From a candidate division FCPU426 bacterium (GTDB lineage: Bacteria; Oederibacteriota; Muellerivitia; Muellerivitales; Muellerivitaceae): DNA of 64,000 bases. Positions within the stretch are counted from its first letter, which is position 1. Every line of letters begins with the position of its first letter. A model generated the notes under the pieces. That model was not told the origin of the DNA. It saw only the letters and a program-made list of their open reading frames with translations, and did no database searches. The position numbers and the translations under genes are program-made. This document shows, in pieces, positions 1 to 64,000 of this stretch. The stretch spans positions 404,750 to 468,749 of the forward strand of contig DAIDGV010000024.1 in assembly GCA_027452205.1 (NCBI GenBank), written 5' to 3'.

Positions 1-30
1 TATGGGTTTTTAGAGGGTTTGAGGCTTATC

Positions 31-170
31 TGTCATTGCGAACCGCGAACTATGCGGTGAAGCAATCTCAGTTCTTGGGTGGTTCAGGTTTTAACTCAAA
101 GACTTATTTAAATTGAGATTGCCACGTCGTTACTGTCCCCCTATTCAGGGGCCACTCCTCGCAATGACGT
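31..170. repeat. Intergenic palindromic repeat (REP/MITE-like)
   Basis: Left arm TGTCATTGCGAACCGCGAAC..GAAGCAATCTCAG pairs with right arm GAGATTGCCACGTCGT..CTCCTCGCAATGACG; resembles the 'GTCATTGCGAG...GCAATCTC' palindromic intergenic repeats common in many bacteria. Confidence 0.65.
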
Positions 171-192
171 CAAAATAATGATTTTGTGAAGC

Positions 193-1248
193 TTAGTGCG
201 GCTTAGTCTCTTCGGCGGTTTGGGTCTTGAGGAAAGACCGCATGGTATCCAGGTAAAGGGCGGTCGAGACCGCCAAGGGGATCAAAAAGAACACGAAGCG
301 GAAGAGCAAAGCGGCCACCAGGGTCTTTTCGAACCCGACCCCCAGGTAACCAAAGGTAATGGCTAAAAGGGACTCGCTCACGCCCAAACCCGCCGGCACC
401 GGGTTGATGTTGGATGAGAGGAACATCACCGTAAAGCCCACCAAGAGCAGGCCCAAAGGCAGGCTCACCCCCACCGCATGGAAGCAAAAATAAAGGGTCA
501 GCGCCGTGAAGGACCAATCCATCGACACCCAAAAAAGCACGAGGAAAAGCTGGGTCCAACCTTGGTGCAAGAAAGCCACCGTGGCTTCGATCTTGTTACG
601 GGTCTCGACCAGCATCTTGCTGTTGCTCTTCTTGCGCAGGATCTTGTGATTGACCCAATTTCCCGTGACAAGCAATTGACGCAACAACCAGCGGCGGAAA
701 GCGGTATTGAAGAAGATCATGATCATACCGATGACTACCAATAAGAGCCCCGCCATGAAAGCCAGGATGACCAGTTGCTTCGGACCCGCCGCGAACTCCG
801 GGTGGCCGTGAAGGTAGAAAAGACCGCCTAAACAAACAAAAGAAAGCACCAAATTGAAGACCATGTTCTGCGCGAAGGAGAGTGGAATGGTGACCGAAAG
901 AGGGACCTTTTCATGTTTGAGCAAAAAAGCACGGATCGCGATGCTCGACATACCACCCGAGGAAATGATGAAGTTGATCGTGGCCGAGATGAACATGATG
1001 GAAAAGAACTTGCCGAAGGGCACTCGGTAAGGGGTCATCTCAAAAAGCGAATTGAAGGAAAGCGTGAAGGCCAGGTAAGCGACGCCTGTGGAAAGCAACG
1101 CGAAGATCATCTGACCCATTTGTAGATGCTGGAAAACATCGACAAGCTTATGGTAGTCGCTCAAAAGGGTCGTCGCCAACCCCAGCACCATGATGCCGAG
1201 CACGATGAGCGAAACGATGATGAGTGTCTTTTTGTTAGGCGCGTGCAC
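193..1248 (-). CDS. Lysylphosphatidylglycerol synthase TM-region / UPF0104 family membrane protein
   Basis: Multi-TM protein with 'INPVPAGLGVSESLLAITFGYLGV' motif typical of the flippase-like UPF0104 family. Confidence 0.75.
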   Translation of the reverse strand: MHAPNKKTLIIVSLIVLGIMVLGLATTLLSDYHKLVDVFQHLQMGQMIFALLSTGVAYLAFTLSFNSLFEMTPYRVPFGKFFSIMFISATINFIISSGGMSSIAIRAFLLKHEKVPLSVTIPLSFAQNMVFNLVLSFVCLGGLFYLHGHPEFAAGPKQLVILAFMAGLLLVVIGMIMIFFNTAFRRWLLRQLLVTGNWVNHKILRKKSNSKMLVETRNKIEATVAFLHQGWTQLFLVLFWVSMDWSFTALTLYFCFHAVGVSLPLGLLLVGFTVMFLSSNINPVPAGLGVSESLLAITFGYLGVGFEKTLVAALLFRFVFFLIPLAVSTALYLDTMRSFLKTQTAEETKPH

Positions 1249-2314
1249 GGGTTCCTCTTTCTTTCAACGAACCGCCATTATGGAACGGCTTCATCCTCCC
1301 GCCAAGTTCTTTTGCGATCTGGATCAAAGTGCGGTGGTTCAGAGGGAATTCCAACAGCACATGGGCCAAGCTGAGGAAAAGCAACCAGCGTAAGCCCATA
1401 CCGTAATTGAAAGCATAGAGCCCAACCGAGATGGCCCAAATAACACCGATGACGATCAGACGGACCTTCGAGACTTGATGCCAGCCGATGATGGAGGTTT
1501 TCGAGAACCAGTTGAAATAGTGGTACAAGTAGGCGAAAGCGATGAAGGACATCAGCGAGAGCGAGACCGGATGATGATAAAGATAATTGTTCATGGCGCC
1601 AGCAAAGTCCTTGATGGAAGCCATCGAAGTTGGGAACCCGGACAGACCGAAGATCTTGGAAAAATAAAGATTCACCGCCAGAAAGGGACTGCTCAGCGAG
1701 CCATCGTCCCGTACCGTTCCGTAATTGTCCGCCACATAGTTCCCTACCTGATAACCCGCATGAGCGGGATGAATGAAGATGAACGAGAAGGAGATCAGGA
1801 CAAAGACCGCCAGAGAAAGCAGGCCGGAAGCATTACGACCTTTTAAAGCCCCCGCCAAAATGAAAAGACCCGTAAAGACGAACACATGGATCAGCGTGGT
1901 CAGAAAGACCCCGAAAAGAATGAAGAACCAGGCCGAAGACCCGATCAGAAAGCCCGCCACCGCCAGAAGGACCACCATTGCCCAACGGGCCACCGGGGTC
2001 TTGAGGACTACAAAGGCCAGCGCCGCGCCAAAGGCCGCGAAGGCTGACCAGGGCGGGATAAATTTAGGCAGGCCCGGGATCAGGTCCAGGCTCGTTATGG
2101 TCAAGATCACCGCCGCCGCGAGCAGATAGAGATAGTCGTTCTTGCCGTTGGTGAAATAACCCCGCTCATGCAGCCAGGAAATTTCGGTCAGATAATGCAG
2201 GGGCCCCAGCACCGTATAAGCGAAAAGAAAAGTTTCGAAGGGATAAACCAAGGCAAAAACTGCTGACGAGATCATGAGGCCGATGTTGAGATAGTTAATC
2301 TGATTAGTGTTCAA
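1235..2314 (-). CDS. Polytopic membrane protein of unknown function
   Basis: 359 aa ORF, many hydrophobic segments, 'YTVLGPLHYLTEISWLHERGYF'; overlaps the downstream gene by 14 bp. Confidence 0.7.
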   Translation of the reverse strand: MNTNQINYLNIGLMISSAVFALVYPFETFLFAYTVLGPLHYLTEISWLHERGYFTNGKNDYLYLLAAAVILTITSLDLIPGLPKFIPPWSAFAAFGAALAFVVLKTPVARWAMVVLLAVAGFLIGSSAWFFILFGVFLTTLIHVFVFTGLFILAGALKGRNASGLLSLAVFVLISFSFIFIHPAHAGYQVGNYVADNYGTVRDDGSLSSPFLAVNLYFSKIFGLSGFPTSMASIKDFAGAMNNYLYHHPVSLSLMSFIAFAYLYHYFNWFSKTSIIGWHQVSKVRLIVIGVIWAISVGLYAFNYGMGLRWLLFLSLAHVLLEFPLNHRTLIQIAKELGGRMKPFHNGGSLKERGTRARA

Positions 2315-2316
2315 AT

Positions 2317-4341
2317 TTAATTACCTGGAGTGGTATTAGGCGAAACCAATTCACTATTCATTTTTTTAGGTTTTTTAATTGCTCGCATCTTCATATATGA
2401 AAATTTATCCGGTGGCCTAATTTGCGGAGTATGCGGATACTTGCCAAAAGCGGAAGGCCCCCCCTTTAATGCAGCATTACTAAGAGCAGTTATTACTTTT
2501 TGTTGTTCTTTTTGTTCTTCAATATTACGTGGCGGATATTTAATGTTAGAAATAATCTCAACAGCCTTAGTTTTGTAAAAATCTGGAAATTCGTCACTTG
2601 TATCTACCCACTCTCTTCCATTCCAGGAAAACAAATAGGGCCACACAACCGATTCAGCTACATTTTGATTAATTATTAAATTGTAATGATCATTATTTTT
2701 AAGACTTATCGCTTGAATACCGCCAAAATATTCTTCTATTGAAGATATTTTTTGAGTTTCCAAATTTAAATCATAAATATTTAACATACTTCTATTGGCG
2801 CCCGTTGCGCCATGATACCAAATCAGAAATAGATACCTTTCATTCCCCAAAACCTCCATTTTTACTTCATCTAAACCTTCTATATCGTTCGTAATAAAAA
2901 ATGCCTGACTCGGTTTATCTTTGGGAACAAAATAAAGACATTTGAAAAAACCCCATAAGAAACCTTGGTTTGTTTTTTGATAAATTTCTAAATCATCTTC
3001 TCCGCCGACGTTATCAAAAGACAAATCAAACCCATAACTCCCAAGAGTTTTGATGTCTTTTTCATATTGAATAAAATTCTGTTTTACCTTTTCGGTATAA
3101 ACATCGTCTCTGGTCGGATCAAAATGAGCGATTTGGCCAAGAGAAAATTTTGAATCACCAAACAATTTGGCGAAAGGTTCAAGTCTACAAGGGGCATTAA
3201 TCACCTGAAATTCTGATTCAGTAAACCTTGGGGAATAAGGTGTATATTTCCAAAAATCCTCACAAATATTGCCTTTTTCATCCAAAGTGAAACTAAATGA
3301 ACTCGGTAAAGTTTCAGCCCTTTTCAGATTTTCTTGGGAAAAATAACTCGAATCTTTTTCTAACAAATTATGATTAAATTTTGTGACCTGTTGTCCATTC
3401 AAAACCCAAAGATCACCATTTTGGTCCACCGATAATCTGCCTTCGTACATAGGCTCATCTAAATTCCATTGAGTAATGAATTCGCCGTTTGGCGAGAATT
3501 TTTCAACACGATCATTAGAAGCATCTGACACATAGACACAATCATCTAAACCACATGTAATTGCTTCTGGATGGATTAATTGACCTGTTTTAAAACCACG
3601 CCCACCGAATCCTTTTAAAAAATTACCTTTATCATCAAATTTTAAAATAAAGTTTTCGAATGTAATTATGTAAACATTATCTTTTGAATCGAAGGTGAAA
3701 TCCCAAGAATGAAAAAAAGTAGGGTAACTCAATTTCATATCGGGTTTGAGTGCTACTGTTTGTAAGGGTGATAAATTACTATCGAATTTAGTTATTTTGC
3801 AGTTGACCTGAAGTAACCAAAGAGAACCACTAGGATCTATTTTTAAAGAATGGCACTCTTCAGCTAATCCTTTTGGATTAACTGAATAGGTGAAAAGTTG
3901 GGTAAGTGTTTTGTCATATTTGTATATTTTTCCTTTCGCTTTATCTAAAAAATAAAAATTTCCATTTTTATCTACTACAAATCTATCTAGTCTCCACCAC
4001 GGATTCGCTTTTAAATTTGCAATAAATGAACTTTCTTTAGTATTTCCATCTGAATCTAAATGAATCAATTCCGCCGATTTTCCCGTTAACACATAAGCTT
4101 CGCCTAACGAATTTAATGCCATGTCTATCATCGAATTGTTGATATCTTTTGACTTTGCCGTTATTGAAACAGAAAAAGAAATTGGGTTTATAAACTGTTC
4201 GTTCGAAGGTGTTTCTGTGCTTTGCACACTTGGAATATTAGAAGTCGTAAAAACTGGAGTGGGGTCAATAGTTGCCATAGCAACTACGGGGTAAAAAACT
4301 AATAGAAAACAAAAAAATGTTTTCACTTTATAATCCCCCAT
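2317..4341 (-). CDS. Secreted NHL/6-bladed beta-propeller-like protein, AT-rich
   Basis: Signal peptide; repeated 'DKNGNFYFLDKAKGKIYKYD', 'DSKDNVYIITFENFILKFDDKGNFLKGFGGRGFKTGQLIHPEAI' NHL-type blades. Confidence 0.7.
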   Translation of the reverse strand: MGDYKVKTFFCFLLVFYPVVAMATIDPTPVFTTSNIPSVQSTETPSNEQFINPISFSVSITAKSKDINNSMIDMALNSLGEAYVLTGKSAELIHLDSDGNTKESSFIANLKANPWWRLDRFVVDKNGNFYFLDKAKGKIYKYDKTLTQLFTYSVNPKGLAEECHSLKIDPSGSLWLLQVNCKITKFDSNLSPLQTVALKPDMKLSYPTFFHSWDFTFDSKDNVYIITFENFILKFDDKGNFLKGFGGRGFKTGQLIHPEAITCGLDDCVYVSDASNDRVEKFSPNGEFITQWNLDEPMYEGRLSVDQNGDLWVLNGQQVTKFNHNLLEKDSSYFSQENLKRAETLPSSFSFTLDEKGNICEDFWKYTPYSPRFTESEFQVINAPCRLEPFAKLFGDSKFSLGQIAHFDPTRDDVYTEKVKQNFIQYEKDIKTLGSYGFDLSFDNVGGEDDLEIYQKTNQGFLWGFFKCLYFVPKDKPSQAFFITNDIEGLDEVKMEVLGNERYLFLIWYHGATGANRSMLNIYDLNLETQKISSIEEYFGGIQAISLKNNDHYNLIINQNVAESVVWPYLFSWNGREWVDTSDEFPDFYKTKAVEIISNIKYPPRNIEEQKEQQKVITALSNAALKGGPSAFGKYPHTPQIRPPDKFSYMKMRAIKKPKKMNSELVSPNTTPGN

Positions 4342-4353
4342 TTTATTTTTAAA

Positions 4354-7332
4354 TTACCAACTCACCGGGCACTTGAGCACTTCCCCACTTTGCTTGTGGG
4401 CGAAGAGCACATGTTTGTTGTCCTTGCCGAATTTCCAAAGGTCGTAAGTGAGCTTCACGTCCATCTGGCAATAATCGATGACCTGTTGGTATTTGCCTTC
4501 CCGCCACCATTGCACGGCCAACAATCCGTCCGCGCTTTTTTCCGCGCCGCCCAGGGTATGTTGGGCCAAATGGGCTAGGGACAAGCGGTGGCCGAGTTTC
4601 TTTTGTAGGTCCGCCATCAGGTCCAACGTGGGCAGGTCTGCCAATCTCGAACCCGTATAACCCTGCAGCACGCCGTAATCGAAGCGTTGACTATTGAAGC
4701 CGATAACTAGGCTGGAAGCCTTCAAATGGGCGATCAGGTCCTGGACGTTCTTTTCTATATAGGTATAGAACTTGGCCTGGTCCACGTCGTAAACGATGGC
4801 GCAGGAGAGCTTCATGCCGGGCAGGTTGCTCCACCCGCCGGGGATCTCCGCGGCGAGATATTGGGTTTCGATGTCGAACACAACCGGCCCGGTCTTGGCG
4901 GGCGGGGTTTCGGTTTGAATGGAAGGACCTGAATTCGCGAGGGTCATGGGCTTTGATTCTACCTTAACGGGCAGGATGGGGGTGGGCGCGGCCATGGGAA
5001 CGGACGATTCCCCGATGATCCTTTGGCGGTCGCTGCGGCCCAGGATATGCCCCAGGATGAGCAAAGCGCCCTTTTTATCTAAAGGATGGTTACCGTTACC
5101 GCATTTGGGCGATTGCACGCAGGAAGGACAGCCGTCCTCGCATTCGCAGTCGCGGATCATCTCATAGGTGGTGGTGAGAAGCTCTTCCATAGTCTCGTAA
5201 GCCCGCTCGGTCAGCCCCACCCCGCCGGGGTAGCCGTCATAGATGAAGATGACCGGCTGGGGCACCTGCGGGTGCGCGGGGGTGGAAATGCCGCCCAAGT
5301 CCCACCGGTCGCAAACCACATGCAGAGGCATCATGGCGATAGTGCCGTGTTCGGCGGCATGCAGGCCGCCCATGAAGTGGATCTTCTCGTTCATCAAATT
5401 GCGCTGAAGATAATCGGGCAGCACCATCCACAAAGCCTTGGTCTCGAAGGTTTGCGGCGGCAGGGTCAGTTCGACGGTGGAGACCAGGGACTGGTCCACA
5501 ATGCGGTGGATCTCGTAATTGATGAAGCGCTGGGTGATCTTCACCTTCCCCCACTTGATGAAACACTGGGCCGGGCCCACGCCTAAGGTCCGCCGCTGCA
5601 TTTCTTCGAGGATCTCGGTCTCTTCGTCGTAATTGACCTGGGTGTAATAATCCACCGGCTCGTCGCTGACGATGATCTTCTTTTGTTCCCATTGCAGGTC
5701 TTTCACCACGTACTGCACGCCCTGGTGCAGGTAGACCGCGCCGGGGTGGCAATCCCTAAAGGCCCGCATGCCGTCGATAGTGCCGATGAGTTCACCGGTG
5801 TCTTGCGTGATGATCTGGTAAGCCTGGCCCGCGTCGCGGATGCTCAGAAGACGCTGGGGGTTCTTGTCCGTGACCAGCCATTTGTCCCCACTGGCGCTTT
5901 CGAGCACCTGGCCTTCCTGCACCATGGGCGGCAGCAAGGTGTCGAACAAAGGTCCGTAGATGTCCCTATCCGCCGCGGTCAGGGGCACTTCCGACGCCGC
6001 GCAGCGCAGATGCGCCGAGGCGATGATCTCGTTCTCATAACCCACCATGAGCGACTCCGCTTTCATGGTGAAGAATTTCTTCGGATGTTTCATCCAGAAC
6101 TGGTCCATGGCGTCGGCCATGGCGACGAGGAAAACCACCGATGGCGCTTCGCCGCGCCCGACCCGGCCCGACCGCTGCCAGGTGGAGATCATGGTTCCTG
6201 GATAGCCCACCAGCACGCAGGCATCCAGCCCGCCTACATCGATACCCACTTCCAAGGCCGAGGTAGAAATGACCGCCTTGAGTTCATCTTTAAAGAGTTT
6301 GGATTCGATCTCCCGCCGCTCTTCGGGCAAATAACCCGCGCGGTAGCTTTTAATCTGCGCCGCCCACTCCGGCCGGGCCTGGGTGACCCACATACTGATG
6401 AGTTCCGTAATTTTGCGGGCTTTGGTAAAGACAATGGTCTTCATTCCAGATTTGAGGAGCTCAATAAGAAGTGTGGTCGCGTCGGTATAGGCCGATTTAG
6501 TGTCCGGATTCCAAAGGATGAAGGTCTTGCCGTTCTGCGGCGCGCCGGTCTCGGCCACGATCTCGAAATCGAGTCCGGTCAGGCCGGTGAGGAACTCCTC
6601 AGGGTTGCCCAGGGTGGCGGAACAAGTAATGAATTGCGGGTTTGCGCCGTAATAGCGGCAAATGCGGCGAAGCCGCCGTAGCACATGGGCCACGTGGCTG
6701 CCGAAGATACCTCTATAACTATGGGCCTCATCGACCACCACATACTTGAGGTTCTTGAAGAAGTCGGACCAGCCGTCGTGATAGGCCAGGATGCCCAGGT
6801 GCAGCATGTCCGGATTGGTCAGGATGATATTGGGCGGGTTCTTGCGGATCTTGGTGCGCACACCGGTCGGCGTGTCGCCGTCGTATATTTCAGCGCTCAA
6901 GGGCGGCAGTTTGGCGGTCTTGAGGCGTCCGTTCCATTCTTGCAGGGTCTTGAGCTGGTCCTGGGCCAGGGCCTTCATAGGGTAAAGATAGAGCGCCCGG
7001 GCCTTTGGATCTTTCAGGACGGACTGCATGACCGGCAGGTTGAAGCACAGCGTCTTGCCGGAGGCCGTCGGGGTCGTGACCGCCACATGCTTGCCCGCTT
7101 GCAGGGCGTCAAAGGACTGGGATTGATGGGTGTAGAGTGCGTCAAAGCCGGATTTTTCCAGCAAGGTGACCAGGTCTTTGGACAAGGTCTTGGGCCAGGC
7201 TTGGTACCGGGCGGGCTTGGAGGGGATCCTCTCGATGTGCTTGATCCGGTCCTTTAAGTCCTCACGGGACCGGAGCGAATCCAAAAGTTGATCGAGGGTA
7301 GAAGCGGACGAGGATGTCTTACGAAAAGCCAT
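4354..7332 (-). CDS. DEAD/DEAH helicase (MrfA-like, DUF1998/Zn-binding C-terminus) fused to RNase H-like exonuclease (MrfB/YprB-like)
   Basis: TPTASGKT, VVVDEAHSYRG, SATLGNP, QRSGRVGRG; CECEDGCPSCVQSPKCGN Cys cluster; then VFDIETQ, VIGFNSQRFDYG, DYCQMDVKLTYDL exonuclease motifs. Confidence 0.88.
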   Translation of the reverse strand: MAFRKTSSSASTLDQLLDSLRSREDLKDRIKHIERIPSKPARYQAWPKTLSKDLVTLLEKSGFDALYTHQSQSFDALQAGKHVAVTTPTASGKTLCFNLPVMQSVLKDPKARALYLYPMKALAQDQLKTLQEWNGRLKTAKLPPLSAEIYDGDTPTGVRTKIRKNPPNIILTNPDMLHLGILAYHDGWSDFFKNLKYVVVDEAHSYRGIFGSHVAHVLRRLRRICRYYGANPQFITCSATLGNPEEFLTGLTGLDFEIVAETGAPQNGKTFILWNPDTKSAYTDATTLLIELLKSGMKTIVFTKARKITELISMWVTQARPEWAAQIKSYRAGYLPEERREIESKLFKDELKAVISTSALEVGIDVGGLDACVLVGYPGTMISTWQRSGRVGRGEAPSVVFLVAMADAMDQFWMKHPKKFFTMKAESLMVGYENEIIASAHLRCAASEVPLTAADRDIYGPLFDTLLPPMVQEGQVLESASGDKWLVTDKNPQRLLSIRDAGQAYQIITQDTGELIGTIDGMRAFRDCHPGAVYLHQGVQYVVKDLQWEQKKIIVSDEPVDYYTQVNYDEETEILEEMQRRTLGVGPAQCFIKWGKVKITQRFINYEIHRIVDQSLVSTVELTLPPQTFETKALWMVLPDYLQRNLMNEKIHFMGGLHAAEHGTIAMMPLHVVCDRWDLGGISTPAHPQVPQPVIFIYDGYPGGVGLTERAYETMEELLTTTYEMIRDCECEDGCPSCVQSPKCGNGNHPLDKKGALLILGHILGRSDRQRIIGESSVPMAAPTPILPVKVESKPMTLANSGPSIQTETPPAKTGPVVFDIETQYLAAEIPGGWSNLPGMKLSCAIVYDVDQAKFYTYIEKNVQDLIAHLKASSLVIGFNSQRFDYGVLQGYTGSRLADLPTLDLMADLQKKLGHRLSLAHLAQHTLGGAEKSADGLLAVQWWREGKYQQVIDYCQMDVKLTYDLWKFGKDNKHVLFAHKQSGEVLKCPVSW

Positions 7333-7392
7333 AGGAGAGATTGTAAGGACTAATACCGAACTTTCAAAGCTGAGTTGGAATGTATTTAATAA

Positions 7393-7737
7393 CTATTCCC
7401 ATCCTGGCCCACCTTTAACGATTCCAGTAGCTAATACAAACAAAACAATCAAAGACATAGTAATTAATAAACAAAAAATTATTAACGTAAACTTTAAATG
7501 TATTCTTAATCGATTTTTTAAATTTTTTATTACCTCAACATTCATGTCTTCGTCATTGAAAACATACCTTATGTAATTTCCGCCTCTCATTTCTTTCCAC
7601 TTATCTGATTTGTTTTTAGTAAGCCATTTATTTAAATCCCAAAGCTTATTTAAATTTAAAACTTGGGAAATAAAAACAGAACCACCTAAAGAAAAGAAAC
7701 AAATTTCTACAGTTTTTCCAAGTTCTTCCATTGTCAT
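7393..7737 (-). CDS. Small membrane protein, unknown, AT-rich
   Basis: 114 aa ORF with C-terminal TM segment 'FTLIIFCLLITMSLIVLFVLATGIV'. Confidence 0.5.
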   Translation of the reverse strand: MTMEELGKTVEICFFSLGGSVFISQVLNLNKLWDLNKWLTKNKSDKWKEMRGGNYIRYVFNDEDMNVEVIKNLKNRLRIHLKFTLIIFCLLITMSLIVLFVLATGIVKGGPGWE

Positions 7738-7739
7738 AA

Positions 7740-7965
7740 CTAATCCTCTGAGAACTTATTCCCCCATTGGTCCCAAAAAATAAGCTCGTTCAAGGGCACT
7801 TCGGGATTCCACTTGGCCGTTTTCAATTCCGGCTCCGGGGCGAATTGCTTGGTGTAACCCACGCAGAGATAGGCCACCGGCACGACCTTTTTAGGGAGCT
7901 TCAATAGTTTTACCAATCCACGGGCTTGAGAATACTTACCCAACCCATCCAACGATCCGAAAAAA
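7740..7965 (-). pseudogene. Truncated, frameshifted 3' fragment of a bluB copy
   Basis: VKLLKLPKKVVPVAYLCVGYTKQFAPEPELKTAKWNPE is near-identical to the C-terminus of the intact gene at 8787..9452; upstream 'WVSILKP' is readable only in a shifted frame. Confidence 0.8.
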
Positions 7966-8006
7966 CGACACCGTTATGGGATATTTCGGAATCGAACCTA
8001 AATAAA

Positions 8007-8040
8007 AAAGCCTCCCGGAGGTTTTTCCGGGAGGCTCAAG
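8007..8040 (-). terminator. Rho-independent terminator
   Basis: AGCCTCCCGGAgguuuuUCCGGGAGGCT stem with T-run on minus strand, just after the 8053..8631 gene. Confidence 0.8.
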
Positions 8041-8052
8041 AACACCTGACGA

Positions 8053-8631
8053 TCATTGACCTTTCAACTTTTGAATAAAGGCTTGAAGCCGGGTATTCGA
8101 AGGGTCCAACGCGACGGCCTTCTCGTAAGCGTTGATCGCCTGGTCCTTCTGACCCATGTAATAATAGCAAGTGCCCAATCCTTGGTAGGCCGCAGCCGAA
8201 TTGGGATTGGCGTTAACAGCCGCCTGATAATCCTGCAAGGCCGTGTTGTAATCCTTGCTCGCCATGGCTTGGTTGGCCAATTGCAGGGTATTTGCCCCTC
8301 CTCCCACCACGGCCGCCGAACCGTTCCCCCCAATGACCGCGACAGTGCGGCTATAAACCGTCACGAACCCGGTAATGATGTTCAAGAACACATCCAGGAC
8401 CGATTGCTGGGTTTGGATCGTGTAGTTATTGGTCAACCCTTTGTTTTTGGCCATTTGACCGCCATCCACGTTGTTCAAAGGAATAAGGCCCCACAACAGG
8501 AACCATTGGGTATCTTTAGCAACGACCGGCCCATTGGGATCGGCACTGCCGATCGTATGGTTCATGGTGTAGCAACCAGCCATGGGAAATAAGAAAAGGG
8601 TCAGACACAAAAAATAGATCATCTTCTTCAT
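8053..8631 (-). CDS. Lipoprotein with C-terminal TPR repeats
   Basis: MKKMIYFLCLTLFLFPMAGC lipobox, 'TQWFLLWGLIPLNNVDGG' domain, two TPR units; start re-set to ATG at 8631. Confidence 0.75.
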   Translation of the reverse strand: MKKMIYFLCLTLFLFPMAGCYTMNHTIGSADPNGPVVAKDTQWFLLWGLIPLNNVDGGQMAKNKGLTNNYTIQTQQSVLDVFLNIITGFVTVYSRTVAVIGGNGSAAVVGGGANTLQLANQAMASKDYNTALQDYQAAVNANPNSAAAYQGLGTCYYYMGQKDQAINAYEKAVALDPSNTRLQAFIQKLKGQ

Positions 8632-8786
8632 GCGAATCTCCTTTAAAAAAGAATTCAACCGAGGATTAAGATCGAACCGGGAACAAGGCTCGAGGTTCAA
8701 GTTTAACTCAACTTGCCGTGAAATGATAATGATGGAGAATTTGTCAATCACGTATCCGAAAACGACGAATACAATAGGTAGCTTTC

Positions 8787-9452
8787 TTATCGAAGTTGGT
8801 CCTTATTTCCCCACTCTTCCCAAAAAACCAAGTCTTCTTTCGGTAATTCGGGGTTCCACTTCGCCGTCTTCAACTCCGGCTCCGGGGCGAATTGCTTGGT
8901 ATAGCCCACACAGAGATAAGCCACCGGCACGACCTTCTTGGGGAGCTTCAAGAGTTTCACCAGTTCCCCGGGCTTGAGGATGCTCACCCAGCCCACCCCC
9001 ACGCCCTCACAGCGGGCGGCCAGCCACAGGTTCTGCACCGCGCAAACGGTGCTGTAAAGGTCCATCTCCGGCTGGTGAGTACGGCCCAGGCCGATCTTGC
9101 CGAACCTTTCCCGGTCGCAGGTCACGCAAATGTTCAAGGCGCTGTCTAGGATGCCTTCCAGCTTGAGCGAACCATACTGCTCGCCCTTGGCGCCTTTGAA
9201 CATCTTCTGGGCTTCTTGGTTGGCCTTCTTGAAAGCGGCATGGACCTTTTTACGGATGGTTTTTTTCTCGATGAGGATGAAGTTCCAAGGCTGCATATAG
9301 CCCACGGACGGCGCCTGCATGGCGGCCTTGAGGATGCGCTGAAGGATATCAGACGCAATGGGATCGGACTTGAACTTGCGCACGTCCCGACGGTCGCGGA
9401 TGACGCGATAGACGGCCTTCTTTTCATCCTCATTAAAGTAAGAGAAGTTCAT
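8787..9452 (-). CDS. bluB: 5,6-dimethylbenzimidazole synthase
   Basis: RRDVRKF, APSVGYMQPWNF, LGRTHQPEMDLYSTVCAVQNLWLAARCEGVGVGWVSI are BluB-type nitroreductase motifs; B12 gene context. Confidence 0.92.
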   Translation of the reverse strand: MNFSYFNEDEKKAVYRVIRDRRDVRKFKSDPIASDILQRILKAAMQAPSVGYMQPWNFILIEKKTIRKKVHAAFKKANQEAQKMFKGAKGEQYGSLKLEGILDSALNICVTCDRERFGKIGLGRTHQPEMDLYSTVCAVQNLWLAARCEGVGVGWVSILKPGELVKLLKLPKKVVPVAYLCVGYTKQFAPEPELKTAKWNPELPKEDLVFWEEWGNKDQLR

Positions 9453-9580
9453 CCCAAAAATTCCCGTTTCAAACGTTTTACCCGAATGGGTCCCACTTTC
9501 GTTCCCCGGGGATGCAATAAAAAGGCCGGGAACCGTCTAGAGGGTGTTGAGAATTTTAACACGACATCTTGGAGCGCCTC

Positions 9581-9859
9581 ATGTCTAAAGACCTCGCCGC
9601 CGAATTGCTGGAAGAGTTTTCACTGCTGAAACTTCACAACCTGACCTTTCAGTTGAAGCAGACCCTGGACGATATCCACCTGGAAGAACTGGACCAGCTC
9701 ATTGACGGTTTTACCCAACTGGGAGGCCATCCCGATGAGGTCCTTTTCCTGAAAAGCCTGGTCGCGCTGAAAATGACCAAAAAGAACCTGGAAGTGAACC
9801 ATTTCTTCAACCGCCAGCTCAAACCCTCAAGCGGCCCGGCGGTAGAAAAGAAGCCATAA
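9581..9859 (+). CDS. Small alpha-helical protein, unknown
   Basis: ATG at 9581 (MSKDLAAELLEEF...); convergent 33-bp overlap with btuC. Confidence 0.5.
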   Translation: MSKDLAAELLEEFSLLKLHNLTFQLKQTLDDIHLEELDQLIDGFTQLGGHPDEVLFLKSLVALKMTKKNLEVNHFFNRQLKPSSGPAVEKKP

Positions 9860-10825
9860 AAGCACCGGCACCCCGATGAGCGCGGTGAAGACCCCCACCG
9901 GCACCTCCGTGGGGCCGAAGAAGGACCGGGCCACGGTGTCGCATAGCGCCAAGAAGGCCGCGCCGCCCAGCACGCTGCAAGGCAAGAGGAACCGGTGGTC
10001 GTTGCCGATCCAGAGCCGGTAAAGATGGGGCACGATAAGGCCGACGAAAGCGATGGGGCCCGTCAGGGCCACCACCGCGCTGGTCATGAGCGAAGCGGTC
10101 AAAAGGGTGACCGTTACCACGAAAGACGTGGAGACGCCCTTGCTCTTGGCCAGCTCTTCCCCGGCGGCGAGCAGGTTTAGTTCCCGGGAGAAGGCCAAAA
10201 GCACCAAGACCCCCGCGCCCATCAACACCGCCAGTTTTACCAATGACCCGTAATCGATCACATCCAGGCTGCCGATGAGCCAATGCATCATGGAATAGGC
10301 CTGGGTAAAGTCCGCGACGTAATAGGCCAAAAGCACCAGCGCGTTGAAGAAATAACTGATGGCGATACCCGCCAAGAGCAGGGTGACCGCTGAAAAGGAA
10401 CGCAGGATGAAGGCCAAAAAGTAAACGAGACCGATGGAAAGCAGCGCCCCGCCAAAAGCGAAGAAGGTGACCAGCGAAAACCCGCCCATGCTGGTGCCGA
10501 ACCCGAAGAGGATGGCCACCACCGCGCCGAAAGAACTGCCCCCGGCCACGCCCAAGGTAAAGGGACAAGCCAGCGGATTGCGCAGGACCGCTTGGAAAAC
10601 AATCCCCGCCCCGGCCATGGCCATGCCCGCCAGGGCTGCCAGAAGCACCCGACTGAGACGGACATTGAAGAAGATCTGCGCGTCTTGGTTGTCCGGGGTC
10701 AGCGCTTGGAAGACCTTTTGATAAGAAAGGGTCGTGGGCCCGATGAAAGGACAGACCGCCAAGACAGCTAAAAATATAAAAAAGGTGAGCAGTAATACCT
10801 GGGTTTTGAGCGCGGTGGTCTTCAT
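9827..10825 (-). CDS. btuC: FecCD-family ABC transporter permease (cobalamin)
   Basis: 'LSRVLLAALAGMAMAGAGIVFQAVLRNPLACPFTLGVAGGSSFGA' FecCD/BtuC signature; downstream of a B12 riboswitch. Confidence 0.88.
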   Translation of the reverse strand: MKTTALKTQVLLLTFFIFLAVLAVCPFIGPTTLSYQKVFQALTPDNQDAQIFFNVRLSRVLLAALAGMAMAGAGIVFQAVLRNPLACPFTLGVAGGSSFGAVVAILFGFGTSMGGFSLVTFFAFGGALLSIGLVYFLAFILRSFSAVTLLLAGIAISYFFNALVLLAYYVADFTQAYSMMHWLIGSLDVIDYGSLVKLAVLMGAGVLVLLAFSRELNLLAAGEELAKSKGVSTSFVVTVTLLTASLMTSAVVALTGPIAFVGLIVPHLYRLWIGNDHRFLLPCSVLGGAAFLALCDTVARSFFGPTEVPVGVFTALIGVPVLLWLLFYRRAA

Positions 10826-11616
10826 TTGGCCGCCTCCAGCCGGGTCGGCACGAAATGAACAATACCGCTGGGGTCTTTCAGTTTCCTCACCTTTACGTTC
10901 AGCACCGAATGGATGTTCGCCGGCGTCAATACCTGACGGGGACCGCCGTCCGCGACCACTTGACCCTTCTTCATTAAGAGAAGCCGATCCAGGAAGCGGG
11001 AAGCCAAATTGAGCTCATGGGTCGCCACGATGACCGTAAGCCCTTCCGAGCGGTGCAGTTTTTGGATGATCTCGAACAAGAGCAGTTGATGGGCCAGGTC
11101 CAGGGACAAGGTGGGCTCGTCCAGTAAAAGCGCCTGGGGCGTTTGGGCCAAGGCGGAGGCCAAAAGGACCCGCTGTTTTTCCCCGCCGGACAGTTCGTCG
11201 AAAGAACGGTCCTTGAAATCCCAGGCGTCGCAAAGTTTCAGCGACCTTTCGCAGATGTCCTTATCCTTCGGGCCCATCAGGTCGAACCGACCCAGATAAG
11301 GATGGCGGCCCATCTCCACGATCTCCCACACGCTGAGGGGAAAAGCAAAGTGCGTGGATTGGGCCACGAAGGCGACGCGCTTGGCCCTTTCTTTCGCCGA
11401 ATGGGCCGCGAGAGGTTTGCCACCGAGAAGCACCCTGCCCGCTTGGGGTTTCAACAAGCCCGCCATCAGGCGGAGCAAGGTGGATTTGCCCGCGCCATTG
11501 GGACCGAGGAAACCGACCAGTTCGCCCTGACCAATGGAAAGGTCCAACGACCGGAGCGCGAAGGGGGACGCCGTGGGAAAAGAGAAAGATAGGTCCTGAA
11601 GTTCGAAAAGGTTCAT
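10822..11616 (-). CDS. btuD: ABC transporter ATP-binding protein (cobalamin)
   Basis: GPNGAGKST, LSGGEKQRVLLASALAQ, LLLDEPTLSLD; overlaps btuC by 4 bp. Confidence 0.88.
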   Translation of the reverse strand: MNLFELQDLSFSFPTASPFALRSLDLSIGQGELVGFLGPNGAGKSTLLRLMAGLLKPQAGRVLLGGKPLAAHSAKERAKRVAFVAQSTHFAFPLSVWEIVEMGRHPYLGRFDLMGPKDKDICERSLKLCDAWDFKDRSFDELSGGEKQRVLLASALAQTPQALLLDEPTLSLDLAHQLLLFEIIQKLHRSEGLTVIVATHELNLASRFLDRLLLMKKGQVVADGGPRQVLTPANIHSVLNVKVRKLKDPSGIVHFVPTRLEAAK

Positions 11617-11699
11617 GGTTCCCCGGCGCTTGAAATACCCGAGGAAAAAGATCCGCTTGAGATGAAAAGCGAAAAGCCCAGTCCCCGAGGCTTGCTAAT

Positions 11700-11835
11700 G
11701 GGTCCAAGGCCGGTCTCCTGGCTTGGGGCTGAAGCTTCCCGGCCTTCCCGCGTGAGCAGTGGCCTTGGGAGAATTCCCCTTACAGTGGCGGGTCCGCGCC
11801 GGATTCTCACCGGCTTCCCGAACACCTTGGAACAA
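11700..11835 (-). ncRNA. Cobalamin riboswitch upstream of btuDC
   Basis: Minus strand: AAGGTGTTCGGGAAGCCGGTGAGAATCCGGCGCGGACCCGCCACTGTAAGGGG...AGCCAGGAGACCGGCCTTGG, including the B12-box region. Confidence 0.95.
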
Positions 11836-11983
11836 CGCTGGTATTTAATCCCTCCCTTCCGGGGGTGTCAACGGATTCCCTTTGTGTTTTGCGTCATAAA
11901 ACAAAGGATCCGGCCATGGCACGCTCTTGCTATTACCGGTCGGCAAAAACTAAGCTGACCTCAGCCCCCCGAACAGGAGACCT

Positions 11984-13324
11984 ATGGACGCTCTGGCTTT
12001 ATCCCGCGCGCAGTTCGGTTTAACGATTGCTTTCCACTATATCTTCCCGCCCTTGAGTATCGGCCTGGGGCTATGCCTGGTCCTCTTCGAGGGCTTTTAC
12101 CTTTTCACCCGCGAGAAGCTTTACCTGGAGATCGCCCGGTTCTACACCCGCATCTTCGGCCTCATCTTCGCCATGGGCGTGGCCACGGGCGTGGTGATGG
12201 AATTCCAATTCGGCACCAACTGGGCCTCTTATTCCCGCTTCGTCGGGGACGTTTTCGGCAGCGCCTTGGCCGCGGAGGGGGTCTTCGCTTTTTTCCTGGA
12301 ATCGGGATTTTTAGGATTGCTGCTCTTCGGTTGGGACCGCATCAAGCCTCGCACCCACTTTTTCGCGACCTTGATGGTTTGCTTGGGCGCGCACTTTAGC
12401 GCGGTCTGGATCGTCGTGGCCAATTCCTGGCAACAAACCCCCGCGGGCTATCACCTGGTCGGCCAGCCCGGCGGCGGCATCCGGGCGGAAGTGACGGACT
12501 TTTGGCAGGTGGTCTTCAGCCCTTCGACGGTAAGCCGTATCTGGCACGTTTACATGGGCGCTTGGCAGGCCGGAGCTTTCGCGGTGCTGAGCATCAGCGC
12601 TTATTACCTTTTGAAAAAGAAATACGAGACCTTCGCCAAGACCGGCCTGAAGATGGCCCTGGTGGTCGCTGCGGCCGCTTCTTTATTGCAGCTTTTCTCG
12701 GGCCACGACAGCGCCAAGGTCGTGGCCGCCACCCAACCCGCCAAACTGGCGGCTTACGAGGGCCATTACGAGACCGCCGCCGCCCCGCTTTATTTGTTCG
12801 GTTGGGTGGACGAGAAGAACGGCCAGACCCACGGGGTTTCCATTCCCGGCTTGTTGAGCTATTTGGTCTCGGGCCAGAGCGACGCGCCGGTCACAGGCTT
12901 GAACGCCTTTACGCCGGACAAAAGACCGCCCATTAATTTTGTGTTCCAGACCTATCACGCCATGATCGCCATCGGCATCGCGCTGATCGCCATCGCCTGG
13001 TTCGGCCTCTTTTTATGGTGGCGGGGCGGGCTATGGAAGGCCCGCTGGTTCCTTTGGGTCCTCGTGCTATCGGTGCTTTTGCCCCAGGCGGCCAATCAAT
13101 TGGGTTGGTTTTCGGCCGAAGTGGGCCGCCAGCCTTATATCGTCTATAACCTCATGAAAACCTCCGATGCGCTGTCGAAAAGCGTGAAGGCCGGGGAGGT
13201 CCTGACCTCGATGATCCTCTTTGGGTTCATCTATTCACTGCTCTTCGTGCTGTTCATCTACCTGCTCAATGACAAGATCCAGCACGGACCGGAAACGAAA
13301 GAAGAACAAGGACACCGCGCATGA
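11984..13324 (+). CDS. cydA: Cytochrome bd ubiquinol oxidase subunit I
   Basis: '[24 protein letters not shown]', '[46 protein letters not shown]'. Confidence 0.95.
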
Positions 13325-14343
13325 ACTTCGACTGGCAAACCCTATGGTTCATCTTGGTCGGCGTGCTCTTTACGGGTTACGCCATTTTGGACGGCTTTGA
13401 CCTGGGCGTCGGCGCCCTGCATTTGTTCGTGAAGGACGACACCGAACGGCGCATTTTCCTGAACGCCATCGGCCCGATTTGGGATGGGAACGAAGTTTGG
13501 CTGGTCACCGGCGGGGGTGCCCTCTTCGCGGCCTTTCCCGAGGCCTACGCGACCGTCTTTTCGGGTTTCTACCTGGCCTTCATGCTGCTTTTGGTCGCGC
13601 TCATCTTCCGTGCGGTGGCCATCGAGTTCCGCAGCAAGCAGCCGATGAAATGGTGGCGGCAGGCCTGGGACATCAGTTTCAGTATCAGCAGTATCCTTTC
13701 GGCTTTTCTGATCGGGGTGGCCATGGGCAATTTGGCTTGGGGCATCCCACTGGACGCCGGCCACGAGTTTGCCGGGACTTTTTTGGGATTGCTGAAACCC
13801 TTCCCCATTCTTTTGGGTCTCACGACCGTTTCGCTCTTCGCCATGCACGGTTCCATCTTCATCGTGCTGAAGACTGAGGGCGCTCTGCAGGCAAAGTTGA
13901 AGGGCTGGGTGAAGAACACCATGATCACCTTCATTCTTTTTTACGTCCTGACGACTTTCGCCACGCTCATCTACATTCCCCGGATGATGACCACCCTGCA
14001 ACAAGCGCCTTGGCTCTTCATTGTGCCGGTGTTGAACGTGCTGGCGATCGCCAACATTCCCCGGAACGTTTCCAAAGGCCAAGGCTTCGGCGCTTTCCTG
14101 TCTTCCTGCGCGGCGCTTTTCTTTTTAATGGCGCTTTTCGGCATCGGGGTCTATCCCTACATGGTTTTTTCCAATCCCTCGCCGGAGAATAGCTTGACCA
14201 TTTACAACGCCGCCTCGTCGGTCACCACGCTGAAGATCATGTCGCTTTTCGTGGCGGTCGGACTGCCGCTGATCCTCTCTTACACCCTGAGCATCTATTG
14301 GATCTTCCGCGGCAAAGTGAAATTGGATTCGCTCAGCTACTAA
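13321..14343 (+). CDS. cydB: Cytochrome bd ubiquinol oxidase subunit II
   Basis: 'LDGFDLGVGAL', 'GPIWDGNEVWLVTGGGALFAAFPEAYATVFSGFYLAF'; overlaps cydA. Confidence 0.95.
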   Translation: MNFDWQTLWFILVGVLFTGYAILDGFDLGVGALHLFVKDDTERRIFLNAIGPIWDGNEVWLVTGGGALFAAFPEAYATVFSGFYLAFMLLLVALIFRAVAIEFRSKQPMKWWRQAWDISFSISSILSAFLIGVAMGNLAWGIPLDAGHEFAGTFLGLLKPFPILLGLTTVSLFAMHGSIFIVLKTEGALQAKLKGWVKNTMITFILFYVLTTFATLIYIPRMMTTLQQAPWLFIVPVLNVLAIANIPRNVSKGQGFGAFLSSCAALFFLMALFGIGVYPYMVFSNPSPENSLTIYNAASSVTTLKIMSLFVAVGLPLILSYTLSIYWIFRGKVKLDSLSY

Positions 14344-14379
14344 TCCCGTGACGTGACAAAAAATATTCATCGCGTGATC

Positions 14380-14970
14380 GGGCGGAAAAAATCCCGTGAA
14401 AAATATTCAAGGGAAAAAATTTAAAAGCCGCTCTTTTTCTTAAAAAATATTTTTCGTTTCCGCTCAAATTAATCTTGACTAAAACTGAAAAAGTTCTAAA
14501 AGGGTAAAGCAAATTACGTTTTCGAAAATTTTCGCCGCGACCTACGAAATTTTTTTGTGATCGGTCCTTCTTCTCGACGATCGGCAAAAAAATTTTTTTG
14601 TCTCACCACTAGATATAGTGGTCTTTTCGGGGACGTTGCTGTGGATAGGGTGGATAACTTGTGGATTGTTTCCCCCGGCTTTTTAAAAAACTTAAAGTGA
14701 CAAGGCTTTAAGTCGGTTTCAAACCCCGGGATCGAAAACCCGAGGGACTGCCCGCAAGGGAAGCGATGAAGTTTTCCCTTCATTCCGATAGGGATCCTTA
14801 AAACGATGCCTTCGAAGTTATCCACAGGTTCTGCCCATTTGTGAATTGTGGATTTACGGCCCCTTAACAAAGGCCTTCCCCACCCTGGGGATAAACGGGG
14901 GATAAGTATTTAATGAAAGCTCTTATACCCCTCTTTTACGGGGTTTTTGGCGTTTCAGATTTTGGGGAGG
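14380..14970. other. Putative oriC (upstream part): AT-rich tract plus DnaA-box cluster
   Basis: AT-rich tracts 14380-14610; DnaA boxes: TTATCCACA at 14818-14826 (perfect) and near-matches at 14640, 14649, 14660 and 14847; immediately precedes dnaA. Confidence 0.8.
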
Positions 14971-14977
14971 TTTGTGG

Positions 14978-16360
14978 ATGACCACTTCCGCTGATCTGTG
15001 GGACCTTTGTCTCGAAAATCTAAAAAAAGACCTGAACCAGCAAAGCTTTGAAACTTGGTTCAAATCCACCAAAGCCTTGGTGGACGAAAAAACCCTTAAA
15101 GTCCAAGTTCCCAATGAATTCTTCCGGGACTGGATCCGGGACCATTACCAAGCCCAACTCCAGAACGCCGTAAAGGCCGTTTACCCCGAACAGCTCGAGA
15201 TCCAATTCGAGATCGGGTCCGTCCCGGTCCAAGAACCCATCGAAACCCTGCCTCTGCTGGCCGAGACCAAGATCGCGGTCGAAGTCGTCGAAAAACCTAT
15301 CCAGGCCTTCAAGCCTTCGGGCAATGGCGAATTCGTCCTTAATACCAAGTTCAACTTCGATAACTTCGTGGTGGGTAATAGCAACCGCTTTTCCCACGCC
15401 GCTTGCTTGGCGGTGGCTGAAGCGCCGGCCCGTTCTTATAACCCTCTCTTTATCTATGGTGGGGTCGGTTTGGGGAAGACCCACTTGTTGCAGGCCATTG
15501 GGAACCATGTCCTGGCCCAGAACCCCCATAAGAAAGTCCTCTATATATCCTCTGAAAAGTTCATGAACGACTTCATCCAGTCCATCCAATCGGGTCGTCA
15601 ACAGGATTTCCGCAATAAATACCGTACGGTGGACGTTTTGCTCATCGACGATATCCAATTCTGGGAAGGCAAAGAAGCCACCCAGGAAGAGTTCTTCCAT
15701 ACATTCAACGTGCTTTACGAGGCCCAAAAGCAGATCGTGGCCACTTCCGATAGTCATCCGAAAGAGATCAAGCTCGAAGAACGTCTCAAGAACCGCTTCG
15801 AAATGGGCCTGATCACCGATATCCAAGAGCCGGACCTGGAAACCCGTATCGCCATCCTTCGTAAGAAGGCTGAAAAAGAGGGCATCCTGGTCCCCAACGA
15901 AGTGACTGCCTTTATCGCCAATCACGCCAAAGCCAATATCCGCGAGTTGGAAGGCGCCATGTTGCGTGTGATCGCTTTCTCGTCGTTGACCCACCAGGAG
16001 ATCACCTTAGACACGGCCAAAGATGTCCTCAAAGACAGCTTGCCGAACGAAGAACGTCGCATTTCCGTCGATGCCATCCAAAGAGTCGTCGCGGAGCGCT
16101 ATAACTGCCGTTTTTCGGATATGAAGTCGAAAAAGCGCACCAAGCAGATCGCTTTTCCCCGCCAGATCGCAATGTATCTATCCCGGGAGCTGACATCCCA
16201 TTCTTTGACCGAGATCGGCGCGGCTTTTGGCGGTAAAGATCACACCACCATCATCCACGCCTATGAAAAGATCGAAGATCTGCTCACCAGCGACATCACC
16301 CTATTGTCCGAGGTGAATAGCCTTAAAAAACAGCTGGTCGAGGGCAACTACAGCTTCTAA
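14978..16360 (+). CDS. dnaA: Chromosomal replication initiator protein DnaA
   Basis: NPLFIYGGVGLGKTHLLQAIGN, VLLIDDIQF, C-terminal 'AFGGKDHTTIIHAYEKI'; ATG at 14978 preceded by GGGGAGG. Confidence 0.97.
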   Translation: MTTSADLWDLCLENLKKDLNQQSFETWFKSTKALVDEKTLKVQVPNEFFRDWIRDHYQAQLQNAVKAVYPEQLEIQFEIGSVPVQEPIETLPLLAETKIAVEVVEKPIQAFKPSGNGEFVLNTKFNFDNFVVGNSNRFSHAACLAVAEAPARSYNPLFIYGGVGLGKTHLLQAIGNHVLAQNPHKKVLYISSEKFMNDFIQSIQSGRQQDFRNKYRTVDVLLIDDIQFWEGKEATQEEFFHTFNVLYEAQKQIVATSDSHPKEIKLEERLKNRFEMGLITDIQEPDLETRIAILRKKAEKEGILVPNEVTAFIANHAKANIRELEGAMLRVIAFSSLTHQEITLDTAKDVLKDSLPNEERRISVDAIQRVVAERYNCRFSDMKSKKRTKQIAFPRQIAMYLSRELTSHSLTEIGAAFGGKDHTTIIHAYEKIEDLLTSDITLLSEVNSLKKQLVEGNYSF

Positions 16361-16387
16361 CCGCTGTTCCATCCAATTCTCTCCAAA

Positions 16388-16418
16388 GGCTCCTGAATTT
16401 TCAGGGGCCTTTTTATTT
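16388..16418 (+). terminator. Rho-independent terminator after dnaA
   Basis: GGCTCCTGA-attt-TCAGGGGCC-TTTTT. Confidence 0.8.
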
Positions 16419-16419
16419 T

Positions 16420-16500
16420 CAGTTATCCGGAAAAATCACAAGGCACTTATCCCCCCGTGGATAAGAACGGGGATAATTTTTTTCGGAACTTAGTTGTCCA
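16420..16500. other. Second DnaA-box-like cluster between dnaA and dnaN
   Basis: TTATCCGGA, CACTTATCCCCC, CGTGGATAAG, GGGGATAAT, TTGTCCACG within about 80 bp. Confidence 0.6.
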
Positions 16501-16561
16501 CGCGCTTTTGTTGAAAAGCCCCGGGGAGCCTCGGGATAAGTGGCGCTTCCGGGCAAAAGAG

Positions 16562-16589
16562 TTGCGGGCCTGTGGATTTACCCTATAAT
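16562..16589 (+). promoter_or_regulatory. Putative sigma70 promoter of dnaN overlapping a DnaA-box-like site
   Basis: TTGCGG-16 bp-TATAAT, with TGTGGATTT at 16571-16579 in the spacer. Confidence 0.55.
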
Positions 16590-16743
16590 GTCCCCAGTTT
16601 ATTCCCAGGACAAATTCCGCGAAAAGGCTGATAAAGCCGCTGAAACCAGGGAGTACTCACATATCCTCAAAGCCCACTACCACTTCTATTCTTTTGAAAT
16701 TTAAAAAGATTTTTAAAACCAGTAAGGACTAAGGAGCCAACGA

Positions 16744-17862
16744 ATGAAAGTCGTTCTGACTCGGGGTGATCTGTTAAGAGGGGTAACGACCGTTCAAAGC
16801 GCGGTGGCCTCCAAAAATACCATGCCGATCTTGGCGAATGTCCTTTTGGAAGCCCGGGATAAAAAATTGGAATTTGTGGCGACCGACCTGGATATGGGTA
16901 TTCGTTGCTCTGTTCCCGCGGAGATCGTTGAAAAAGGCAATATCACCATCAACGCCAAGAAATTATCCGATATCGTCCGTGAATTACCCGAAGCCACCGT
17001 TGAATTGGAAATCGATGATAGCCATAAGATGATCTTGGTTTGTCAAAAGTCCAATTTCAAAGTTCATGGTCTACCCAAAGATGATTTCCCTATTTTGCCT
17101 GAAGTTAAAAAAGACAAGGTTTTTAAGATCAAAGGTGCTTTGTTACAAGAAATGATCCGCAAGACTATTTTTGCCGTCTCCACCGATGAAACTCGTTATG
17201 TCTTGAATGGGGTTTATTTCCAAGTGGATGGTGGCAAATTAAGGATGGTCGCGACGGACGGCCATCGTTTGGCTTTTATTCAAAAGAAACTTGAAGGAAA
17301 GAACGACGATAAAGCCAGTGTTATTATCCCGACTAAGACTTTAAATGAACTTTCCAAGGTCATTTCAGACCTAGGAAAGGGTAAAGAAGATGAATTGATC
17401 GTCGAAAGTTATGTAACCGATAACCAGATCAAGTTCGTGATCGAAGGCGTTGAGATCATTTCCCGCTTGATCGAGGGTCAATTCCCTAATTATGAACAGG
17501 TCATTCCAAAAGAATCCGATAAGAAGATCGAAGCTTCGGTTTCGGAGTTATCCAGCGCGACCCGTCGCGTGGCTATCTTGACCTCTGAAAAATCCAATTC
17601 CATCCGTTATCAAGCCAAGAATGGAAAATTGTCGATTTCCTCCAAGACCCCCGATATGGGTGAAGCCAAGGAAGAAATGGACGTGGATTATAAGGGGGAG
17701 GAGATCAGCATCGCTTATAACGCCAAATATGTTTTGGATGTCCTGAAAAACGTGGGAACGGATACGGTCAATATCGAGCTGACCCAGCCTTTAAGCCCCG
17801 GTATCTTGCGGCCCAAGGGTGACGCTGATTATCTTTGTGTCATTATGCCGATGCGGGTTTAA
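16744..17862 (+). CDS. dnaN: DNA polymerase III subunit beta
   Basis: 'ASKNTMPILANVLLEA', 'FAVSTDETRYVLNGVYF', 'ATDGHRLAF', C-terminal 'YLCVIMPMRV'. Confidence 0.97.
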   Translation: MKVVLTRGDLLRGVTTVQSAVASKNTMPILANVLLEARDKKLEFVATDLDMGIRCSVPAEIVEKGNITINAKKLSDIVRELPEATVELEIDDSHKMILVCQKSNFKVHGLPKDDFPILPEVKKDKVFKIKGALLQEMIRKTIFAVSTDETRYVLNGVYFQVDGGKLRMVATDGHRLAFIQKKLEGKNDDKASVIIPTKTLNELSKVISDLGKGKEDELIVESYVTDNQIKFVIEGVEIISRLIEGQFPNYEQVIPKESDKKIEASVSELSSATRRVAILTSEKSNSIRYQAKNGKLSISSKTPDMGEAKEEMDVDYKGEEISIAYNAKYVLDVLKNVGTDTVNIELTQPLSPGILRPKGDADYLCVIMPMRV

Positions 17863-17890
17863 CTCGCTCTCGACATCAAGTTAAAATCAA

Positions 17891-17918
17891 AGCCCGGGAA
17901 ATCCCGGGCTTTTTTATT
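17891..17918 (+). terminator. Rho-independent terminator after dnaN
   Basis: AGCCCGGGAAATCCCGGGCT followed by TTTTTATTT. Confidence 0.85.
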
Positions 17919-17932
17919 TCCTGGAGACTTCC

Positions 17933-18499
17933 TTGACTGAACCTTCCATGACGCCCAAAGAGATCAAAGAAAAAGGTCTTTTGGTCATTTACACCGGTGA
18001 GGGGAAAGGCAAGACCACCGCTTCCTTAGGTATGGTCTATCGGGCTTTGGGTTGGGGCCATCCAGTGGCGGTCGTTCAATTCATCAAAGGTAAATGGAAG
18101 ACCGGGGACCGTAAATGGGCGGAGAAGATCGCCGCGACCTTTCCAAATTTATTGAATTTTTCAACCATGGGAGAGGGTTTTACTTGGGAAAGCACGGACC
18201 TTAATATCGATAAAGCCGCCGCCCAGGCCGCTTGGGAAAGGGCCAAGAACTTCATCCGATCCGGTCAACATTTCCTGATCGTTCTCGATGAGATCACCTA
18301 TGCCATGAACTACCAGTTCATCGATCAGGCGGATGTGGTCCAGACCTTGAAGGACCGGCCCAAGCAAGTTTCAGTGGTGTTGACCGGTCGCGACGCTCCT
18401 GTTGAGCTGGTCGAGATGGCGGACTTGGTCACTGAAATGAAAAAGATCAAACATCCTTTCGATCAAGGCATTCCCGCCAAACCAGGGGTGGATTTTTGA
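17933..18499 (+). CDS. cobO: Cob(I)alamin adenosyltransferase (CobA/CobO/BtuR type)
   Basis: 'GLLVIYTGEGKGKTTASLGMVYRALGWGHPVAVVQFIKG'; start TTG 17933 or ATG 17948. Confidence 0.9.
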   Translation: MTEPSMTPKEIKEKGLLVIYTGEGKGKTTASLGMVYRALGWGHPVAVVQFIKGKWKTGDRKWAEKIAATFPNLLNFSTMGEGFTWESTDLNIDKAAAQAAWERAKNFIRSGQHFLIVLDEITYAMNYQFIDQADVVQTLKDRPKQVSVVLTGRDAPVELVEMADLVTEMKKIKHPFDQGIPAKPGVDF

Positions 18500-19995
18500 T
18501 ACCCGCCAAAACCCTCATGGTCCAAGGTACGGCTTCCTCGGTGGGAAAAAGTCTATTGGTGGCCGCGCTCTGCCGTTATTTTTACCACAAGGGCCTACGG
18601 GTCGCGCCTTTTAAGTCCCAGAACATGTCGAACAATTCCTTTGTCACTTCCGAGGGATTGGAGATGGGCCGGGCCCAGGTGATGCAGGCCCAAGCCTGTG
18701 GTATCGAACCTCAGGTGGACATGAATCCCATTCTTTTGAAGTGCGAATCCGACCGGCGGTTGCAAGTGGTGGCCTTGGGCAAAGCCGAGGTTTCCATGGA
18801 GGGCCGCGATTACTATGACTATTCTCCCCGGCTTAAACCGGTCATCCGCGGCGCTTTGGACCGTTTACGGGCGAAATATGACCTGGTCATTTTGGAGGGA
18901 GCGGGTAGTCCCGCGGAGGTGAACCTTCAATCACGGGATTTGGCCAATATGTTCGCCGCCCAGGAAGCGGACGCGCCGGTGCTGCTGGTCGGCGATATCG
19001 ACCGGGGCGGGGTCTTCGCCTCGCTCATCGGCACGCTGGACCTTTTACCACCCGACCAAAGGGCACGGGTGAAAGGGTTGGTTATCAATAAATTCCGGGG
19101 CGATCTGGGGATCCTCAAACCTGGATTGTCTTTCATCGAACAGCGTTCCAACCTGCCGGTACTGGGCGTGTTGCCTTATCTCTTCGACTTGAACGTCGCC
19201 GAGGAAGACGCGGTCGTATTGGAAGACAAACGGACATTTTCTTCTCCTGCGCCTTTACGGGTGGCAGTCCTGAAATTTCCCCGCATCTCGAACTTCGACG
19301 AATTCCAACCGCTCAAGAAAGAAAAGAACTTCCAACTCGATTGGATCGATCGTCCTGGCCAGATCGGCGATGCGGATTTGGTCATCCTCCCCGGCACCAA
19401 ATCCACGGTGGCCGACTTGGCTTGGTTGAGGGAGCGAGGATTTGAAATGCCCTTACGACAAAGGGCCGAGGAAGGTCTTTCCCTCTTGGGTATCTGCGGT
19501 GGTTATCAAATGCTGGGCCAATCGATCGAAGACCCGGACGAAGTGGAATCCACCCAAAAACGGGTTACCGGACTGGGACTCTTACCGGTAGTGACCCGCT
19601 TCGAGAAAAACAAGATCACTTCACAGATCGGCGGCAGGACCCAAAACTCGGGCTTTTTCCCGGAGGCGCGGGGCTTCAAAAGCTATGAGATCCATTGCGG
19701 CCGGGTGGAACGATCCGCCCCGGCGCGCCCCTTGTTCGCCCTTCTGACGCGCAATGGCCAAACGGTCTCTGAAACCGAAGGCGCCGCATTGGGTTCGGTA
19801 GCGGGCACGCTACAGCACGGTCTCTTCGAGAACCAGGACCTTCGCCAAGCGCTGTTGGATGCCTTGGGTAAATCCAGGGGCCTTTTCCTTCAGGCGGAAG
19901 TTCAATCCGATGAGGCAGACTTTGACCGGTTGGCCGAGATGGTGCGGCGGCATTTGGACGTGAAGTTTCTGGACCGTTTGGTGGGAATGGAATGA
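18496..19995 (+). CDS. cobQ: Cobyric acid synthase
   Basis: 'LMVQGTASSVGKSLLVAALCRYF', 'PFKSQNMSNNSFVT', 'MNPILLKCESDRRLQVVALGK', GATase 'LLGICGGYQMLG'. Confidence 0.95.
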   Translation: MIPAKTLMVQGTASSVGKSLLVAALCRYFYHKGLRVAPFKSQNMSNNSFVTSEGLEMGRAQVMQAQACGIEPQVDMNPILLKCESDRRLQVVALGKAEVSMEGRDYYDYSPRLKPVIRGALDRLRAKYDLVILEGAGSPAEVNLQSRDLANMFAAQEADAPVLLVGDIDRGGVFASLIGTLDLLPPDQRARVKGLVINKFRGDLGILKPGLSFIEQRSNLPVLGVLPYLFDLNVAEEDAVVLEDKRTFSSPAPLRVAVLKFPRISNFDEFQPLKKEKNFQLDWIDRPGQIGDADLVILPGTKSTVADLAWLRERGFEMPLRQRAEEGLSLLGICGGYQMLGQSIEDPDEVESTQKRVTGLGLLPVVTRFEKNKITSQIGGRTQNSGFFPEARGFKSYEIHCGRVERSAPARPLFALLTRNGQTVSETEGAALGSVAGTLQHGLFENQDLRQALLDALGKSRGLFLQAEVQSDEADFDRLAEMVRRHLDVKFLDRLVGME

Positions 19996-21074
19996 GCGAG
20001 GTTCTTTTTGAGCATGGCGGTGATCTGGAAAAAGCCGCATCGTTAGCGGGTTGTTCCCCGAAAGATCTGACGGATTTCTCCAACCTGCTCAACCCTTGTG
20101 GTTCTCCGCCGGGGTTGGAAGACGCATTAAAGGGCCAAGTGGGCGTCGCTTTGCTTCACCCCTCCTCCGGGGAAGGTCTCAAAGCCCGTCTTGCCCGACA
20201 AATGAAAGTGATCCCTCAACAAGTTTTCCTGGGCGGCGGTACGACCGAGTTCATTCATTTTTTGCCGCTTTGGCGTAAGTCGCAAAGACCCGTTATTGTC
20301 GGCCCGACTTATGGGGATTATGCCCCCGCCTTACGGCGCATGGGTGTGGAACCAAAATGGCTACTGGCGACGGAAGAAAAGGATTGGGTGCTCTCTTCCC
20401 AGCAATGGGAAGAAGGCATGAAAGAAAAGCCGGACTTCCTCATTCTTTCCCGCCCGAATAATCCCCTGGGTCAAAGTCTTTATCATCCCCTTTTAAAGGA
20501 CCTGATCCAAAGCCACCCTCAAACCTTTTTTGTGGTGGATGAAACCTGTATCGAACTGGCCGATGACCCAATAGATAATTTTTTGCTGGATCCTTGGCCG
20601 CGTAACTTGGCGGTGCTTCGTTCTTTTTCCAAAACTTATGCGGTGCCAGGCTTGCGTTTGGGCATTCTGCTGCTGCACCCTGATCTGGCGGGGTCTTTCC
20701 GGACTTTTCAAATGCCATGGACGGTTTCGCCTTTGGCGCAAGCGGCGGGGCTTTATTTGACCCATCAAGAAACTTGGTTGACCGAGAGTCAAGCCAAGAA
20801 CCGTATGGAGAAAGAACGGGTCTTTATGGAATTGAACGCGCTTAAAAAGTTCAAAGTGTTCCCTTCGTGCATGACCGCTTTTACGGTGAAAGGGCTCGTC
20901 CCTGGTTTTTCAGCCACGGCTCTTTTGAAAAAACTTCTCATGAATGAAAAAATACTGATCCGCGATCTTTCCCAACATCCAGGCTTGGGTCCTGTTTTCT
21001 TCCGCGTTGGTTTAAGGACGCCATCGGAAAATGATCGGCTTGTCGCAGCGCTGAAAAAAGAGGAAGCCGGATGA
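19992..21074 (+). CDS. Class I/II aminotransferase, threonine-phosphate decarboxylase-like (CobC/CobD)
   Basis: 'LSRPNNPLG', 'VLRSFSKTYAVPGLRLGILL' PLP lysine region; operon position between cobQ and cbiB. Confidence 0.85.
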   Translation: MSEVLFEHGGDLEKAASLAGCSPKDLTDFSNLLNPCGSPPGLEDALKGQVGVALLHPSSGEGLKARLARQMKVIPQQVFLGGGTTEFIHFLPLWRKSQRPVIVGPTYGDYAPALRRMGVEPKWLLATEEKDWVLSSQQWEEGMKEKPDFLILSRPNNPLGQSLYHPLLKDLIQSHPQTFFVVDETCIELADDPIDNFLLDPWPRNLAVLRSFSKTYAVPGLRLGILLLHPDLAGSFRTFQMPWTVSPLAQAAGLYLTHQETWLTESQAKNRMEKERVFMELNALKKFKVFPSCMTAFTVKGLVPGFSATALLKKLLMNEKILIRDLSQHPGLGPVFFRVGLRTPSENDRLVAALKKEEAG

Positions 21075-22012
21075 AGATCCATGCATTGGCCCTGCTTTTA
21101 GCCCTGGGACTCGATCTTCTTTTGGGGGATATCGAACGATTACCCCATCCCGTGAGATGGATGGGCGCTTTTTACCGTTGGTTCGATGAACTCTTCCGGA
21201 AGGCCAATTGGCGCCGTTATGAAACGGGTCTTTTCGCGGTGGTCTTCACCGGCTCGGTCTTTGCCTTAGGTACGGGATTATTTCTTACCCTCATCCGGGA
21301 TGGGTTACCCCAGATCTTGGCGGAAGGATTCCTGTTCTACTGGTGTCTGTCGGTCCGTACCCTGGTGGATGAGGCGCGGGAGGTCTATTTGGCTCTTTTG
21401 CGAAGGGACCTGCCCAAAGCCCGCCGGCATCTTTCCCGGGTGGTCGGGCGGGATACCAAGGGATTGCCCGTGGCCGAGATCGTTCGGGCCGTGGTGGAAA
21501 CCATCGGGGAAAGTTTTGTGGACGGGTTCCTCACCCCGGTCTTTTGGGGTTTGATCTTCGGAGTACCCGGTGCTTTTTTCTTCAAAGCGGTTTCTACAGG
21601 CGATTCAATGATCGGCCACCCGGACGCGCCCTATGAAAAGTTCGGCTGGGGTGCCGCTCGGATGGACGACGCGATGAATTTCCTTCCCGCCCGGCTTTGC
21701 GTTCTCTTTTTAGCCCCTGCCGCTTTGATCTGCCGTTTGGATGTCTGGGGTTTGCTCAAGGTTTTTTGGCAAGACCGGCTTAAACACGCCAGTCCCAACG
21801 CTGCCCATGGCGAAGCGGCTTTCGCGGGGGCTTTAGGGGTCCGGTTGGGCGGGATAAACCGATATGGCGGCAAGACCTATCCACAGGCTTTCTTGAATTC
21901 ATCCGGTCGTCCTTGCCAGCTATCGGACATTCTCAAGGCAATCTCGTTGTTAAAAGCTACGACAGCCCTGATCAGCGCGGTCCTTTTATCCAGTGTCATT
22001 TTGTTGCGCTAG
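21071..22012 (+). CDS. cbiB: Adenosylcobinamide-phosphate synthase
   Basis: 'LLLGDIERLPHPVRWMG', 'GDSMIGHPDAPYEKFGWGAARMDDAMNFLPARL'. Confidence 0.93.
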   Translation: MKIHALALLLALGLDLLLGDIERLPHPVRWMGAFYRWFDELFRKANWRRYETGLFAVVFTGSVFALGTGLFLTLIRDGLPQILAEGFLFYWCLSVRTLVDEAREVYLALLRRDLPKARRHLSRVVGRDTKGLPVAEIVRAVVETIGESFVDGFLTPVFWGLIFGVPGAFFFKAVSTGDSMIGHPDAPYEKFGWGAARMDDAMNFLPARLCVLFLAPAALICRLDVWGLLKVFWQDRLKHASPNAAHGEAAFAGALGVRLGGINRYGGKTYPQAFLNSSGRPCQLSDILKAISLLKATTALISAVLLSSVILLR

Positions 22013-22094
22013 TGGCACAAGATTTGCCCAAAAACCACAAGCTTTAGTATTGACAGAGAATTAACCTCACATAATATAGAAATCAGCGAGCGGT

Positions 22095-22265
22095 ACGTTT
22101 GGGGGATCCAAACGTTGAAAAGGGAACCTGGTGAAAGACCAGGACTGCCCCGCAGCGGTAAACGGGAACGAAAGCCGAACGACGCACTGGGCCATCATGG
22201 ATGATCTGGGAAGCGCGGCTAGTAGGGAAAGAAAAGGCCCGTCAGTCCGAAGACCTGCCGAACGC
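22095..22265 (+). ncRNA. Cobalamin riboswitch upstream of nrdA
   Basis: AAAAGGGAACCTGGTGAAAGACCAGGACTGCCCCGCAGCGGTAAACGGGAACGAAAGCC...GTCAGTCCGAAGACCTGCC. Confidence 0.93.
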
Positions 22266-22464
22266 TCACAAACCTTTCTTCTTGGGGAAGAAGACAGGCC
22301 CTCACCTCTTCAACGCCGTTTCACTTCCCTAAAAATGTTTTTCGTTTTTCCATTTCCGTTCGTAACGAACGCGCGGAGAGGAATGAGCTGTCTCATTTTT
22401 CTCCAAAAATAGGTTTGCCTCCACGCGCCCTGATCGCGCGGAGAACCATCTTGAAGGAGCTTTT

Positions 22465-24885
22465 ATGTCCGAAACCGTTCCGGCCTCGTCCGCCAGCCGT
22501 CCGAATCTATCCGTGGTGGGAGGCGAAGAAGTCGCCGTCCGCACCATGATGCGCGTTAAAAAGCGTAATGGCGAATTCGAGCCGGTCGACCCCAACAAGA
22601 TCGTCCGCGCGATCGCCCGCTGCTGCGGCGGCTTGACCCACGTGGACCCGATGCGGGTCGCCACCCGTACCATCAGCGGTCTTTATGACGGCGCGACCAC
22701 GATGGAGTTGGACCAACTCTCCATCCAGACCGCCGCTCACCTGATCGCCGAAGAACCCGAATATTCCCGCTTGGCCGCCCGCTTGCTCGCGACCTATATC
22801 GAAAAAGAAGTGATGAACCAAGATATCCATAATTTCTCCCAGTCCATTGACGCGGGCTACAAGAGCGGCATTATCGACGGCGCCATCCGCAAGCGCATCA
22901 CGCCCAATGCCCGTAAGATCAACGCGGCCATCGAATCCTACAGCACGGACTTGTTCGAGTATTTTGGTCTTCGTACTTTATACGACCGTTATTTGTTGAA
23001 GCACCCCGAGACCCGCCAGGTCATCGAAACACCCCAGTATTTCTTCATGCGCGTGGCTTGCGGCTTGTTCGAAGAAGCCGAGGAAGCCATCGAGTTCTAC
23101 CGCTTGATGTCGTCGCTGGAATATATGCCCTCGACCCCGACCTTGTTCAACTCGGGCACCCGGAACCCGCAATTGTCCTCCTGCTTCCTTTTGGATTCCC
23201 CGCAGGATTCCCTGGAAGCCATCTACAAGAAATACAGCGACATCGCCCTGCTCTCGAAGTTCGCCGGCGGGATCGGGGTGGCTTACACCCGCATTCGTGG
23301 CCGGGGCTCGCTCATCCGCGGTACCAATGGCCTTTCACAGGGCATCGTGCCCTGGTTGAAGACGCTGGATTCCTCTGTGGCGGCAGTCAACCAAGGCGGT
23401 AAACGCAAAGGCGCTTGTTGTGTTTATTTGGAGACATGGCACGCGGATATCGAGGAGTTCCTGGAGCTTCGCGATAACACCGGCGACGAAGCGCGCCGCA
23501 CGCACAATTTGAACCTGGCCCATTGGGTGCCAGACCTTTTCATGAAGCGTTTGGAAGCGGACGCGGACTGGTCCCTCTTCGACCCGAAGGCCGTGCCCCA
23601 ATTGACGGATCTTTTCGGGGCCGAATTCGAAAAGGCTTACGCTGAGGCGGAAGAAAAAGGGTTGGCGGTCAAAAAGGTGAAAGCTCGCGACCTTTACGCC
23701 CAAATGATGAAGACCCTGGCCCAGACCGGCAACGGTTGGATGTGCTTCAAGGATTCGTCCAACGAAAAGTGCAACCAGACTGCCACCGCGGGCAAAGCGG
23801 TCCACTTGTCCAATCTTTGCACCGAGATCATCGAGGTGACCAACGCCAAGGAGACCGCGGTCTGTAACCTGGGTTCGCTGAACCTGTCGCGCCACGTGAC
23901 TGCCAGCGGTTTTGACTTTGACAAGCTGCGCGCCAACACCACCCTGGCCGTTCATCAATTGGACAAGGTCATCGATATCAATTTCTATCCCATCGACAGC
24001 GCAGCGGATTCCAACCGCAAGTGGCGCCCAGTGGGTCTGGGCATCATGGGCCTGCAGGACGTGTTCTTCCAAATGCGCCTGCCCTTTGACAGTCCCCAAG
24101 CCTTGGAATTGTCCACCCGCATCCAGGAAGAGATCTATCTCTCCGCCTTGGAAGCTTCATGCGATCTGGCCGAAAAGCTCGGCGCTCACCCCAACTTCGC
24201 GGAAACCCGCGCGGCGCAAGGCGTACTGCAGCCGGACCTGTGGAAAGTGACGGCGAAGAACACCGCCCGTTTGGATGCCTTGCGCGAAAAGATCAAGAAG
24301 CACGGGTTGCGTAATTCCCTGCTCTTGGCCATCGCCCCGACGGCGACCATCGCTTCCATCTGCGGCTGCTACGAATGTATCGAACCGCAGATCTCGAACC
24401 TCTTCAAGCGCGAGACCCTGTCCGGCGAGTTCCTGCAAGTGAACCGTTACCTGGTCAACGAGCTCAAGCAATTGGGTCTGTGGAACGAAGCGACCCGTAA
24501 CAAGATCAAGGCGGGCGAGGGTTCCATCCAAGACATCAAGGAATTGCCGGATACGGTCAAGCAAGTGTTCCGCACCGTGTGGGAACTGCCTCAAAAAGCG
24601 CTGATCGATCTGGCCGCCGAACGGGGAGCTTTCCTCGATCAAAGCCAGTCCTTGAACCTGTTCATGGAATCGCCGGCCATCGGCAAGCTCTCTTCCATGT
24701 ATATGTACGCCTGGAAAAAGGGACTCAAGACCACCTATTACCTGCGGTCGAGGCCCGCGACCCGTATCGCCCAGTCGAACAACACGGCTACGATGGCCGC
24801 CTCCGCGCCGGTTCCGAAGTTCTCGGACGCCGAAGCGGTGGCTTGTTCGCTGGAAAATCCGGAGTCCTGCGAAGCCTGCCAGTAA
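22465..24885 (+). CDS. nrdA: Class I ribonucleotide reductase alpha subunit
   Basis: N-terminal ATP-cone, 'STPTLFNSGTRNPQLSSCFLL', 'NLCTEII', C-terminal 'CSLENPESCEACQ'. Confidence 0.95.
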   Translation: MSETVPASSASRPNLSVVGGEEVAVRTMMRVKKRNGEFEPVDPNKIVRAIARCCGGLTHVDPMRVATRTISGLYDGATTMELDQLSIQTAAHLIAEEPEYSRLAARLLATYIEKEVMNQDIHNFSQSIDAGYKSGIIDGAIRKRITPNARKINAAIESYSTDLFEYFGLRTLYDRYLLKHPETRQVIETPQYFFMRVACGLFEEAEEAIEFYRLMSSLEYMPSTPTLFNSGTRNPQLSSCFLLDSPQDSLEAIYKKYSDIALLSKFAGGIGVAYTRIRGRGSLIRGTNGLSQGIVPWLKTLDSSVAAVNQGGKRKGACCVYLETWHADIEEFLELRDNTGDEARRTHNLNLAHWVPDLFMKRLEADADWSLFDPKAVPQLTDLFGAEFEKAYAEAEEKGLAVKKVKARDLYAQMMKTLAQTGNGWMCFKDSSNEKCNQTATAGKAVHLSNLCTEIIEVTNAKETAVCNLGSLNLSRHVTASGFDFDKLRANTTLAVHQLDKVIDINFYPIDSAADSNRKWRPVGLGIMGLQDVFFQMRLPFDSPQALELSTRIQEEIYLSALEASCDLAEKLGAHPNFAETRAAQGVLQPDLWKVTAKNTARLDALREKIKKHGLRNSLLLAIAPTATIASICGCYECIEPQISNLFKRETLSGEFLQVNRYLVNELKQLGLWNEATRNKIKAGEGSIQDIKELPDTVKQVFRTVWELPQKALIDLAAERGAFLDQSQSLNLFMESPAIGKLSSMYMYAWKKGLKTTYYLRSRPATRIAQSNNTATMAASAPVPKFSDAEAVACSLENPESCEACQ

Positions 24886-24906
24886 TTAACCGAAACGGTT
24901 GTTGTA

Positions 24907-24951
24907 ACGGAGTTACATTGAGGAAAAAGACGAACTCCTCGATGTAACTCC
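24907..24951 (+). other. Long intercistronic hairpin between nrdA and nrdB
   Basis: CGGAGTTACATTGAGGA / TCCTCGATGTAACTCCG: 17-bp stem with one G-U type mismatch and an 11-nt loop. Confidence 0.8.
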
Positions 24952-25000
24952 GAGTTGTTTTGTGGTGAAATATTTTCTCTCTTAATTTGAAGGAGCCCCC

Positions 25001-25999
25001 ATGATCCTCGATTCCGGATTCAAGCTGACCCTGCGCCCCATGCAGTACCCGACTTTTTATGAAATGTATCGCGCGGCCATCAAGAACACCTGGACCGTCG
25101 AGGAAGTGGACTTCTCCACCGACCTGGTCGATCTTCGCGATAAAGTTTCAGCCCCTGAAAAACATCTCATCCAGCGTTTGGTGGCTTTCTTCGCCACCGG
25201 GGATTCCATCGTGTCGAACAACCTAGTGCTGAACCTTTATCGACATATCAATTCACCAGAAGCGCGTATGTATCTATCGCGTCAGCTTTATGAAGAAGCC
25301 CTGCACGTTCAGTTCTATCTGACCCTTTTGGACAACTACATGCCGGATCCGGCCGAACGGGAGAAAGCGTTCTCAGCAGTGGATAACATTCCCTCGATCA
25401 AGCGCAAGGCCCAGTTCTGTTTCAAGTGGATCAATTCGGTCTATGCTCTTAACGAAATCAAGACCGAGGCGGACCGGGAACAGTTCCTTATGAACCTCAT
25501 CAGTTTCGCATGCGCGGTGGAGGGTCTCTTTTTCTTTGCGGCTTTTGCTTATGTTTACTTCCTTCGCTCGAAAGGTTTGCTGAATGGCTTGGCGGCGGGC
25601 ACGAACTGGGTGTTCCGGGACGAGAGCATGCACATGACCTTTGCTTTCCAAGTGGTAGAGACGGTACGCAAGGAATATCCCCAGCTCTTCAACTCCAACT
25701 TGGAAAAGAAGATCCACGAAATGTTGGCGGATGCTATCGATTGCGAGGAACAGTTTGCCTCGGATTTGCTGCAGGAAGGAGTGGCCGGCTTGTCCCTCGG
25801 CTCCATGCGCCAGTATTTAGAATTCGTGGCCGACCAACGTTTGGTCAATCTAGGTTTTCCACCTAAGTATAAGACCAAAAATCCCTTCGACTTCATGGAC
25901 CTGCAGGACGTTCAGGAATTGACCAACTTCTTCGAACGCCGGGTCTCGGCCTATCAAGTGGGCGTCACCGGCGACGTAGCCTTCAACGAAAGCTTCTGA
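25001..25999 (+). CDS. nrdB: Class I ribonucleotide reductase beta subunit
   Basis: 'YEEALHVQFYLTLLDNY' (E-x2-H-x3-Y), 'FATGDSIVSNNL', 'EGLFFFAAFAYVYFL', 'RDESMH' metal ligands. Confidence 0.95.
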   Translation: MILDSGFKLTLRPMQYPTFYEMYRAAIKNTWTVEEVDFSTDLVDLRDKVSAPEKHLIQRLVAFFATGDSIVSNNLVLNLYRHINSPEARMYLSRQLYEEALHVQFYLTLLDNYMPDPAEREKAFSAVDNIPSIKRKAQFCFKWINSVYALNEIKTEADREQFLMNLISFACAVEGLFFFAAFAYVYFLRSKGLLNGLAAGTNWVFRDESMHMTFAFQVVETVRKEYPQLFNSNLEKKIHEMLADAIDCEEQFASDLLQEGVAGLSLGSMRQYLEFVADQRLVNLGFPPKYKTKNPFDFMDLQDVQELTNFFERRVSAYQVGVTGDVAFNESF

Positions 26000-26003
26000 T
26001 CCC

Positions 26004-26267
26004 ATGCGTTGGGTCATTTGGGGCACCGTGAAGAAATGGTTCGATCACGCGGCGAATAAGTACACCGGTGCGGACCAGCTTCGGCAAGAGAACGAGAAAC
26101 TGCGCCAAGAGAACCAAACCCTTAAGGCGAACAATGAACAATTATTGGGAAGGGTGCAGTACCTGGAAAAGGGCCACAAGGGTATCCATATTTCCGTCGT
26201 GCTTTTGACGGCCCTTTTGGCTATTTCGGCCACTTTAAATGTCGTTTATTGGTTCTTTAAGCACTAA
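26004..26267 (+). CDS. Small coiled-coil single-TM protein
   Basis: Heptad-like 'QLRQENEKLRQENQTLKANNEQLLGRVQYLEKG' followed by a TM helix. Confidence 0.6.
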   Translation: MRWVIWGTVKKWFDHAANKYTGADQLRQENEKLRQENQTLKANNEQLLGRVQYLEKGHKGIHISVVLLTALLAISATLNVVYWFFKH

Positions 26268-27187
26268 AGCGAAACGACGGCGAAGGCCTCCGGACGGCCT
26301 TTCCAATCAAAGACCTCCGGATGGATCAGATGGGCCAAGAGCTCCACTCCATCCACTAATCGTAAAGCGGGCCGGGCAAAGTAAGAATTACCATCCACCG
26401 CATAGACCCTTTTGTTCTTTACCGCCTGAAGGTCGTTCCAATGGGGCCTGGTTTTCAATAACTCAGCCTGTTCCAACGATCTTTGGGTGTTATAGCCGCA
26501 AGGCGAAACGATCAATACTTCGGGGTCTAACTTCAAAACATCGTCCCACGGGATGCGGACTGAATCCACGTTTGGTTTTGAGATATTGTCCACCCCGCCG
26601 GCCCAGCCGATCATCTCGGGTATCCAATGGCCGCCGCAATAAATAGGATCGACCCATTCCATGAAGAAGACTTTTTTGGGTTTTAGTTCTTTGCTCTTGG
26701 TTTTGACAGCATCGATCCGGGCTTGGGCCTGGGCGGCCAGTTGACGGGCTTTATCCAGAGTGCCGGTCTTTTCACCCAAAGCGATCAGGTCAGCAAGGAC
26801 ATTGTCGAAAGAGTGCGGGGTTTGCCAAAGGAATTCAGGTTTGGGCACCAGGGTCCTCAAGGCTTGGGTCGCTTCATTGCCCGAAGGGGCGCAGACCTGA
26901 CAAAGGTCCTGGGTGATGATGAGGGTCGGTTTTACTTTTTTGATCGCTTCCTCATCCACGGCGTAAACACTTTGGCCCTGGCCCATACGGGCGCTGACCG
27001 CTTCATCGATCTGTTGAAGGCTCAAACTAGCCAGGTCCATGGCGCAACGGACGACCACCGGTTTGGTCTTTACTTGGGCGGGATAGTCGCATTCATGGGA
27101 GACGCCCACCAGGTGATCGAAAAGGCCCAGGTCACAGACCATTTCGGTGGCGGCGGGAAGGAAACAAGCGATCCGAAGGTCGCTCAA
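26264..27187 (-). CDS. Cobalamin-binding BtuF-like protein without a signal peptide
   Basis: 'RIACFLPAATEMVCDLGLFDHLVGVSHECDYP', helical-backbone metal-receptor fold features; N-terminus is not a signal sequence. Confidence 0.8.
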   Translation of the reverse strand: MSDLRIACFLPAATEMVCDLGLFDHLVGVSHECDYPAQVKTKPVVVRCAMDLASLSLQQIDEAVSARMGQGQSVYAVDEEAIKKVKPTLIITQDLCQVCAPSGNEATQALRTLVPKPEFLWQTPHSFDNVLADLIALGEKTGTLDKARQLAAQAQARIDAVKTKSKELKPKKVFFMEWVDPIYCGGHWIPEMIGWAGGVDNISKPNVDSVRIPWDDVLKLDPEVLIVSPCGYNTQRSLEQAELLKTRPHWNDLQAVKNKRVYAVDGNSYFARPALRLVDGVELLAHLIHPEVFDWKGRPEAFAVVSL

Positions 27188-27387
27188 GGCTTCTTTTCCT
27201 CAAGGGTCTGGATCAGGGTGGCTTCCATCAGGCAGTCCGAGCACATACAGTCTTTTTCCATGTTTACGTTCTGAAGCACGGGATAAAGGGTGCACCAGCA
27301 GCTGCCGTGGGCTTCCAAGGTGCCGCATTGAAAGCCTTTGCCGCAGCGGCTGCAGATTTTAGTGGTGGGCTTGCTTGGGAATGTCAT
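27184..27387 (-). CDS. Cysteine-rich CWC-type small protein
   Basis: 'KICSRCGKGFQCGTLEAHGSCWCTLYP...CMCSDCL'; start re-set to ATG at 27387. Confidence 0.75.
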   Translation of the reverse strand: MTFPSKPTTKICSRCGKGFQCGTLEAHGSCWCTLYPVLQNVNMEKDCMCSDCLMEATLIQTLEEKKP

Positions 27388-27436
27388 GAAGGGATTGTAC
27401 ACTACGGGCACTGGATTCCAACAGGTGGGGGCCCGC

Positions 27437-28303
27437 ATGAAGTTCCGGCGTTTGATTTGGGTCGTTCTTTTGTTTATCTTAGGCTTAACGCGGGTTTTTT
27501 CTCAAACGATCCCCCACCGGGTCATTTCTCTTTCGCCAAATTTTACCGAGATCGTTTATGACATCGGCGCCCAAGATCAATTGGTGGGTGTGACCAATTA
27601 TTGCAAGTTCCCGCCCGAAGCCACGAAAAAAGAAAAAGTCGGCGGGTGGGTAAATCCAAATATTGAAAAAATCGTTTCATTAAAACCCGATCTGATATTG
27701 GTGCCTTCTTTTTTTGGGAAGAATTATGACCGGCTTCAAAAACTAGATCTCCCCATCCTGGCCATGAAATGCTACACAACACAGGACGTCTTAGCTCTTT
27801 ATGATTTGATCGGTGAAAAAATGGGCCGGGAAAGCGCGGCAAAAAAAGCAAAGGATCGGCTTGAAAAGCGGCTTGGTCGATTGAAAGGCCATAAAAGCGA
27901 TCGAAAACCTTTATCGGTCCTATTCATTGTGAATCATGTGCCCGGGGCTTTGCAGCAACTTTATGCGGTCGGATCGAATAATTTCATAAACGAGCTCATC
28001 CAATGGACCGGCGGGGTCAACGTATTGGAAGATTCCAAGTTGACCTACCCTATCGTTTCCAAGGAAGAGATGGTTAGCCGAGACCCGGATGTCATTATTA
28101 CGGTCTTGCCTCCCGAATCGAAAAAAGAGGATGAGAAAAACGAACAAAAGATTTGGTCCCAAATGTCCACCCTGAAAGCGGTGCGGGAAGGGCATCTTTA
28201 TTTTTTTCAAGGGGACGATCTGATGATCCCGGGTCCAACGATGCTGCATTTGGCCCAACTTCTTTCGGACGCATTTGAAAAAACCGGGATGACCCAACCG
28301 TGA
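27437..28303 (+). CDS. btuF: Periplasmic cobalamin/corrinoid-binding ABC component (BtuF-like)
   Basis: Signal peptide 'MKFRRLIWVVLLFILGLTRVFSQ', 'HRVISLSPNFTEIVYDIGAQDQLVGVTNYCKFP'; start re-set to ATG at 27437. Confidence 0.82.
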   Translation: MKFRRLIWVVLLFILGLTRVFSQTIPHRVISLSPNFTEIVYDIGAQDQLVGVTNYCKFPPEATKKEKVGGWVNPNIEKIVSLKPDLILVPSFFGKNYDRLQKLDLPILAMKCYTTQDVLALYDLIGEKMGRESAAKKAKDRLEKRLGRLKGHKSDRKPLSVLFIVNHVPGALQQLYAVGSNNFINELIQWTGGVNVLEDSKLTYPIVSKEEMVSRDPDVIITVLPPESKKEDEKNEQKIWSQMSTLKAVREGHLYFFQGDDLMIPGPTMLHLAQLLSDAFEKTGMTQP

Positions 28304-29679
28304 CAGCTCCTCCCTCTTTTCTTGTCACGGGCACCAGCAGTGGCGTTGGCAAAACAACCTTATCTTTTACGCTCATGGCCCTATTTCAAAAAAAAGGTTA
28401 TCAGGTCCAACCTTTCAAGATCGGCCCGGACTATATCGATGGCGGCTATCACCGATTGGCGACGGGTAAAGATTCCATCAATCTTGATCTTTGGATGATG
28501 GGCTGGTCAGGAATTCGGGAAAGTTTCAATCGTTATGGTTCCGATGCCGATATTTCGATCATCGAGGGTATGGGCGCACTTTATGATGGAAAGAATGGCA
28601 CGACCAGTGGCAGTAGTGCGGAGATCGCCAAAAAACTGGGGATTCCTGTTGTTTTGGTTATCGACATTTGGGGAGCCACGGTGACCACCGCCGCTTTGTT
28701 AGAGGGTTTGCTACGATTCGATCCTCGGGTGAAAGTAGCCGGGATCATTTTGAACCGGGCGGGAAGCCAAAAACACTACGAGATGGTGATGAAAGCCCTC
28801 AAGCCGGCTCTTCGAAAAATGGTGATCGGTTATTTATTAAGGGATCGGGGGCGGGAAATTCCTGAACGGCATTTGGGTTTACGCACCCTGGAAGAAAATC
28901 CAAAGGCGCGCCAGGTTTTACGGGACACGGTCTCGGCAGCTTCCAAAACTTTGGATATCACTCGTCTCGCCAAGATCTTAAAACTCAAAAAACGAAAGCG
29001 CTCTCCTGTTTCGGTTGTTTTACCGCCCGCCGGAGTGAAGTTGGGTGTGGCCCGAGATAGCGCCTTTTGTTTTTATTACGCTGAGAATTTGAGAATGCTT
29101 CAGGAAGCAGGGGCTCGGTTGGTTTTCTTTAGTCCCCTGAAAGACAAGAAACTTCCTAAGGATCTGGATGGGCTTTATTTCGGCGGTGGTTATCCTGAAA
29201 GCTTTTCTCGAGAGCTTTCCGCGAACAAGGGTTTGCGGCGGGAGATCCTTCAAAAAGTAAAAACAGGGATGCCGGTCTACGCCGAATGCGGCGGTCTCAT
29301 GTATCTTTCTGAAAGTTTGAAGGGGTTTGAAGGACGGGCCTTTCCATTGGTTGGGGCTCTGCCTTTAAAGGTTGAAATGGACCGAAAACGGCTTCATTTA
29401 CGCTATGTGGAGATCAAAACGACAGTTCCTTCTTTGTTGGGGCCCAAGGGCACCGTTGCCCGGGGACATGAATTCCATTATTCGAGTATTGTTCGTAGCG
29501 GATATCGCGGCTCCATGGTCTACCAAGGCGTCAATAGCGCCGGGGAAAAATTTAGTGAAGGTTACGCTCAAGGAAATCTTCTGGCGAGTTACTGTCACTT
29601 GCACTTCCGCTCTCATCCACTGATCCCCGCCTATTTTGTTCAAGCTTGCTGGGATTATGATGTTCGTCACACTTCTTAA
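28300..29679 (+). CDS. cbiA: Cobyrinate a,c-diamide synthase
   Basis: 'LVTGTSSGVGKTTLSFTLMALF', 'FKIGPDYIDGGYH', 'GLYFGGGYPESF', 'VYAECGGLMYL'. Confidence 0.93.
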   Translation: MTAPPSFLVTGTSSGVGKTTLSFTLMALFQKKGYQVQPFKIGPDYIDGGYHRLATGKDSINLDLWMMGWSGIRESFNRYGSDADISIIEGMGALYDGKNGTTSGSSAEIAKKLGIPVVLVIDIWGATVTTAALLEGLLRFDPRVKVAGIILNRAGSQKHYEMVMKALKPALRKMVIGYLLRDRGREIPERHLGLRTLEENPKARQVLRDTVSAASKTLDITRLAKILKLKKRKRSPVSVVLPPAGVKLGVARDSAFCFYYAENLRMLQEAGARLVFFSPLKDKKLPKDLDGLYFGGGYPESFSRELSANKGLRREILQKVKTGMPVYAECGGLMYLSESLKGFEGRAFPLVGALPLKVEMDRKRLHLRYVEIKTTVPSLLGPKGTVARGHEFHYSSIVRSGYRGSMVYQGVNSAGEKFSEGYAQGNLLASYCHLHFRSHPLIPAYFVQACWDYDVRHTS

Positions 29680-29736
29680 AACATCCCCAACTTTCATTTG
29701 ACAACTTTCGGTAACAAGAGTATTTACTTCCCCACA

Positions 29737-29875
29737 ACTCAAGGTGTTTGGGAAGCCGGTGAGAATCCGGCACGGACCCGCCACTGTGAGGGGCGTTGAA
29801 TTTTTCCGCAAGCCACTGTCCAAAAGATGGGAAGGCCCGGAAATTTGCCCCGAGTCAGGAGACCGGCCTTGAGGT
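29737..29875 (+). ncRNA. Cobalamin riboswitch upstream of btuB
   Basis: AAGGTGTTTGGGAAGCCGGTGAGAATCCGGCACGGACCCGCCACTGTGAGGGG...GCCACTGTCC...GAGTCAGGAGACCGGCCTT. Confidence 0.96.
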
Positions 29876-29980
29876 GAATTTTCGACGGCTTCTTCGGGAA
29901 TAAGAAGACGGAGTAAAACCTTCCTTTCGGTTTTTCTTCCATTTGACTCCCATGAAGTCCTCGGCCTCGGGAGTAGGCAA

Positions 29981-32116
29981 ATGAAAAAGTTTTTGAGTCG
30001 GATTGTTCTAGGTGTCGGTCTTTTTTCTTTTTTGAGTTCATACCTTCCAGCGGCGTCTCTGACGCCTTTATCCACTATGCCACCTGCTGTGAGCACAGCG
30101 GTCCCCACCGTTTTGGCGACTTCGATTCCGACATTGATCGCCACGACAGTTCCAACGGTCTCGGGCCAGATGATTGTTCCGACGATCGTGGCAACGCCTG
30201 TCGTGACCGTTTCCGCATCCCCGAAGGTCTCCGCGTCCCTTGAGCCGGCGAGCCTTTCGGAAGTGGTCGTGACCGCTAACCGGGTAAAGGCCGATCCAAA
30301 CGCAGTCACCAGTTCAGAAACGATCTTGGATAACCAGGAATTGGAAAAGAAACAGTCCGGCACAGTCAAGGATGCTTTGGTCCAAGTGCCGGGTGTCAAT
30401 GTGACCCAAAATGGTAATCCTGGCGAGACGTCAGGCGTTTATCTTCGGGGAGCTAATCCTGAATTGACCTTGGTTTTGATGGACGGCATTCCCTTGAATG
30501 ATCCCGTGGGAAGTCCTTTTGATTATGAATATCTCGATGGTCTTTCCCTGGATGACGTGGAACAGATCGAAGTGGTTCGAGGACCGGAAAGCACTCTTTG
30601 GGGTTCCAATGCCATCGGTGGCGTCATCAACATCATTCCTAAAAGCGGGCCCGCACCCTTGGGTGGATCGGTATTGGTCGAAGGGGGATCCTATAACACG
30701 ACCCATGAAGCCGTTTCGGCTCAAGGCGGCGATAATGGCGGTTATTTCAATTTCAACGCTTCCCATTTCGGTACCGCGGGATTCCCCGCCCTGGATGTGA
30801 GGGGGTTGGACGCTACTGACAAAGCTAATTTAAATTCGAGTACGGACACGAACCCCGGGACCATCAACAATGGGGACGATAACAATACAGTGTCCCTTCG
30901 GTTGGGTTCGAACTTAACCTCGAATTTGGAGGAAAAGGTTTTTGCCCGTTATAGCCAATCGAATACGAGTTTTGATGATCAACCGGTCAATGTCCTAGTG
31001 GACGATCCAACGGCTTTCGCCTTACAAAAACAATTCATGGTGGATAGCCATACTGATTGGAAATTGTTGAACGGCTTCTGGGATCAGACATTGACCTTCG
31101 CTTTCTATGACGACAATCGAGCCTACAACGTGACCGCCAATCCTTATGATTCCAACGCTTGGCAGGCTACCTATGACAGCCAAGTTGGCCAAGTTGTCTG
31201 GCAGAACAACCTGCATTTTGCCAAGGAGGAAACTTTGGTTTTGGGTGTGCAAGGCCAGGACGAATGGGCGGTATCAACCTATGGCGGGGCTTCCAGTTTG
31301 CCCGTGACCAATGTGACCACGGTCTCAGGTTTTGCGGAAAGTGAAACCAATATTGAGGACCGGTTATTTTTCAATTTGGGAGGTCGTTGGGAAGATCAAA
31401 GTCAATATGGGGTCCATACGACTTATCAAGCCGGATTGGCTTATATCTTGCCTGGCATCGACACCAAGTTGAAGGCCAACTATGGAACGGGTTTTTTGGC
31501 GCCAACACTTTATCAATTATTCAATCCGTCCTCTTTTGCCTTAGGAAATCCAAATCTTCAACCTGAAACGAGCTCAGGATTCGACTTGGGATTTGAGCAG
31601 CCGATCGCGGGGAAGGACTTCCTGACCTTGGGCGCGAATTATTTCGACAACGATCTGACCAATTTGATCCAGTACCAGAACAGCACTTATACCAACATCG
31701 GTCAGGCGCGCACCTATGGTGTGGAAAGCTTTCTGGAGTTCAGGGGTATTAAGAACTTGGATCTCAAGGGTGGTTACACTTACACCTATGCCTGGAACGT
31801 TTCCAATGATACCGAATTGCTGCGTCGTCCACAGAACAAGGTTAATGGTGACGCGGATTATCAGTTGGACAAGTTGGGATTTGGAGCTTCAGTGATCTAT
31901 ACCAGTTCGGCCCTGGATAACGACTTCGAATACCCGGCGAATATCGTGACTTTACCGAGCTACTGGTTGGTCAATCTACGCGCTTCCTATCAAGTGAATC
32001 CGCAAGTAAAGGTTTTCGCCCGGGTGGATAACTTGTTTAACCAATGGTACGAAACGGCTTATGGTTACAGCACTCCAGGGTTGTCGGCTTATGGGGGCAC
32101 TAAGATCTCGTTCTGA
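29981..32116 (+). CDS. btuB: TonB-dependent cobalamin outer-membrane receptor
   Basis: 'SEVVVTANR', plug 'GVYLRGANPELTLVLMDGIPLNDP', 'IEVVRGPESTLWGSNAIGGVINIIPK', C-terminal aromatic F; riboswitch upstream. Confidence 0.92.
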   Translation: MKKFLSRIVLGVGLFSFLSSYLPAASLTPLSTMPPAVSTAVPTVLATSIPTLIATTVPTVSGQMIVPTIVATPVVTVSASPKVSASLEPASLSEVVVTANRVKADPNAVTSSETILDNQELEKKQSGTVKDALVQVPGVNVTQNGNPGETSGVYLRGANPELTLVLMDGIPLNDPVGSPFDYEYLDGLSLDDVEQIEVVRGPESTLWGSNAIGGVINIIPKSGPAPLGGSVLVEGGSYNTTHEAVSAQGGDNGGYFNFNASHFGTAGFPALDVRGLDATDKANLNSSTDTNPGTINNGDDNNTVSLRLGSNLTSNLEEKVFARYSQSNTSFDDQPVNVLVDDPTAFALQKQFMVDSHTDWKLLNGFWDQTLTFAFYDDNRAYNVTANPYDSNAWQATYDSQVGQVVWQNNLHFAKEETLVLGVQGQDEWAVSTYGGASSLPVTNVTTVSGFAESETNIEDRLFFNLGGRWEDQSQYGVHTTYQAGLAYILPGIDTKLKANYGTGFLAPTLYQLFNPSSFALGNPNLQPETSSGFDLGFEQPIAGKDFLTLGANYFDNDLTNLIQYQNSTYTNIGQARTYGVESFLEFRGIKNLDLKGGYTYTYAWNVSNDTELLRRPQNKVNGDADYQLDKLGFGASVIYTSSALDNDFEYPANIVTLPSYWLVNLRASYQVNPQVKVFARVDNLFNQWYETAYGYSTPGLSAYGGTKISF

Positions 32117-32143
32117 AAAGGTTTCAAAGCGGGGGGATGACAA

Positions 32144-32178
32144 AGGCCGGGGCAGGAAACCGCTCCGGCTTTTTTATT
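32144..32178 (+). terminator. Rho-independent terminator after btuB
   Basis: GGCCGGGGCAGGAAACCGCTCCGGC-TTTTTTA. Confidence 0.75.
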
Positions 32179-32539
32179 TAAGCCGCTGGTCCAGTATGGT
32201 CATTAGTTTGGGTTCGGGGCCAATAGGTTTCCTCAATAAGGTCTTGAAACCCCAGTTCTCTTTTTCAAAAGTCCGCAATATCTCCGGAATATGTTCCCGA
32301 ACGTGACTGGCTTGGAACAGGAAAAGTGGAAGGACTTCCACAAGACTCGTATTTTTCGCCAGTTTCTTGAGCGCTTGGGGAATGGAAGGTTCGGCTAGTT
32401 CCAAAAAGGCGTAGGCGATAACCCAGTTGGGATGCTTCTTTTGATAAAGCTGGACTAGTTTCTTGAAGTCCGCGTTAGCCCGCGTATCCCGGCTTCCATG
32501 GCTGATGACGAGCACATGTTTTTTCACAAGACGATCCAA
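32174..32539 (-). CDS. cbiX: Short sirohydrochlorin cobaltochelatase (CbiX-type)
   Basis: 'VLVISHGSRDTRANADF', 'AYAFLELAEPSIPQAL', 'VEVLPLFLFQASHVREHIPEIL'; 121 aa short form. Confidence 0.85.
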   Translation of the reverse strand: MDRLVKKHVLVISHGSRDTRANADFKKLVQLYQKKHPNWVIAYAFLELAEPSIPQALKKLAKNTSLVEVLPLFLFQASHVREHIPEILRTFEKENWGFKTLLRKPIGPEPKLMTILDQRLK

Positions 32540-33261
32540 TGGGTGTTCATGCAGGCGAAGAAGAGAAGAACGGTTTCGGTCAGTTCCACAGTGGCGCCCA
32601 GACCATCCCCGGTCAAACCGCCGATATATTCCTGTGAGATGCGGCTAACGAAGATAGGAATGATCCCCGCGATGAGGCCAACATAAAGGATGTTCTTCCC
32701 CAGGGCAAAACAACCTGCCGCGGCCAGGACGGTCGCCGCTAGGAAAATGGGAAGAGGAATGCCCATGACCATAGAGCCCAAGCCTTGATTGCCCGCTGGC
32801 GGTTTAGAGATGAAACAAGCCACGCAGACCGCCCAGCGGGCCGCCACGGGGATGGCCAGGAGCCAATAAGTAATGGAAGCCTGGTCGAGTAAGTGCCGGA
32901 TCAGGATCGCTTTGAAGATAAGGGTGAGGGTGATACCCACGAGTCCGTAGGTGCCCAGATCCGGGGCTTTCATGATGCGGTGGCGGTCTTCCGGGTCCTT
33001 GCCACCAAAGAAGCCGTCCAGACAATCCCCCAGGCCATCCAAATGAAAAGCGCCGCTCAAAAGGACCCAAACCAAAAGAAGGACGAGGGCTTTCAGGTCC
33101 GTCGCGAGAGAAAGATGATCGATCAGAATAAAAGCCCCGCCAAACAAAGCGCCGACCAGGGGGTAAAAGAGGACCGAAAGTTTCAGTTCTTCCGATGTCG
33201 GGTTCAGCTTTTTAGCCGGAATTAACGTGAGCATGGCAAAGGCGGCGAAAAGAGCGTTCAT
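32524..33261 (-). CDS. cobS: Adenosylcobinamide-GDP ribazoletransferase
   Basis: 'FYPLVGALFGG', 'GAFHLDGLGDCLDGFFGGKDPEDRHRIMKAPDLGTYGLVGI'. Confidence 0.94.
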   Translation of the reverse strand: MNALFAAFAMLTLIPAKKLNPTSEELKLSVLFYPLVGALFGGAFILIDHLSLATDLKALVLLLVWVLLSGAFHLDGLGDCLDGFFGGKDPEDRHRIMKAPDLGTYGLVGITLTLIFKAILIRHLLDQASITYWLLAIPVAARWAVCVACFISKPPAGNQGLGSMVMGIPLPIFLAATVLAAAGCFALGKNILYVGLIAGIIPIFVSRISQEYIGGLTGDGLGATVELTETVLLFFACMNTHWIVL

Positions 33262-34340
33262 TTCTTTGCTTTTGCCTTGGTCTTTTCTTTTTCGATCTTG
33301 GTAGGGACCTTGGCGCTTTCAAAAGTAGCCATCTCCGCGTGAGTGCGGATGGCGGATTCCAAGATGTTCAAAGCCAAAGCCGCGCCGGAGCCTTCTCCCA
33401 GGCGCATTTTTAAATTCAAAAGCGGTTTGGTCTCCAACATCTCGAAGAACTTGGCATGGCCGGGTTCCTCGGATAAATGAGAGAAGAAGGCGAAGTCCTT
33501 CACGGCTGGGTTCAAGCGATAGGCCACCAAGAAAGCGGAAGAAGTGATGAAGCCATCCACCACCACCGGGATGCGGTTCTTGGCGCAGCCCAAGACCACT
33601 CCGGTCAAGGCGGCGATCTCCAGGCCTCCCAAACGACGAAGGGCTTCCCAGGGATTGATGAGATAGGGCTCGTGTAATTTCAGACTTTCCTGGATGACCC
33701 GGCATTTATTGAGCCATTGTTCCCGGTTGATGCCGGTGCCGAAGCCGGTGACGTCTTCCGCCGCGCAGGGCAAGAGCGCCGCCATCAAGGCCGCGGCGCT
33801 GGTGGTATTGCCGATGCCCATCTCGCCTAAGGCGACCCACTTGATCTTGTCCTTCTTGGCTTGATCCGCCAGCTCAAGGCCGATCTGGAAAGCCCTTTCG
33901 CATTCTTTTTCGCTCATGGCGTCTTCGACTTTGAAATTTTTCGTGCCTTTGGCGACCTTGGCGGAGACCAGTTGTTTGTGCTTCGGAAGGTCCGCCGCGA
34001 CGCCCACATCCACGACCTGTACTTCAGCGCCGGCTTGGCGGGCCAGGGCGCTGATGGCCGCGCCTCCGCTGAGGAAGTTGAGAACCATCATGGGCGTGAC
34101 CGCGGAGGGGAAAGCGGAAACCCCTTCAACCGTGACGCCATGATCCCCGGCGCAAAGGATGACGCGTTTTTTGCCGAGCTGGGGTATTGGTTCCCCGGTG
34201 ATACCGGCGACTTGAATGGCGATGTCCTCCAACCGGCCCAGGCTTTTGGCCGGTTTGGTCAATTGCGCCTGGCGGGTTTGGGCTTTTTCGATGGCTTTCG
34301 GGTTCAAGGGTTTAACGGTCGGAATGCGAATAGTTTTCAT
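33258..34340 (-). CDS. cobT: Nicotinate-nucleotide--dimethylbenzimidazole phosphoribosyltransferase
   Basis: 'KPAKSLGRLEDIAIQVAGI', 'CAGDHGVTVEGVSAFPSAVTPMMVLNFLSGGAAIS', 'GEMGIGNTTSAAAL'. Confidence 0.95.
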   Translation of the reverse strand: MKTIRIPTVKPLNPKAIEKAQTRQAQLTKPAKSLGRLEDIAIQVAGITGEPIPQLGKKRVILCAGDHGVTVEGVSAFPSAVTPMMVLNFLSGGAAISALARQAGAEVQVVDVGVAADLPKHKQLVSAKVAKGTKNFKVEDAMSEKECERAFQIGLELADQAKKDKIKWVALGEMGIGNTTSAAALMAALLPCAAEDVTGFGTGINREQWLNKCRVIQESLKLHEPYLINPWEALRRLGGLEIAALTGVVLGCAKNRIPVVVDGFITSSAFLVAYRLNPAVKDFAFFSHLSEEPGHAKFFEMLETKPLLNLKMRLGEGSGAALALNILESAIRTHAEMATFESAKVPTKIEKEKTKAKAKK

Positions 34341-34421
34341 GAAGACCTCGGAAGTGAAATGAGAATCGCAAAATTATTTCACTCCCCCGGGGGCAAGTCA
34401 TTAACAAAATCCCCGGGAAGG

Positions 34422-35039
34422 TCAGCTTTTGCCGGCTTTTGACAAGATATTGCGGTAGCGTGCCGAATAGATCTCTTGGGAAGAGGGTTTGAGCACCGAG
34501 AGCCAAAATCCATCCCGGTTCTTGGGTTGCAACAAGCCGGTCAAAAGCCGGATGCGATGACGGTTGGAATAATCCAACTTCTTTTGCACCCAATCCTTGC
34601 TCTTGCCCGAGCGTAGGGCCCAAAGCAAGTAATGGGAAGAAAGGGTCTTGAAGTCGAATCGGGTTTTCCAAAGGGCGATGAGGGCCTTGTTCTCTTCGGT
34701 GGTAAATTTGGGTTTGCCGCCGAACTGATGATAGAAATCCAAAAAGTTCGATTCGAAGGTGCCCTTTGTTTTTTCAGTTTTTTCCGCCCAGGCATGGCGC
34801 AGGCGGACGGATCTTTTCGAATAGCCAAGGTCGAGGAAATGACCTTGGATGGTGTTGCGGTGCGTCCGCAAGATCCGGGCGGTTTGCAGGATGTTACCGT
34901 CGCAAACTACGAACCAATGAAGGAAGTAATGGCGCTCCAGGTCTTTGGGCAGAAGGCCTTTGTTCCACAATTTACCGAGGGTCTGCAGCCCTTTGGAAAG
35001 ATCGGTCTTGGAAAAAGAAGCAGGTGATTTGAAGGGCAT
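34422..35039 (-). CDS. Putative DNA-binding protein with two divergent Fis-like HTH modules
   Basis: 'LERHYFLHWFVVCDGNILQTARILRTHRNTIQGHFLDLGY' resembles a Fis HTH; second module 'TLSSHYLLWALRSGKSKDWVQKKLDYSNRHRIR' has similar spacing. Confidence 0.5.
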   Translation of the reverse strand: MPFKSPASFSKTDLSKGLQTLGKLWNKGLLPKDLERHYFLHWFVVCDGNILQTARILRTHRNTIQGHFLDLGYSKRSVRLRHAWAEKTEKTKGTFESNFLDFYHQFGGKPKFTTEENKALIALWKTRFDFKTLSSHYLLWALRSGKSKDWVQKKLDYSNRHRIRLLTGLLQPKNRDGFWLSVLKPSSQEIYSARYRNILSKAGKS

Positions 35040-35116
35040 GAGGGCTCTCTCAACAGGTTAACGGATAGTTAAGTGCAGTTTGGGGCTACCGGACTCCATT
35101 TTTCAAGCCGGGGTCC

Positions 35117-35656
35117 TCACTTTATCCTTTGAGGTATCCCCGCGATGAGAAAGAAGACCTGCGCGGCCTGCGCGGCCAATTTTTGGTTGAGAAGTCCTTG
35201 AAGATCACGGAATTGCCGGCCTAGAACGTTATCAGGCACGATGGACAATCCCACTTCATTGGAAACGATCCGCACTGTTCCGGGCGTCTTGGAAAGGACC
35301 ATGATTAGATCGTCGATCTTTCGCCCCGCCTCAGCTTCCGACAAGGAGGCGCCGCCCATTCCGCAGAGTAAGTTGGAGATCCAAAGCGTGGCGCAATCCA
35401 CCACGATCAAGGTTTTCCCGGTGGGCCGCAATTTTTCCAACGCATCCGTCAGGTGATAGGGAGCCTCGTGGGTTTCCCATTCCGCGCCCCGGTCCGAGCG
35501 GTGTTTCTCGATCCGGGCCTTCATTTCCTCATCGCCCGCGGTGGCGGTGGCCAAAAAAACGCGGCGCTCGAAAAGCGCCTCGTCGCCTTGGACCAAAGAG
35601 AAACGGGATTTGCCCGATCGGGCGCCCCCCAGGATAAGTTGAAGGTTGTTATTCAC
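35117..35656 (-). CDS. cobU: Adenosylcobinamide kinase / guanylyltransferase
   Basis: 'LILGGARSGKSRFS', 'RIEKHRSDRGAEWETHEAP', 'VDCATLWISNLL', 'VRIVSNEVGLSIVP'. Confidence 0.95.
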   Translation of the reverse strand: MNNNLQLILGGARSGKSRFSLVQGDEALFERRVFLATATAGDEEMKARIEKHRSDRGAEWETHEAPYHLTDALEKLRPTGKTLIVVDCATLWISNLLCGMGGASLSEAEAGRKIDDLIMVLSKTPGTVRIVSNEVGLSIVPDNVLGRQFRDLQGLLNQKLAAQAAQVFFLIAGIPQRIK

Positions 35657-35706
35657 GGACTTCTTTTACCACGGTTTGGACGTTGGACCAAGGAAGGATG
35701 GGCCGC

Positions 35707-35763
35707 TTCTAGGGATAGTAGGTAAAAGTTGTTTGAGAGCTGAACCGTTCTAGGGATGGTGGG
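35707..35763. promoter_or_regulatory. Direct repeat pair upstream of cobU
   Basis: TTCTAGGGATAGTAGG (35707-35722) and TTCTAGGGATGGTGGG (35748-35763), 41 bp apart, 14/16 identical. Confidence 0.5.
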
Positions 35764-35823
35764 GGCTAGAAAGTTCGCATGGGCCCTGAGGAGGGTCCTC
35801 CCCAGGCGGCTGGGTGCCTTTCG

Positions 35824-35853
35824 TTGACGTCTTTCTCTTTAATAGTATAGAAT
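35824..35853 (+). promoter_or_regulatory. Putative promoter of rpmH operon
   Basis: TTGACG-18 bp-TAGAAT. Confidence 0.6.
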
Positions 35854-35932
35854 CAGCCCTCTTTTCGCCTGAATAGGCGCGAAAGTCAGCGGGGGTTGAC
35901 CCGCAAATCCAGTAAGGAATGGTCGTTTTTTC

Positions 35933-36070
35933 ATGAAAAGAACTTATCAGCCGAACAAGCGTAAACGTCAAAAAGTGCATGGTTTTCGCAGCCGCATGAA
36001 AACCGTGGGTGGCCGCCGTGTGATGAGCAAGCGTCGCGCTAAGGGTCGTCACAAGATCAGCAAGCAATAA
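35933..36070 (+). CDS. rpmH: 50S ribosomal protein L34 (not in the supplied ORF track)
   Basis: Translation [45 protein letters not shown], 45 aa. Confidence 0.97.
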
Positions 36071-36091
36071 AGGTTTTTGGATGGAATCGTC

Positions 36092-36448
36092 ATGCCGCGT
36101 TTCTTAAAGACCGAGCGGCTCAAGCGGTCCAACGAGTTCAAGTCGGTGTTTCAGCAGTGCCGTAAGTTGGAAGATGGAACTTTAGCTTTTTATGTGCAAT
36201 TTAAAGAGGATGCCGGTCTTAGGAAATTCGGCGTTTCGTTGAGTCGGGCCTTAGGGAAGGCCTACCTTCGGAACCGCCTCAAACGGCGCCTTCGAGAAAT
36301 TTACCGGGTGGAAAAAGAGACTTTCCGCGGCGGCCACCAGATCATCCTGGTCCCCCGACGCGGAAGCGTGAACCGCACCTTTGACGAGTTGAGAAAGTCT
36401 TTCCTTTCTCTCGCGTCCCGGGCGGGCCTCCTTCCCCGGACCAAGTAG
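36092..36448 (+). CDS. rnpA: Ribonuclease P protein component
   Basis: 'RLKRSNEFKSVFQQ', 'KAYLRNRLKRRLREIYR', 'ILVPRRG'; between rpmH and yidD. Confidence 0.95.
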   Translation: MPRFLKTERLKRSNEFKSVFQQCRKLEDGTLAFYVQFKEDAGLRKFGVSLSRALGKAYLRNRLKRRLREIYRVEKETFRGGHQIILVPRRGSVNRTFDELRKSFLSLASRAGLLPRTK

Positions 36449-36457
36449 GGTTTAGCA

Positions 36458-36679
36458 ATGTTCAAGCTCTTCAGACGGGTCATTTTAATAGTCATCAAGG
36501 GGTATCAGCTGATACTTTCGCCTTACCTCCCCCCCTCATGCCGTTTTTCGCCGACCTGTTCCGAATATACCTATCAAGCTGTGGAACGTTATGGGGTCCT
36601 CAAAGGGATCTTCATGGGTTTAAAGCGTTTGAGCCGTTGCCATCCCGCTTCGTCCGGAGGATTTCACCCCGTGCAGTAA
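36458..36679 (+). CDS. yidD: Membrane protein insertion efficiency factor
   Basis: 'IKGYQLILSPYLPPSCRFSPTCSEYTYQAVERYG', 'LKRLSRCHPASSGGFHPV'. Confidence 0.95.
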   Translation: MFKLFRRVILIVIKGYQLILSPYLPPSCRFSPTCSEYTYQAVERYGVLKGIFMGLKRLSRCHPASSGGFHPVQ

Positions 36680-36724
36680 GACTTTTCCTCCGGGAAAAGA
36701 AAATTAACGCAACGGGAGAATCAA

Positions 36725-38443
36725 TTGGATCAGCAAGGCCGTACCCTTATTTTCATCGTGGCTTCCATGGTTGTCTTGGGAGCTTGGATGTACCTCATGC
36801 CGACCCCGCCTCCTTCCACGGAGACCACGGCGTCGGTTCCCACTAGATCCTCAACCGCGGCCAAGGCTTCTGCCGAAACCGCTTCGATCAGCGCTTCTGC
36901 TCATTCTGCCACTAAAAAGAAGATCGCCCCTGTGGCGTCGAACGTTCCGGCCCAGTCCGTTACGATCGACACAAATGATTACACGGCGGTTTTTAGCAAT
37001 GAAGGCGCGGTCCTGACCAGTTTCAACCTGAAGAAATACCAGAATCGTCAGACCCATCAGCCGATCGAATTGGTCAACCCAGATGCTTCCCATCCGCGGC
37101 CTTTTTCTTTGATTTACGCTCCTCTGGCTAACGTGAACGACAAGCATTTTGAGATCATCGGCGGTTCGAAGAAACTTTCAGCCAAGGAGAAAGCCCAATT
37201 GGTTTTTCGCGCATCGGATGCCAGTGGCACGGTGGTGGAAAAGACCTTCGATTTCACCAACGACAGTTACTTGATCGGTTGTGACGTGAAAGTGAGCCAG
37301 GCTTCCGGGTCAGTACCGGCGTCCAATTTGTCCGTGGAATGGTCCGATACCTTGGGTGCGGATGATAGTGTGGCAACTAGCCGCACGCCGGGCTACCAAG
37401 TATCCACCTTCGTGGGCGGCAAAGTGGTCTCCAACGAAAAAGCCAAAAAATCCAAGGAAAGCTTGGATATTCCAGGTCCCATCACTTGGACCGCTCTATC
37501 GAACCAATTCTTTGTGGCGGCCTTATTACCGGACGCTTCTTCCGGTGGCAGCTCGGTGCGCGTGGTACGGGATCAAAACGCTTATGTGCCGGGTAACGTG
37601 GAACATCCCGAGCCAGTCTTGAGCCAAGATACCTTCGCTCCCCGTCCATTGCTCAACTTCGACGCGCCTGCCCTTCGCGGTGGCGAAAGCTTCGAACGTA
37701 AACTGCAAGTCTTCTTTGGACCCCAGGATTATGACGTCCTCAAAAAACTGAACCTGCAATTGGAGAACGTGGTGGATTTCGGCTTCTTTGGGTTCCTTAG
37801 CGTTTATATGTTGGAACTGTTGAAGTGGTTCTACACCCTGGCGCATAACTGGGGCTTGGCCATTATCCTTCTTTCCATCGCGGTCAAATTGCTGCTCTGG
37901 CTGCCCACTCATAACAGCTACAAGAGCATGTACTTAATGCAAAAGAAGATGAAAGAGATCCAGCCCAAGCTGGACGCCATCAAGCGCAAGTTCCCGGACG
38001 ATAAGCAAAAACAACAGCAAGAACAAATGGCTATTTACAGCCAAGCGGGCATTAACCCCATGAGCGGGTGTTTACCTTTGCTTTTCCAGATGCCGGTGTT
38101 CTGGGCTCTTTATTCTACCTTGGGTCATAGCATTGAGCTGCGCGGCGCCGGGTTTCTCTGGCTCCACGATCTCAGCCTCAAGGATCCGTTCTACGTGTTT
38201 CCCCTTTTGATGGGCGCGACGATGTTGCTCCAACAAAAGGTGTCGGGCCAGATGGCGAACCAGGCCGCTGGTCAACAAAAAGTGATGTTGTGGTTGATGC
38301 CGGGACTCTTGACGTTCATGTCCTTCCAATGGCCCTCGGGGCTTCTGGTTTATTGGGTGGTGACGAACGTTTTGTCGATGATCCAGCAAAAGATAGTGAA
38401 CCGGGAAGTCAAAAACCACGAGAAGAAAGAAGAGGGGAAGTAA
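36725..38443 (+). CDS. yidC: Membrane protein insertase YidC
   Basis: 'NWGLAIILLSIAVKLLLWLPTHNSYKSMYLMQKKMKEIQPKLDAIKRKF', 'NPMSGCLPLLFQMPVFWALY'. Confidence 0.95.
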   Translation: MDQQGRTLIFIVASMVVLGAWMYLMPTPPPSTETTASVPTRSSTAAKASAETASISASAHSATKKKIAPVASNVPAQSVTIDTNDYTAVFSNEGAVLTSFNLKKYQNRQTHQPIELVNPDASHPRPFSLIYAPLANVNDKHFEIIGGSKKLSAKEKAQLVFRASDASGTVVEKTFDFTNDSYLIGCDVKVSQASGSVPASNLSVEWSDTLGADDSVATSRTPGYQVSTFVGGKVVSNEKAKKSKESLDIPGPITWTALSNQFFVAALLPDASSGGSSVRVVRDQNAYVPGNVEHPEPVLSQDTFAPRPLLNFDAPALRGGESFERKLQVFFGPQDYDVLKKLNLQLENVVDFGFFGFLSVYMLELLKWFYTLAHNWGLAIILLSIAVKLLLWLPTHNSYKSMYLMQKKMKEIQPKLDAIKRKFPDDKQKQQQEQMAIYSQAGINPMSGCLPLLFQMPVFWALYSTLGHSIELRGAGFLWLHDLSLKDPFYVFPLLMGATMLLQQKVSGQMANQAAGQQKVMLWLMPGLLTFMSFQWPSGLLVYWVVTNVLSMIQQKIVNREVKNHEKKEEGK

Positions 38444-38444
38444 T

Positions 38445-39590
38445 ATGAGAAATTTTTCGAATCAGTCGAACAACGGCCCGAAGCATAGCAGCGGTCCCCG
38501 TGGCGCCCATCGCGGCCCCGGCACCGGCTTTAACCGGGAACACCGTAGCAGCACCGGCGGATACCGTGAAACACGTGAAAACCGCGGCGGATACCGTGGG
38601 GGTAACGCCAATGGCAACCGCTTTGACAGCCGTGAAGGCCGCTCGGGTGGCGGTAACCGCCGTCCTTATGGCAACCGGGAAGGTAATTCATTCGGCAACC
38701 GTTCGGACCGTCCGCGTCATTTTGACCGCAACGACCGCCGTGAAGGCCGTTCGGAACGCCCGGAGGGTGGTTATCCGAAAGGCAGTTCTTGGGTGGAAGT
38801 TTCCGGCCGTAGCGTGGAAGAGGCCATTGAAGAAGCTTGTCGCCGTTTTAACGTGACCAAGAACGACCTGAAGACTGAAGTGACCGACGAGGGCACCAAG
38901 GGCTTCTTGGGCATCGGTTCCAAGCCCGCCAAAGTGAAGGTGGCTTTGAAGCCTAGCGCGGTCATTCCCTTCGCGGAAGGTGTTTTGACCCGTTTGCTGC
39001 GCGGCATGAGCTTGCCGGACACCGTGAAGAGCCGCAAGGACGAGGATGGCAACATTGTCCTCAACATTGAGGGACCTTCCAGCGGCACTTTGATCGGTCG
39101 CCACGGTCATACCTTGGATTCCTTGCAGTATTTGGTCTCCAAAGTGGCCCAACGCCTGACCGGGGATGAGAAGACCATCCTGATCGTGGATGTTGAGAAT
39201 TACCTGGAACGCCAAAAGGAAAAGTTGAAAGAATTGGCGTTGAGCCTGGCCGATAAGGCCAAGGAAACCGGCACCGAGATCCCTATGCGCCCGATGAGCT
39301 CCAAGGACCGCCGTATCGTGCATTTGACCTTGAAGGATCATGAGCATGTGACCACTGAAAGCCGGGGTGAAGGTTTGCGCCGCCGGGTGGTGGTGGTGCC
39401 TAAGGTAAAGGCCGCGAATCCTGTCGCTGTGGCAGTAGACGCGGAAGGAGCCGCCCCGGAAGGTTTCGATCCGGGTAACGTGGCCCCGCCGGCTCCCGCG
39501 GTTTCGGAAGCCGAGGGAGAGGAACCGATGCCGGGCAATGCGATCCCGCCCGAGCCGGTCATTGATGACAATATCGGCAACCGCGCCTAA
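38445..39590 (+). CDS. jag: Jag/KhpB RNA-binding protein with N-terminal RG-rich extension
   Basis: Jag_N 'WVEVSGRSVEEAIEEACRRF', KH 'IGRHGHTLDSLQYLVSKVAQR', R3H 'RPMSSKDRRIVHLTLKDHEHVTTESRGEGLRRRVVVVPK'. Confidence 0.92.
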   Translation: MRNFSNQSNNGPKHSSGPRGAHRGPGTGFNREHRSSTGGYRETRENRGGYRGGNANGNRFDSREGRSGGGNRRPYGNREGNSFGNRSDRPRHFDRNDRREGRSERPEGGYPKGSSWVEVSGRSVEEAIEEACRRFNVTKNDLKTEVTDEGTKGFLGIGSKPAKVKVALKPSAVIPFAEGVLTRLLRGMSLPDTVKSRKDEDGNIVLNIEGPSSGTLIGRHGHTLDSLQYLVSKVAQRLTGDEKTILIVDVENYLERQKEKLKELALSLADKAKETGTEIPMRPMSSKDRRIVHLTLKDHEHVTTESRGEGLRRRVVVVPKVKAANPVAVAVDAEGAAPEGFDPGNVAPPAPAVSEAEGEEPMPGNAIPPEPVIDDNIGNRA

Positions 39591-39607
39591 GAACCGGTTC
39601 TCGAAAA

Positions 39608-39640
39608 GGCCCTTTCCCTTCGGGGGGAGGGCCTTTTTTA
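39608..39640 (+). terminator. Rho-independent terminator with UUCG-containing loop after jag
   Basis: GGCCCTTTCCC-TTCG-GGGGGAGGGCC-TTTTTT. Confidence 0.85.
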
Positions 39641-39687
39641 TTTTAGGCTCTTTCGGGTCCGGCTAGGGGTTGTGCTACATTACCGCC

Positions 39688-41076
39688 ATGTACGAACTGG
39701 ACGACACCATTACGGCCATCGCGACCCCCGCGGGGGTGGGCGGTATCGGCATCATTCGGCTTTCGGGCGCTAAGGCTTTGGACATCGCTCAAAAACTTTT
39801 GCCCGAGGGGAAGTCCTTCGAGAAGAAACGGCAGATCCTTTTCACGCCCTTTCGCCAACCCCAAACCGGGGAGTTCTTGGACGAGGGGCTCCTACTGGTC
39901 ATGCCGGGTCCCCAAAGTTATACGACCGAGGATGTGGTGGAAATCCATGTCCATGGCAGTCCCCTCTTATTAGAAAAGATCCTCGAACTGTTGGTGACTC
40001 TGGGGGCCCGTTTGGCCCAGCCGGGAGAATTCACTTACCGCGCTTTTATCCATGGAAGGCTCGACCTAACCCAGGCCGAAGCGGTCGAGGCTTTAGTGTC
40101 CGCTCAAGGGGATGCTTCCCGGCGGCAAGCACTGCGTCAGTTGACCGGCGGGTTGGCCTCCCACTTGGAACCGATGGAAGAGTTCCTCAAGTCGCTCTAT
40201 CTCAAGATCGAGGCCCGGCTCGAATTTTCTGAGGATGGCATTCCCCCGCTCGACCAGGCCAAGTTCGAGCAAGAGGTGGAGGGAGTCCGGGGTGAGCTCC
40301 AAAAATTACTCGATAGCTATGACCAGGGCAAAGTCTTGCGCGAAGGTTTGACTGTGGCTTTTGTGGGACCGCCCAACGTGGGAAAGTCGAGTTTGCTCAA
40401 TACCCTCTTGGGCACCCAGCGGGCCATTGTGACCCCCTTGGCTGGTACGACCCGGGATGTGGTGGAAGGCGACCTTCGCTTGAAGGGGGTCCGGGTTCGG
40501 TTCTTCGACACCGCGGGGATCCGGGAAGCCGAGAATGTGGTGGAAGTCGAAGGGATCCGCCGCAGCCGCCAAGTGATGGAAGAAGCGGACCTGATCTTTT
40601 GGCTGGTAGACGCTTCCCAACCGAATGAATCGCTCAACGAGTGGAAAAGCTCGTCGTCGGTTTTTGAGGATGCCCAAGCGGCGGGCCGGGTATGGTTCCT
40701 CTTTAACAAGTTGGATCTGGTCGGTGACAAGGAACCCTGGAAGAAATTCTCCCAGCTCCCCACGGATAAGTGTCTGGGCTTTTCCTGCGAGACCCAAGAA
40801 GGTCTCTTTCAAGTCTTGAAAGCGGTCGAGAGCTTCATTCAGACCCCTTCGGGCGGCGAGGATGTGGTCATTACCTCCGCCCGGCACAAACAAGAGGTCG
40901 AGAGGGCTTTGGCTGCTTTGACCAACCTGAAGGGACTGATGAAGTCCAAGCAGCCCTACGAGCTGTGGGCCGAAGAACTGCGGGAGGCCGCCCTGGCCAT
41001 TGGCCGCATTCGGGGCCGCGACCTGCCGGCGAAGGCCTTTGAGGATATCTTCACTAAGTTCTGTATCGGTAAGTAA
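39688..41076 (+). CDS. mnmE: tRNA modification GTPase MnmE
   Basis: 'DTITAIATPAGVGGIGIIRLSG', 'GPPNVGKSSLLNTLLG', 'FCIGK' C-terminus. Confidence 0.96.
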   Translation: MYELDDTITAIATPAGVGGIGIIRLSGAKALDIAQKLLPEGKSFEKKRQILFTPFRQPQTGEFLDEGLLLVMPGPQSYTTEDVVEIHVHGSPLLLEKILELLVTLGARLAQPGEFTYRAFIHGRLDLTQAEAVEALVSAQGDASRRQALRQLTGGLASHLEPMEEFLKSLYLKIEARLEFSEDGIPPLDQAKFEQEVEGVRGELQKLLDSYDQGKVLREGLTVAFVGPPNVGKSSLLNTLLGTQRAIVTPLAGTTRDVVEGDLRLKGVRVRFFDTAGIREAENVVEVEGIRRSRQVMEEADLIFWLVDASQPNESLNEWKSSSSVFEDAQAAGRVWFLFNKLDLVGDKEPWKKFSQLPTDKCLGFSCETQEGLFQVLKAVESFIQTPSGGEDVVITSARHKQEVERALAALTNLKGLMKSKQPYELWAEELREAALAIGRIRGRDLPAKAFEDIFTKFCIGK

Positions 41077-41468
41077 TTCCACCTTTTGCTTCTGTCGCTA
41101 TTCTTTTACTTAATTGATTTTCTTTAAAAATAGGCTTTTTATTGTGAATATATGCATAAATAATGTCACATATAAAAGAGACTGCCGAGATATCGGCGAA
41201 ATTGAGCCTAGTGCCTGCTGCTAGGATTGAATAAACCTCGGGCGGTTTTCGGAGGCGAGACGGTCAAGGTATTCCAAAATGCTGTTTTGAAAAGTTCGAG
41301 GAGCATTTTCCGAAGCTGTTGCGAACAGTCGTTCGAGTTGTTCAAAACAGATTGAGGATCGAATTCGAAAATTTTTATTCGAGAATTTTTGAATCGCTCT
41401 TTGGTTCTTGCCGCTAAGGATGGGGTCTTAGGTCCTCCGAGGAACAAGGGCTGGGACGGGAATCCAAA

Positions 41469-41484
41469 TGTTCCACATGGAACA
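41469..41484. promoter_or_regulatory. parS-like site 1
   Basis: TGTTCCACATGGAACA, near-palindrome resembling parS (B. subtilis TGTTTCACGTGAAACA), upstream of mnmG. Confidence 0.7.
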
Positions 41485-41543
41485 TTCGGGTCAAAGCCCG
41501 TTGAGTTGTCTCGGTCGGTCTTGTGTGTTATAAACCTCGTCCT

Positions 41544-43448
41544 ATGTCATTCGTTTCATCCTCTTACGATGTGTTAGTGGTCGGTGCGGGTCACGCGGGC
41601 TGCGAAGCCTCGTTGGCTTGCGCGCGCATGGGTTTGTCTACCGCCCTTCTGACCATGAACCCGGACACCATTGCTAAGATGAGCTGCAACCCCGCGGTGG
41701 GCGGATTGGCCAAGGGTCACTTGGTGCGGGAGATCGACGCGCTGGGCGGCGAGATGGCCAAGGCCACCGACGCGACTTCCATCCAATCCCGTATCCTCAA
41801 TCGCACCCAAGGGCCCGCAGTGTGGGGTTACCGGGCGCAATGCGATAAAGAACTTTATAACCAGCGCATGAAGCATGTTGTGACTCATCAACCGGGTTTA
41901 ACGGTGCGCCAAGCCTTAGTGAAGCGCCTCGTCGTCGAGAACGGTGTGGTGAAAGGCGTTTTGACCGAAGTCGGCGAGGAGATCCGGGCCAAAGCGGTGA
42001 TCATCACCACCGGAACCTTCTTGAATGGCCTCATGCACATCGGCGATACCCAGATCGAGGGCGGCCGTACGGGTGAATTACCGGCCAAAGGCTTATCCGC
42101 CCATCTGATCGAGCTGGGTTTAGAAGTCGGGCGTCTTAAGACGGGCACGAATCCCCGGGTCCATCGCGCTTCCATCGACTTTTCCAAGACCGAAGCCCAA
42201 CATGGCGACGAAGAACCGCTGCCCTTCTCGCACTTTACGACCACTTTCCCCCTGCAACCGCAGGTGGCTTGCTATATCACCTATACCAACGAGCAGACCC
42301 ATCAGGCTATTCGAGACAATATGGCTCGCTCTCCCCTTTATTCGGGGGTCATCAAGGGCATTGGGCCCCGCTATTGCCCTTCCATTGAGGACAAGATCAA
42401 GAAGTTCCCGGATAAAGACCGCCACCAGATCTTTTTAGAACCCGAAGGGCTCTCGACCCATGAGTTTTATCTCAATGGGCTCTCCACTTCCCTGCCCCTG
42501 GATGTTCAATATGCCTTCTTGCATACCATTCCGGGTCTGGAACGGGCGGAGATCGTAAGGCCAGGATACGCGGTCGAGTATGACTTCGTGCCGCCGACCC
42601 AGGTTTCCCACTCGCTCGAGACCCATAAGGTGAAGAATCTCTTCCTGGCGGGGCAGATCAATGGCACTTCGGGCTATGAAGAGGCCGCCGCGCAGGGGTT
42701 GATGGCCGGTATCAATGCCGCTTTAGCGGTGAAGGGCCAATCCCCTCTCATCTTGGGCCGGTCGGAAGCCTATATGGGCGTCCTAGTGGACGATCTGGTG
42801 ACCAAAGGCACGGATGAACCTTATCGTTTGTTCACTTCCAAAGCCGAATACCGCCTGCTTTTGCGCCCGGATAACGCGGACCTGCGCTTGATGGAAAAGG
42901 GATATCAGCTGGGGCTTATCTCCCAAGAAGCCCGGGAAGCCCTTTTGGATAAGAAAGCCAAGATCGAAAGGGGCCTCCAGGGTTTCCGCACCCGGGTTTT
43001 GCCCCCGGAAGCCGCCCCAAATGAGGCCCTGGGCCTGGTGGCGAAAGACCGTTCTCTCAAGTTAGAAGAAGCTTTGCGCCGCCCTTCCGTGACCTATGAG
43101 GGCTTAAAGCCCTTTTTGCCCACGGACCTACTCTTTGAGCCCCCAGTAGCCTTCCAGATCGAGGTGGAGATCAAGTACGAGGGCTATTTGAACAAGCAGC
43201 GCCAGGAGATCCAGCGCCAGGCCCGCAATGAGAACCTGCCGATCCCTCATGACTTCCCCTATTTGGAAGTCCCCAATTTCTCCCGAGAAGCCCGGGAAAA
43301 GCTCAATCGCATCAAACCGGAGACCTTTGGCCAGGCCTCCCGCATCCAGGGGGTTTCTTGGGGCGATCTGTCGGTGCTTTTGATGGCTATTAGCCGTCTT
43401 TCGAAAGAACAGGCTGAAGTTCTGGCCAAAATGGAAGAACAAGATTGA
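41544..43448 (+). CDS. mnmG: tRNA uridine-5-carboxymethylaminomethyl modification enzyme MnmG
   Basis: 'YDVLVVGAGHAGCEASLACARMG', 'NPAVGGLAKGHLVREIDALGG', 'LFLAGQINGTSGYEEAAAQG'. Confidence 0.96.
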   Translation: MSFVSSSYDVLVVGAGHAGCEASLACARMGLSTALLTMNPDTIAKMSCNPAVGGLAKGHLVREIDALGGEMAKATDATSIQSRILNRTQGPAVWGYRAQCDKELYNQRMKHVVTHQPGLTVRQALVKRLVVENGVVKGVLTEVGEEIRAKAVIITTGTFLNGLMHIGDTQIEGGRTGELPAKGLSAHLIELGLEVGRLKTGTNPRVHRASIDFSKTEAQHGDEEPLPFSHFTTTFPLQPQVACYITYTNEQTHQAIRDNMARSPLYSGVIKGIGPRYCPSIEDKIKKFPDKDRHQIFLEPEGLSTHEFYLNGLSTSLPLDVQYAFLHTIPGLERAEIVRPGYAVEYDFVPPTQVSHSLETHKVKNLFLAGQINGTSGYEEAAAQGLMAGINAALAVKGQSPLILGRSEAYMGVLVDDLVTKGTDEPYRLFTSKAEYRLLLRPDNADLRLMEKGYQLGLISQEAREALLDKKAKIERGLQGFRTRVLPPEAAPNEALGLVAKDRSLKLEEALRRPSVTYEGLKPFLPTDLLFEPPVAFQIEVEIKYEGYLNKQRQEIQRQARNENLPIPHDFPYLEVPNFSREAREKLNRIKPETFGQASRIQGVSWGDLSVLLMAISRLSKEQAEVLAKMEEQD

Positions 43449-44179
43449 GCCTGTCCGCCGAACAGATCCAACAAACCTTTGAGGCAAAGGGTTTAGCCCC
43501 CTTCTTTACCCCTGCGACCCTTCAAGCCCTCACCCTAGCCACCCAGAAGATGCTCCAGATCAACGAGACCCTCAATTTGACCCGTTGGACGAAGGATGAG
43601 GATGTCCTTCGCTTCCACTTGTTGGATTCCGCCCTGGCTTTACCCGTCTTGAAGCCTCTTTTGGGTGATTCTCAGCCTCCCCGCTGGATCGACCTGGGCA
43701 CGGGTTGTGGTTTTCCGGGACTGGTATTCATGGCGGCCTTTCCCCAGGTCGAGATCAGCTTACTGGACTCGGTGGGCAAGAAGATCACTGCCTTGGAAGA
43801 CTGTTTGGCGGTTTCAGAATTGAAGGGTGTCACCCTGGTGGGCCGGGTGGAAGATGCCGGGCAAGACCTGCGCTATCGGGAGCAATATGACGGTGTGGTG
43901 GCTCGGGCGGTCGCGGACTTTCCTGTGGTCCTGGAGTACGCCCTGCCCCTTATCAAGGTCGGTGGATATCTTGTGGATTGGATGACTGAGGAACAGGTTT
44001 TACGCCTCAAAGACAGCCAAAAGGCCCTCGAAACGCTGGGCGGCGAAGTTATCCAGACTGTGGATTACTTTTTACCCGGGTCCGACCAGAAACGCTTTTA
44101 TGTGGTTGTGCGCAAGACCGCCCCGACACCGGCGGCCTATCCTCGGGCGGTGGGCCAACCGTCCAAACGCCCGCTCTAA
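43445..44179 (+). CDS. rsmG: 16S rRNA (guanine-N7) methyltransferase RsmG
   Basis: 'NLTRWTKDEDVLRFHLLDSA', 'DLGTGCGFPGLVFMAAFP', 'LLDSVGKKITAL'. Confidence 0.93.
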   Translation: MSLSAEQIQQTFEAKGLAPFFTPATLQALTLATQKMLQINETLNLTRWTKDEDVLRFHLLDSALALPVLKPLLGDSQPPRWIDLGTGCGFPGLVFMAAFPQVEISLLDSVGKKITALEDCLAVSELKGVTLVGRVEDAGQDLRYREQYDGVVARAVADFPVVLEYALPLIKVGGYLVDWMTEEQVLRLKDSQKALETLGGEVIQTVDYFLPGSDQKRFYVVVRKTAPTPAAYPRAVGQPSKRPL

Positions 44180-44209
44180 TCCTCTCGACTTCTCTTTCGG
44201 ACCTCCGTT

Positions 44210-44225
44210 TGTTCCACATGGAACA
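44210..44225. promoter_or_regulatory. parS-like site 2
   Basis: Identical TGTTCCACATGGAACA in the rsmG-recF intergenic region. Confidence 0.7.
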
Positions 44226-44582
44226 TTTTTGCCGCCGACTTCTGATCTTTCGCTCACTCGTACTTCAAAAGCTTATTCCGAGTCTCGCTGCATCGTCTTG
44301 AGACGTTGAAAACCCTGATTTAGGCACTGTAAATAATTGTTTAATTTATTGTGCAATACATCTCGAAAACACTATACAGAACCATCCCTTTCCCATGTAT
44401 TTCCCCAGCGCTCCCGACTATAATAACGGCTGTTCGTCGAACTGTTTTTAGGCGGTTTTTAGGTCGAAAGCCTCTTAAAGACGGTCTCTATCCGGCCCTT
44501 CCTTTTGGACGGGGCTTTTCTTCCCCGGCATCGGGGACGCGCTTTCCGCGCGCCAGCATGTATCCATAGGCGAGGTTGATGA

Positions 44583-45715
44583 GTGCATGTTTGTTCGTTG
44601 CGACTTTCCCATTTTCGTAATTACGACACCCTGGAGGTGGAGTTCCATCCCCAACTGAATTTGTTCTTGGGCTCCAACGCCCAGGGCAAGACCAACGTCT
44701 TGGAGGCGCTTTACTGTCTCTCCACGACCCGGTCCTTTCGCGGATCTTCGGACGATGAGATCGTCCAGTTCAGCCAAGAAGCGGCGGCCATCGAAAGTGT
44801 CGTGCAACGCGAAGAAGGCCAAGAACAAGTACGGTTGGAACTACGAAGGGATAAGCCCAAGACCCTGCTGGTGAACGGCAAGAAGCAAAAGAAGCTCTCT
44901 TCCCTTTTGGGACGCCTTCCCGCGGTGGTTTTTTCGCCGGATGATCTTTTTTTGGTCAAGGGTGGGCCGTCGCTCCGACGCCGCTACCTGGACACGATGA
45001 TGTTCCAGATGGACGCGGGTTATCTGGCCCATCTGCAGCAATACGAAAGGGCGCTCAAGCAGCGCAACTCCCTGCTCCGGCAGCGGGTGCCGAATTTGGA
45101 AAGCCAACTGGCGGTCTGGGACCTGCCTCTGGCCCAGCACGGCGCGGCCATCATGAAGCGGCGGTTGGAAATATCCGCCCAACTCTCCCGCTCCGCGGGC
45201 GAGGCGCTGAGGGACTTGACGGGCGGCGCTGAAAAATTCGAAGTGCGGTACGAACCCACGTTGCCGGTGGAAGGCGATGAAGGGTCGCTCGAAAAAAAGA
45301 TGATCGAAGCTTTTACGAAAGCCCGGCGCGAAGAGATCGCCCGGGGCGTAACGGTGGTCGGCCCGCACCGCGATGACCTGGGTCTGTGGGTGAATGGGCA
45401 GATGCTGCGCAAATTCGGGAGCCAAGGCCAACAGCGTACCGGCGCCTTGGCGCTCAAGTTGGCGCAGCTGGATATCCTGGCCGAGGGTTGCCACACGGCG
45501 CCTCTGGTGCTCTTTGACGATGTGATGGCCGAACTGGACGACAAGCGGCAGGCTTTTTTTCTCAACCGCTTGCAGCAGGGAGGTCAGGCCTTCCTGACCG
45601 GGACCGCTCCAGCGGATTTCGCCGCGGCGCAAGCCAAGGCCCGGGTGTTCCGCGTGGAAGCGGGGAAGATCCAGATGACGCAAGAGGGGCCAAAGCCAGT
45701 CCCGGTGAGGGCGTA

Positions 45716-45716
<1 letters not shown>
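44583..45716 (+). CDS. recF: DNA replication and repair protein RecF
   Basis: 'LRLSHFRNYDTLEVEFHPQLNLFLGSNAQGKTNVLEALYCLSTTRSFR', 'SQGQQRTGALALKLAQ'. Confidence 0.94.
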
Positions 45717-48650
<2,934 letters not shown>

Positions 48651-48655
48651 TCTTA

Positions 48656-48758
48656 AACCACTAAGTACACGAAGGACACGAAGCTGAACACAAAGTAAAG
48701 CGCAATGTAAGGAACCGAGTTGAATGAAAACTTGGTGATCTTGGTGTCCTTTGTGGTT
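48656..48758. repeat. Imperfect inverted-repeat element between gyrB and gyrA
   Basis: AACCACTAAGTACACGAAGGACACGAAG ... CTTGGTGATCTTGGTGTCCTTTGTGGTT, arms 22/28 identical as inverted copies. Confidence 0.65.
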
Positions 48759-48781
48759 CAAAATTTGACTTAAGGAAGACC

Positions 48782-51349
48782 ATGGCTAAGGCGAAAAAGA
48801 ACAAAGAAAATCTCAAGGGCGCTCCCCAAGCGGGCGGCGACGGCGGCAATGACGATCTTCCGCCGGTCAAAACGGCGGTCGCGGCGGATGGCGGCGACGG
48901 CGGGGATGTGAACCGCGGCCATATCGTTACCACGGACATCGAAGATGAGATGAAGGATTCTTACCTCGATTACGCCATGAGCGTCATCGTGGGCCGTGCC
49001 TTGCCGGACGTTCGTGACGGTTTGAAGCCCGTGCATCGCCGCATTTTCATGGGTATGCATGATCTGTCGCTCACTTCCCGCAAACCCTATCGTAAATCGG
49101 CCAAAGTCACCGGTGACGTGACCGGTAACTACCATCCGCACGGAACAGCCTCGGTCTATGACACCATCGTTCGTTTGGCGCAGGATTTTTCCATGCGCTA
49201 CGTGCTCGTGGACGGGCAAGGTAACTTCGGTTCCATCGACGGCGATCCGCCGGCGGCCGAACGTTATACCGAAGTGCGTATGTCCCCGCTGTCCGAAGAA
49301 CTACTCCGCGATATCGACAAGAACACCGTCGATTTCGTCCCCAACTATGACAACACCCGCGAAGAGCCCCTGGTGCTGCCTTGCGCTTTCCCAAATTTCC
49401 TCGTCAATGGTTCCACGGGTATCGCCGTGGGTATGGCCACCAACGTGCCGCCGCACAACTTGGGCGAAGTCATCGACGCTTTGCTTCAATTGATCGATCA
49501 CCCCGAATCCACCGTAAAAGAGCTGATGAAGTTCATCCAAGGTCCGGACTTCCCGACGGGTGGTTATATCTTGGGCCGCGAAGGCATCCATGACGCTTAC
49601 ACCACGGGCCGCGGGTCCGTGCGCATGCAGGCTAAAGCGGGCATCGAGGTCGATAAAAAAGACCGCGAACGCATCATCATCTCCCAATTGCCTTATCAGG
49701 TGAACAAGGCCCAACTCATCGAGAAGATCGCCGAACTGGTCCGCGATAAGAAGATGGAAGGCATTTCCGACCTGCGGGACGAATCCGACCGCGAAGGTAT
49801 GCGGATCGTCATCGAAGTGGGCCGCAACGCGAACGCCCAAGTGGTGCTCAACAACCTAATGACGCAGACCAATTTGCGCTCTTCTTTCGGCATTATCATG
49901 CTGGCCCTCGTTAATGGGCAGCCGCGGGTGCTCAACCTCAAGGGCATGCTGTATCACTATTTGGAACACCGTAAAGAAGTGGTCATTCGCCGCACCAAAT
50001 TCGACCTGGATAAGGCCGAAAAACGCGCGCATATCTTAGAAGGCTTGCGTATCGCGCTGGACAACCTGGATAAGGTCATCAAGACCATCCGCGCTTCCAA
50101 GACGACCGATGAGGCCAAACAGGCCCTTATCAAGAACTTCGAACTGTCGGCCATCCAATCCCAAGCCATCTTGGAAATGCAACTTCGCCAATTGACCAAT
50201 TTGGAAATTAAAAAGATCGAGGAAGAGTACAAAGAGATCATCAAGCTCATCGAGGTCCTCAAAGGCATCCTGGGTTCCGAAAAGAAGCTTTGGCAGGTCA
50301 TCAAGGATGAATTGACCGAGATCCGGAACAAGTTCGCCGACCCGCGCCGCACCGAGATCATCGGTAAAGCGCAAGATATCAAGGTCGAGGACCTGATCGA
50401 GGACGAACAAGCGGTCATCACCATTTCCCACGCGGGCTATATCAAGCGCTTGCCGGTCGATAGCTATCAAAAGCAGCGCCGCGGCGGCAAAGGCGTGGCC
50501 GGTGCCACCGTGCGTGAAGAAGACTTTGTCGAACGTATGTACACCGCTTCGACCCACGATTATCTGTTGATCTTTACCAACTTGGGCAAGATCCATTGGT
50601 TGAAGGTCTATGAGATCCCTGAATCCTCACGCCAAGCCAAGGGCACGGCCCTGGCCAATGTCCTCAAGCTGGGCGAAGGGGAACAGATCTCCGCTGTCCT
50701 GCCGGTGAAAGAATTCACCGAGAAAAGCAGTGTGCTTTTGGCCACCGCTCAAGGTCTCATCAAGAACACCCTGCTGACGGCCTTCGATAAGCCGCGCGCG
50801 GGCGGCATCATCGCTATCACTCTCGATAAGGGCGACAAGCTGGTTTCCGCCCATATCACCGACGGCAAACGCGACATTATCATCGCCACCAAACAAGGCA
50901 AGAGCATCCGGTTCCCTGAAAAGCAGGTAAGGGAAGTGGGCCGCGCGGGCAAAGGTGTGCGGGGCATCAAGCTAGCGAAGAATGACATCGTCATCGGCAT
51001 GGAAGTGGTGCAGGACGGCAAGTCCCTGCTTACCTCCACCGAACGGGGTTTCGGCAAACGCACCAACCTGAACGCTTACCGCAAGCAAGGTCGCGGCGGG
51101 AAGGGTATCCTCAATATCAAGACAACCGCCAAGAACGGTCTGGCGGTCTCGATCGCCATCGTTGGCAACGAGGACGAGATCATCGCCATGACGGCTTCTG
51201 CCAAGGTCATCCGCCAAAGGGTGAAGGAGATCAAGGCCACGGGCCGCCTGGCCCAGGGCGTCCGGCTCATTAAACTGAACGACGACGACCGATTGGTCGC
51301 TGTCATCAATGTTCCTAAAGACGAGGACGGAGACGAGAATGAAAAGTAA
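48782..51349 (+). CDS. gyrA: DNA gyrase subunit A
   Basis: 'SYLDYAMSVIVGRALPDVRDGLKPVHRRIF', 'RMVGDVTGNYHPHG'-type region, GyrA-box 'KQGRGGKG'. Confidence 0.97.
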   Translation: MAKAKKNKENLKGAPQAGGDGGNDDLPPVKTAVAADGGDGGDVNRGHIVTTDIEDEMKDSYLDYAMSVIVGRALPDVRDGLKPVHRRIFMGMHDLSLTSRKPYRKSAKVTGDVTGNYHPHGTASVYDTIVRLAQDFSMRYVLVDGQGNFGSIDGDPPAAERYTEVRMSPLSEELLRDIDKNTVDFVPNYDNTREEPLVLPCAFPNFLVNGSTGIAVGMATNVPPHNLGEVIDALLQLIDHPESTVKELMKFIQGPDFPTGGYILGREGIHDAYTTGRGSVRMQAKAGIEVDKKDRERIIISQLPYQVNKAQLIEKIAELVRDKKMEGISDLRDESDREGMRIVIEVGRNANAQVVLNNLMTQTNLRSSFGIIMLALVNGQPRVLNLKGMLYHYLEHRKEVVIRRTKFDLDKAEKRAHILEGLRIALDNLDKVIKTIRASKTTDEAKQALIKNFELSAIQSQAILEMQLRQLTNLEIKKIEEEYKEIIKLIEVLKGILGSEKKLWQVIKDELTEIRNKFADPRRTEIIGKAQDIKVEDLIEDEQAVITISHAGYIKRLPVDSYQKQRRGGKGVAGATVREEDFVERMYTASTHDYLLIFTNLGKIHWLKVYEIPESSRQAKGTALANVLKLGEGEQISAVLPVKEFTEKSSVLLATAQGLIKNTLLTAFDKPRAGGIIAITLDKGDKLVSAHITDGKRDIIIATKQGKSIRFPEKQVREVGRAGKGVRGIKLAKNDIVIGMEVVQDGKSLLTSTERGFGKRTNLNAYRKQGRGGKGILNIKTTAKNGLAVSIAIVGNEDEIIAMTASAKVIRQRVKEIKATGRLAQGVRLIKLNDDDRLVAVINVPKDEDGDENEK

Positions 51350-54300
51350 GTTCTATCTTGCTTTTATCCTAGCGGGTATCGTCCCGGTCGTCGGTCTGGC
51401 GGGGTTCTATCTTTACACCGCGCTTAACGCCGAACCCCAGGCCGCGCAAACTTCCTCCACTCCGGCGGCGGTCGCGGTCAATCCCGCCCAGCAGCAAGGC
51501 GAAGTGCAGACGATTGCCTCGTCCATCTTCAGTGCCATCAAGTCCACCAATATGGACGCGGCCAACTTGAACGCCCATCACGCCCCGGCGGATGTGGATA
51601 ATTTCGTCCGTAGCCATAACGGTGTTTCCGGCGTGGTCTTGCTGGACCCGACGGGCAAAGCGGTGCGCACCATACCCGACACGCCCGCTTTGGTCGACGC
51701 TAACTATGGCTCCAACCCTGAATTCGCCAAAATCCAGGAAAAGTTCAAAGAGAACGGCGGCAATAATTATCAGTTTTATACAAACCGGCTGGGCTATCCG
51801 GCCTTCATTTTCGCGGTGCCGCTGCCTTCGGGTTATTTGGCCGAGGTAGTTCTCAATATCACCCAATTCTTCCGTGGCGCCAATCCCAATGGGCAATACT
51901 TCATTCTGGATGCCAACTCGGGCCAGTTCCTTTACCACTCGGATGCTTCCAAACTTTCCTCGCGCTTTAATCCCCAGCATGAAGGCTGGCTGAACCAAGT
52001 CACGGAAGACCTGATGGCCCAAAAGAACGGTGTTTCCAGCGGACCTTCCATGGGCGCGGCTTACGGTTATTTAGGGTTTGGTAAGTTCGGTGTGGTACAT
52101 CTTTTCCCCTTAACGGTGCCGGGCGCCCCGAGCGCGCCCAAGTCGGTGGTCAAACCGGCCCTGACGGACTCGGTCATGACCCCCATGGCCTTAGGATTCG
52201 TCATCGCGGTGGCGCTGCTTTGCATCGGCGCGGCGATCGCCTCGCGCATGCTGGCGACTCCTTTCCGCCGGGCGACCGGCGTTATTTTGGCCGCGGCGGA
52301 CGATCCGGCCACCCTCACCCCCGAGGTGGTGAAGTCCTTCGGTAATGACGAGGCGGGGCAGATCGTGCAAGCCCTCAATTTGCTCAATGAAAAGTTCCAA
52401 GAAAAGAAAGAAGCGGTTATCCGTAACCTCAATGACCAGGTCAGCGGCATGCAGCGACAAAGCCGCCAATACCAAAGTGAGGCCGCGGAGAAGACCCAAC
52501 AGATGGCCGATAAGCTCAAAGAACTGGATGCTTTGAAGGGCATGACCGAAGGCCTGCGCAACCAAAGCGAGCAGGCCAAGAACGAGATCGCCCGCCTGAA
52601 GGCGGACCTGACCAGCGCCCAAGCGGTGCAGGTGGAATTCACGTCCCTCCAAGGCAAATTCGCCCAGTTACAGGCCCAGCTCAAGACCGCCGAGACTAAG
52701 GCGGCCCAAGCGGCGGCCGCGGCTTCCTCGATCCAGGTCTCCCAGGTCCGCGCGGCGGCTATCCGCACCATGGCCGAAGAGCTCAAGAACACCCTGGGTA
52801 TCATCAAGGGTTACGTTTCCTCGGTCATCGGGGCAGGGCAGGGGGGCATCAACGAAAAGCAGCAAGAGTTCCTCGGCATGGTCATCAACCGTTCCGCCCG
52901 CCTGGAAAAGTTCATTAATGACCTGGTCGATATGTACCAGGTGGAGATCGAGCAAAAAGACGCCAAAGTCGATATGGTCGATCTTCCCAAAGAGATCGAA
53001 ACCCTGGCCTTCAACTTCCAGACCCAGACCGAGCTTAAGAACCTCAAATTCAAGGTCGATGCCAAACCGGGCCTGCCCAAGGTACCTGTGGTCAAGCGCC
53101 GCCTGACCCAGCTGTGGAACGTGCTTTACCTGCAACTCATTAAGGACGCCCCCAAAGGCACCACCATCCCGATCGTGGTCGAGGCGGTGGGGGATAACAT
53201 CCGGGTGACCCTGCATGACCCGGGTTTGAACGTGACCGCCGAGGGCCTGCCCAAGATGTTCGACGAGTTCTACGACCCCAAACACCCCGCCTCGCCCCAG
53301 TTGGCGGGGACGGGCCTTAAATTGTCCCTGGTAAAGACCATTTTGACCGCCCATGGCGGGTCCGCCCGGGCCGAAAAGGCCGAGCCGGGTACCCGCATCG
53401 TGCTGACCTTTGCCACCAAGAGGGGAACTGACGCTGCTACCCCTGCAGTTGCTGCTATGCCCACCCCTACTTCTACGCCAGCTATCCCGGCCCCTGGGGC
53501 CAAGCCGGCTTTGGACCTCAATAGTGCTTTTGGCCTGGGTGCTGCCCCGAAGCCGGCCATCCCGGTGCCGGGTGCCCCGATCGCTACCCCTGCTGCCGCC
53601 AAGCCAGCGGTACCCCCGACTCCGGGTACCCCCGTTACTCCTACACCTGCCGCTCCAGCCGCAAGCGCCCCGGTGATACCTACCAAGCCAGCGGGAGGTA
53701 TCTTGGATGCCCTTATCTCCGGCAAGATTCCCTCGGTGACCGCCCCCGGCCTAAAACCGGCGGTTCCTCCCGCAGCTACCCCCAGCGCCCCGGTAACTCC
53801 GGCGGCTCCCGTTACCCCAGCACCTCCTGCGACCCCGACCCCCGGCGTGCCGGGCATTACCATTGGGGCCAAGCCCCCCGCAGGCGCACCCGGTGCTCCT
53901 CCTCCACCCCCTTCGGGTATCACGGTGGGCGCCAAGCCGCCTAGCGCGGGTCCTTCTTCGGGCCCCTCTGCCCCGATCGCCCCGCCCGCGGGTCTTTCGG
54001 TGGGTTCTAAGATCCCCGGCATGGAAGCCCCCAAGGCTCCAGTTGCGCCTTTGCCCCCTATTCCAGGCTTAACGGTGGGCGCTAAGCCCCCTTCAGCGGG
54101 TCCTACACCGGGTGCCCCTGCGCCACCTCCAGCGGCGAAGGCCCCCGTTCCGGGCGCACCCCCGGTTCCGGGTGCTCCACCTGTTCCGAAAGCCCCTGCT
54201 CCGCCGACCCCTGGCACACTGGCTCCTGGTGCCCCCAAACCGCCGGCTGTCTCGCTGGATTCGTTGTTGAATCAGGCCTCTAAGCCCGGGGTACCCCCCG

Positions 54301-54386
54301 CGGCCCCGGGCGCAGCCCCCAATATCCAGAAGCCTACCGCGCCACCGGTTCCCAAGCCGCCCGCAGGGGATGATCTGCTGGAATAA
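51339..54386 (+). CDS. Membrane sensor-like degenerate histidine kinase with long Pro/Ala-rich C-terminal tail
   Basis: N-terminal TM, extracytoplasmic sensor region, second TM, HAMP/coiled coil, HisKA-like 'TMAEELKNTLGIIKGYVSSV' (no H), HATPase-like 'GTGLKLSLVKTILTAHGGSARAE'; tail of about 300 aa; ATG at 51339 overlaps the gyrA stop. Confidence 0.75.
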   Translation: MKSKFYLAFILAGIVPVVGLAGFYLYTALNAEPQAAQTSSTPAAVAVNPAQQQGEVQTIASSIFSAIKSTNMDAANLNAHHAPADVDNFVRSHNGVSGVVLLDPTGKAVRTIPDTPALVDANYGSNPEFAKIQEKFKENGGNNYQFYTNRLGYPAFIFAVPLPSGYLAEVVLNITQFFRGANPNGQYFILDANSGQFLYHSDASKLSSRFNPQHEGWLNQVTEDLMAQKNGVSSGPSMGAAYGYLGFGKFGVVHLFPLTVPGAPSAPKSVVKPALTDSVMTPMALGFVIAVALLCIGAAIASRMLATPFRRATGVILAAADDPATLTPEVVKSFGNDEAGQIVQALNLLNEKFQEKKEAVIRNLNDQVSGMQRQSRQYQSEAAEKTQQMADKLKELDALKGMTEGLRNQSEQAKNEIARLKADLTSAQAVQVEFTSLQGKFAQLQAQLKTAETKAAQAAAAASSIQVSQVRAAAIRTMAEELKNTLGIIKGYVSSVIGAGQGGINEKQQEFLGMVINRSARLEKFINDLVDMYQVEIEQKDAKVDMVDLPKEIETLAFNFQTQTELKNLKFKVDAKPGLPKVPVVKRRLTQLWNVLYLQLIKDAPKGTTIPIVVEAVGDNIRVTLHDPGLNVTAEGLPKMFDEFYDPKHPASPQLAGTGLKLSLVKTILTAHGGSARAEKAEPGTRIVLTFATKRGTDAATPAVAAMPTPTSTPAIPAPGAKPALDLNSAFGLGAAPKPAIPVPGAPIATPAAAKPAVPPTPGTPVTPTPAAPAASAPVIPTKPAGGILDALISGKIPSVTAPGLKPAVPPAATPSAPVTPAAPVTPAPPATPTPGVPGITIGAKPPAGAPGAPPPPPSGITVGAKPPSAGPSSGPSAPIAPPAGLSVGSKIPGMEAPKAPVAPLPPIPGLTVGAKPPSAGPTPGAPAPPPAAKAPVPGAPPVPGAPPVPKAPAPPTPGTLAPGAPKPPAVSLDSLLNQASKPGVPPAAPGAAPNIQKPTAPPVPKPPAGDDLLE

Positions 54387-54460
54387 CCGCTCCTGCCGAA
54401 AGGCCGGGGTCTTTCAGGGGTCCCTCTGGCACCCTGGGGTGAAAGCCTTATACTGAAATC

Positions 54461-54862
54461 ATGAAAAACAAACACAAAGTCAGTATTGAAATGCCCATCA
54501 TGTCCTTCGAGACCGACTTTCAGGGCATTGTCAGCAATACTGAATTTGGCCGGTTCCTGGAACGGGTCCGTTATGCCTTATCCAAGAAAATGGGGTTTTC
54601 CCATAAGCAGTCCCGGCTGACCAAGCTTTGGACCGTCATGGCCCATGTGGAGGTGAATTACCGCTCTCCGGCCCATTTTGAGGATGTGTTGGTCGGGACC
54701 GGATGGATCTCCAAAGTCGGCCATACTTCCATCGTGATCGACTATGAATTCCGCCTCAAAGGCACCCGCCGCCTCATCGCCGACGCCAAGCAGGTGCTGG
54801 TGTTCGTTAACCAACAGTTAAAACCGCAGCTCGTGCCCAAAGCTTTGCGGGACAAGCTGTGA
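54461..54862 (+). CDS. Acyl-CoA thioesterase (4HBT/YbgC-like)
   Basis: 'FETDFQGIVSNTEFGRFLERVRYAL' hot-dog thioesterase pattern. Confidence 0.75.
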   Translation: MKNKHKVSIEMPIMSFETDFQGIVSNTEFGRFLERVRYALSKKMGFSHKQSRLTKLWTVMAHVEVNYRSPAHFEDVLVGTGWISKVGHTSIVIDYEFRLKGTRRLIADAKQVLVFVNQQLKPQLVPKALRDKL

Positions 54863-54904
54863 TCTTTTCGTAAAATGAGCAGGAAACCAAGAAGCGAGGT
54901 TCGT

Positions 54905-56113
54905 ATGGCTAAAGCTACCCCCCAATCCTTATCGTCCCGGGGACTCCAAGAACAGATCATGTCCCTGAACCGCATCGGTATCGCCCTTTCGGAACAACAT
55001 GATTTGAACGAATTGCTGGACCTGATCCTGACCGAAAGCCGGGAGTTCACTAACTGTGAGGCGGGCAGCCTGTATGTGCGCGAGGGGCAGCAGCTGCGCT
55101 TCGCCCTGAGCCAGAATGAGGTATTGGAAAAGCGGGCCCGGGAAAAAGCCAAAAAAGAAGGTGTGACGGCGGTCAAAACCTTCTCGGGTTTCTACTTGTC
55201 ACTGGATAAGAGTTCCCTGGCGGGTTTCGTGGGGGTGACAGGCAAGGTCCTTAATATCCAGGACGTCTATAAGATCCCCAAGACCAAAGAATACAAATTC
55301 AACAGTTCCTTCGACGAAAAGAACAATTACCGCACCAAGAGCATGCTCATTGTGCCCCTGAAAGATACCAGCGGCAATGTGGTGGGGGTGCTGCAACTGA
55401 TCAACGCGCGTAAGGGCAAGACGGTGGTGCCTTTCAGCAAACAGTTCGAAAGCTTGGCCTTGTCGCTGGCCAGCCAGGCCGCGGTAGCCATCAAGAATAC
55501 CCTGCTCGGCCAAGAACTGCGTGAAGCCTATCTGGATACTATTTTCCGTTTGTCCGTAGCCGCCGAATATAAAGACGACGATACCGCCGCCCACATCCAA
55601 CGCATGAGCCGCTATTCGGCCATTTTGGCCGAGGGCATGGGGCTTTCCAAAGTGGAGGTGGAGAATATCCGGTTCGCCTCGCCGATGCACGACATCGGCA
55701 AGCTGGGAGTGCCGGACGCCATTTTGCTCAAACCCGCCAAGCTGACCCCGCAGGAATTCAAGGAAATGCAGAACCACACCATCATCGGCGGAAAGATCCT
55801 CGAGAACGCCAAAGCGGAGATCCTCAAGATGTCCGAACAGATCGCCGTGACCCACCATGAAAAGTGGGATGGGTCGGGTTATCCCCATGGCTTGAAGGGA
55901 GAGAACATTCCCTTATCGGGGCGCATTGTGGCCCTGGCGGATGTGTTCGACGCTTTGACCAGCAAGCGCTGCTACAAACCCGCCTTTTCCATGGACGAGA
56001 CTATGAACATCATCCGCGAGGGCAAAGGCCGTCACTTTGACCCCCGGGTGGTCGAGGTTTTCGAAAAAACATTGGAACCCATCATCCAGGTCAAGACCCA
56101 GTTCGGGAACTAA
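54905..56113 (+). CDS. GAF domain / HD-GYP phosphodiesterase-like protein
   Basis: 'HDIGKLGVPDAILLKPAKLTPQEFKEMQNHTIIGGKIL', 'HHEKWDGSGYPHGLKGENIPLSGRIVALADVFDALTSKR' HD-GYP motifs. Confidence 0.92.
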   Translation: MAKATPQSLSSRGLQEQIMSLNRIGIALSEQHDLNELLDLILTESREFTNCEAGSLYVREGQQLRFALSQNEVLEKRAREKAKKEGVTAVKTFSGFYLSLDKSSLAGFVGVTGKVLNIQDVYKIPKTKEYKFNSSFDEKNNYRTKSMLIVPLKDTSGNVVGVLQLINARKGKTVVPFSKQFESLALSLASQAAVAIKNTLLGQELREAYLDTIFRLSVAAEYKDDDTAAHIQRMSRYSAILAEGMGLSKVEVENIRFASPMHDIGKLGVPDAILLKPAKLTPQEFKEMQNHTIIGGKILENAKAEILKMSEQIAVTHHEKWDGSGYPHGLKGENIPLSGRIVALADVFDALTSKRCYKPAFSMDETMNIIREGKGRHFDPRVVEVFEKTLEPIIQVKTQFGN

Positions 56114-56205
56114 GCGAACCTTTTATGATTTAGCTCATAGAAGACATTTTGCCGTGACCCCAGAATGAATAAGCTGGTTTTTGTTGCGCCAAAACCGAGG
56201 TGTCC

Positions 56206-57825
56206 ATGTTCATTCCCAAATCCATCGTTTGTCTTAAAGACTATTCCTGGAAACAATTTCACGCGGACTTGGTAGCGGGCCTTGTGGTGGGGCTGGTGGC
56301 CCTTCCTTTGGCCATGGCTTTCGCGATCGCTTCAGGGTTAGGTCCTGAAAGGGGCCTTTACACGGCAGTGGTGGCGGGGTTCCTTATTTCCGCCCTGAGC
56401 GGCAGCCGGGTGTCCATCGGCGGACCTACGGGCGCTTTTGTGGTGATCGTGGCGGGTATCGTGGCCAAATACGGGTATGACGGTCTGGCAGTGGCGACCG
56501 GCATGGCAGGACTTATTTTGATCGCCATGGGGCTGGCCCGGCTGGGAACCTACGTGAAATATATTCCCTACCCGGTGACAACGGGATTCACCTCGGGCAT
56601 CGCGGTCATCATTTTTTCCGGTGAGATAAAGGACTTCTTCGGCCTCAAAATGGATAAGGTCCCCTCGGACTTTTTGGAAAAGTGGAGCGCCTATTTCCAC
56701 AGTTTTTCCACGTTCAATTATTATTCATTTGGGATCAGCCTTTTCACGGTCCTCCTGATCGTTTTTTGGCCGAAAGGCTGGAAAGTGCCCGGGTCCATTG
56801 TGGCGTTGGTCCTTGCCGCCGCAGCGACCACTTATTGGAACTGGCCGGTGGAAACGATCGGCACGCGATTTGGTGGTATACCCCAAAGTCTTCCGCACCC
56901 GCAGTTCGTTTTGAACTCTTGGATCGCGATCAAAGGGTTGTTCCCGGCGGCGCTGACCATCGCGGCGCTGGCGGCGATCGAGTCGCTCCTTTGCGCGGTG
57001 GTAGCGGACGGGATGATCGGCGGGCGGCATAAGTCCAACATGGAACTGGTGGCCCAGGGTGTGGCCAACTGCGTTTCGCCGATCTTCGGCGGTATGCCGG
57101 CAACCGGCGCTATCGCGCGCACGACCGTGAACATCCGCAACGGCGGCCGGACGCCCGTGGCTGGTATGGTGCACGCGGTAGTGCTTTTCATCATCCTGCT
57201 CGTGGCGGGTCCCCTGGCGTCCCATGTTCCCTTGGCGGTTTTGGCGGGCATCCTGGTGATGGTGTCCTATCACATGTCCGAATGGCGGTCGTTCAAGTTC
57301 ATTCTCTCGGGCACTCGCAGCGACCTGGCGGTACTTCTCGTCACTTTCTTTTTGACCGTGCTGATGGACCTGACGGTGGCGGTCAGCGTCGGGCTTATCC
57401 TGGCGGCCTTCTTGTTCATGCACAAGATGGCGGAACTGACCCAGGTTAAAGCGCTTACCTACGAGGGCACGGGTGAATTGGGAGAAGGCTTGCAGATACC
57501 CGAGGGTGTGGAAGTTTATTCCATTCACGGTAGTTTCTTTTTTGGGGCCGCGAACAAATTGTTACAGGTGGAATCGTCCTTTTTCAAAAAACCGAAAGCC
57601 CTGGTCCTAGAAATGAAAGGGGTCCTGCATTTGGATACCTCGGGCCTCAAAATACTGGAACAGATACGCCTTCGTTGCCGGAAACAAGGGGTGCGGCTTG
57701 TCCTGGTGGGGATCCACTCCCAACCTTTGATGGTGCTTCAATACTCGAACCAATACCAAGAATTCGGCGAAGAGAATTTTAGAAGCGATCTGGCCTCGGC
57801 TTTTAAGGATCTTTCCAAAACTTGA
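56206..57825 (+). CDS. SulP-family anion permease with STAS domain
   Basis: 'DLVAGLVVGLVALPLAMAFAIASGLGPERGLYTAVVAGFL', 'GGMPATGAIARTTVNIRNGGRTPVAG'; STAS 'HLDTSGLKILEQI'. Confidence 0.92.
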   Translation: MFIPKSIVCLKDYSWKQFHADLVAGLVVGLVALPLAMAFAIASGLGPERGLYTAVVAGFLISALSGSRVSIGGPTGAFVVIVAGIVAKYGYDGLAVATGMAGLILIAMGLARLGTYVKYIPYPVTTGFTSGIAVIIFSGEIKDFFGLKMDKVPSDFLEKWSAYFHSFSTFNYYSFGISLFTVLLIVFWPKGWKVPGSIVALVLAAAATTYWNWPVETIGTRFGGIPQSLPHPQFVLNSWIAIKGLFPAALTIAALAAIESLLCAVVADGMIGGRHKSNMELVAQGVANCVSPIFGGMPATGAIARTTVNIRNGGRTPVAGMVHAVVLFIILLVAGPLASHVPLAVLAGILVMVSYHMSEWRSFKFILSGTRSDLAVLLVTFFLTVLMDLTVAVSVGLILAAFLFMHKMAELTQVKALTYEGTGELGEGLQIPEGVEVYSIHGSFFFGAANKLLQVESSFFKKPKALVLEMKGVLHLDTSGLKILEQIRLRCRKQGVRLVLVGIHSQPLMVLQYSNQYQEFGEENFRSDLASAFKDLSKT

Positions 57826-57853
57826 CTCTAGAGTAAGCTCTAGAGTGTAGAAT
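57822..57853 (+). promoter_or_regulatory. MerR-type promoter/operator of the ars operon
   Basis: TTGACT-20 bp-TAGAAT with dyad ACTCTAGAG(taag)CTCTAGAGT in the spacer; ATG begins 8 bp after the -10. Confidence 0.88.
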
Positions 57854-57860
57854 CCCTCCC

Positions 57861-58250
57861 ATGCAAACACTCCTGCCTGCCCTCAAGATCGGCGATGTCG
57901 CCAAAAAAGTCGGTATTTCCGTCCATGCCATCCGCTATTACGAAAAGGAAGGCCTGCTCGACGGACCTTTGCGCACAGCTGGCGGGTTCCGGCTTTACGG
58001 CCAAGGCACGGTGGAACGGCTTCTCTTCATCCAAAAGGCGAAGGAATTCGGGCTGACCCTGGAAGAAATCCATCGCATCACCCGCTGTGGTGACCAGGGG
58101 TTGGGTCCTTGCTGCGACCTGACGGTCCAAATCTTCAACGACAAGATCAAGGAATTGGAATCTAAAGTAAGAGAACTCAACGAAACCAAACGAAAAATCA
58201 AAACCCTGATCTCAGGATGGGCCCATAAGAAAGGAAATAAAAATGAGTAA
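57861..58250 (+). CDS. MerR-family metal(loid)-responsive regulator
   Basis: 'LKIGDVAKKVGISVHAIRYYEKEGLLDGPLRTAGGFRLYG'; Cys cluster RCGDQGLGPCC. Confidence 0.92.
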   Translation: MQTLLPALKIGDVAKKVGISVHAIRYYEKEGLLDGPLRTAGGFRLYGQGTVERLLFIQKAKEFGLTLEEIHRITRCGDQGLGPCCDLTVQIFNDKIKELESKVRELNETKRKIKTLISGWAHKKGNKNE

Positions 58251-59304
58251 CTTGTCCCAAAAAATGAATGTCTTCGAGCGTTATTTGACCCTTTGGGTGG
58301 CCCTTTGCATGGGACTGGGGATCCTTATCGGAAAAACGGCGCCTCAAGTCGTAACTTCTCTGCAGCGAATGGAGTTCGGCACAGGCAGTCATATCAACAT
58401 TCCCATCGCGATCCTGATCTGGCTCATGATCTATCCGATGATGTTGAAGATCGATTTTGCTTCCATCAAGAACGTTGGAAAAAAACCCAAGGGTTTATTG
58501 GTTACCCTGTTCGTGAATTGGTTGGTAAAACCATTTTCGATGGCCTTTTTCGGGTGGGTTTTCTTTAAGTTACTGTTTGTTCCTTGGTTAGGAGTGGAGT
58601 CGGCAAACCAGTATTTGGCGGGCGTCATCATTTTGGCGGCCGCACCTTGCACGGCCATGGTCTTTGTTTGGTCCTATTTGGCCGGGGGAGACGCGGCTTA
58701 CACATTGGTTCAAGTATCGGTCAACGACCTCATCATGCTGGTTGCTTTCGCGCCTATTGTCCGTTTTTTAGTCTCGGGCGCTTCGGGTCTGGAAGTTCCT
58801 TTTCAGGTCCTTTTATATTCCGTCATTATTTTTGTCGTCATTCCCCTTTTGTTAGGGGCCATGAGCCGCTGGAGCCTCATCCAAAAAAACGGAATCAATT
58901 GGTTCAACGAAAAATTCCTGCCGGTATTCCAACCCATCACGATATTGGCGCTCTTAGCGACGCTGATCCTGATCTTCGCTTTCCAAGCGGAAAATATCAC
59001 GAGTCGATGGTTGGATGTATTTCTCATTGCCGTTCCCATCCTGATACAAGTTTACTTTAACGCCGGACTTGCTTATGGCTTGATGAAGCTGTTGAAAGTG
59101 CCCTATTCGGTGGCCGCGCCGGGCGCGCTAATAGGCGCCTCCAACTTTTTTGAGTTGGCGGTGGCTACGGCGATCGCCTTGTATGGTCCCGGAAGCGGGG
59201 CGGCTTTAGCAACGGTTGTCGGCGTATTGGTGGAAGTTCCCGTTATGTTGTCGGTTTGTTCGTTCTGCACCAACACGAAGAGTTGGTTTGGTAAGGAAAA
59301 ATAA
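58243..59304 (+). CDS. acr3: Arsenite efflux transporter ACR3
   Basis: '[23 protein letters not shown]', '[31 protein letters not shown]'. Confidence 0.93.
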
Positions 59305-59705
59305 TGAGAAAAATACTATTCCTTTGCGTGGCCAATTCGGCCCGGAGCCAAATGGCCGAAGGGTTGGCGAAGAAACTTTACGGTCCTGAAGCGATCATTC
59401 AAAGCGCGGGGTCCAAACCTTCCCATGTGAATCCTTTGGCCATCGAGGCCTTGGCCGAAGTGGGTATCGATATCACCGGGCACCGATCCAAGTCCGTGAC
59501 GGAGATCGATCCTTCCACGGTCGATACAGTCATTACGCTCTGTAAAGAGGAAGAATGTCCGGTCTTTTTAGGGAAAGCGGAACGGCTTCATTGGGGTCTA
59601 CCGGACCCGGCGGGTCAGCCGGGCACTCATGAGGAACAACTGCAACGGTTCCGGGATGTCAGGAATGAGATCGAAAGAAGGCTTCGATCTTTTTCCAATA
59701 TTTAG
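59304..59705 (+). CDS. arsC: Arsenate reductase (LMW-phosphatase/thioredoxin type)
   Basis: '[21 protein letters not shown]', '[12 protein letters not shown]', 'HWGLPDPAG'. Confidence 0.93.
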
Positions 59706-60321
59706 GCAGGGTGCGGTTGGTCGAGAGATGACCACCCTTCTTTAATAACACCAGTGGGGCACCGGTCTCTTTCGCGAAATGAGCCACGACCTTCCAGGGA
59801 ATATAAGGATCATCCTGAGAGTGGAACATCATGAACTTCTTCGGGTCTAAGTCTTTGATATGGAAAGCCGGGTTGTAGAAACGGCCCGTCCTGAGCTTGG
59901 CCCAATCCTTGGGTTTCAAGTTGTAAGCGCGGCCAAAAGCGGCCTTCAAATAAGCCACATAGCTGGGATTAGAAGTCTCTTTTTTCTCTGAATTTCCCAG
60001 CACTTTCCAGTCCACTACCGGGCAGTTGGCGATGGCCTTCGTCACCCGAGGATCAAGCGTGGAAAGGATGGCCGCCGCCCCGCCGAAACTGCCGCCAATA
60101 ACGAAGATCTCCTTCGGCTTGAGCGAGAATTTCTTCCCGTAAGTCACTTCCCGCAGGGGTTTTGAAAGCCCGTCAATGACATCCGAAATGTCCTTTGCCG
60201 GAGAATGACGCATGAAATGCCCGTCGCTTTCCCACGTGCCGCGAAAGCGCGGATAAAAAACACAATAACCCTTTTTCGAAAGCCAATAGGCCAGGTCCTG
60301 TTTGCGGGGCATGCTGGGCAT
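59659..60321 (-). CDS. Alpha/beta hydrolase (dienelactone/prolyl oligopeptidase-like); true N-terminus probably upstream
   Basis: '[31 protein letters not shown]' nucleophile elbow, C-terminal '[21 protein letters not shown]'; in-frame upstream 'LIYRTRFKNDIVAEFWLPKDNNKKSRVILLCDG'. Confidence 0.75.
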
Positions 60322-60651
60322 GCCATCGCAAAGAAGGATGACCCGGCTTTTTTTATTGTTGTCCTTGGGGAGCCAGAATTCGGCGACGATGTCATTTTTA
60401 AAGCGGGTGCGGTAGATTAGGAGGCCTCCTAGAAATGAGACCTTATTTTAGAACATTTAGACAAAGTCATTATTCTTTTTGCTTCTATCCATTCAAGCCC
60501 GCCATAAGGCCACGGAGATTAGAAAGATACTAATAGATTAATGCATCGCTCCACCCATCCCCCAATGGGTCCCTTTCGCTACCTCGACGCAGAAACTGCG
60601 GACCACTAATTGGGGGCTTTCACAGATAGAAGCGAGGGGTTAAAGGCAAAG

Positions 60652-61761
60652 CTAATTCGAACCTTCGAGTTTATTCAGGTTGTGGCGCGCCACTTCATCC
60701 TTGGGTTCAATGCGCAGGGCGATGCCATAATATTTTTCCGCCAGGTCCAGGTCCTTCTCATAAAACTGATAGATAATGCCTAGGGTCTTGGCGGCCTCGG
60801 CGAAATAAAAACTGGGTGTGGTCGGGTCCTGGGTCTCCACGACTTGCTGGAGGGGCCGGATGGCTTGATGGTAATGGCCCTTGCCATAGAGTTGGATGCC
60901 CTTCCAATAGACTTCTTCGGTGTCAGTAACGTTCACATCGATCTCATGGATAAGCTTTTGCGCGGTGCGGGTGGTGGGATCGATCCGCAAGGCGTTTTCG
61001 CAATAGCTCCGGGCCAGCTTCGCGTCCGGCTTGTTGAACTTATAAATGACCCCCAGCATAGCGTTAGCCTCGGCGTAATAAAAATAGGGAATGGTCTTGT
61101 CCTGGATGGTGAGGGCTTCTTTCAGGTATTCGATAGCCTGGTCATATTCTTTTGCTTGATAACTCTCGATACCCGCGTGATAAAGATCGAGCATGGTCAA
61201 CTCGCTATCGCCCCTGTAGACAGAACCCTTGCGGCTGGCGGTAGGCACTTTCTTTTTCACGTTTGTACCTGATAAGGAGGTGTCGATTTCGAACTCGCCG
61301 TTGCCGCCCGACGCGGAGGGGCCTTGACTGCCCGATCCTTGTTCACCCTGATCGGCCCGCGAATTGTTTTTGGAAGTATCCAAAGAGGAAATACTTTTGC
61401 CTCGGGAGCCTCGCCCACTCTGACGGTCGGACCCATTGCCGCCACCGGTCTCTGTCGCTATTTGGGGTGTGGCGGTAGGAGCGGGCGAAGATACTTGATC
61501 CTCATCCGAAAGTCCGGAGACTTCCTTGATCTTTCCCGCAGAACTTTTTGCTTTTTGAGCGTTGATCGTAGGCGCTAAGGGATCCTCCACCCCCAGCCAA
61601 ACGGTGGAGATGATCGGCGTTCCAGTAATGGCTAATTGAGGTGTGGGACTGAAAGTCGGCGTAAAGGTCTCGAATTGAGCCCAAGCGGAAAGCGGCAAGA
61701 GCGCGCAAAAAAGAGCGCCGAGTAGTACGACATGAAAATGAGCGACGGGACTTTTTTCCAT
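60652..61761 (-). CDS. Secreted TPR-repeat protein
   Basis: Signal peptide plus TPR-like repeats 'AIEYLKEALTIQDKTIPYFYYAEANAMLGVIYKF' and 'AIRPLQQVVETQDPTTPSFYFAEAAKTLGIIYQF'. Confidence 0.75.
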   Translation of the reverse strand: MEKSPVAHFHVVLLGALFCALLPLSAWAQFETFTPTFSPTPQLAITGTPIISTVWLGVEDPLAPTINAQKAKSSAGKIKEVSGLSDEDQVSSPAPTATPQIATETGGGNGSDRQSGRGSRGKSISSLDTSKNNSRADQGEQGSGSQGPSASGGNGEFEIDTSLSGTNVKKKVPTASRKGSVYRGDSELTMLDLYHAGIESYQAKEYDQAIEYLKEALTIQDKTIPYFYYAEANAMLGVIYKFNKPDAKLARSYCENALRIDPTTRTAQKLIHEIDVNVTDTEEVYWKGIQLYGKGHYHQAIRPLQQVVETQDPTTPSFYFAEAAKTLGIIYQFYEKDLDLAEKYYGIALRIEPKDEVARHNLNKLEGSN

Positions 61762-61907
61762 TAGCTTCCTCCTGGATCGTGTTAAAGAAGGTCTTATGGA
61801 AATAAGCGGTCTTAATAAGTCGATCGAAAAAGCTTCAAATCAAATTGGTTAAATGGTTACCTAAAAGTAATTATACTCTTTTTTTGAAAGGACAAGCTCT
61901 CTGCCCA

Positions 61908-61943
61908 TAAAAAAAGCCGCCCCTTTGCAGGAAGCGGCTTGAT
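61908..61943 (-). terminator. Rho-independent terminator
   Basis: Minus strand AAGCCGCTTCCTGCAAAGGGGCGGCTTTTTTTAT, downstream of the 62032..63084 gene. Confidence 0.7.
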
Positions 61944-62031
61944 CAAAAAAAAACAGGTTTACCCCACGATTTCCTTTGGAAATCTTTGGAGTCGAGATTT
62001 CTTTTTATCATTGTTTAAATGACCAAAAACC

Positions 62032-63084
62032 TCATTTTTTCTTTTTGGAAGCAGCCTTGGATTTGCCCAGCTTCTTAAAGAAGTCGCCCATGCGCTTCCA
62101 GCATTCTTGCGGTCTTTCGCTGGTCAATAAGGAATAGGATTCGCAGGCTCGGAATCCCCAAGCGGCGATATTCTTCACGCCGGCTTTTTCCCACATTTCC
62201 AAGGCTTGGGTGATATCCGGCTCGTCCTGTTTGCGCAGGCCATAGAGCTGGATCCAGCCTTGCGGTTCCTTGTGGTTGCGTTTGGCGATGTCGACGATCT
62301 TGCGGGCGAAGGTATCCACAAAACCCTCCAAGGGATCACGGCGACCTGTGGCGTAAGGTCTTTGTTTCCAGTAAGGGTCAGTGGCCAGGATGTCCACATC
62401 AGGTAACTTCGCCAACTTTTCCCACATGGGATTGGGCCAACGGTTGTCGTTGGGCAGCAAACAAACCGCGTTCTTCATCTTGGGGTTCACCTTCTTGGTA
62501 GTGCTGGTCGCGAAACGCAGGAATTCCACCAAGGTCAGGTCGCGGAACTCCTCGACCTCCGGGGTCCAATGGTTGGGATAGGTCTTGTGGAAATGTTCCT
62601 TGAATTCGGCCTGGCAGACCGAGCAATGGCAGGAGAACTCGTTCTTGTTGCTCACCCGGTCGTTCCACTCGGCGATCCAAAGGTGCGGTTCGTCCCAGAA
62701 GAGCACATCGCCGCCGGCGTAAGCGCAGGCTTCGATCCAGCTCTTGATGTATTCCTTGAATTTCGGCTGGCGCAGGCAGGCGAAGCCCACCTTTTCGCCG
62801 GTGGAAAGCACCTGGCAGGCGTCAGGGTATTGCATGACGAAACGGGAATAACACTCGCCGCCGAAGACCCCGCCGATGGCCCAGGGGCTGTAATAGACCT
62901 CAAAACCCATCTTGTGGCTCATCTCGGTGATGCGTTTCATGTTCTCTTTGTTGTAATAGAGGTCCACTTCATCAAAAGTATGGAGGACGAAGTTGCAACC
63001 CTGTTTCTTGATCTCTTTAAGGTCCTTTTCCACGTGTTCCAAGATGCGGGTTGAAAAATAGCTGGTGCCTAACTTATAGCTCAT
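62032..63084 (-). CDS. Hypothetical TIM-barrel, glycoside-hydrolase-like protein
   Basis: 'CNFVLHTFDEVDLYYNKENMKRITEMSHKMGFEVYYSPWAIGGVFGGE', 'GGDVLFWDEPHLW', 'CHCSVCQAEF'. Confidence 0.55.
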   Translation of the reverse strand: MSYKLGTSYFSTRILEHVEKDLKEIKKQGCNFVLHTFDEVDLYYNKENMKRITEMSHKMGFEVYYSPWAIGGVFGGECYSRFVMQYPDACQVLSTGEKVGFACLRQPKFKEYIKSWIEACAYAGGDVLFWDEPHLWIAEWNDRVSNKNEFSCHCSVCQAEFKEHFHKTYPNHWTPEVEEFRDLTLVEFLRFATSTTKKVNPKMKNAVCLLPNDNRWPNPMWEKLAKLPDVDILATDPYWKQRPYATGRRDPLEGFVDTFARKIVDIAKRNHKEPQGWIQLYGLRKQDEPDITQALEMWEKAGVKNIAAWGFRACESYSLLTSERPQECWKRMGDFFKKLGKSKAASKKKK

Positions 63085-63169
63085 GCGAAAGCTCCTTCAG
63101 GGATAGCATCGATCCTATTGATGCTTTTACGGAAAACGGCGCACATCTTAGCTTTTTGCCCGCCAATAG

Positions 63170-63195
63170 AAAAGGCCCTCTCTGGGGCCATTTTT
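63170..63195 (-). terminator. Rho-independent terminator
   Basis: Minus strand GGCCCCAGAGAGGGCC-TTTTCT. Confidence 0.65.
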
Positions 63196-63203
63196 AAGGG
63201 AAG

Positions 63204-64000
63204 TTAGCGGACCCGGAATTGCAGGTTACGCAAAATAAGCCGCCCCGAACCCTGGCCGCCCGGGATGAAAAAATCCACGGTGGAAAGACCCTGCAGGTCC
63301 AAGATCTTGTTCCCCTTTTGGTTGCCAAAGGCGGTCCGTAATTCTAGATCCTCGAAATGGACGGTGTAGGTTTGCCAGTGGCCGGTGCCGGTAAAAGAAG
63401 GAAAAGAATAGGATTCGCCATCGGCGCCATTCATCGCTTGGGTCAGGTCCTTGGCACCGCTTTCGGTCAGAAAAACCTCGAAGGTCAGGCCCATTGGCGC
63501 GAAAGCCTCGAAAACCAGCAGGTTATAGCCCGTCAGGTCCACCGCTTGTTTGTCCAGAAGGGGCGGCACATTGGGATAACAGCTGATCCCGCAGCCCCAG
63601 CCGCCCCCGGAGTCATAATCCATGGCCAAGGGTCCGTTGGATAGGTCCAGGGTGACCGTGCCATTGTGGCTATCGTCGCCCCAGGTGGAAACAGGCGCGG
63701 AAGAGGTTATCCGTAAGAAGTCCCGCGTGTTGGGGATCTTCATCCCGGCCCCGGCTTGCCGGTACTGGGCGTCCTGGGCCGGTTCGAAATGGTCCGGCAG
63801 GGGTGAGGTTGAGTTCTTATGCAGGTCCGCAGCCAAAAGGTTCAACGCGGTATGTTTCTCGGTGAGCAGGGTGTAGGGCTTGTCATGGATATCCACCAGG
63901 CCATAGTCGCAGGCCTCGCCATCAAAACGGCCCTGAGGGGATTCGTCGGACCATTCGAACCAGTGAAGACCCACGATATAGGGAAGGTTGAGGGATTGAT
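63204..64000 (-). CDS. Beta-galactosidase/agarase-like glycoside hydrolase C-terminus plus CBM-like module, truncated by window edge
   Basis: In-frame upstream 'SLNLPYIVGLHWFEWSDESPQGRFDGEACDYGLVDIHDKPYTLLTEKH'; C-terminal beta-sandwich-like domain; no stop before the window end. Confidence 0.65.
   Translation of the reverse strand, partial: QSLNLPYIVGLHWFEWSDESPQGRFDGEACDYGLVDIHDKPYTLLTEKHTALNLLAADLHKNSTSPLPDHFEPAQDAQYRQAGAGMKIPNTRDFLRITSSAPVSTWGDDSHNGTVTLDLSNGPLAMDYDSGGGWGCGISCYPNVPPLLDKQAVDLTGYNLLVFEAFAPMGLTFEVFLTESGAKDLTQAMNGADGESYSFPSFTGTGHWQTYTVHFEDLELRTAFGNQKGNKILDLQGLSTVDFFIPGGQGSGRLILRNLQFRVR

Follow-up and report, generated by a model that had tools for sequence, protein, structure and literature searches.

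The closest experimental precedent for the locus described here is nrdABS of S. coelicolor, which is under the control of a B12 riboswitch and occurs alongside a class II ribonucleotide reductase (RNR), NrdJ, as recounted in a later paper (PMC4991794, citing Borovok 2006). In the delta-proteobacteria Desulfovibrio and Desulfuromonas, control of nrdDG by a B12 element has been proposed (PMC545781). Class I RNRs do not use B12 (legend in PMC8123684).

Here, we describe a block of B12 and RNR genes near the candidate replication origin of a bacterium of candidate division FCPU426. We consider it highly probable that a corrinoid-salvage and B12-regulon island has been situated between rpmH and dnaA since the ancestry of the family and was inherited there, that nrdAB with its riboswitch forms a switch with NrdJ, and that nested inversions produced the order found in this genome. 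The parts and their logic were already known; the family-wide location at the origin and an inversion that splits an operon from its riboswitch are new. Searching the literature for B12 genes located at rpmH/dnaA yielded nothing relevant.

Gene content and position of the block

The window, which is the whole 64,000-nucleotide stretch analyzed (G000:C24:404750-468749), is part of a 700-kb contig in a genome of 2.89 Mb (28 contigs, 99.4% complete), and its DnaN is 86–88% identical to those of FCPU426 MAGs. A stretch of approximately 18 kb occupied by B12 and RNR genes separates dnaN (end 17862) from rpmH (35933); it extends from the TTG start of cobO (17933) to the minus-strand cobU, whose 5′ end is at 35656. 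The block is bordered by dnaA-dnaN on the left and by rpmH-rnpA-yidC-jag-mnmE-mnmG-rsmG-recF-gyrB-gyrA on the right. Profile matches bear out the gene list and coordinates given in a preliminary description made from the sequence alone, with cbiX identified via PF01903 and both btuF-like genes via PF01497. As that description also stated, bluB and btuCD flank dnaA on its other side; cydAB lies between them and dnaA. It had overlooked three cobalamin riboswitches, an HTH-like gene (34422–35039) and a second RNR (NrdJ) encoded elsewhere in the genome.

Table 1. Positions of the features in the window and the evidence for their assignment
Feature	Position	Strand	Evidence or remark
bluB, DMB synthase	8787..9452	-	TIGR02476 E=1e-79, above cut-off
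btuC + btuD, B12 ABC transporter	9827..11616	-	NCBIfam BtuC/corrinoid ATPase, below equivalog cut-offs
Cobalamin riboswitch, 5′ of btuD-btuC-bluB	11691..11844	-	RF00174 101.3 bits
cydA-cydB-like terminal oxidase genes, btuD to dnaA	11984..14343	+	NCBIfam cydB above cut-off
Candidate oriC, AT-rich gap 5′ of dnaA	14344..14971	+	exact DnaA box 14818; one-mismatch boxes 14640, 14649, 14886
dnaA	14972..16360	+	TIGR00362 569 bits
dnaN	16744..17862	+	TIGR00663 373 bits
dnaN intrinsic terminator	17889..17912	+	10-bp stem + T tract
cobO-cobQ-cobC/D-cbiB operon	17933..22012	+	4-nt overlaps; without upstream riboswitch
Sigma-70-like promoter TTGACA-16-TAATAT	22050..22077	+	at riboswitch 5′ end
Cobalamin riboswitch of nrdAB	22074..22276	+	RF00174 107.5 bits, full-length, model 1-189
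nrdA, class I RNR alpha + ATP cone	22465..24885	+	TIGR02506 739 bits, over cut-off; PF03477
nrdB, class I RNR beta	25001..25999	+	PF00268 274 bits
btuF-like binding protein 2	26264..27187	-	PF01497 E=8e-25 (Peripla_BP_2)
btuF-like binding protein	27338..28303	+	PF01497 E=6e-29 (Peripla_BP_2); PRK03379 E=1e-31
cbiA, cobyrinate a,c-diamide synthase	28300..29679	+	PRK01077 481 bits, over cut-off
Cobalamin riboswitch of btuB	29725..29885	+	RF00174 101.3 bits
btuB-like TonB receptor	29981..32116	+	TIGR01779 310 bits, below cut-off
CbiX-domain chelatase	32174..32539	-	PF01903 E=3e-24
cobS	32524..33261	-	PRK00235 E=1e-39
cobT	33258..34340	-	TIGR03160 452 bits
HTH-like protein, 205 aa	34422..35039	-	conserved in 8/8 family genomes
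cobU	35117..35656	-	PRK05800 174 bits
rpmH	35933..36070	+	read by eye from sequence
rnpA	36092..36448	+	translation; 75-85% identity in relatives
yidC-jag-mnmE-mnmG-rsmG-recF-gyrB-gyrA	36725..51349	+	

The nucleotide-loop genes cobU, cobS, cobT and cbiB are all present, and cbiA, cobQ, cobO and the CbiX-domain gene are also kept. The corrin-ring genes searched for were CbiC and CbiD; none of the nine genomes of the family and order has either, whereas seven and six control genomes, respectively, gave matches. Because these two are missing, the block looks like a salvage rather than a de novo synthesis pathway, and the island is best read as one for corrinoid uptake and completion. In this scheme, BtuB, BtuF and BtuCD would import corrinoids, which CbiA, CobO and CobQ would amidate and adenosylate; CobC/D, CbiB, CobU, CobS, CobT and BluB would then add the aminopropanol arm and the nucleotide loop to give AdoCbl. 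The uptake genes btuDC-bluB and btuB would each be governed by their own riboswitch. A label of pure cobinamide salvage misfits some of the genes, because the substrates of CbiA and CobQ are corrin intermediates from earlier in the pathway. The best match of the cobC/D-like PLP enzyme is the CobD model (E=5e-69, under its curated cut-off), and its exact assignment is likely but not certain. The HTH-like gene adjoins cobU/cobT or rnpA in the family genomes wherever the contig extends; its structure model has a pLDDT of 76, and a fold search of the PDB gave no significant match.

The cumulative GC skew, measured on the 700-kb contig, declines as far as ~357 kb, stays level up to 421 kb and climbs beyond it. 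Fitting a single hinge places the turning point at ~399 kb (positions from 387 to 411 kb fit to within 5% of the optimum). There is a local minimum at 421,205, and dnaA is at ~419.7–421.1 kb of the contig. The skew position is blurred because of the local rearrangement described below. The gap 5′ of dnaA contains a single perfect DnaA box along with clustered near matches and, together with the computed turning point, is designated as a candidate origin. The origin is probably near dnaA, and the skew by itself resolves it to some tens of kilobases. The block is therefore origin-proximal, which answers the check by GC skew that the preliminary description had proposed.

Two ribonucleotide reductases and a cobalamin riboswitch

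Profile matches assign nrdA and nrdB to class I, a B12-independent RNR family. The whole genome has three cobalamin riboswitches, each a full-length match and all within the window (btuDC-bluB, nrdAB and btuB), and the one of nrdA lies on the same strand, 189 nt before the gene. The promoter-like TTGACA-16-TAATAT element ranks in the top two for the region, where the number of such sites is near chance. The class II, B12-dependent NrdJ (PRK06556 1455 bits, TIGR02504 591 bits, PF08471) is encoded at position 3 kb of the same contig, ~425 kb from nrdA. The riboswitch upstream on the same strand, the class I NrdA and NrdB, and the NrdJ in the genome are the features of a predicted cobalamin riboswitch-controlled class I RNR of the S. 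coelicolor nrdABS type. The earlier proposal that dNTP synthesis is co-located with its own vitamin cofactor pathway is thus not supported, since nrdAB is B12-independent under a B12 riboswitch and the reductase that uses B12 is distant.

By analogy, nrdAB is probably a B12-independent back-up RNR, with NrdJ serving when B12 is present and nrdAB when it is scarce. AdoCbl, the cofactor of NrdJ, would bind the riboswitch ahead of nrdAB and shut off the class I reductase; upon B12 shortage, nrdAB would be expressed and the dNTP supply maintained. The candidate phylum thereby joins the cases in which the choice between two ribonucleotide reductases is expected to be made by a B12 riboswitch. A scan found no canonical intrinsic terminator between the riboswitch and nrdA, and such a terminator was rejected as the expression platform. 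The whole nrdA leader folds no better than shuffled sequences (z -0.7). A relative of another genus (G002) has the same riboswitch at about the same 189-nt spacing before an NrdA that is 76% identical. In that genome, a strong local stem covers the nrdA ribosome-binding site; the corresponding site in the window is not clearly covered.

Order of the region in relatives and its rearrangement

In six of the seven relatives sampled from the family, B12 genes abut dnaA; the short contigs of the seventh (G007) agree with this over the length that they cover. The island is found at the rpmH/dnaA junction on single contigs in G001, G002 and G004, and broken contigs are consistent with this location in G003, G005, G006 and G007; in G003, G005 and G006, btu genes are on the dnaA contig. 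In the three unbroken loci, gyrA-gyrB-recF-rsmG-mnmG-mnmE-jag-yidC-rnpA (minus strand) is followed by cobU/HTH/cobT/cobS/cbiX (plus), btuB-(cbiA)-btuF (minus) and btuF2 (plus). Optional genes come next, namely nrdBA (G002), cbiB-cobC/D (G002), cobQ-cobO (G001 and G002) and bluB (G002), and then btuC-btuD (minus), cydAB (G002), dnaA-dnaN, a DEAH helicase and an HD-GAF gene (plus). The order of cobU and the HTH-like gene is swapped in G004, and bluB is instead beside btuB in G001. Positions in relatives are thus not random, the outcome on which the preliminary description had made its interpretation depend.

Outside the family, G008, a member of the same order, has cobT-cobS-cobC/D-cbiB abutting dnaA and cobU abutting rnpA, with btuB and cobQ-cobO elsewhere on the contig. 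The rnpA-dnaA gap of G009 is ~0.5 kb with no B12 genes inside, and the yidC-dnaA gap of G023 is ~1.4 kb. Among 76 more distant named dnaN loci (at most 10 kb per side, often less; generic ABC ATPase matches excluded), there was one B12-gene match, bluB in L136. Because B12 genes occur at the junction in the family, partly in the order outgroup and not more distantly, they appear to have come there in the ancestry of the FCPU426 family, and perhaps of the order. The content of the site varies. nrdAB is present in three of eight family genomes (G000, G002 and G007) and absent from G001, G004 and G006 (97–99% complete) and G005 (94%), all four of which keep B12 genes at dnaA. No cobQ above the cut-off was found in G003–G006 (G003 is 65% complete), and in several relatives cobO-cobQ-cbiB are no longer at the site.

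The placement of the block between dnaN and rpmH, as first noted, is real in this genome, but it is a local rearrangement of the family-wide order rpmH / B12 island / dnaA. The outer markers of the window are unmoved, with an MprF-like gene (minus strand) on the left and the HD-GAF gene (plus strand) on the right. Between them, the stretch that runs from u51309/gyrA to the end of the island and the DEAH helicase have exchanged sides relative to the other genomes, whereas the orientation of the 9-kb bluB-btuCD-cydAB-dnaA-dnaN core is unchanged. The relocated genes of the origin cluster remain directed away from the origin and keep their leading-strand orientation. One breakpoint falls within the ~20 nt that separate cobO from the dnaN terminator, and the other lies between a TPR gene and bluB. 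Hairpins like the dnaN terminator are also found 3′ of dnaN in G001, G004 and G005. Long inverted repeats were considered as breakpoint marks and rejected, since no long near-perfect ones were found at either breakpoint. The simplest account of this one draft assembly would be two nested inversions, in which a segment reaching from beyond gyrA as far as the DEAH helicase was turned round with the core left unflipped, which would have put the island behind dnaN. In G002, cobO begins a few nucleotides after bluB, downstream of the btuD riboswitch, whereas the cobO operon of the window has no riboswitch; the inversions would have severed the two. The rearranged genome is a natural experiment, in which one part of the operon kept the riboswitch and its former partner lost it. 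Read-through from dnaN into cobO is conceivable because there is no riboswitch and cobO starts ~20 nt past the terminator. However, a shift of cobO-cobQ-cobC/D-cbiB from vitamin control to replication-linked expression by dnaA-dnaN read-through appears unlikely.

The dnaN-cobO junction could alternatively be an assembly artefact hiding the true order rpmH / island / dnaA, given that, in relatives with sufficient contigs, the B12 genes lie to the left of dnaA and the DEAH helicase adjoins dnaN, and that the new order is seen in a single assembly. This is improbable, as the junction lies on a 700-kb contig of a nearly complete assembly, the breakpoints carry no long repeats, and a preserved leading-strand orientation is expected from real inversions about the origin. 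Similarly improbable is a selected coupling, in which gene dosage or shared dnaA-dnaN expression would match dNTP and cofactor supply to replication. The proximity to the origin is real, the B12 part has stayed next to dnaA throughout the family and, to some extent, in the order, and cobO here directly follows dnaN; a strong terminator, however, stands between these two genes, the B12-using NrdJ is far away, and cobO-cobQ-cbiB has been lost from the site in several relatives. That no more than three of the eight family genomes carry nrdAB speaks against a tight dNTP-replication module, and, origin clusters being generally conserved, inserts in them are inherited by default. Genes appear to come and go at this site without regard to replication. 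We thus infer that the proximity has no special function and that the origin neighbourhood was probably inherited rather than being a vitamin-replication control circuit. Inheritance of a conserved neighbourhood and the clustering of B12-controlled genes explain the location, and the B12 island has been kept at the chromosome origin through the whole family.

Compatible with inheritance of the island is the suggestion that the riboswitch-nrdAB unit is a horizontally moved module, shared with Actinomycetota, that became inserted into a B12 cluster already in place; we regard this as possible, at somewhat less than even chances. In a search limited to a plasmid collection, the closest NrdA proteins, from the Actinomycetota Georgenia and Nonomuraea (66% and 62% identical), both have a cobalamin riboswitch upstream of nrdA, and the occurrence of nrdAB within the family is patchy. 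However, this comparison is one of sequence identity within the plasmid collection, a Bdellovibrio plasmid copy of 62% identity has no riboswitch, and the shared position in two genera could also reflect a pair present in the ancestor and since lost in some lineages.

Comparison with known systems

The neighbourhood resembles the canonical origin cluster of rpmH-rnpA-yidC and dnaA-dnaN in that the rpmH cluster and dnaA occur together. It differs from the canonical cluster in the ~18 kb of inserted B12 and RNR genes; in relatives the two canonical-type clusters are divergent (closely spaced in G009), whereas here they are co-oriented after the inversion. As in partial cobamide biosynthesis and cobinamide salvagers (PMC6461909), nucleotide-loop and uptake genes occur without the tested corrin-ring genes. 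Unlike in those salvagers, cbiA, cobQ, cobO and the CbiX-domain gene are kept, and earlier corrin intermediates may therefore also be used.

The Desulfovibrio and Desulfuromonas systems share with this locus a B12-independent RNR with predicted B12 repression and an NrdJ in the genome (PMC545781), but the RNR is NrdDG there and class I NrdAB here. The nearest counterpart is S. coelicolor nrdABS, with its class I nrdAB, a cobalamin riboswitch directly upstream and a separate B12-dependent NrdJ. Unlike nrdABS, the FCPU426 locus belongs to another phylum, has no nrdS (AraC-like) downstream and lies inside a putative B12-salvage island at the origin.

Possible island erosion and a putative regulator

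Two family relatives, G005 and G006, each carry a btuF2 to bluB/btuC interval (locus L047, 1218-3131, and locus L048, 2349-4550, respectively) that lacks cobO-cobQ-cbiB at the same site, which suggests that the island has been eroded more than once. The HTH-like protein (motif GNIIQTAKALxIHRNTIQGHF) is retained in all eight family genomes with 58-62% identity, and its gene lies in the island wherever the contig extends there; more distant paralogues are located outside it in three genomes. The protein had no match beyond the family among the 59 genomes searched, and a fold search returned none. We regard it as a candidate regulator of the island.

Surroundings of dnaA

The proposed nested inversions (window 2317-54386) surround dnaA. 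In the examined stretches of the relatives, neither of the two genes close to one breakpoint (window 7393-8751) was matched. The GC content falls to 0.36 within the NHL-repeat-like gene.

Features of the window and of two Actinomycetota nrdA loci
Feature	Position	Strand	Remark
HTH-like protein gene	window 34422-35039	-	205 aa, mostly helical
Large NHL-repeat-like gene	covers low-GC stretch, window 2001-4000	-	adjoins DEAH helicase
Gene	window 7393-7737		near one inversion breakpoint
TPR gene	window 8053-8751		adjoins one inversion breakpoint
Cobalamin riboswitch	L210 2117-2510		5' of nrdA, Georgenia sp. TF02-10 (plasmid)
Cobalamin riboswitch	L212 2241-2501		5' of nrdA, Nonomuraea gerenzanensis

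nrdA riboswitches in Actinomycetota

In the two Actinomycetota loci with a cobalamin riboswitch, NrdA shares 66% (Georgenia) and 62% (Nonomuraea) identity with that of the window.
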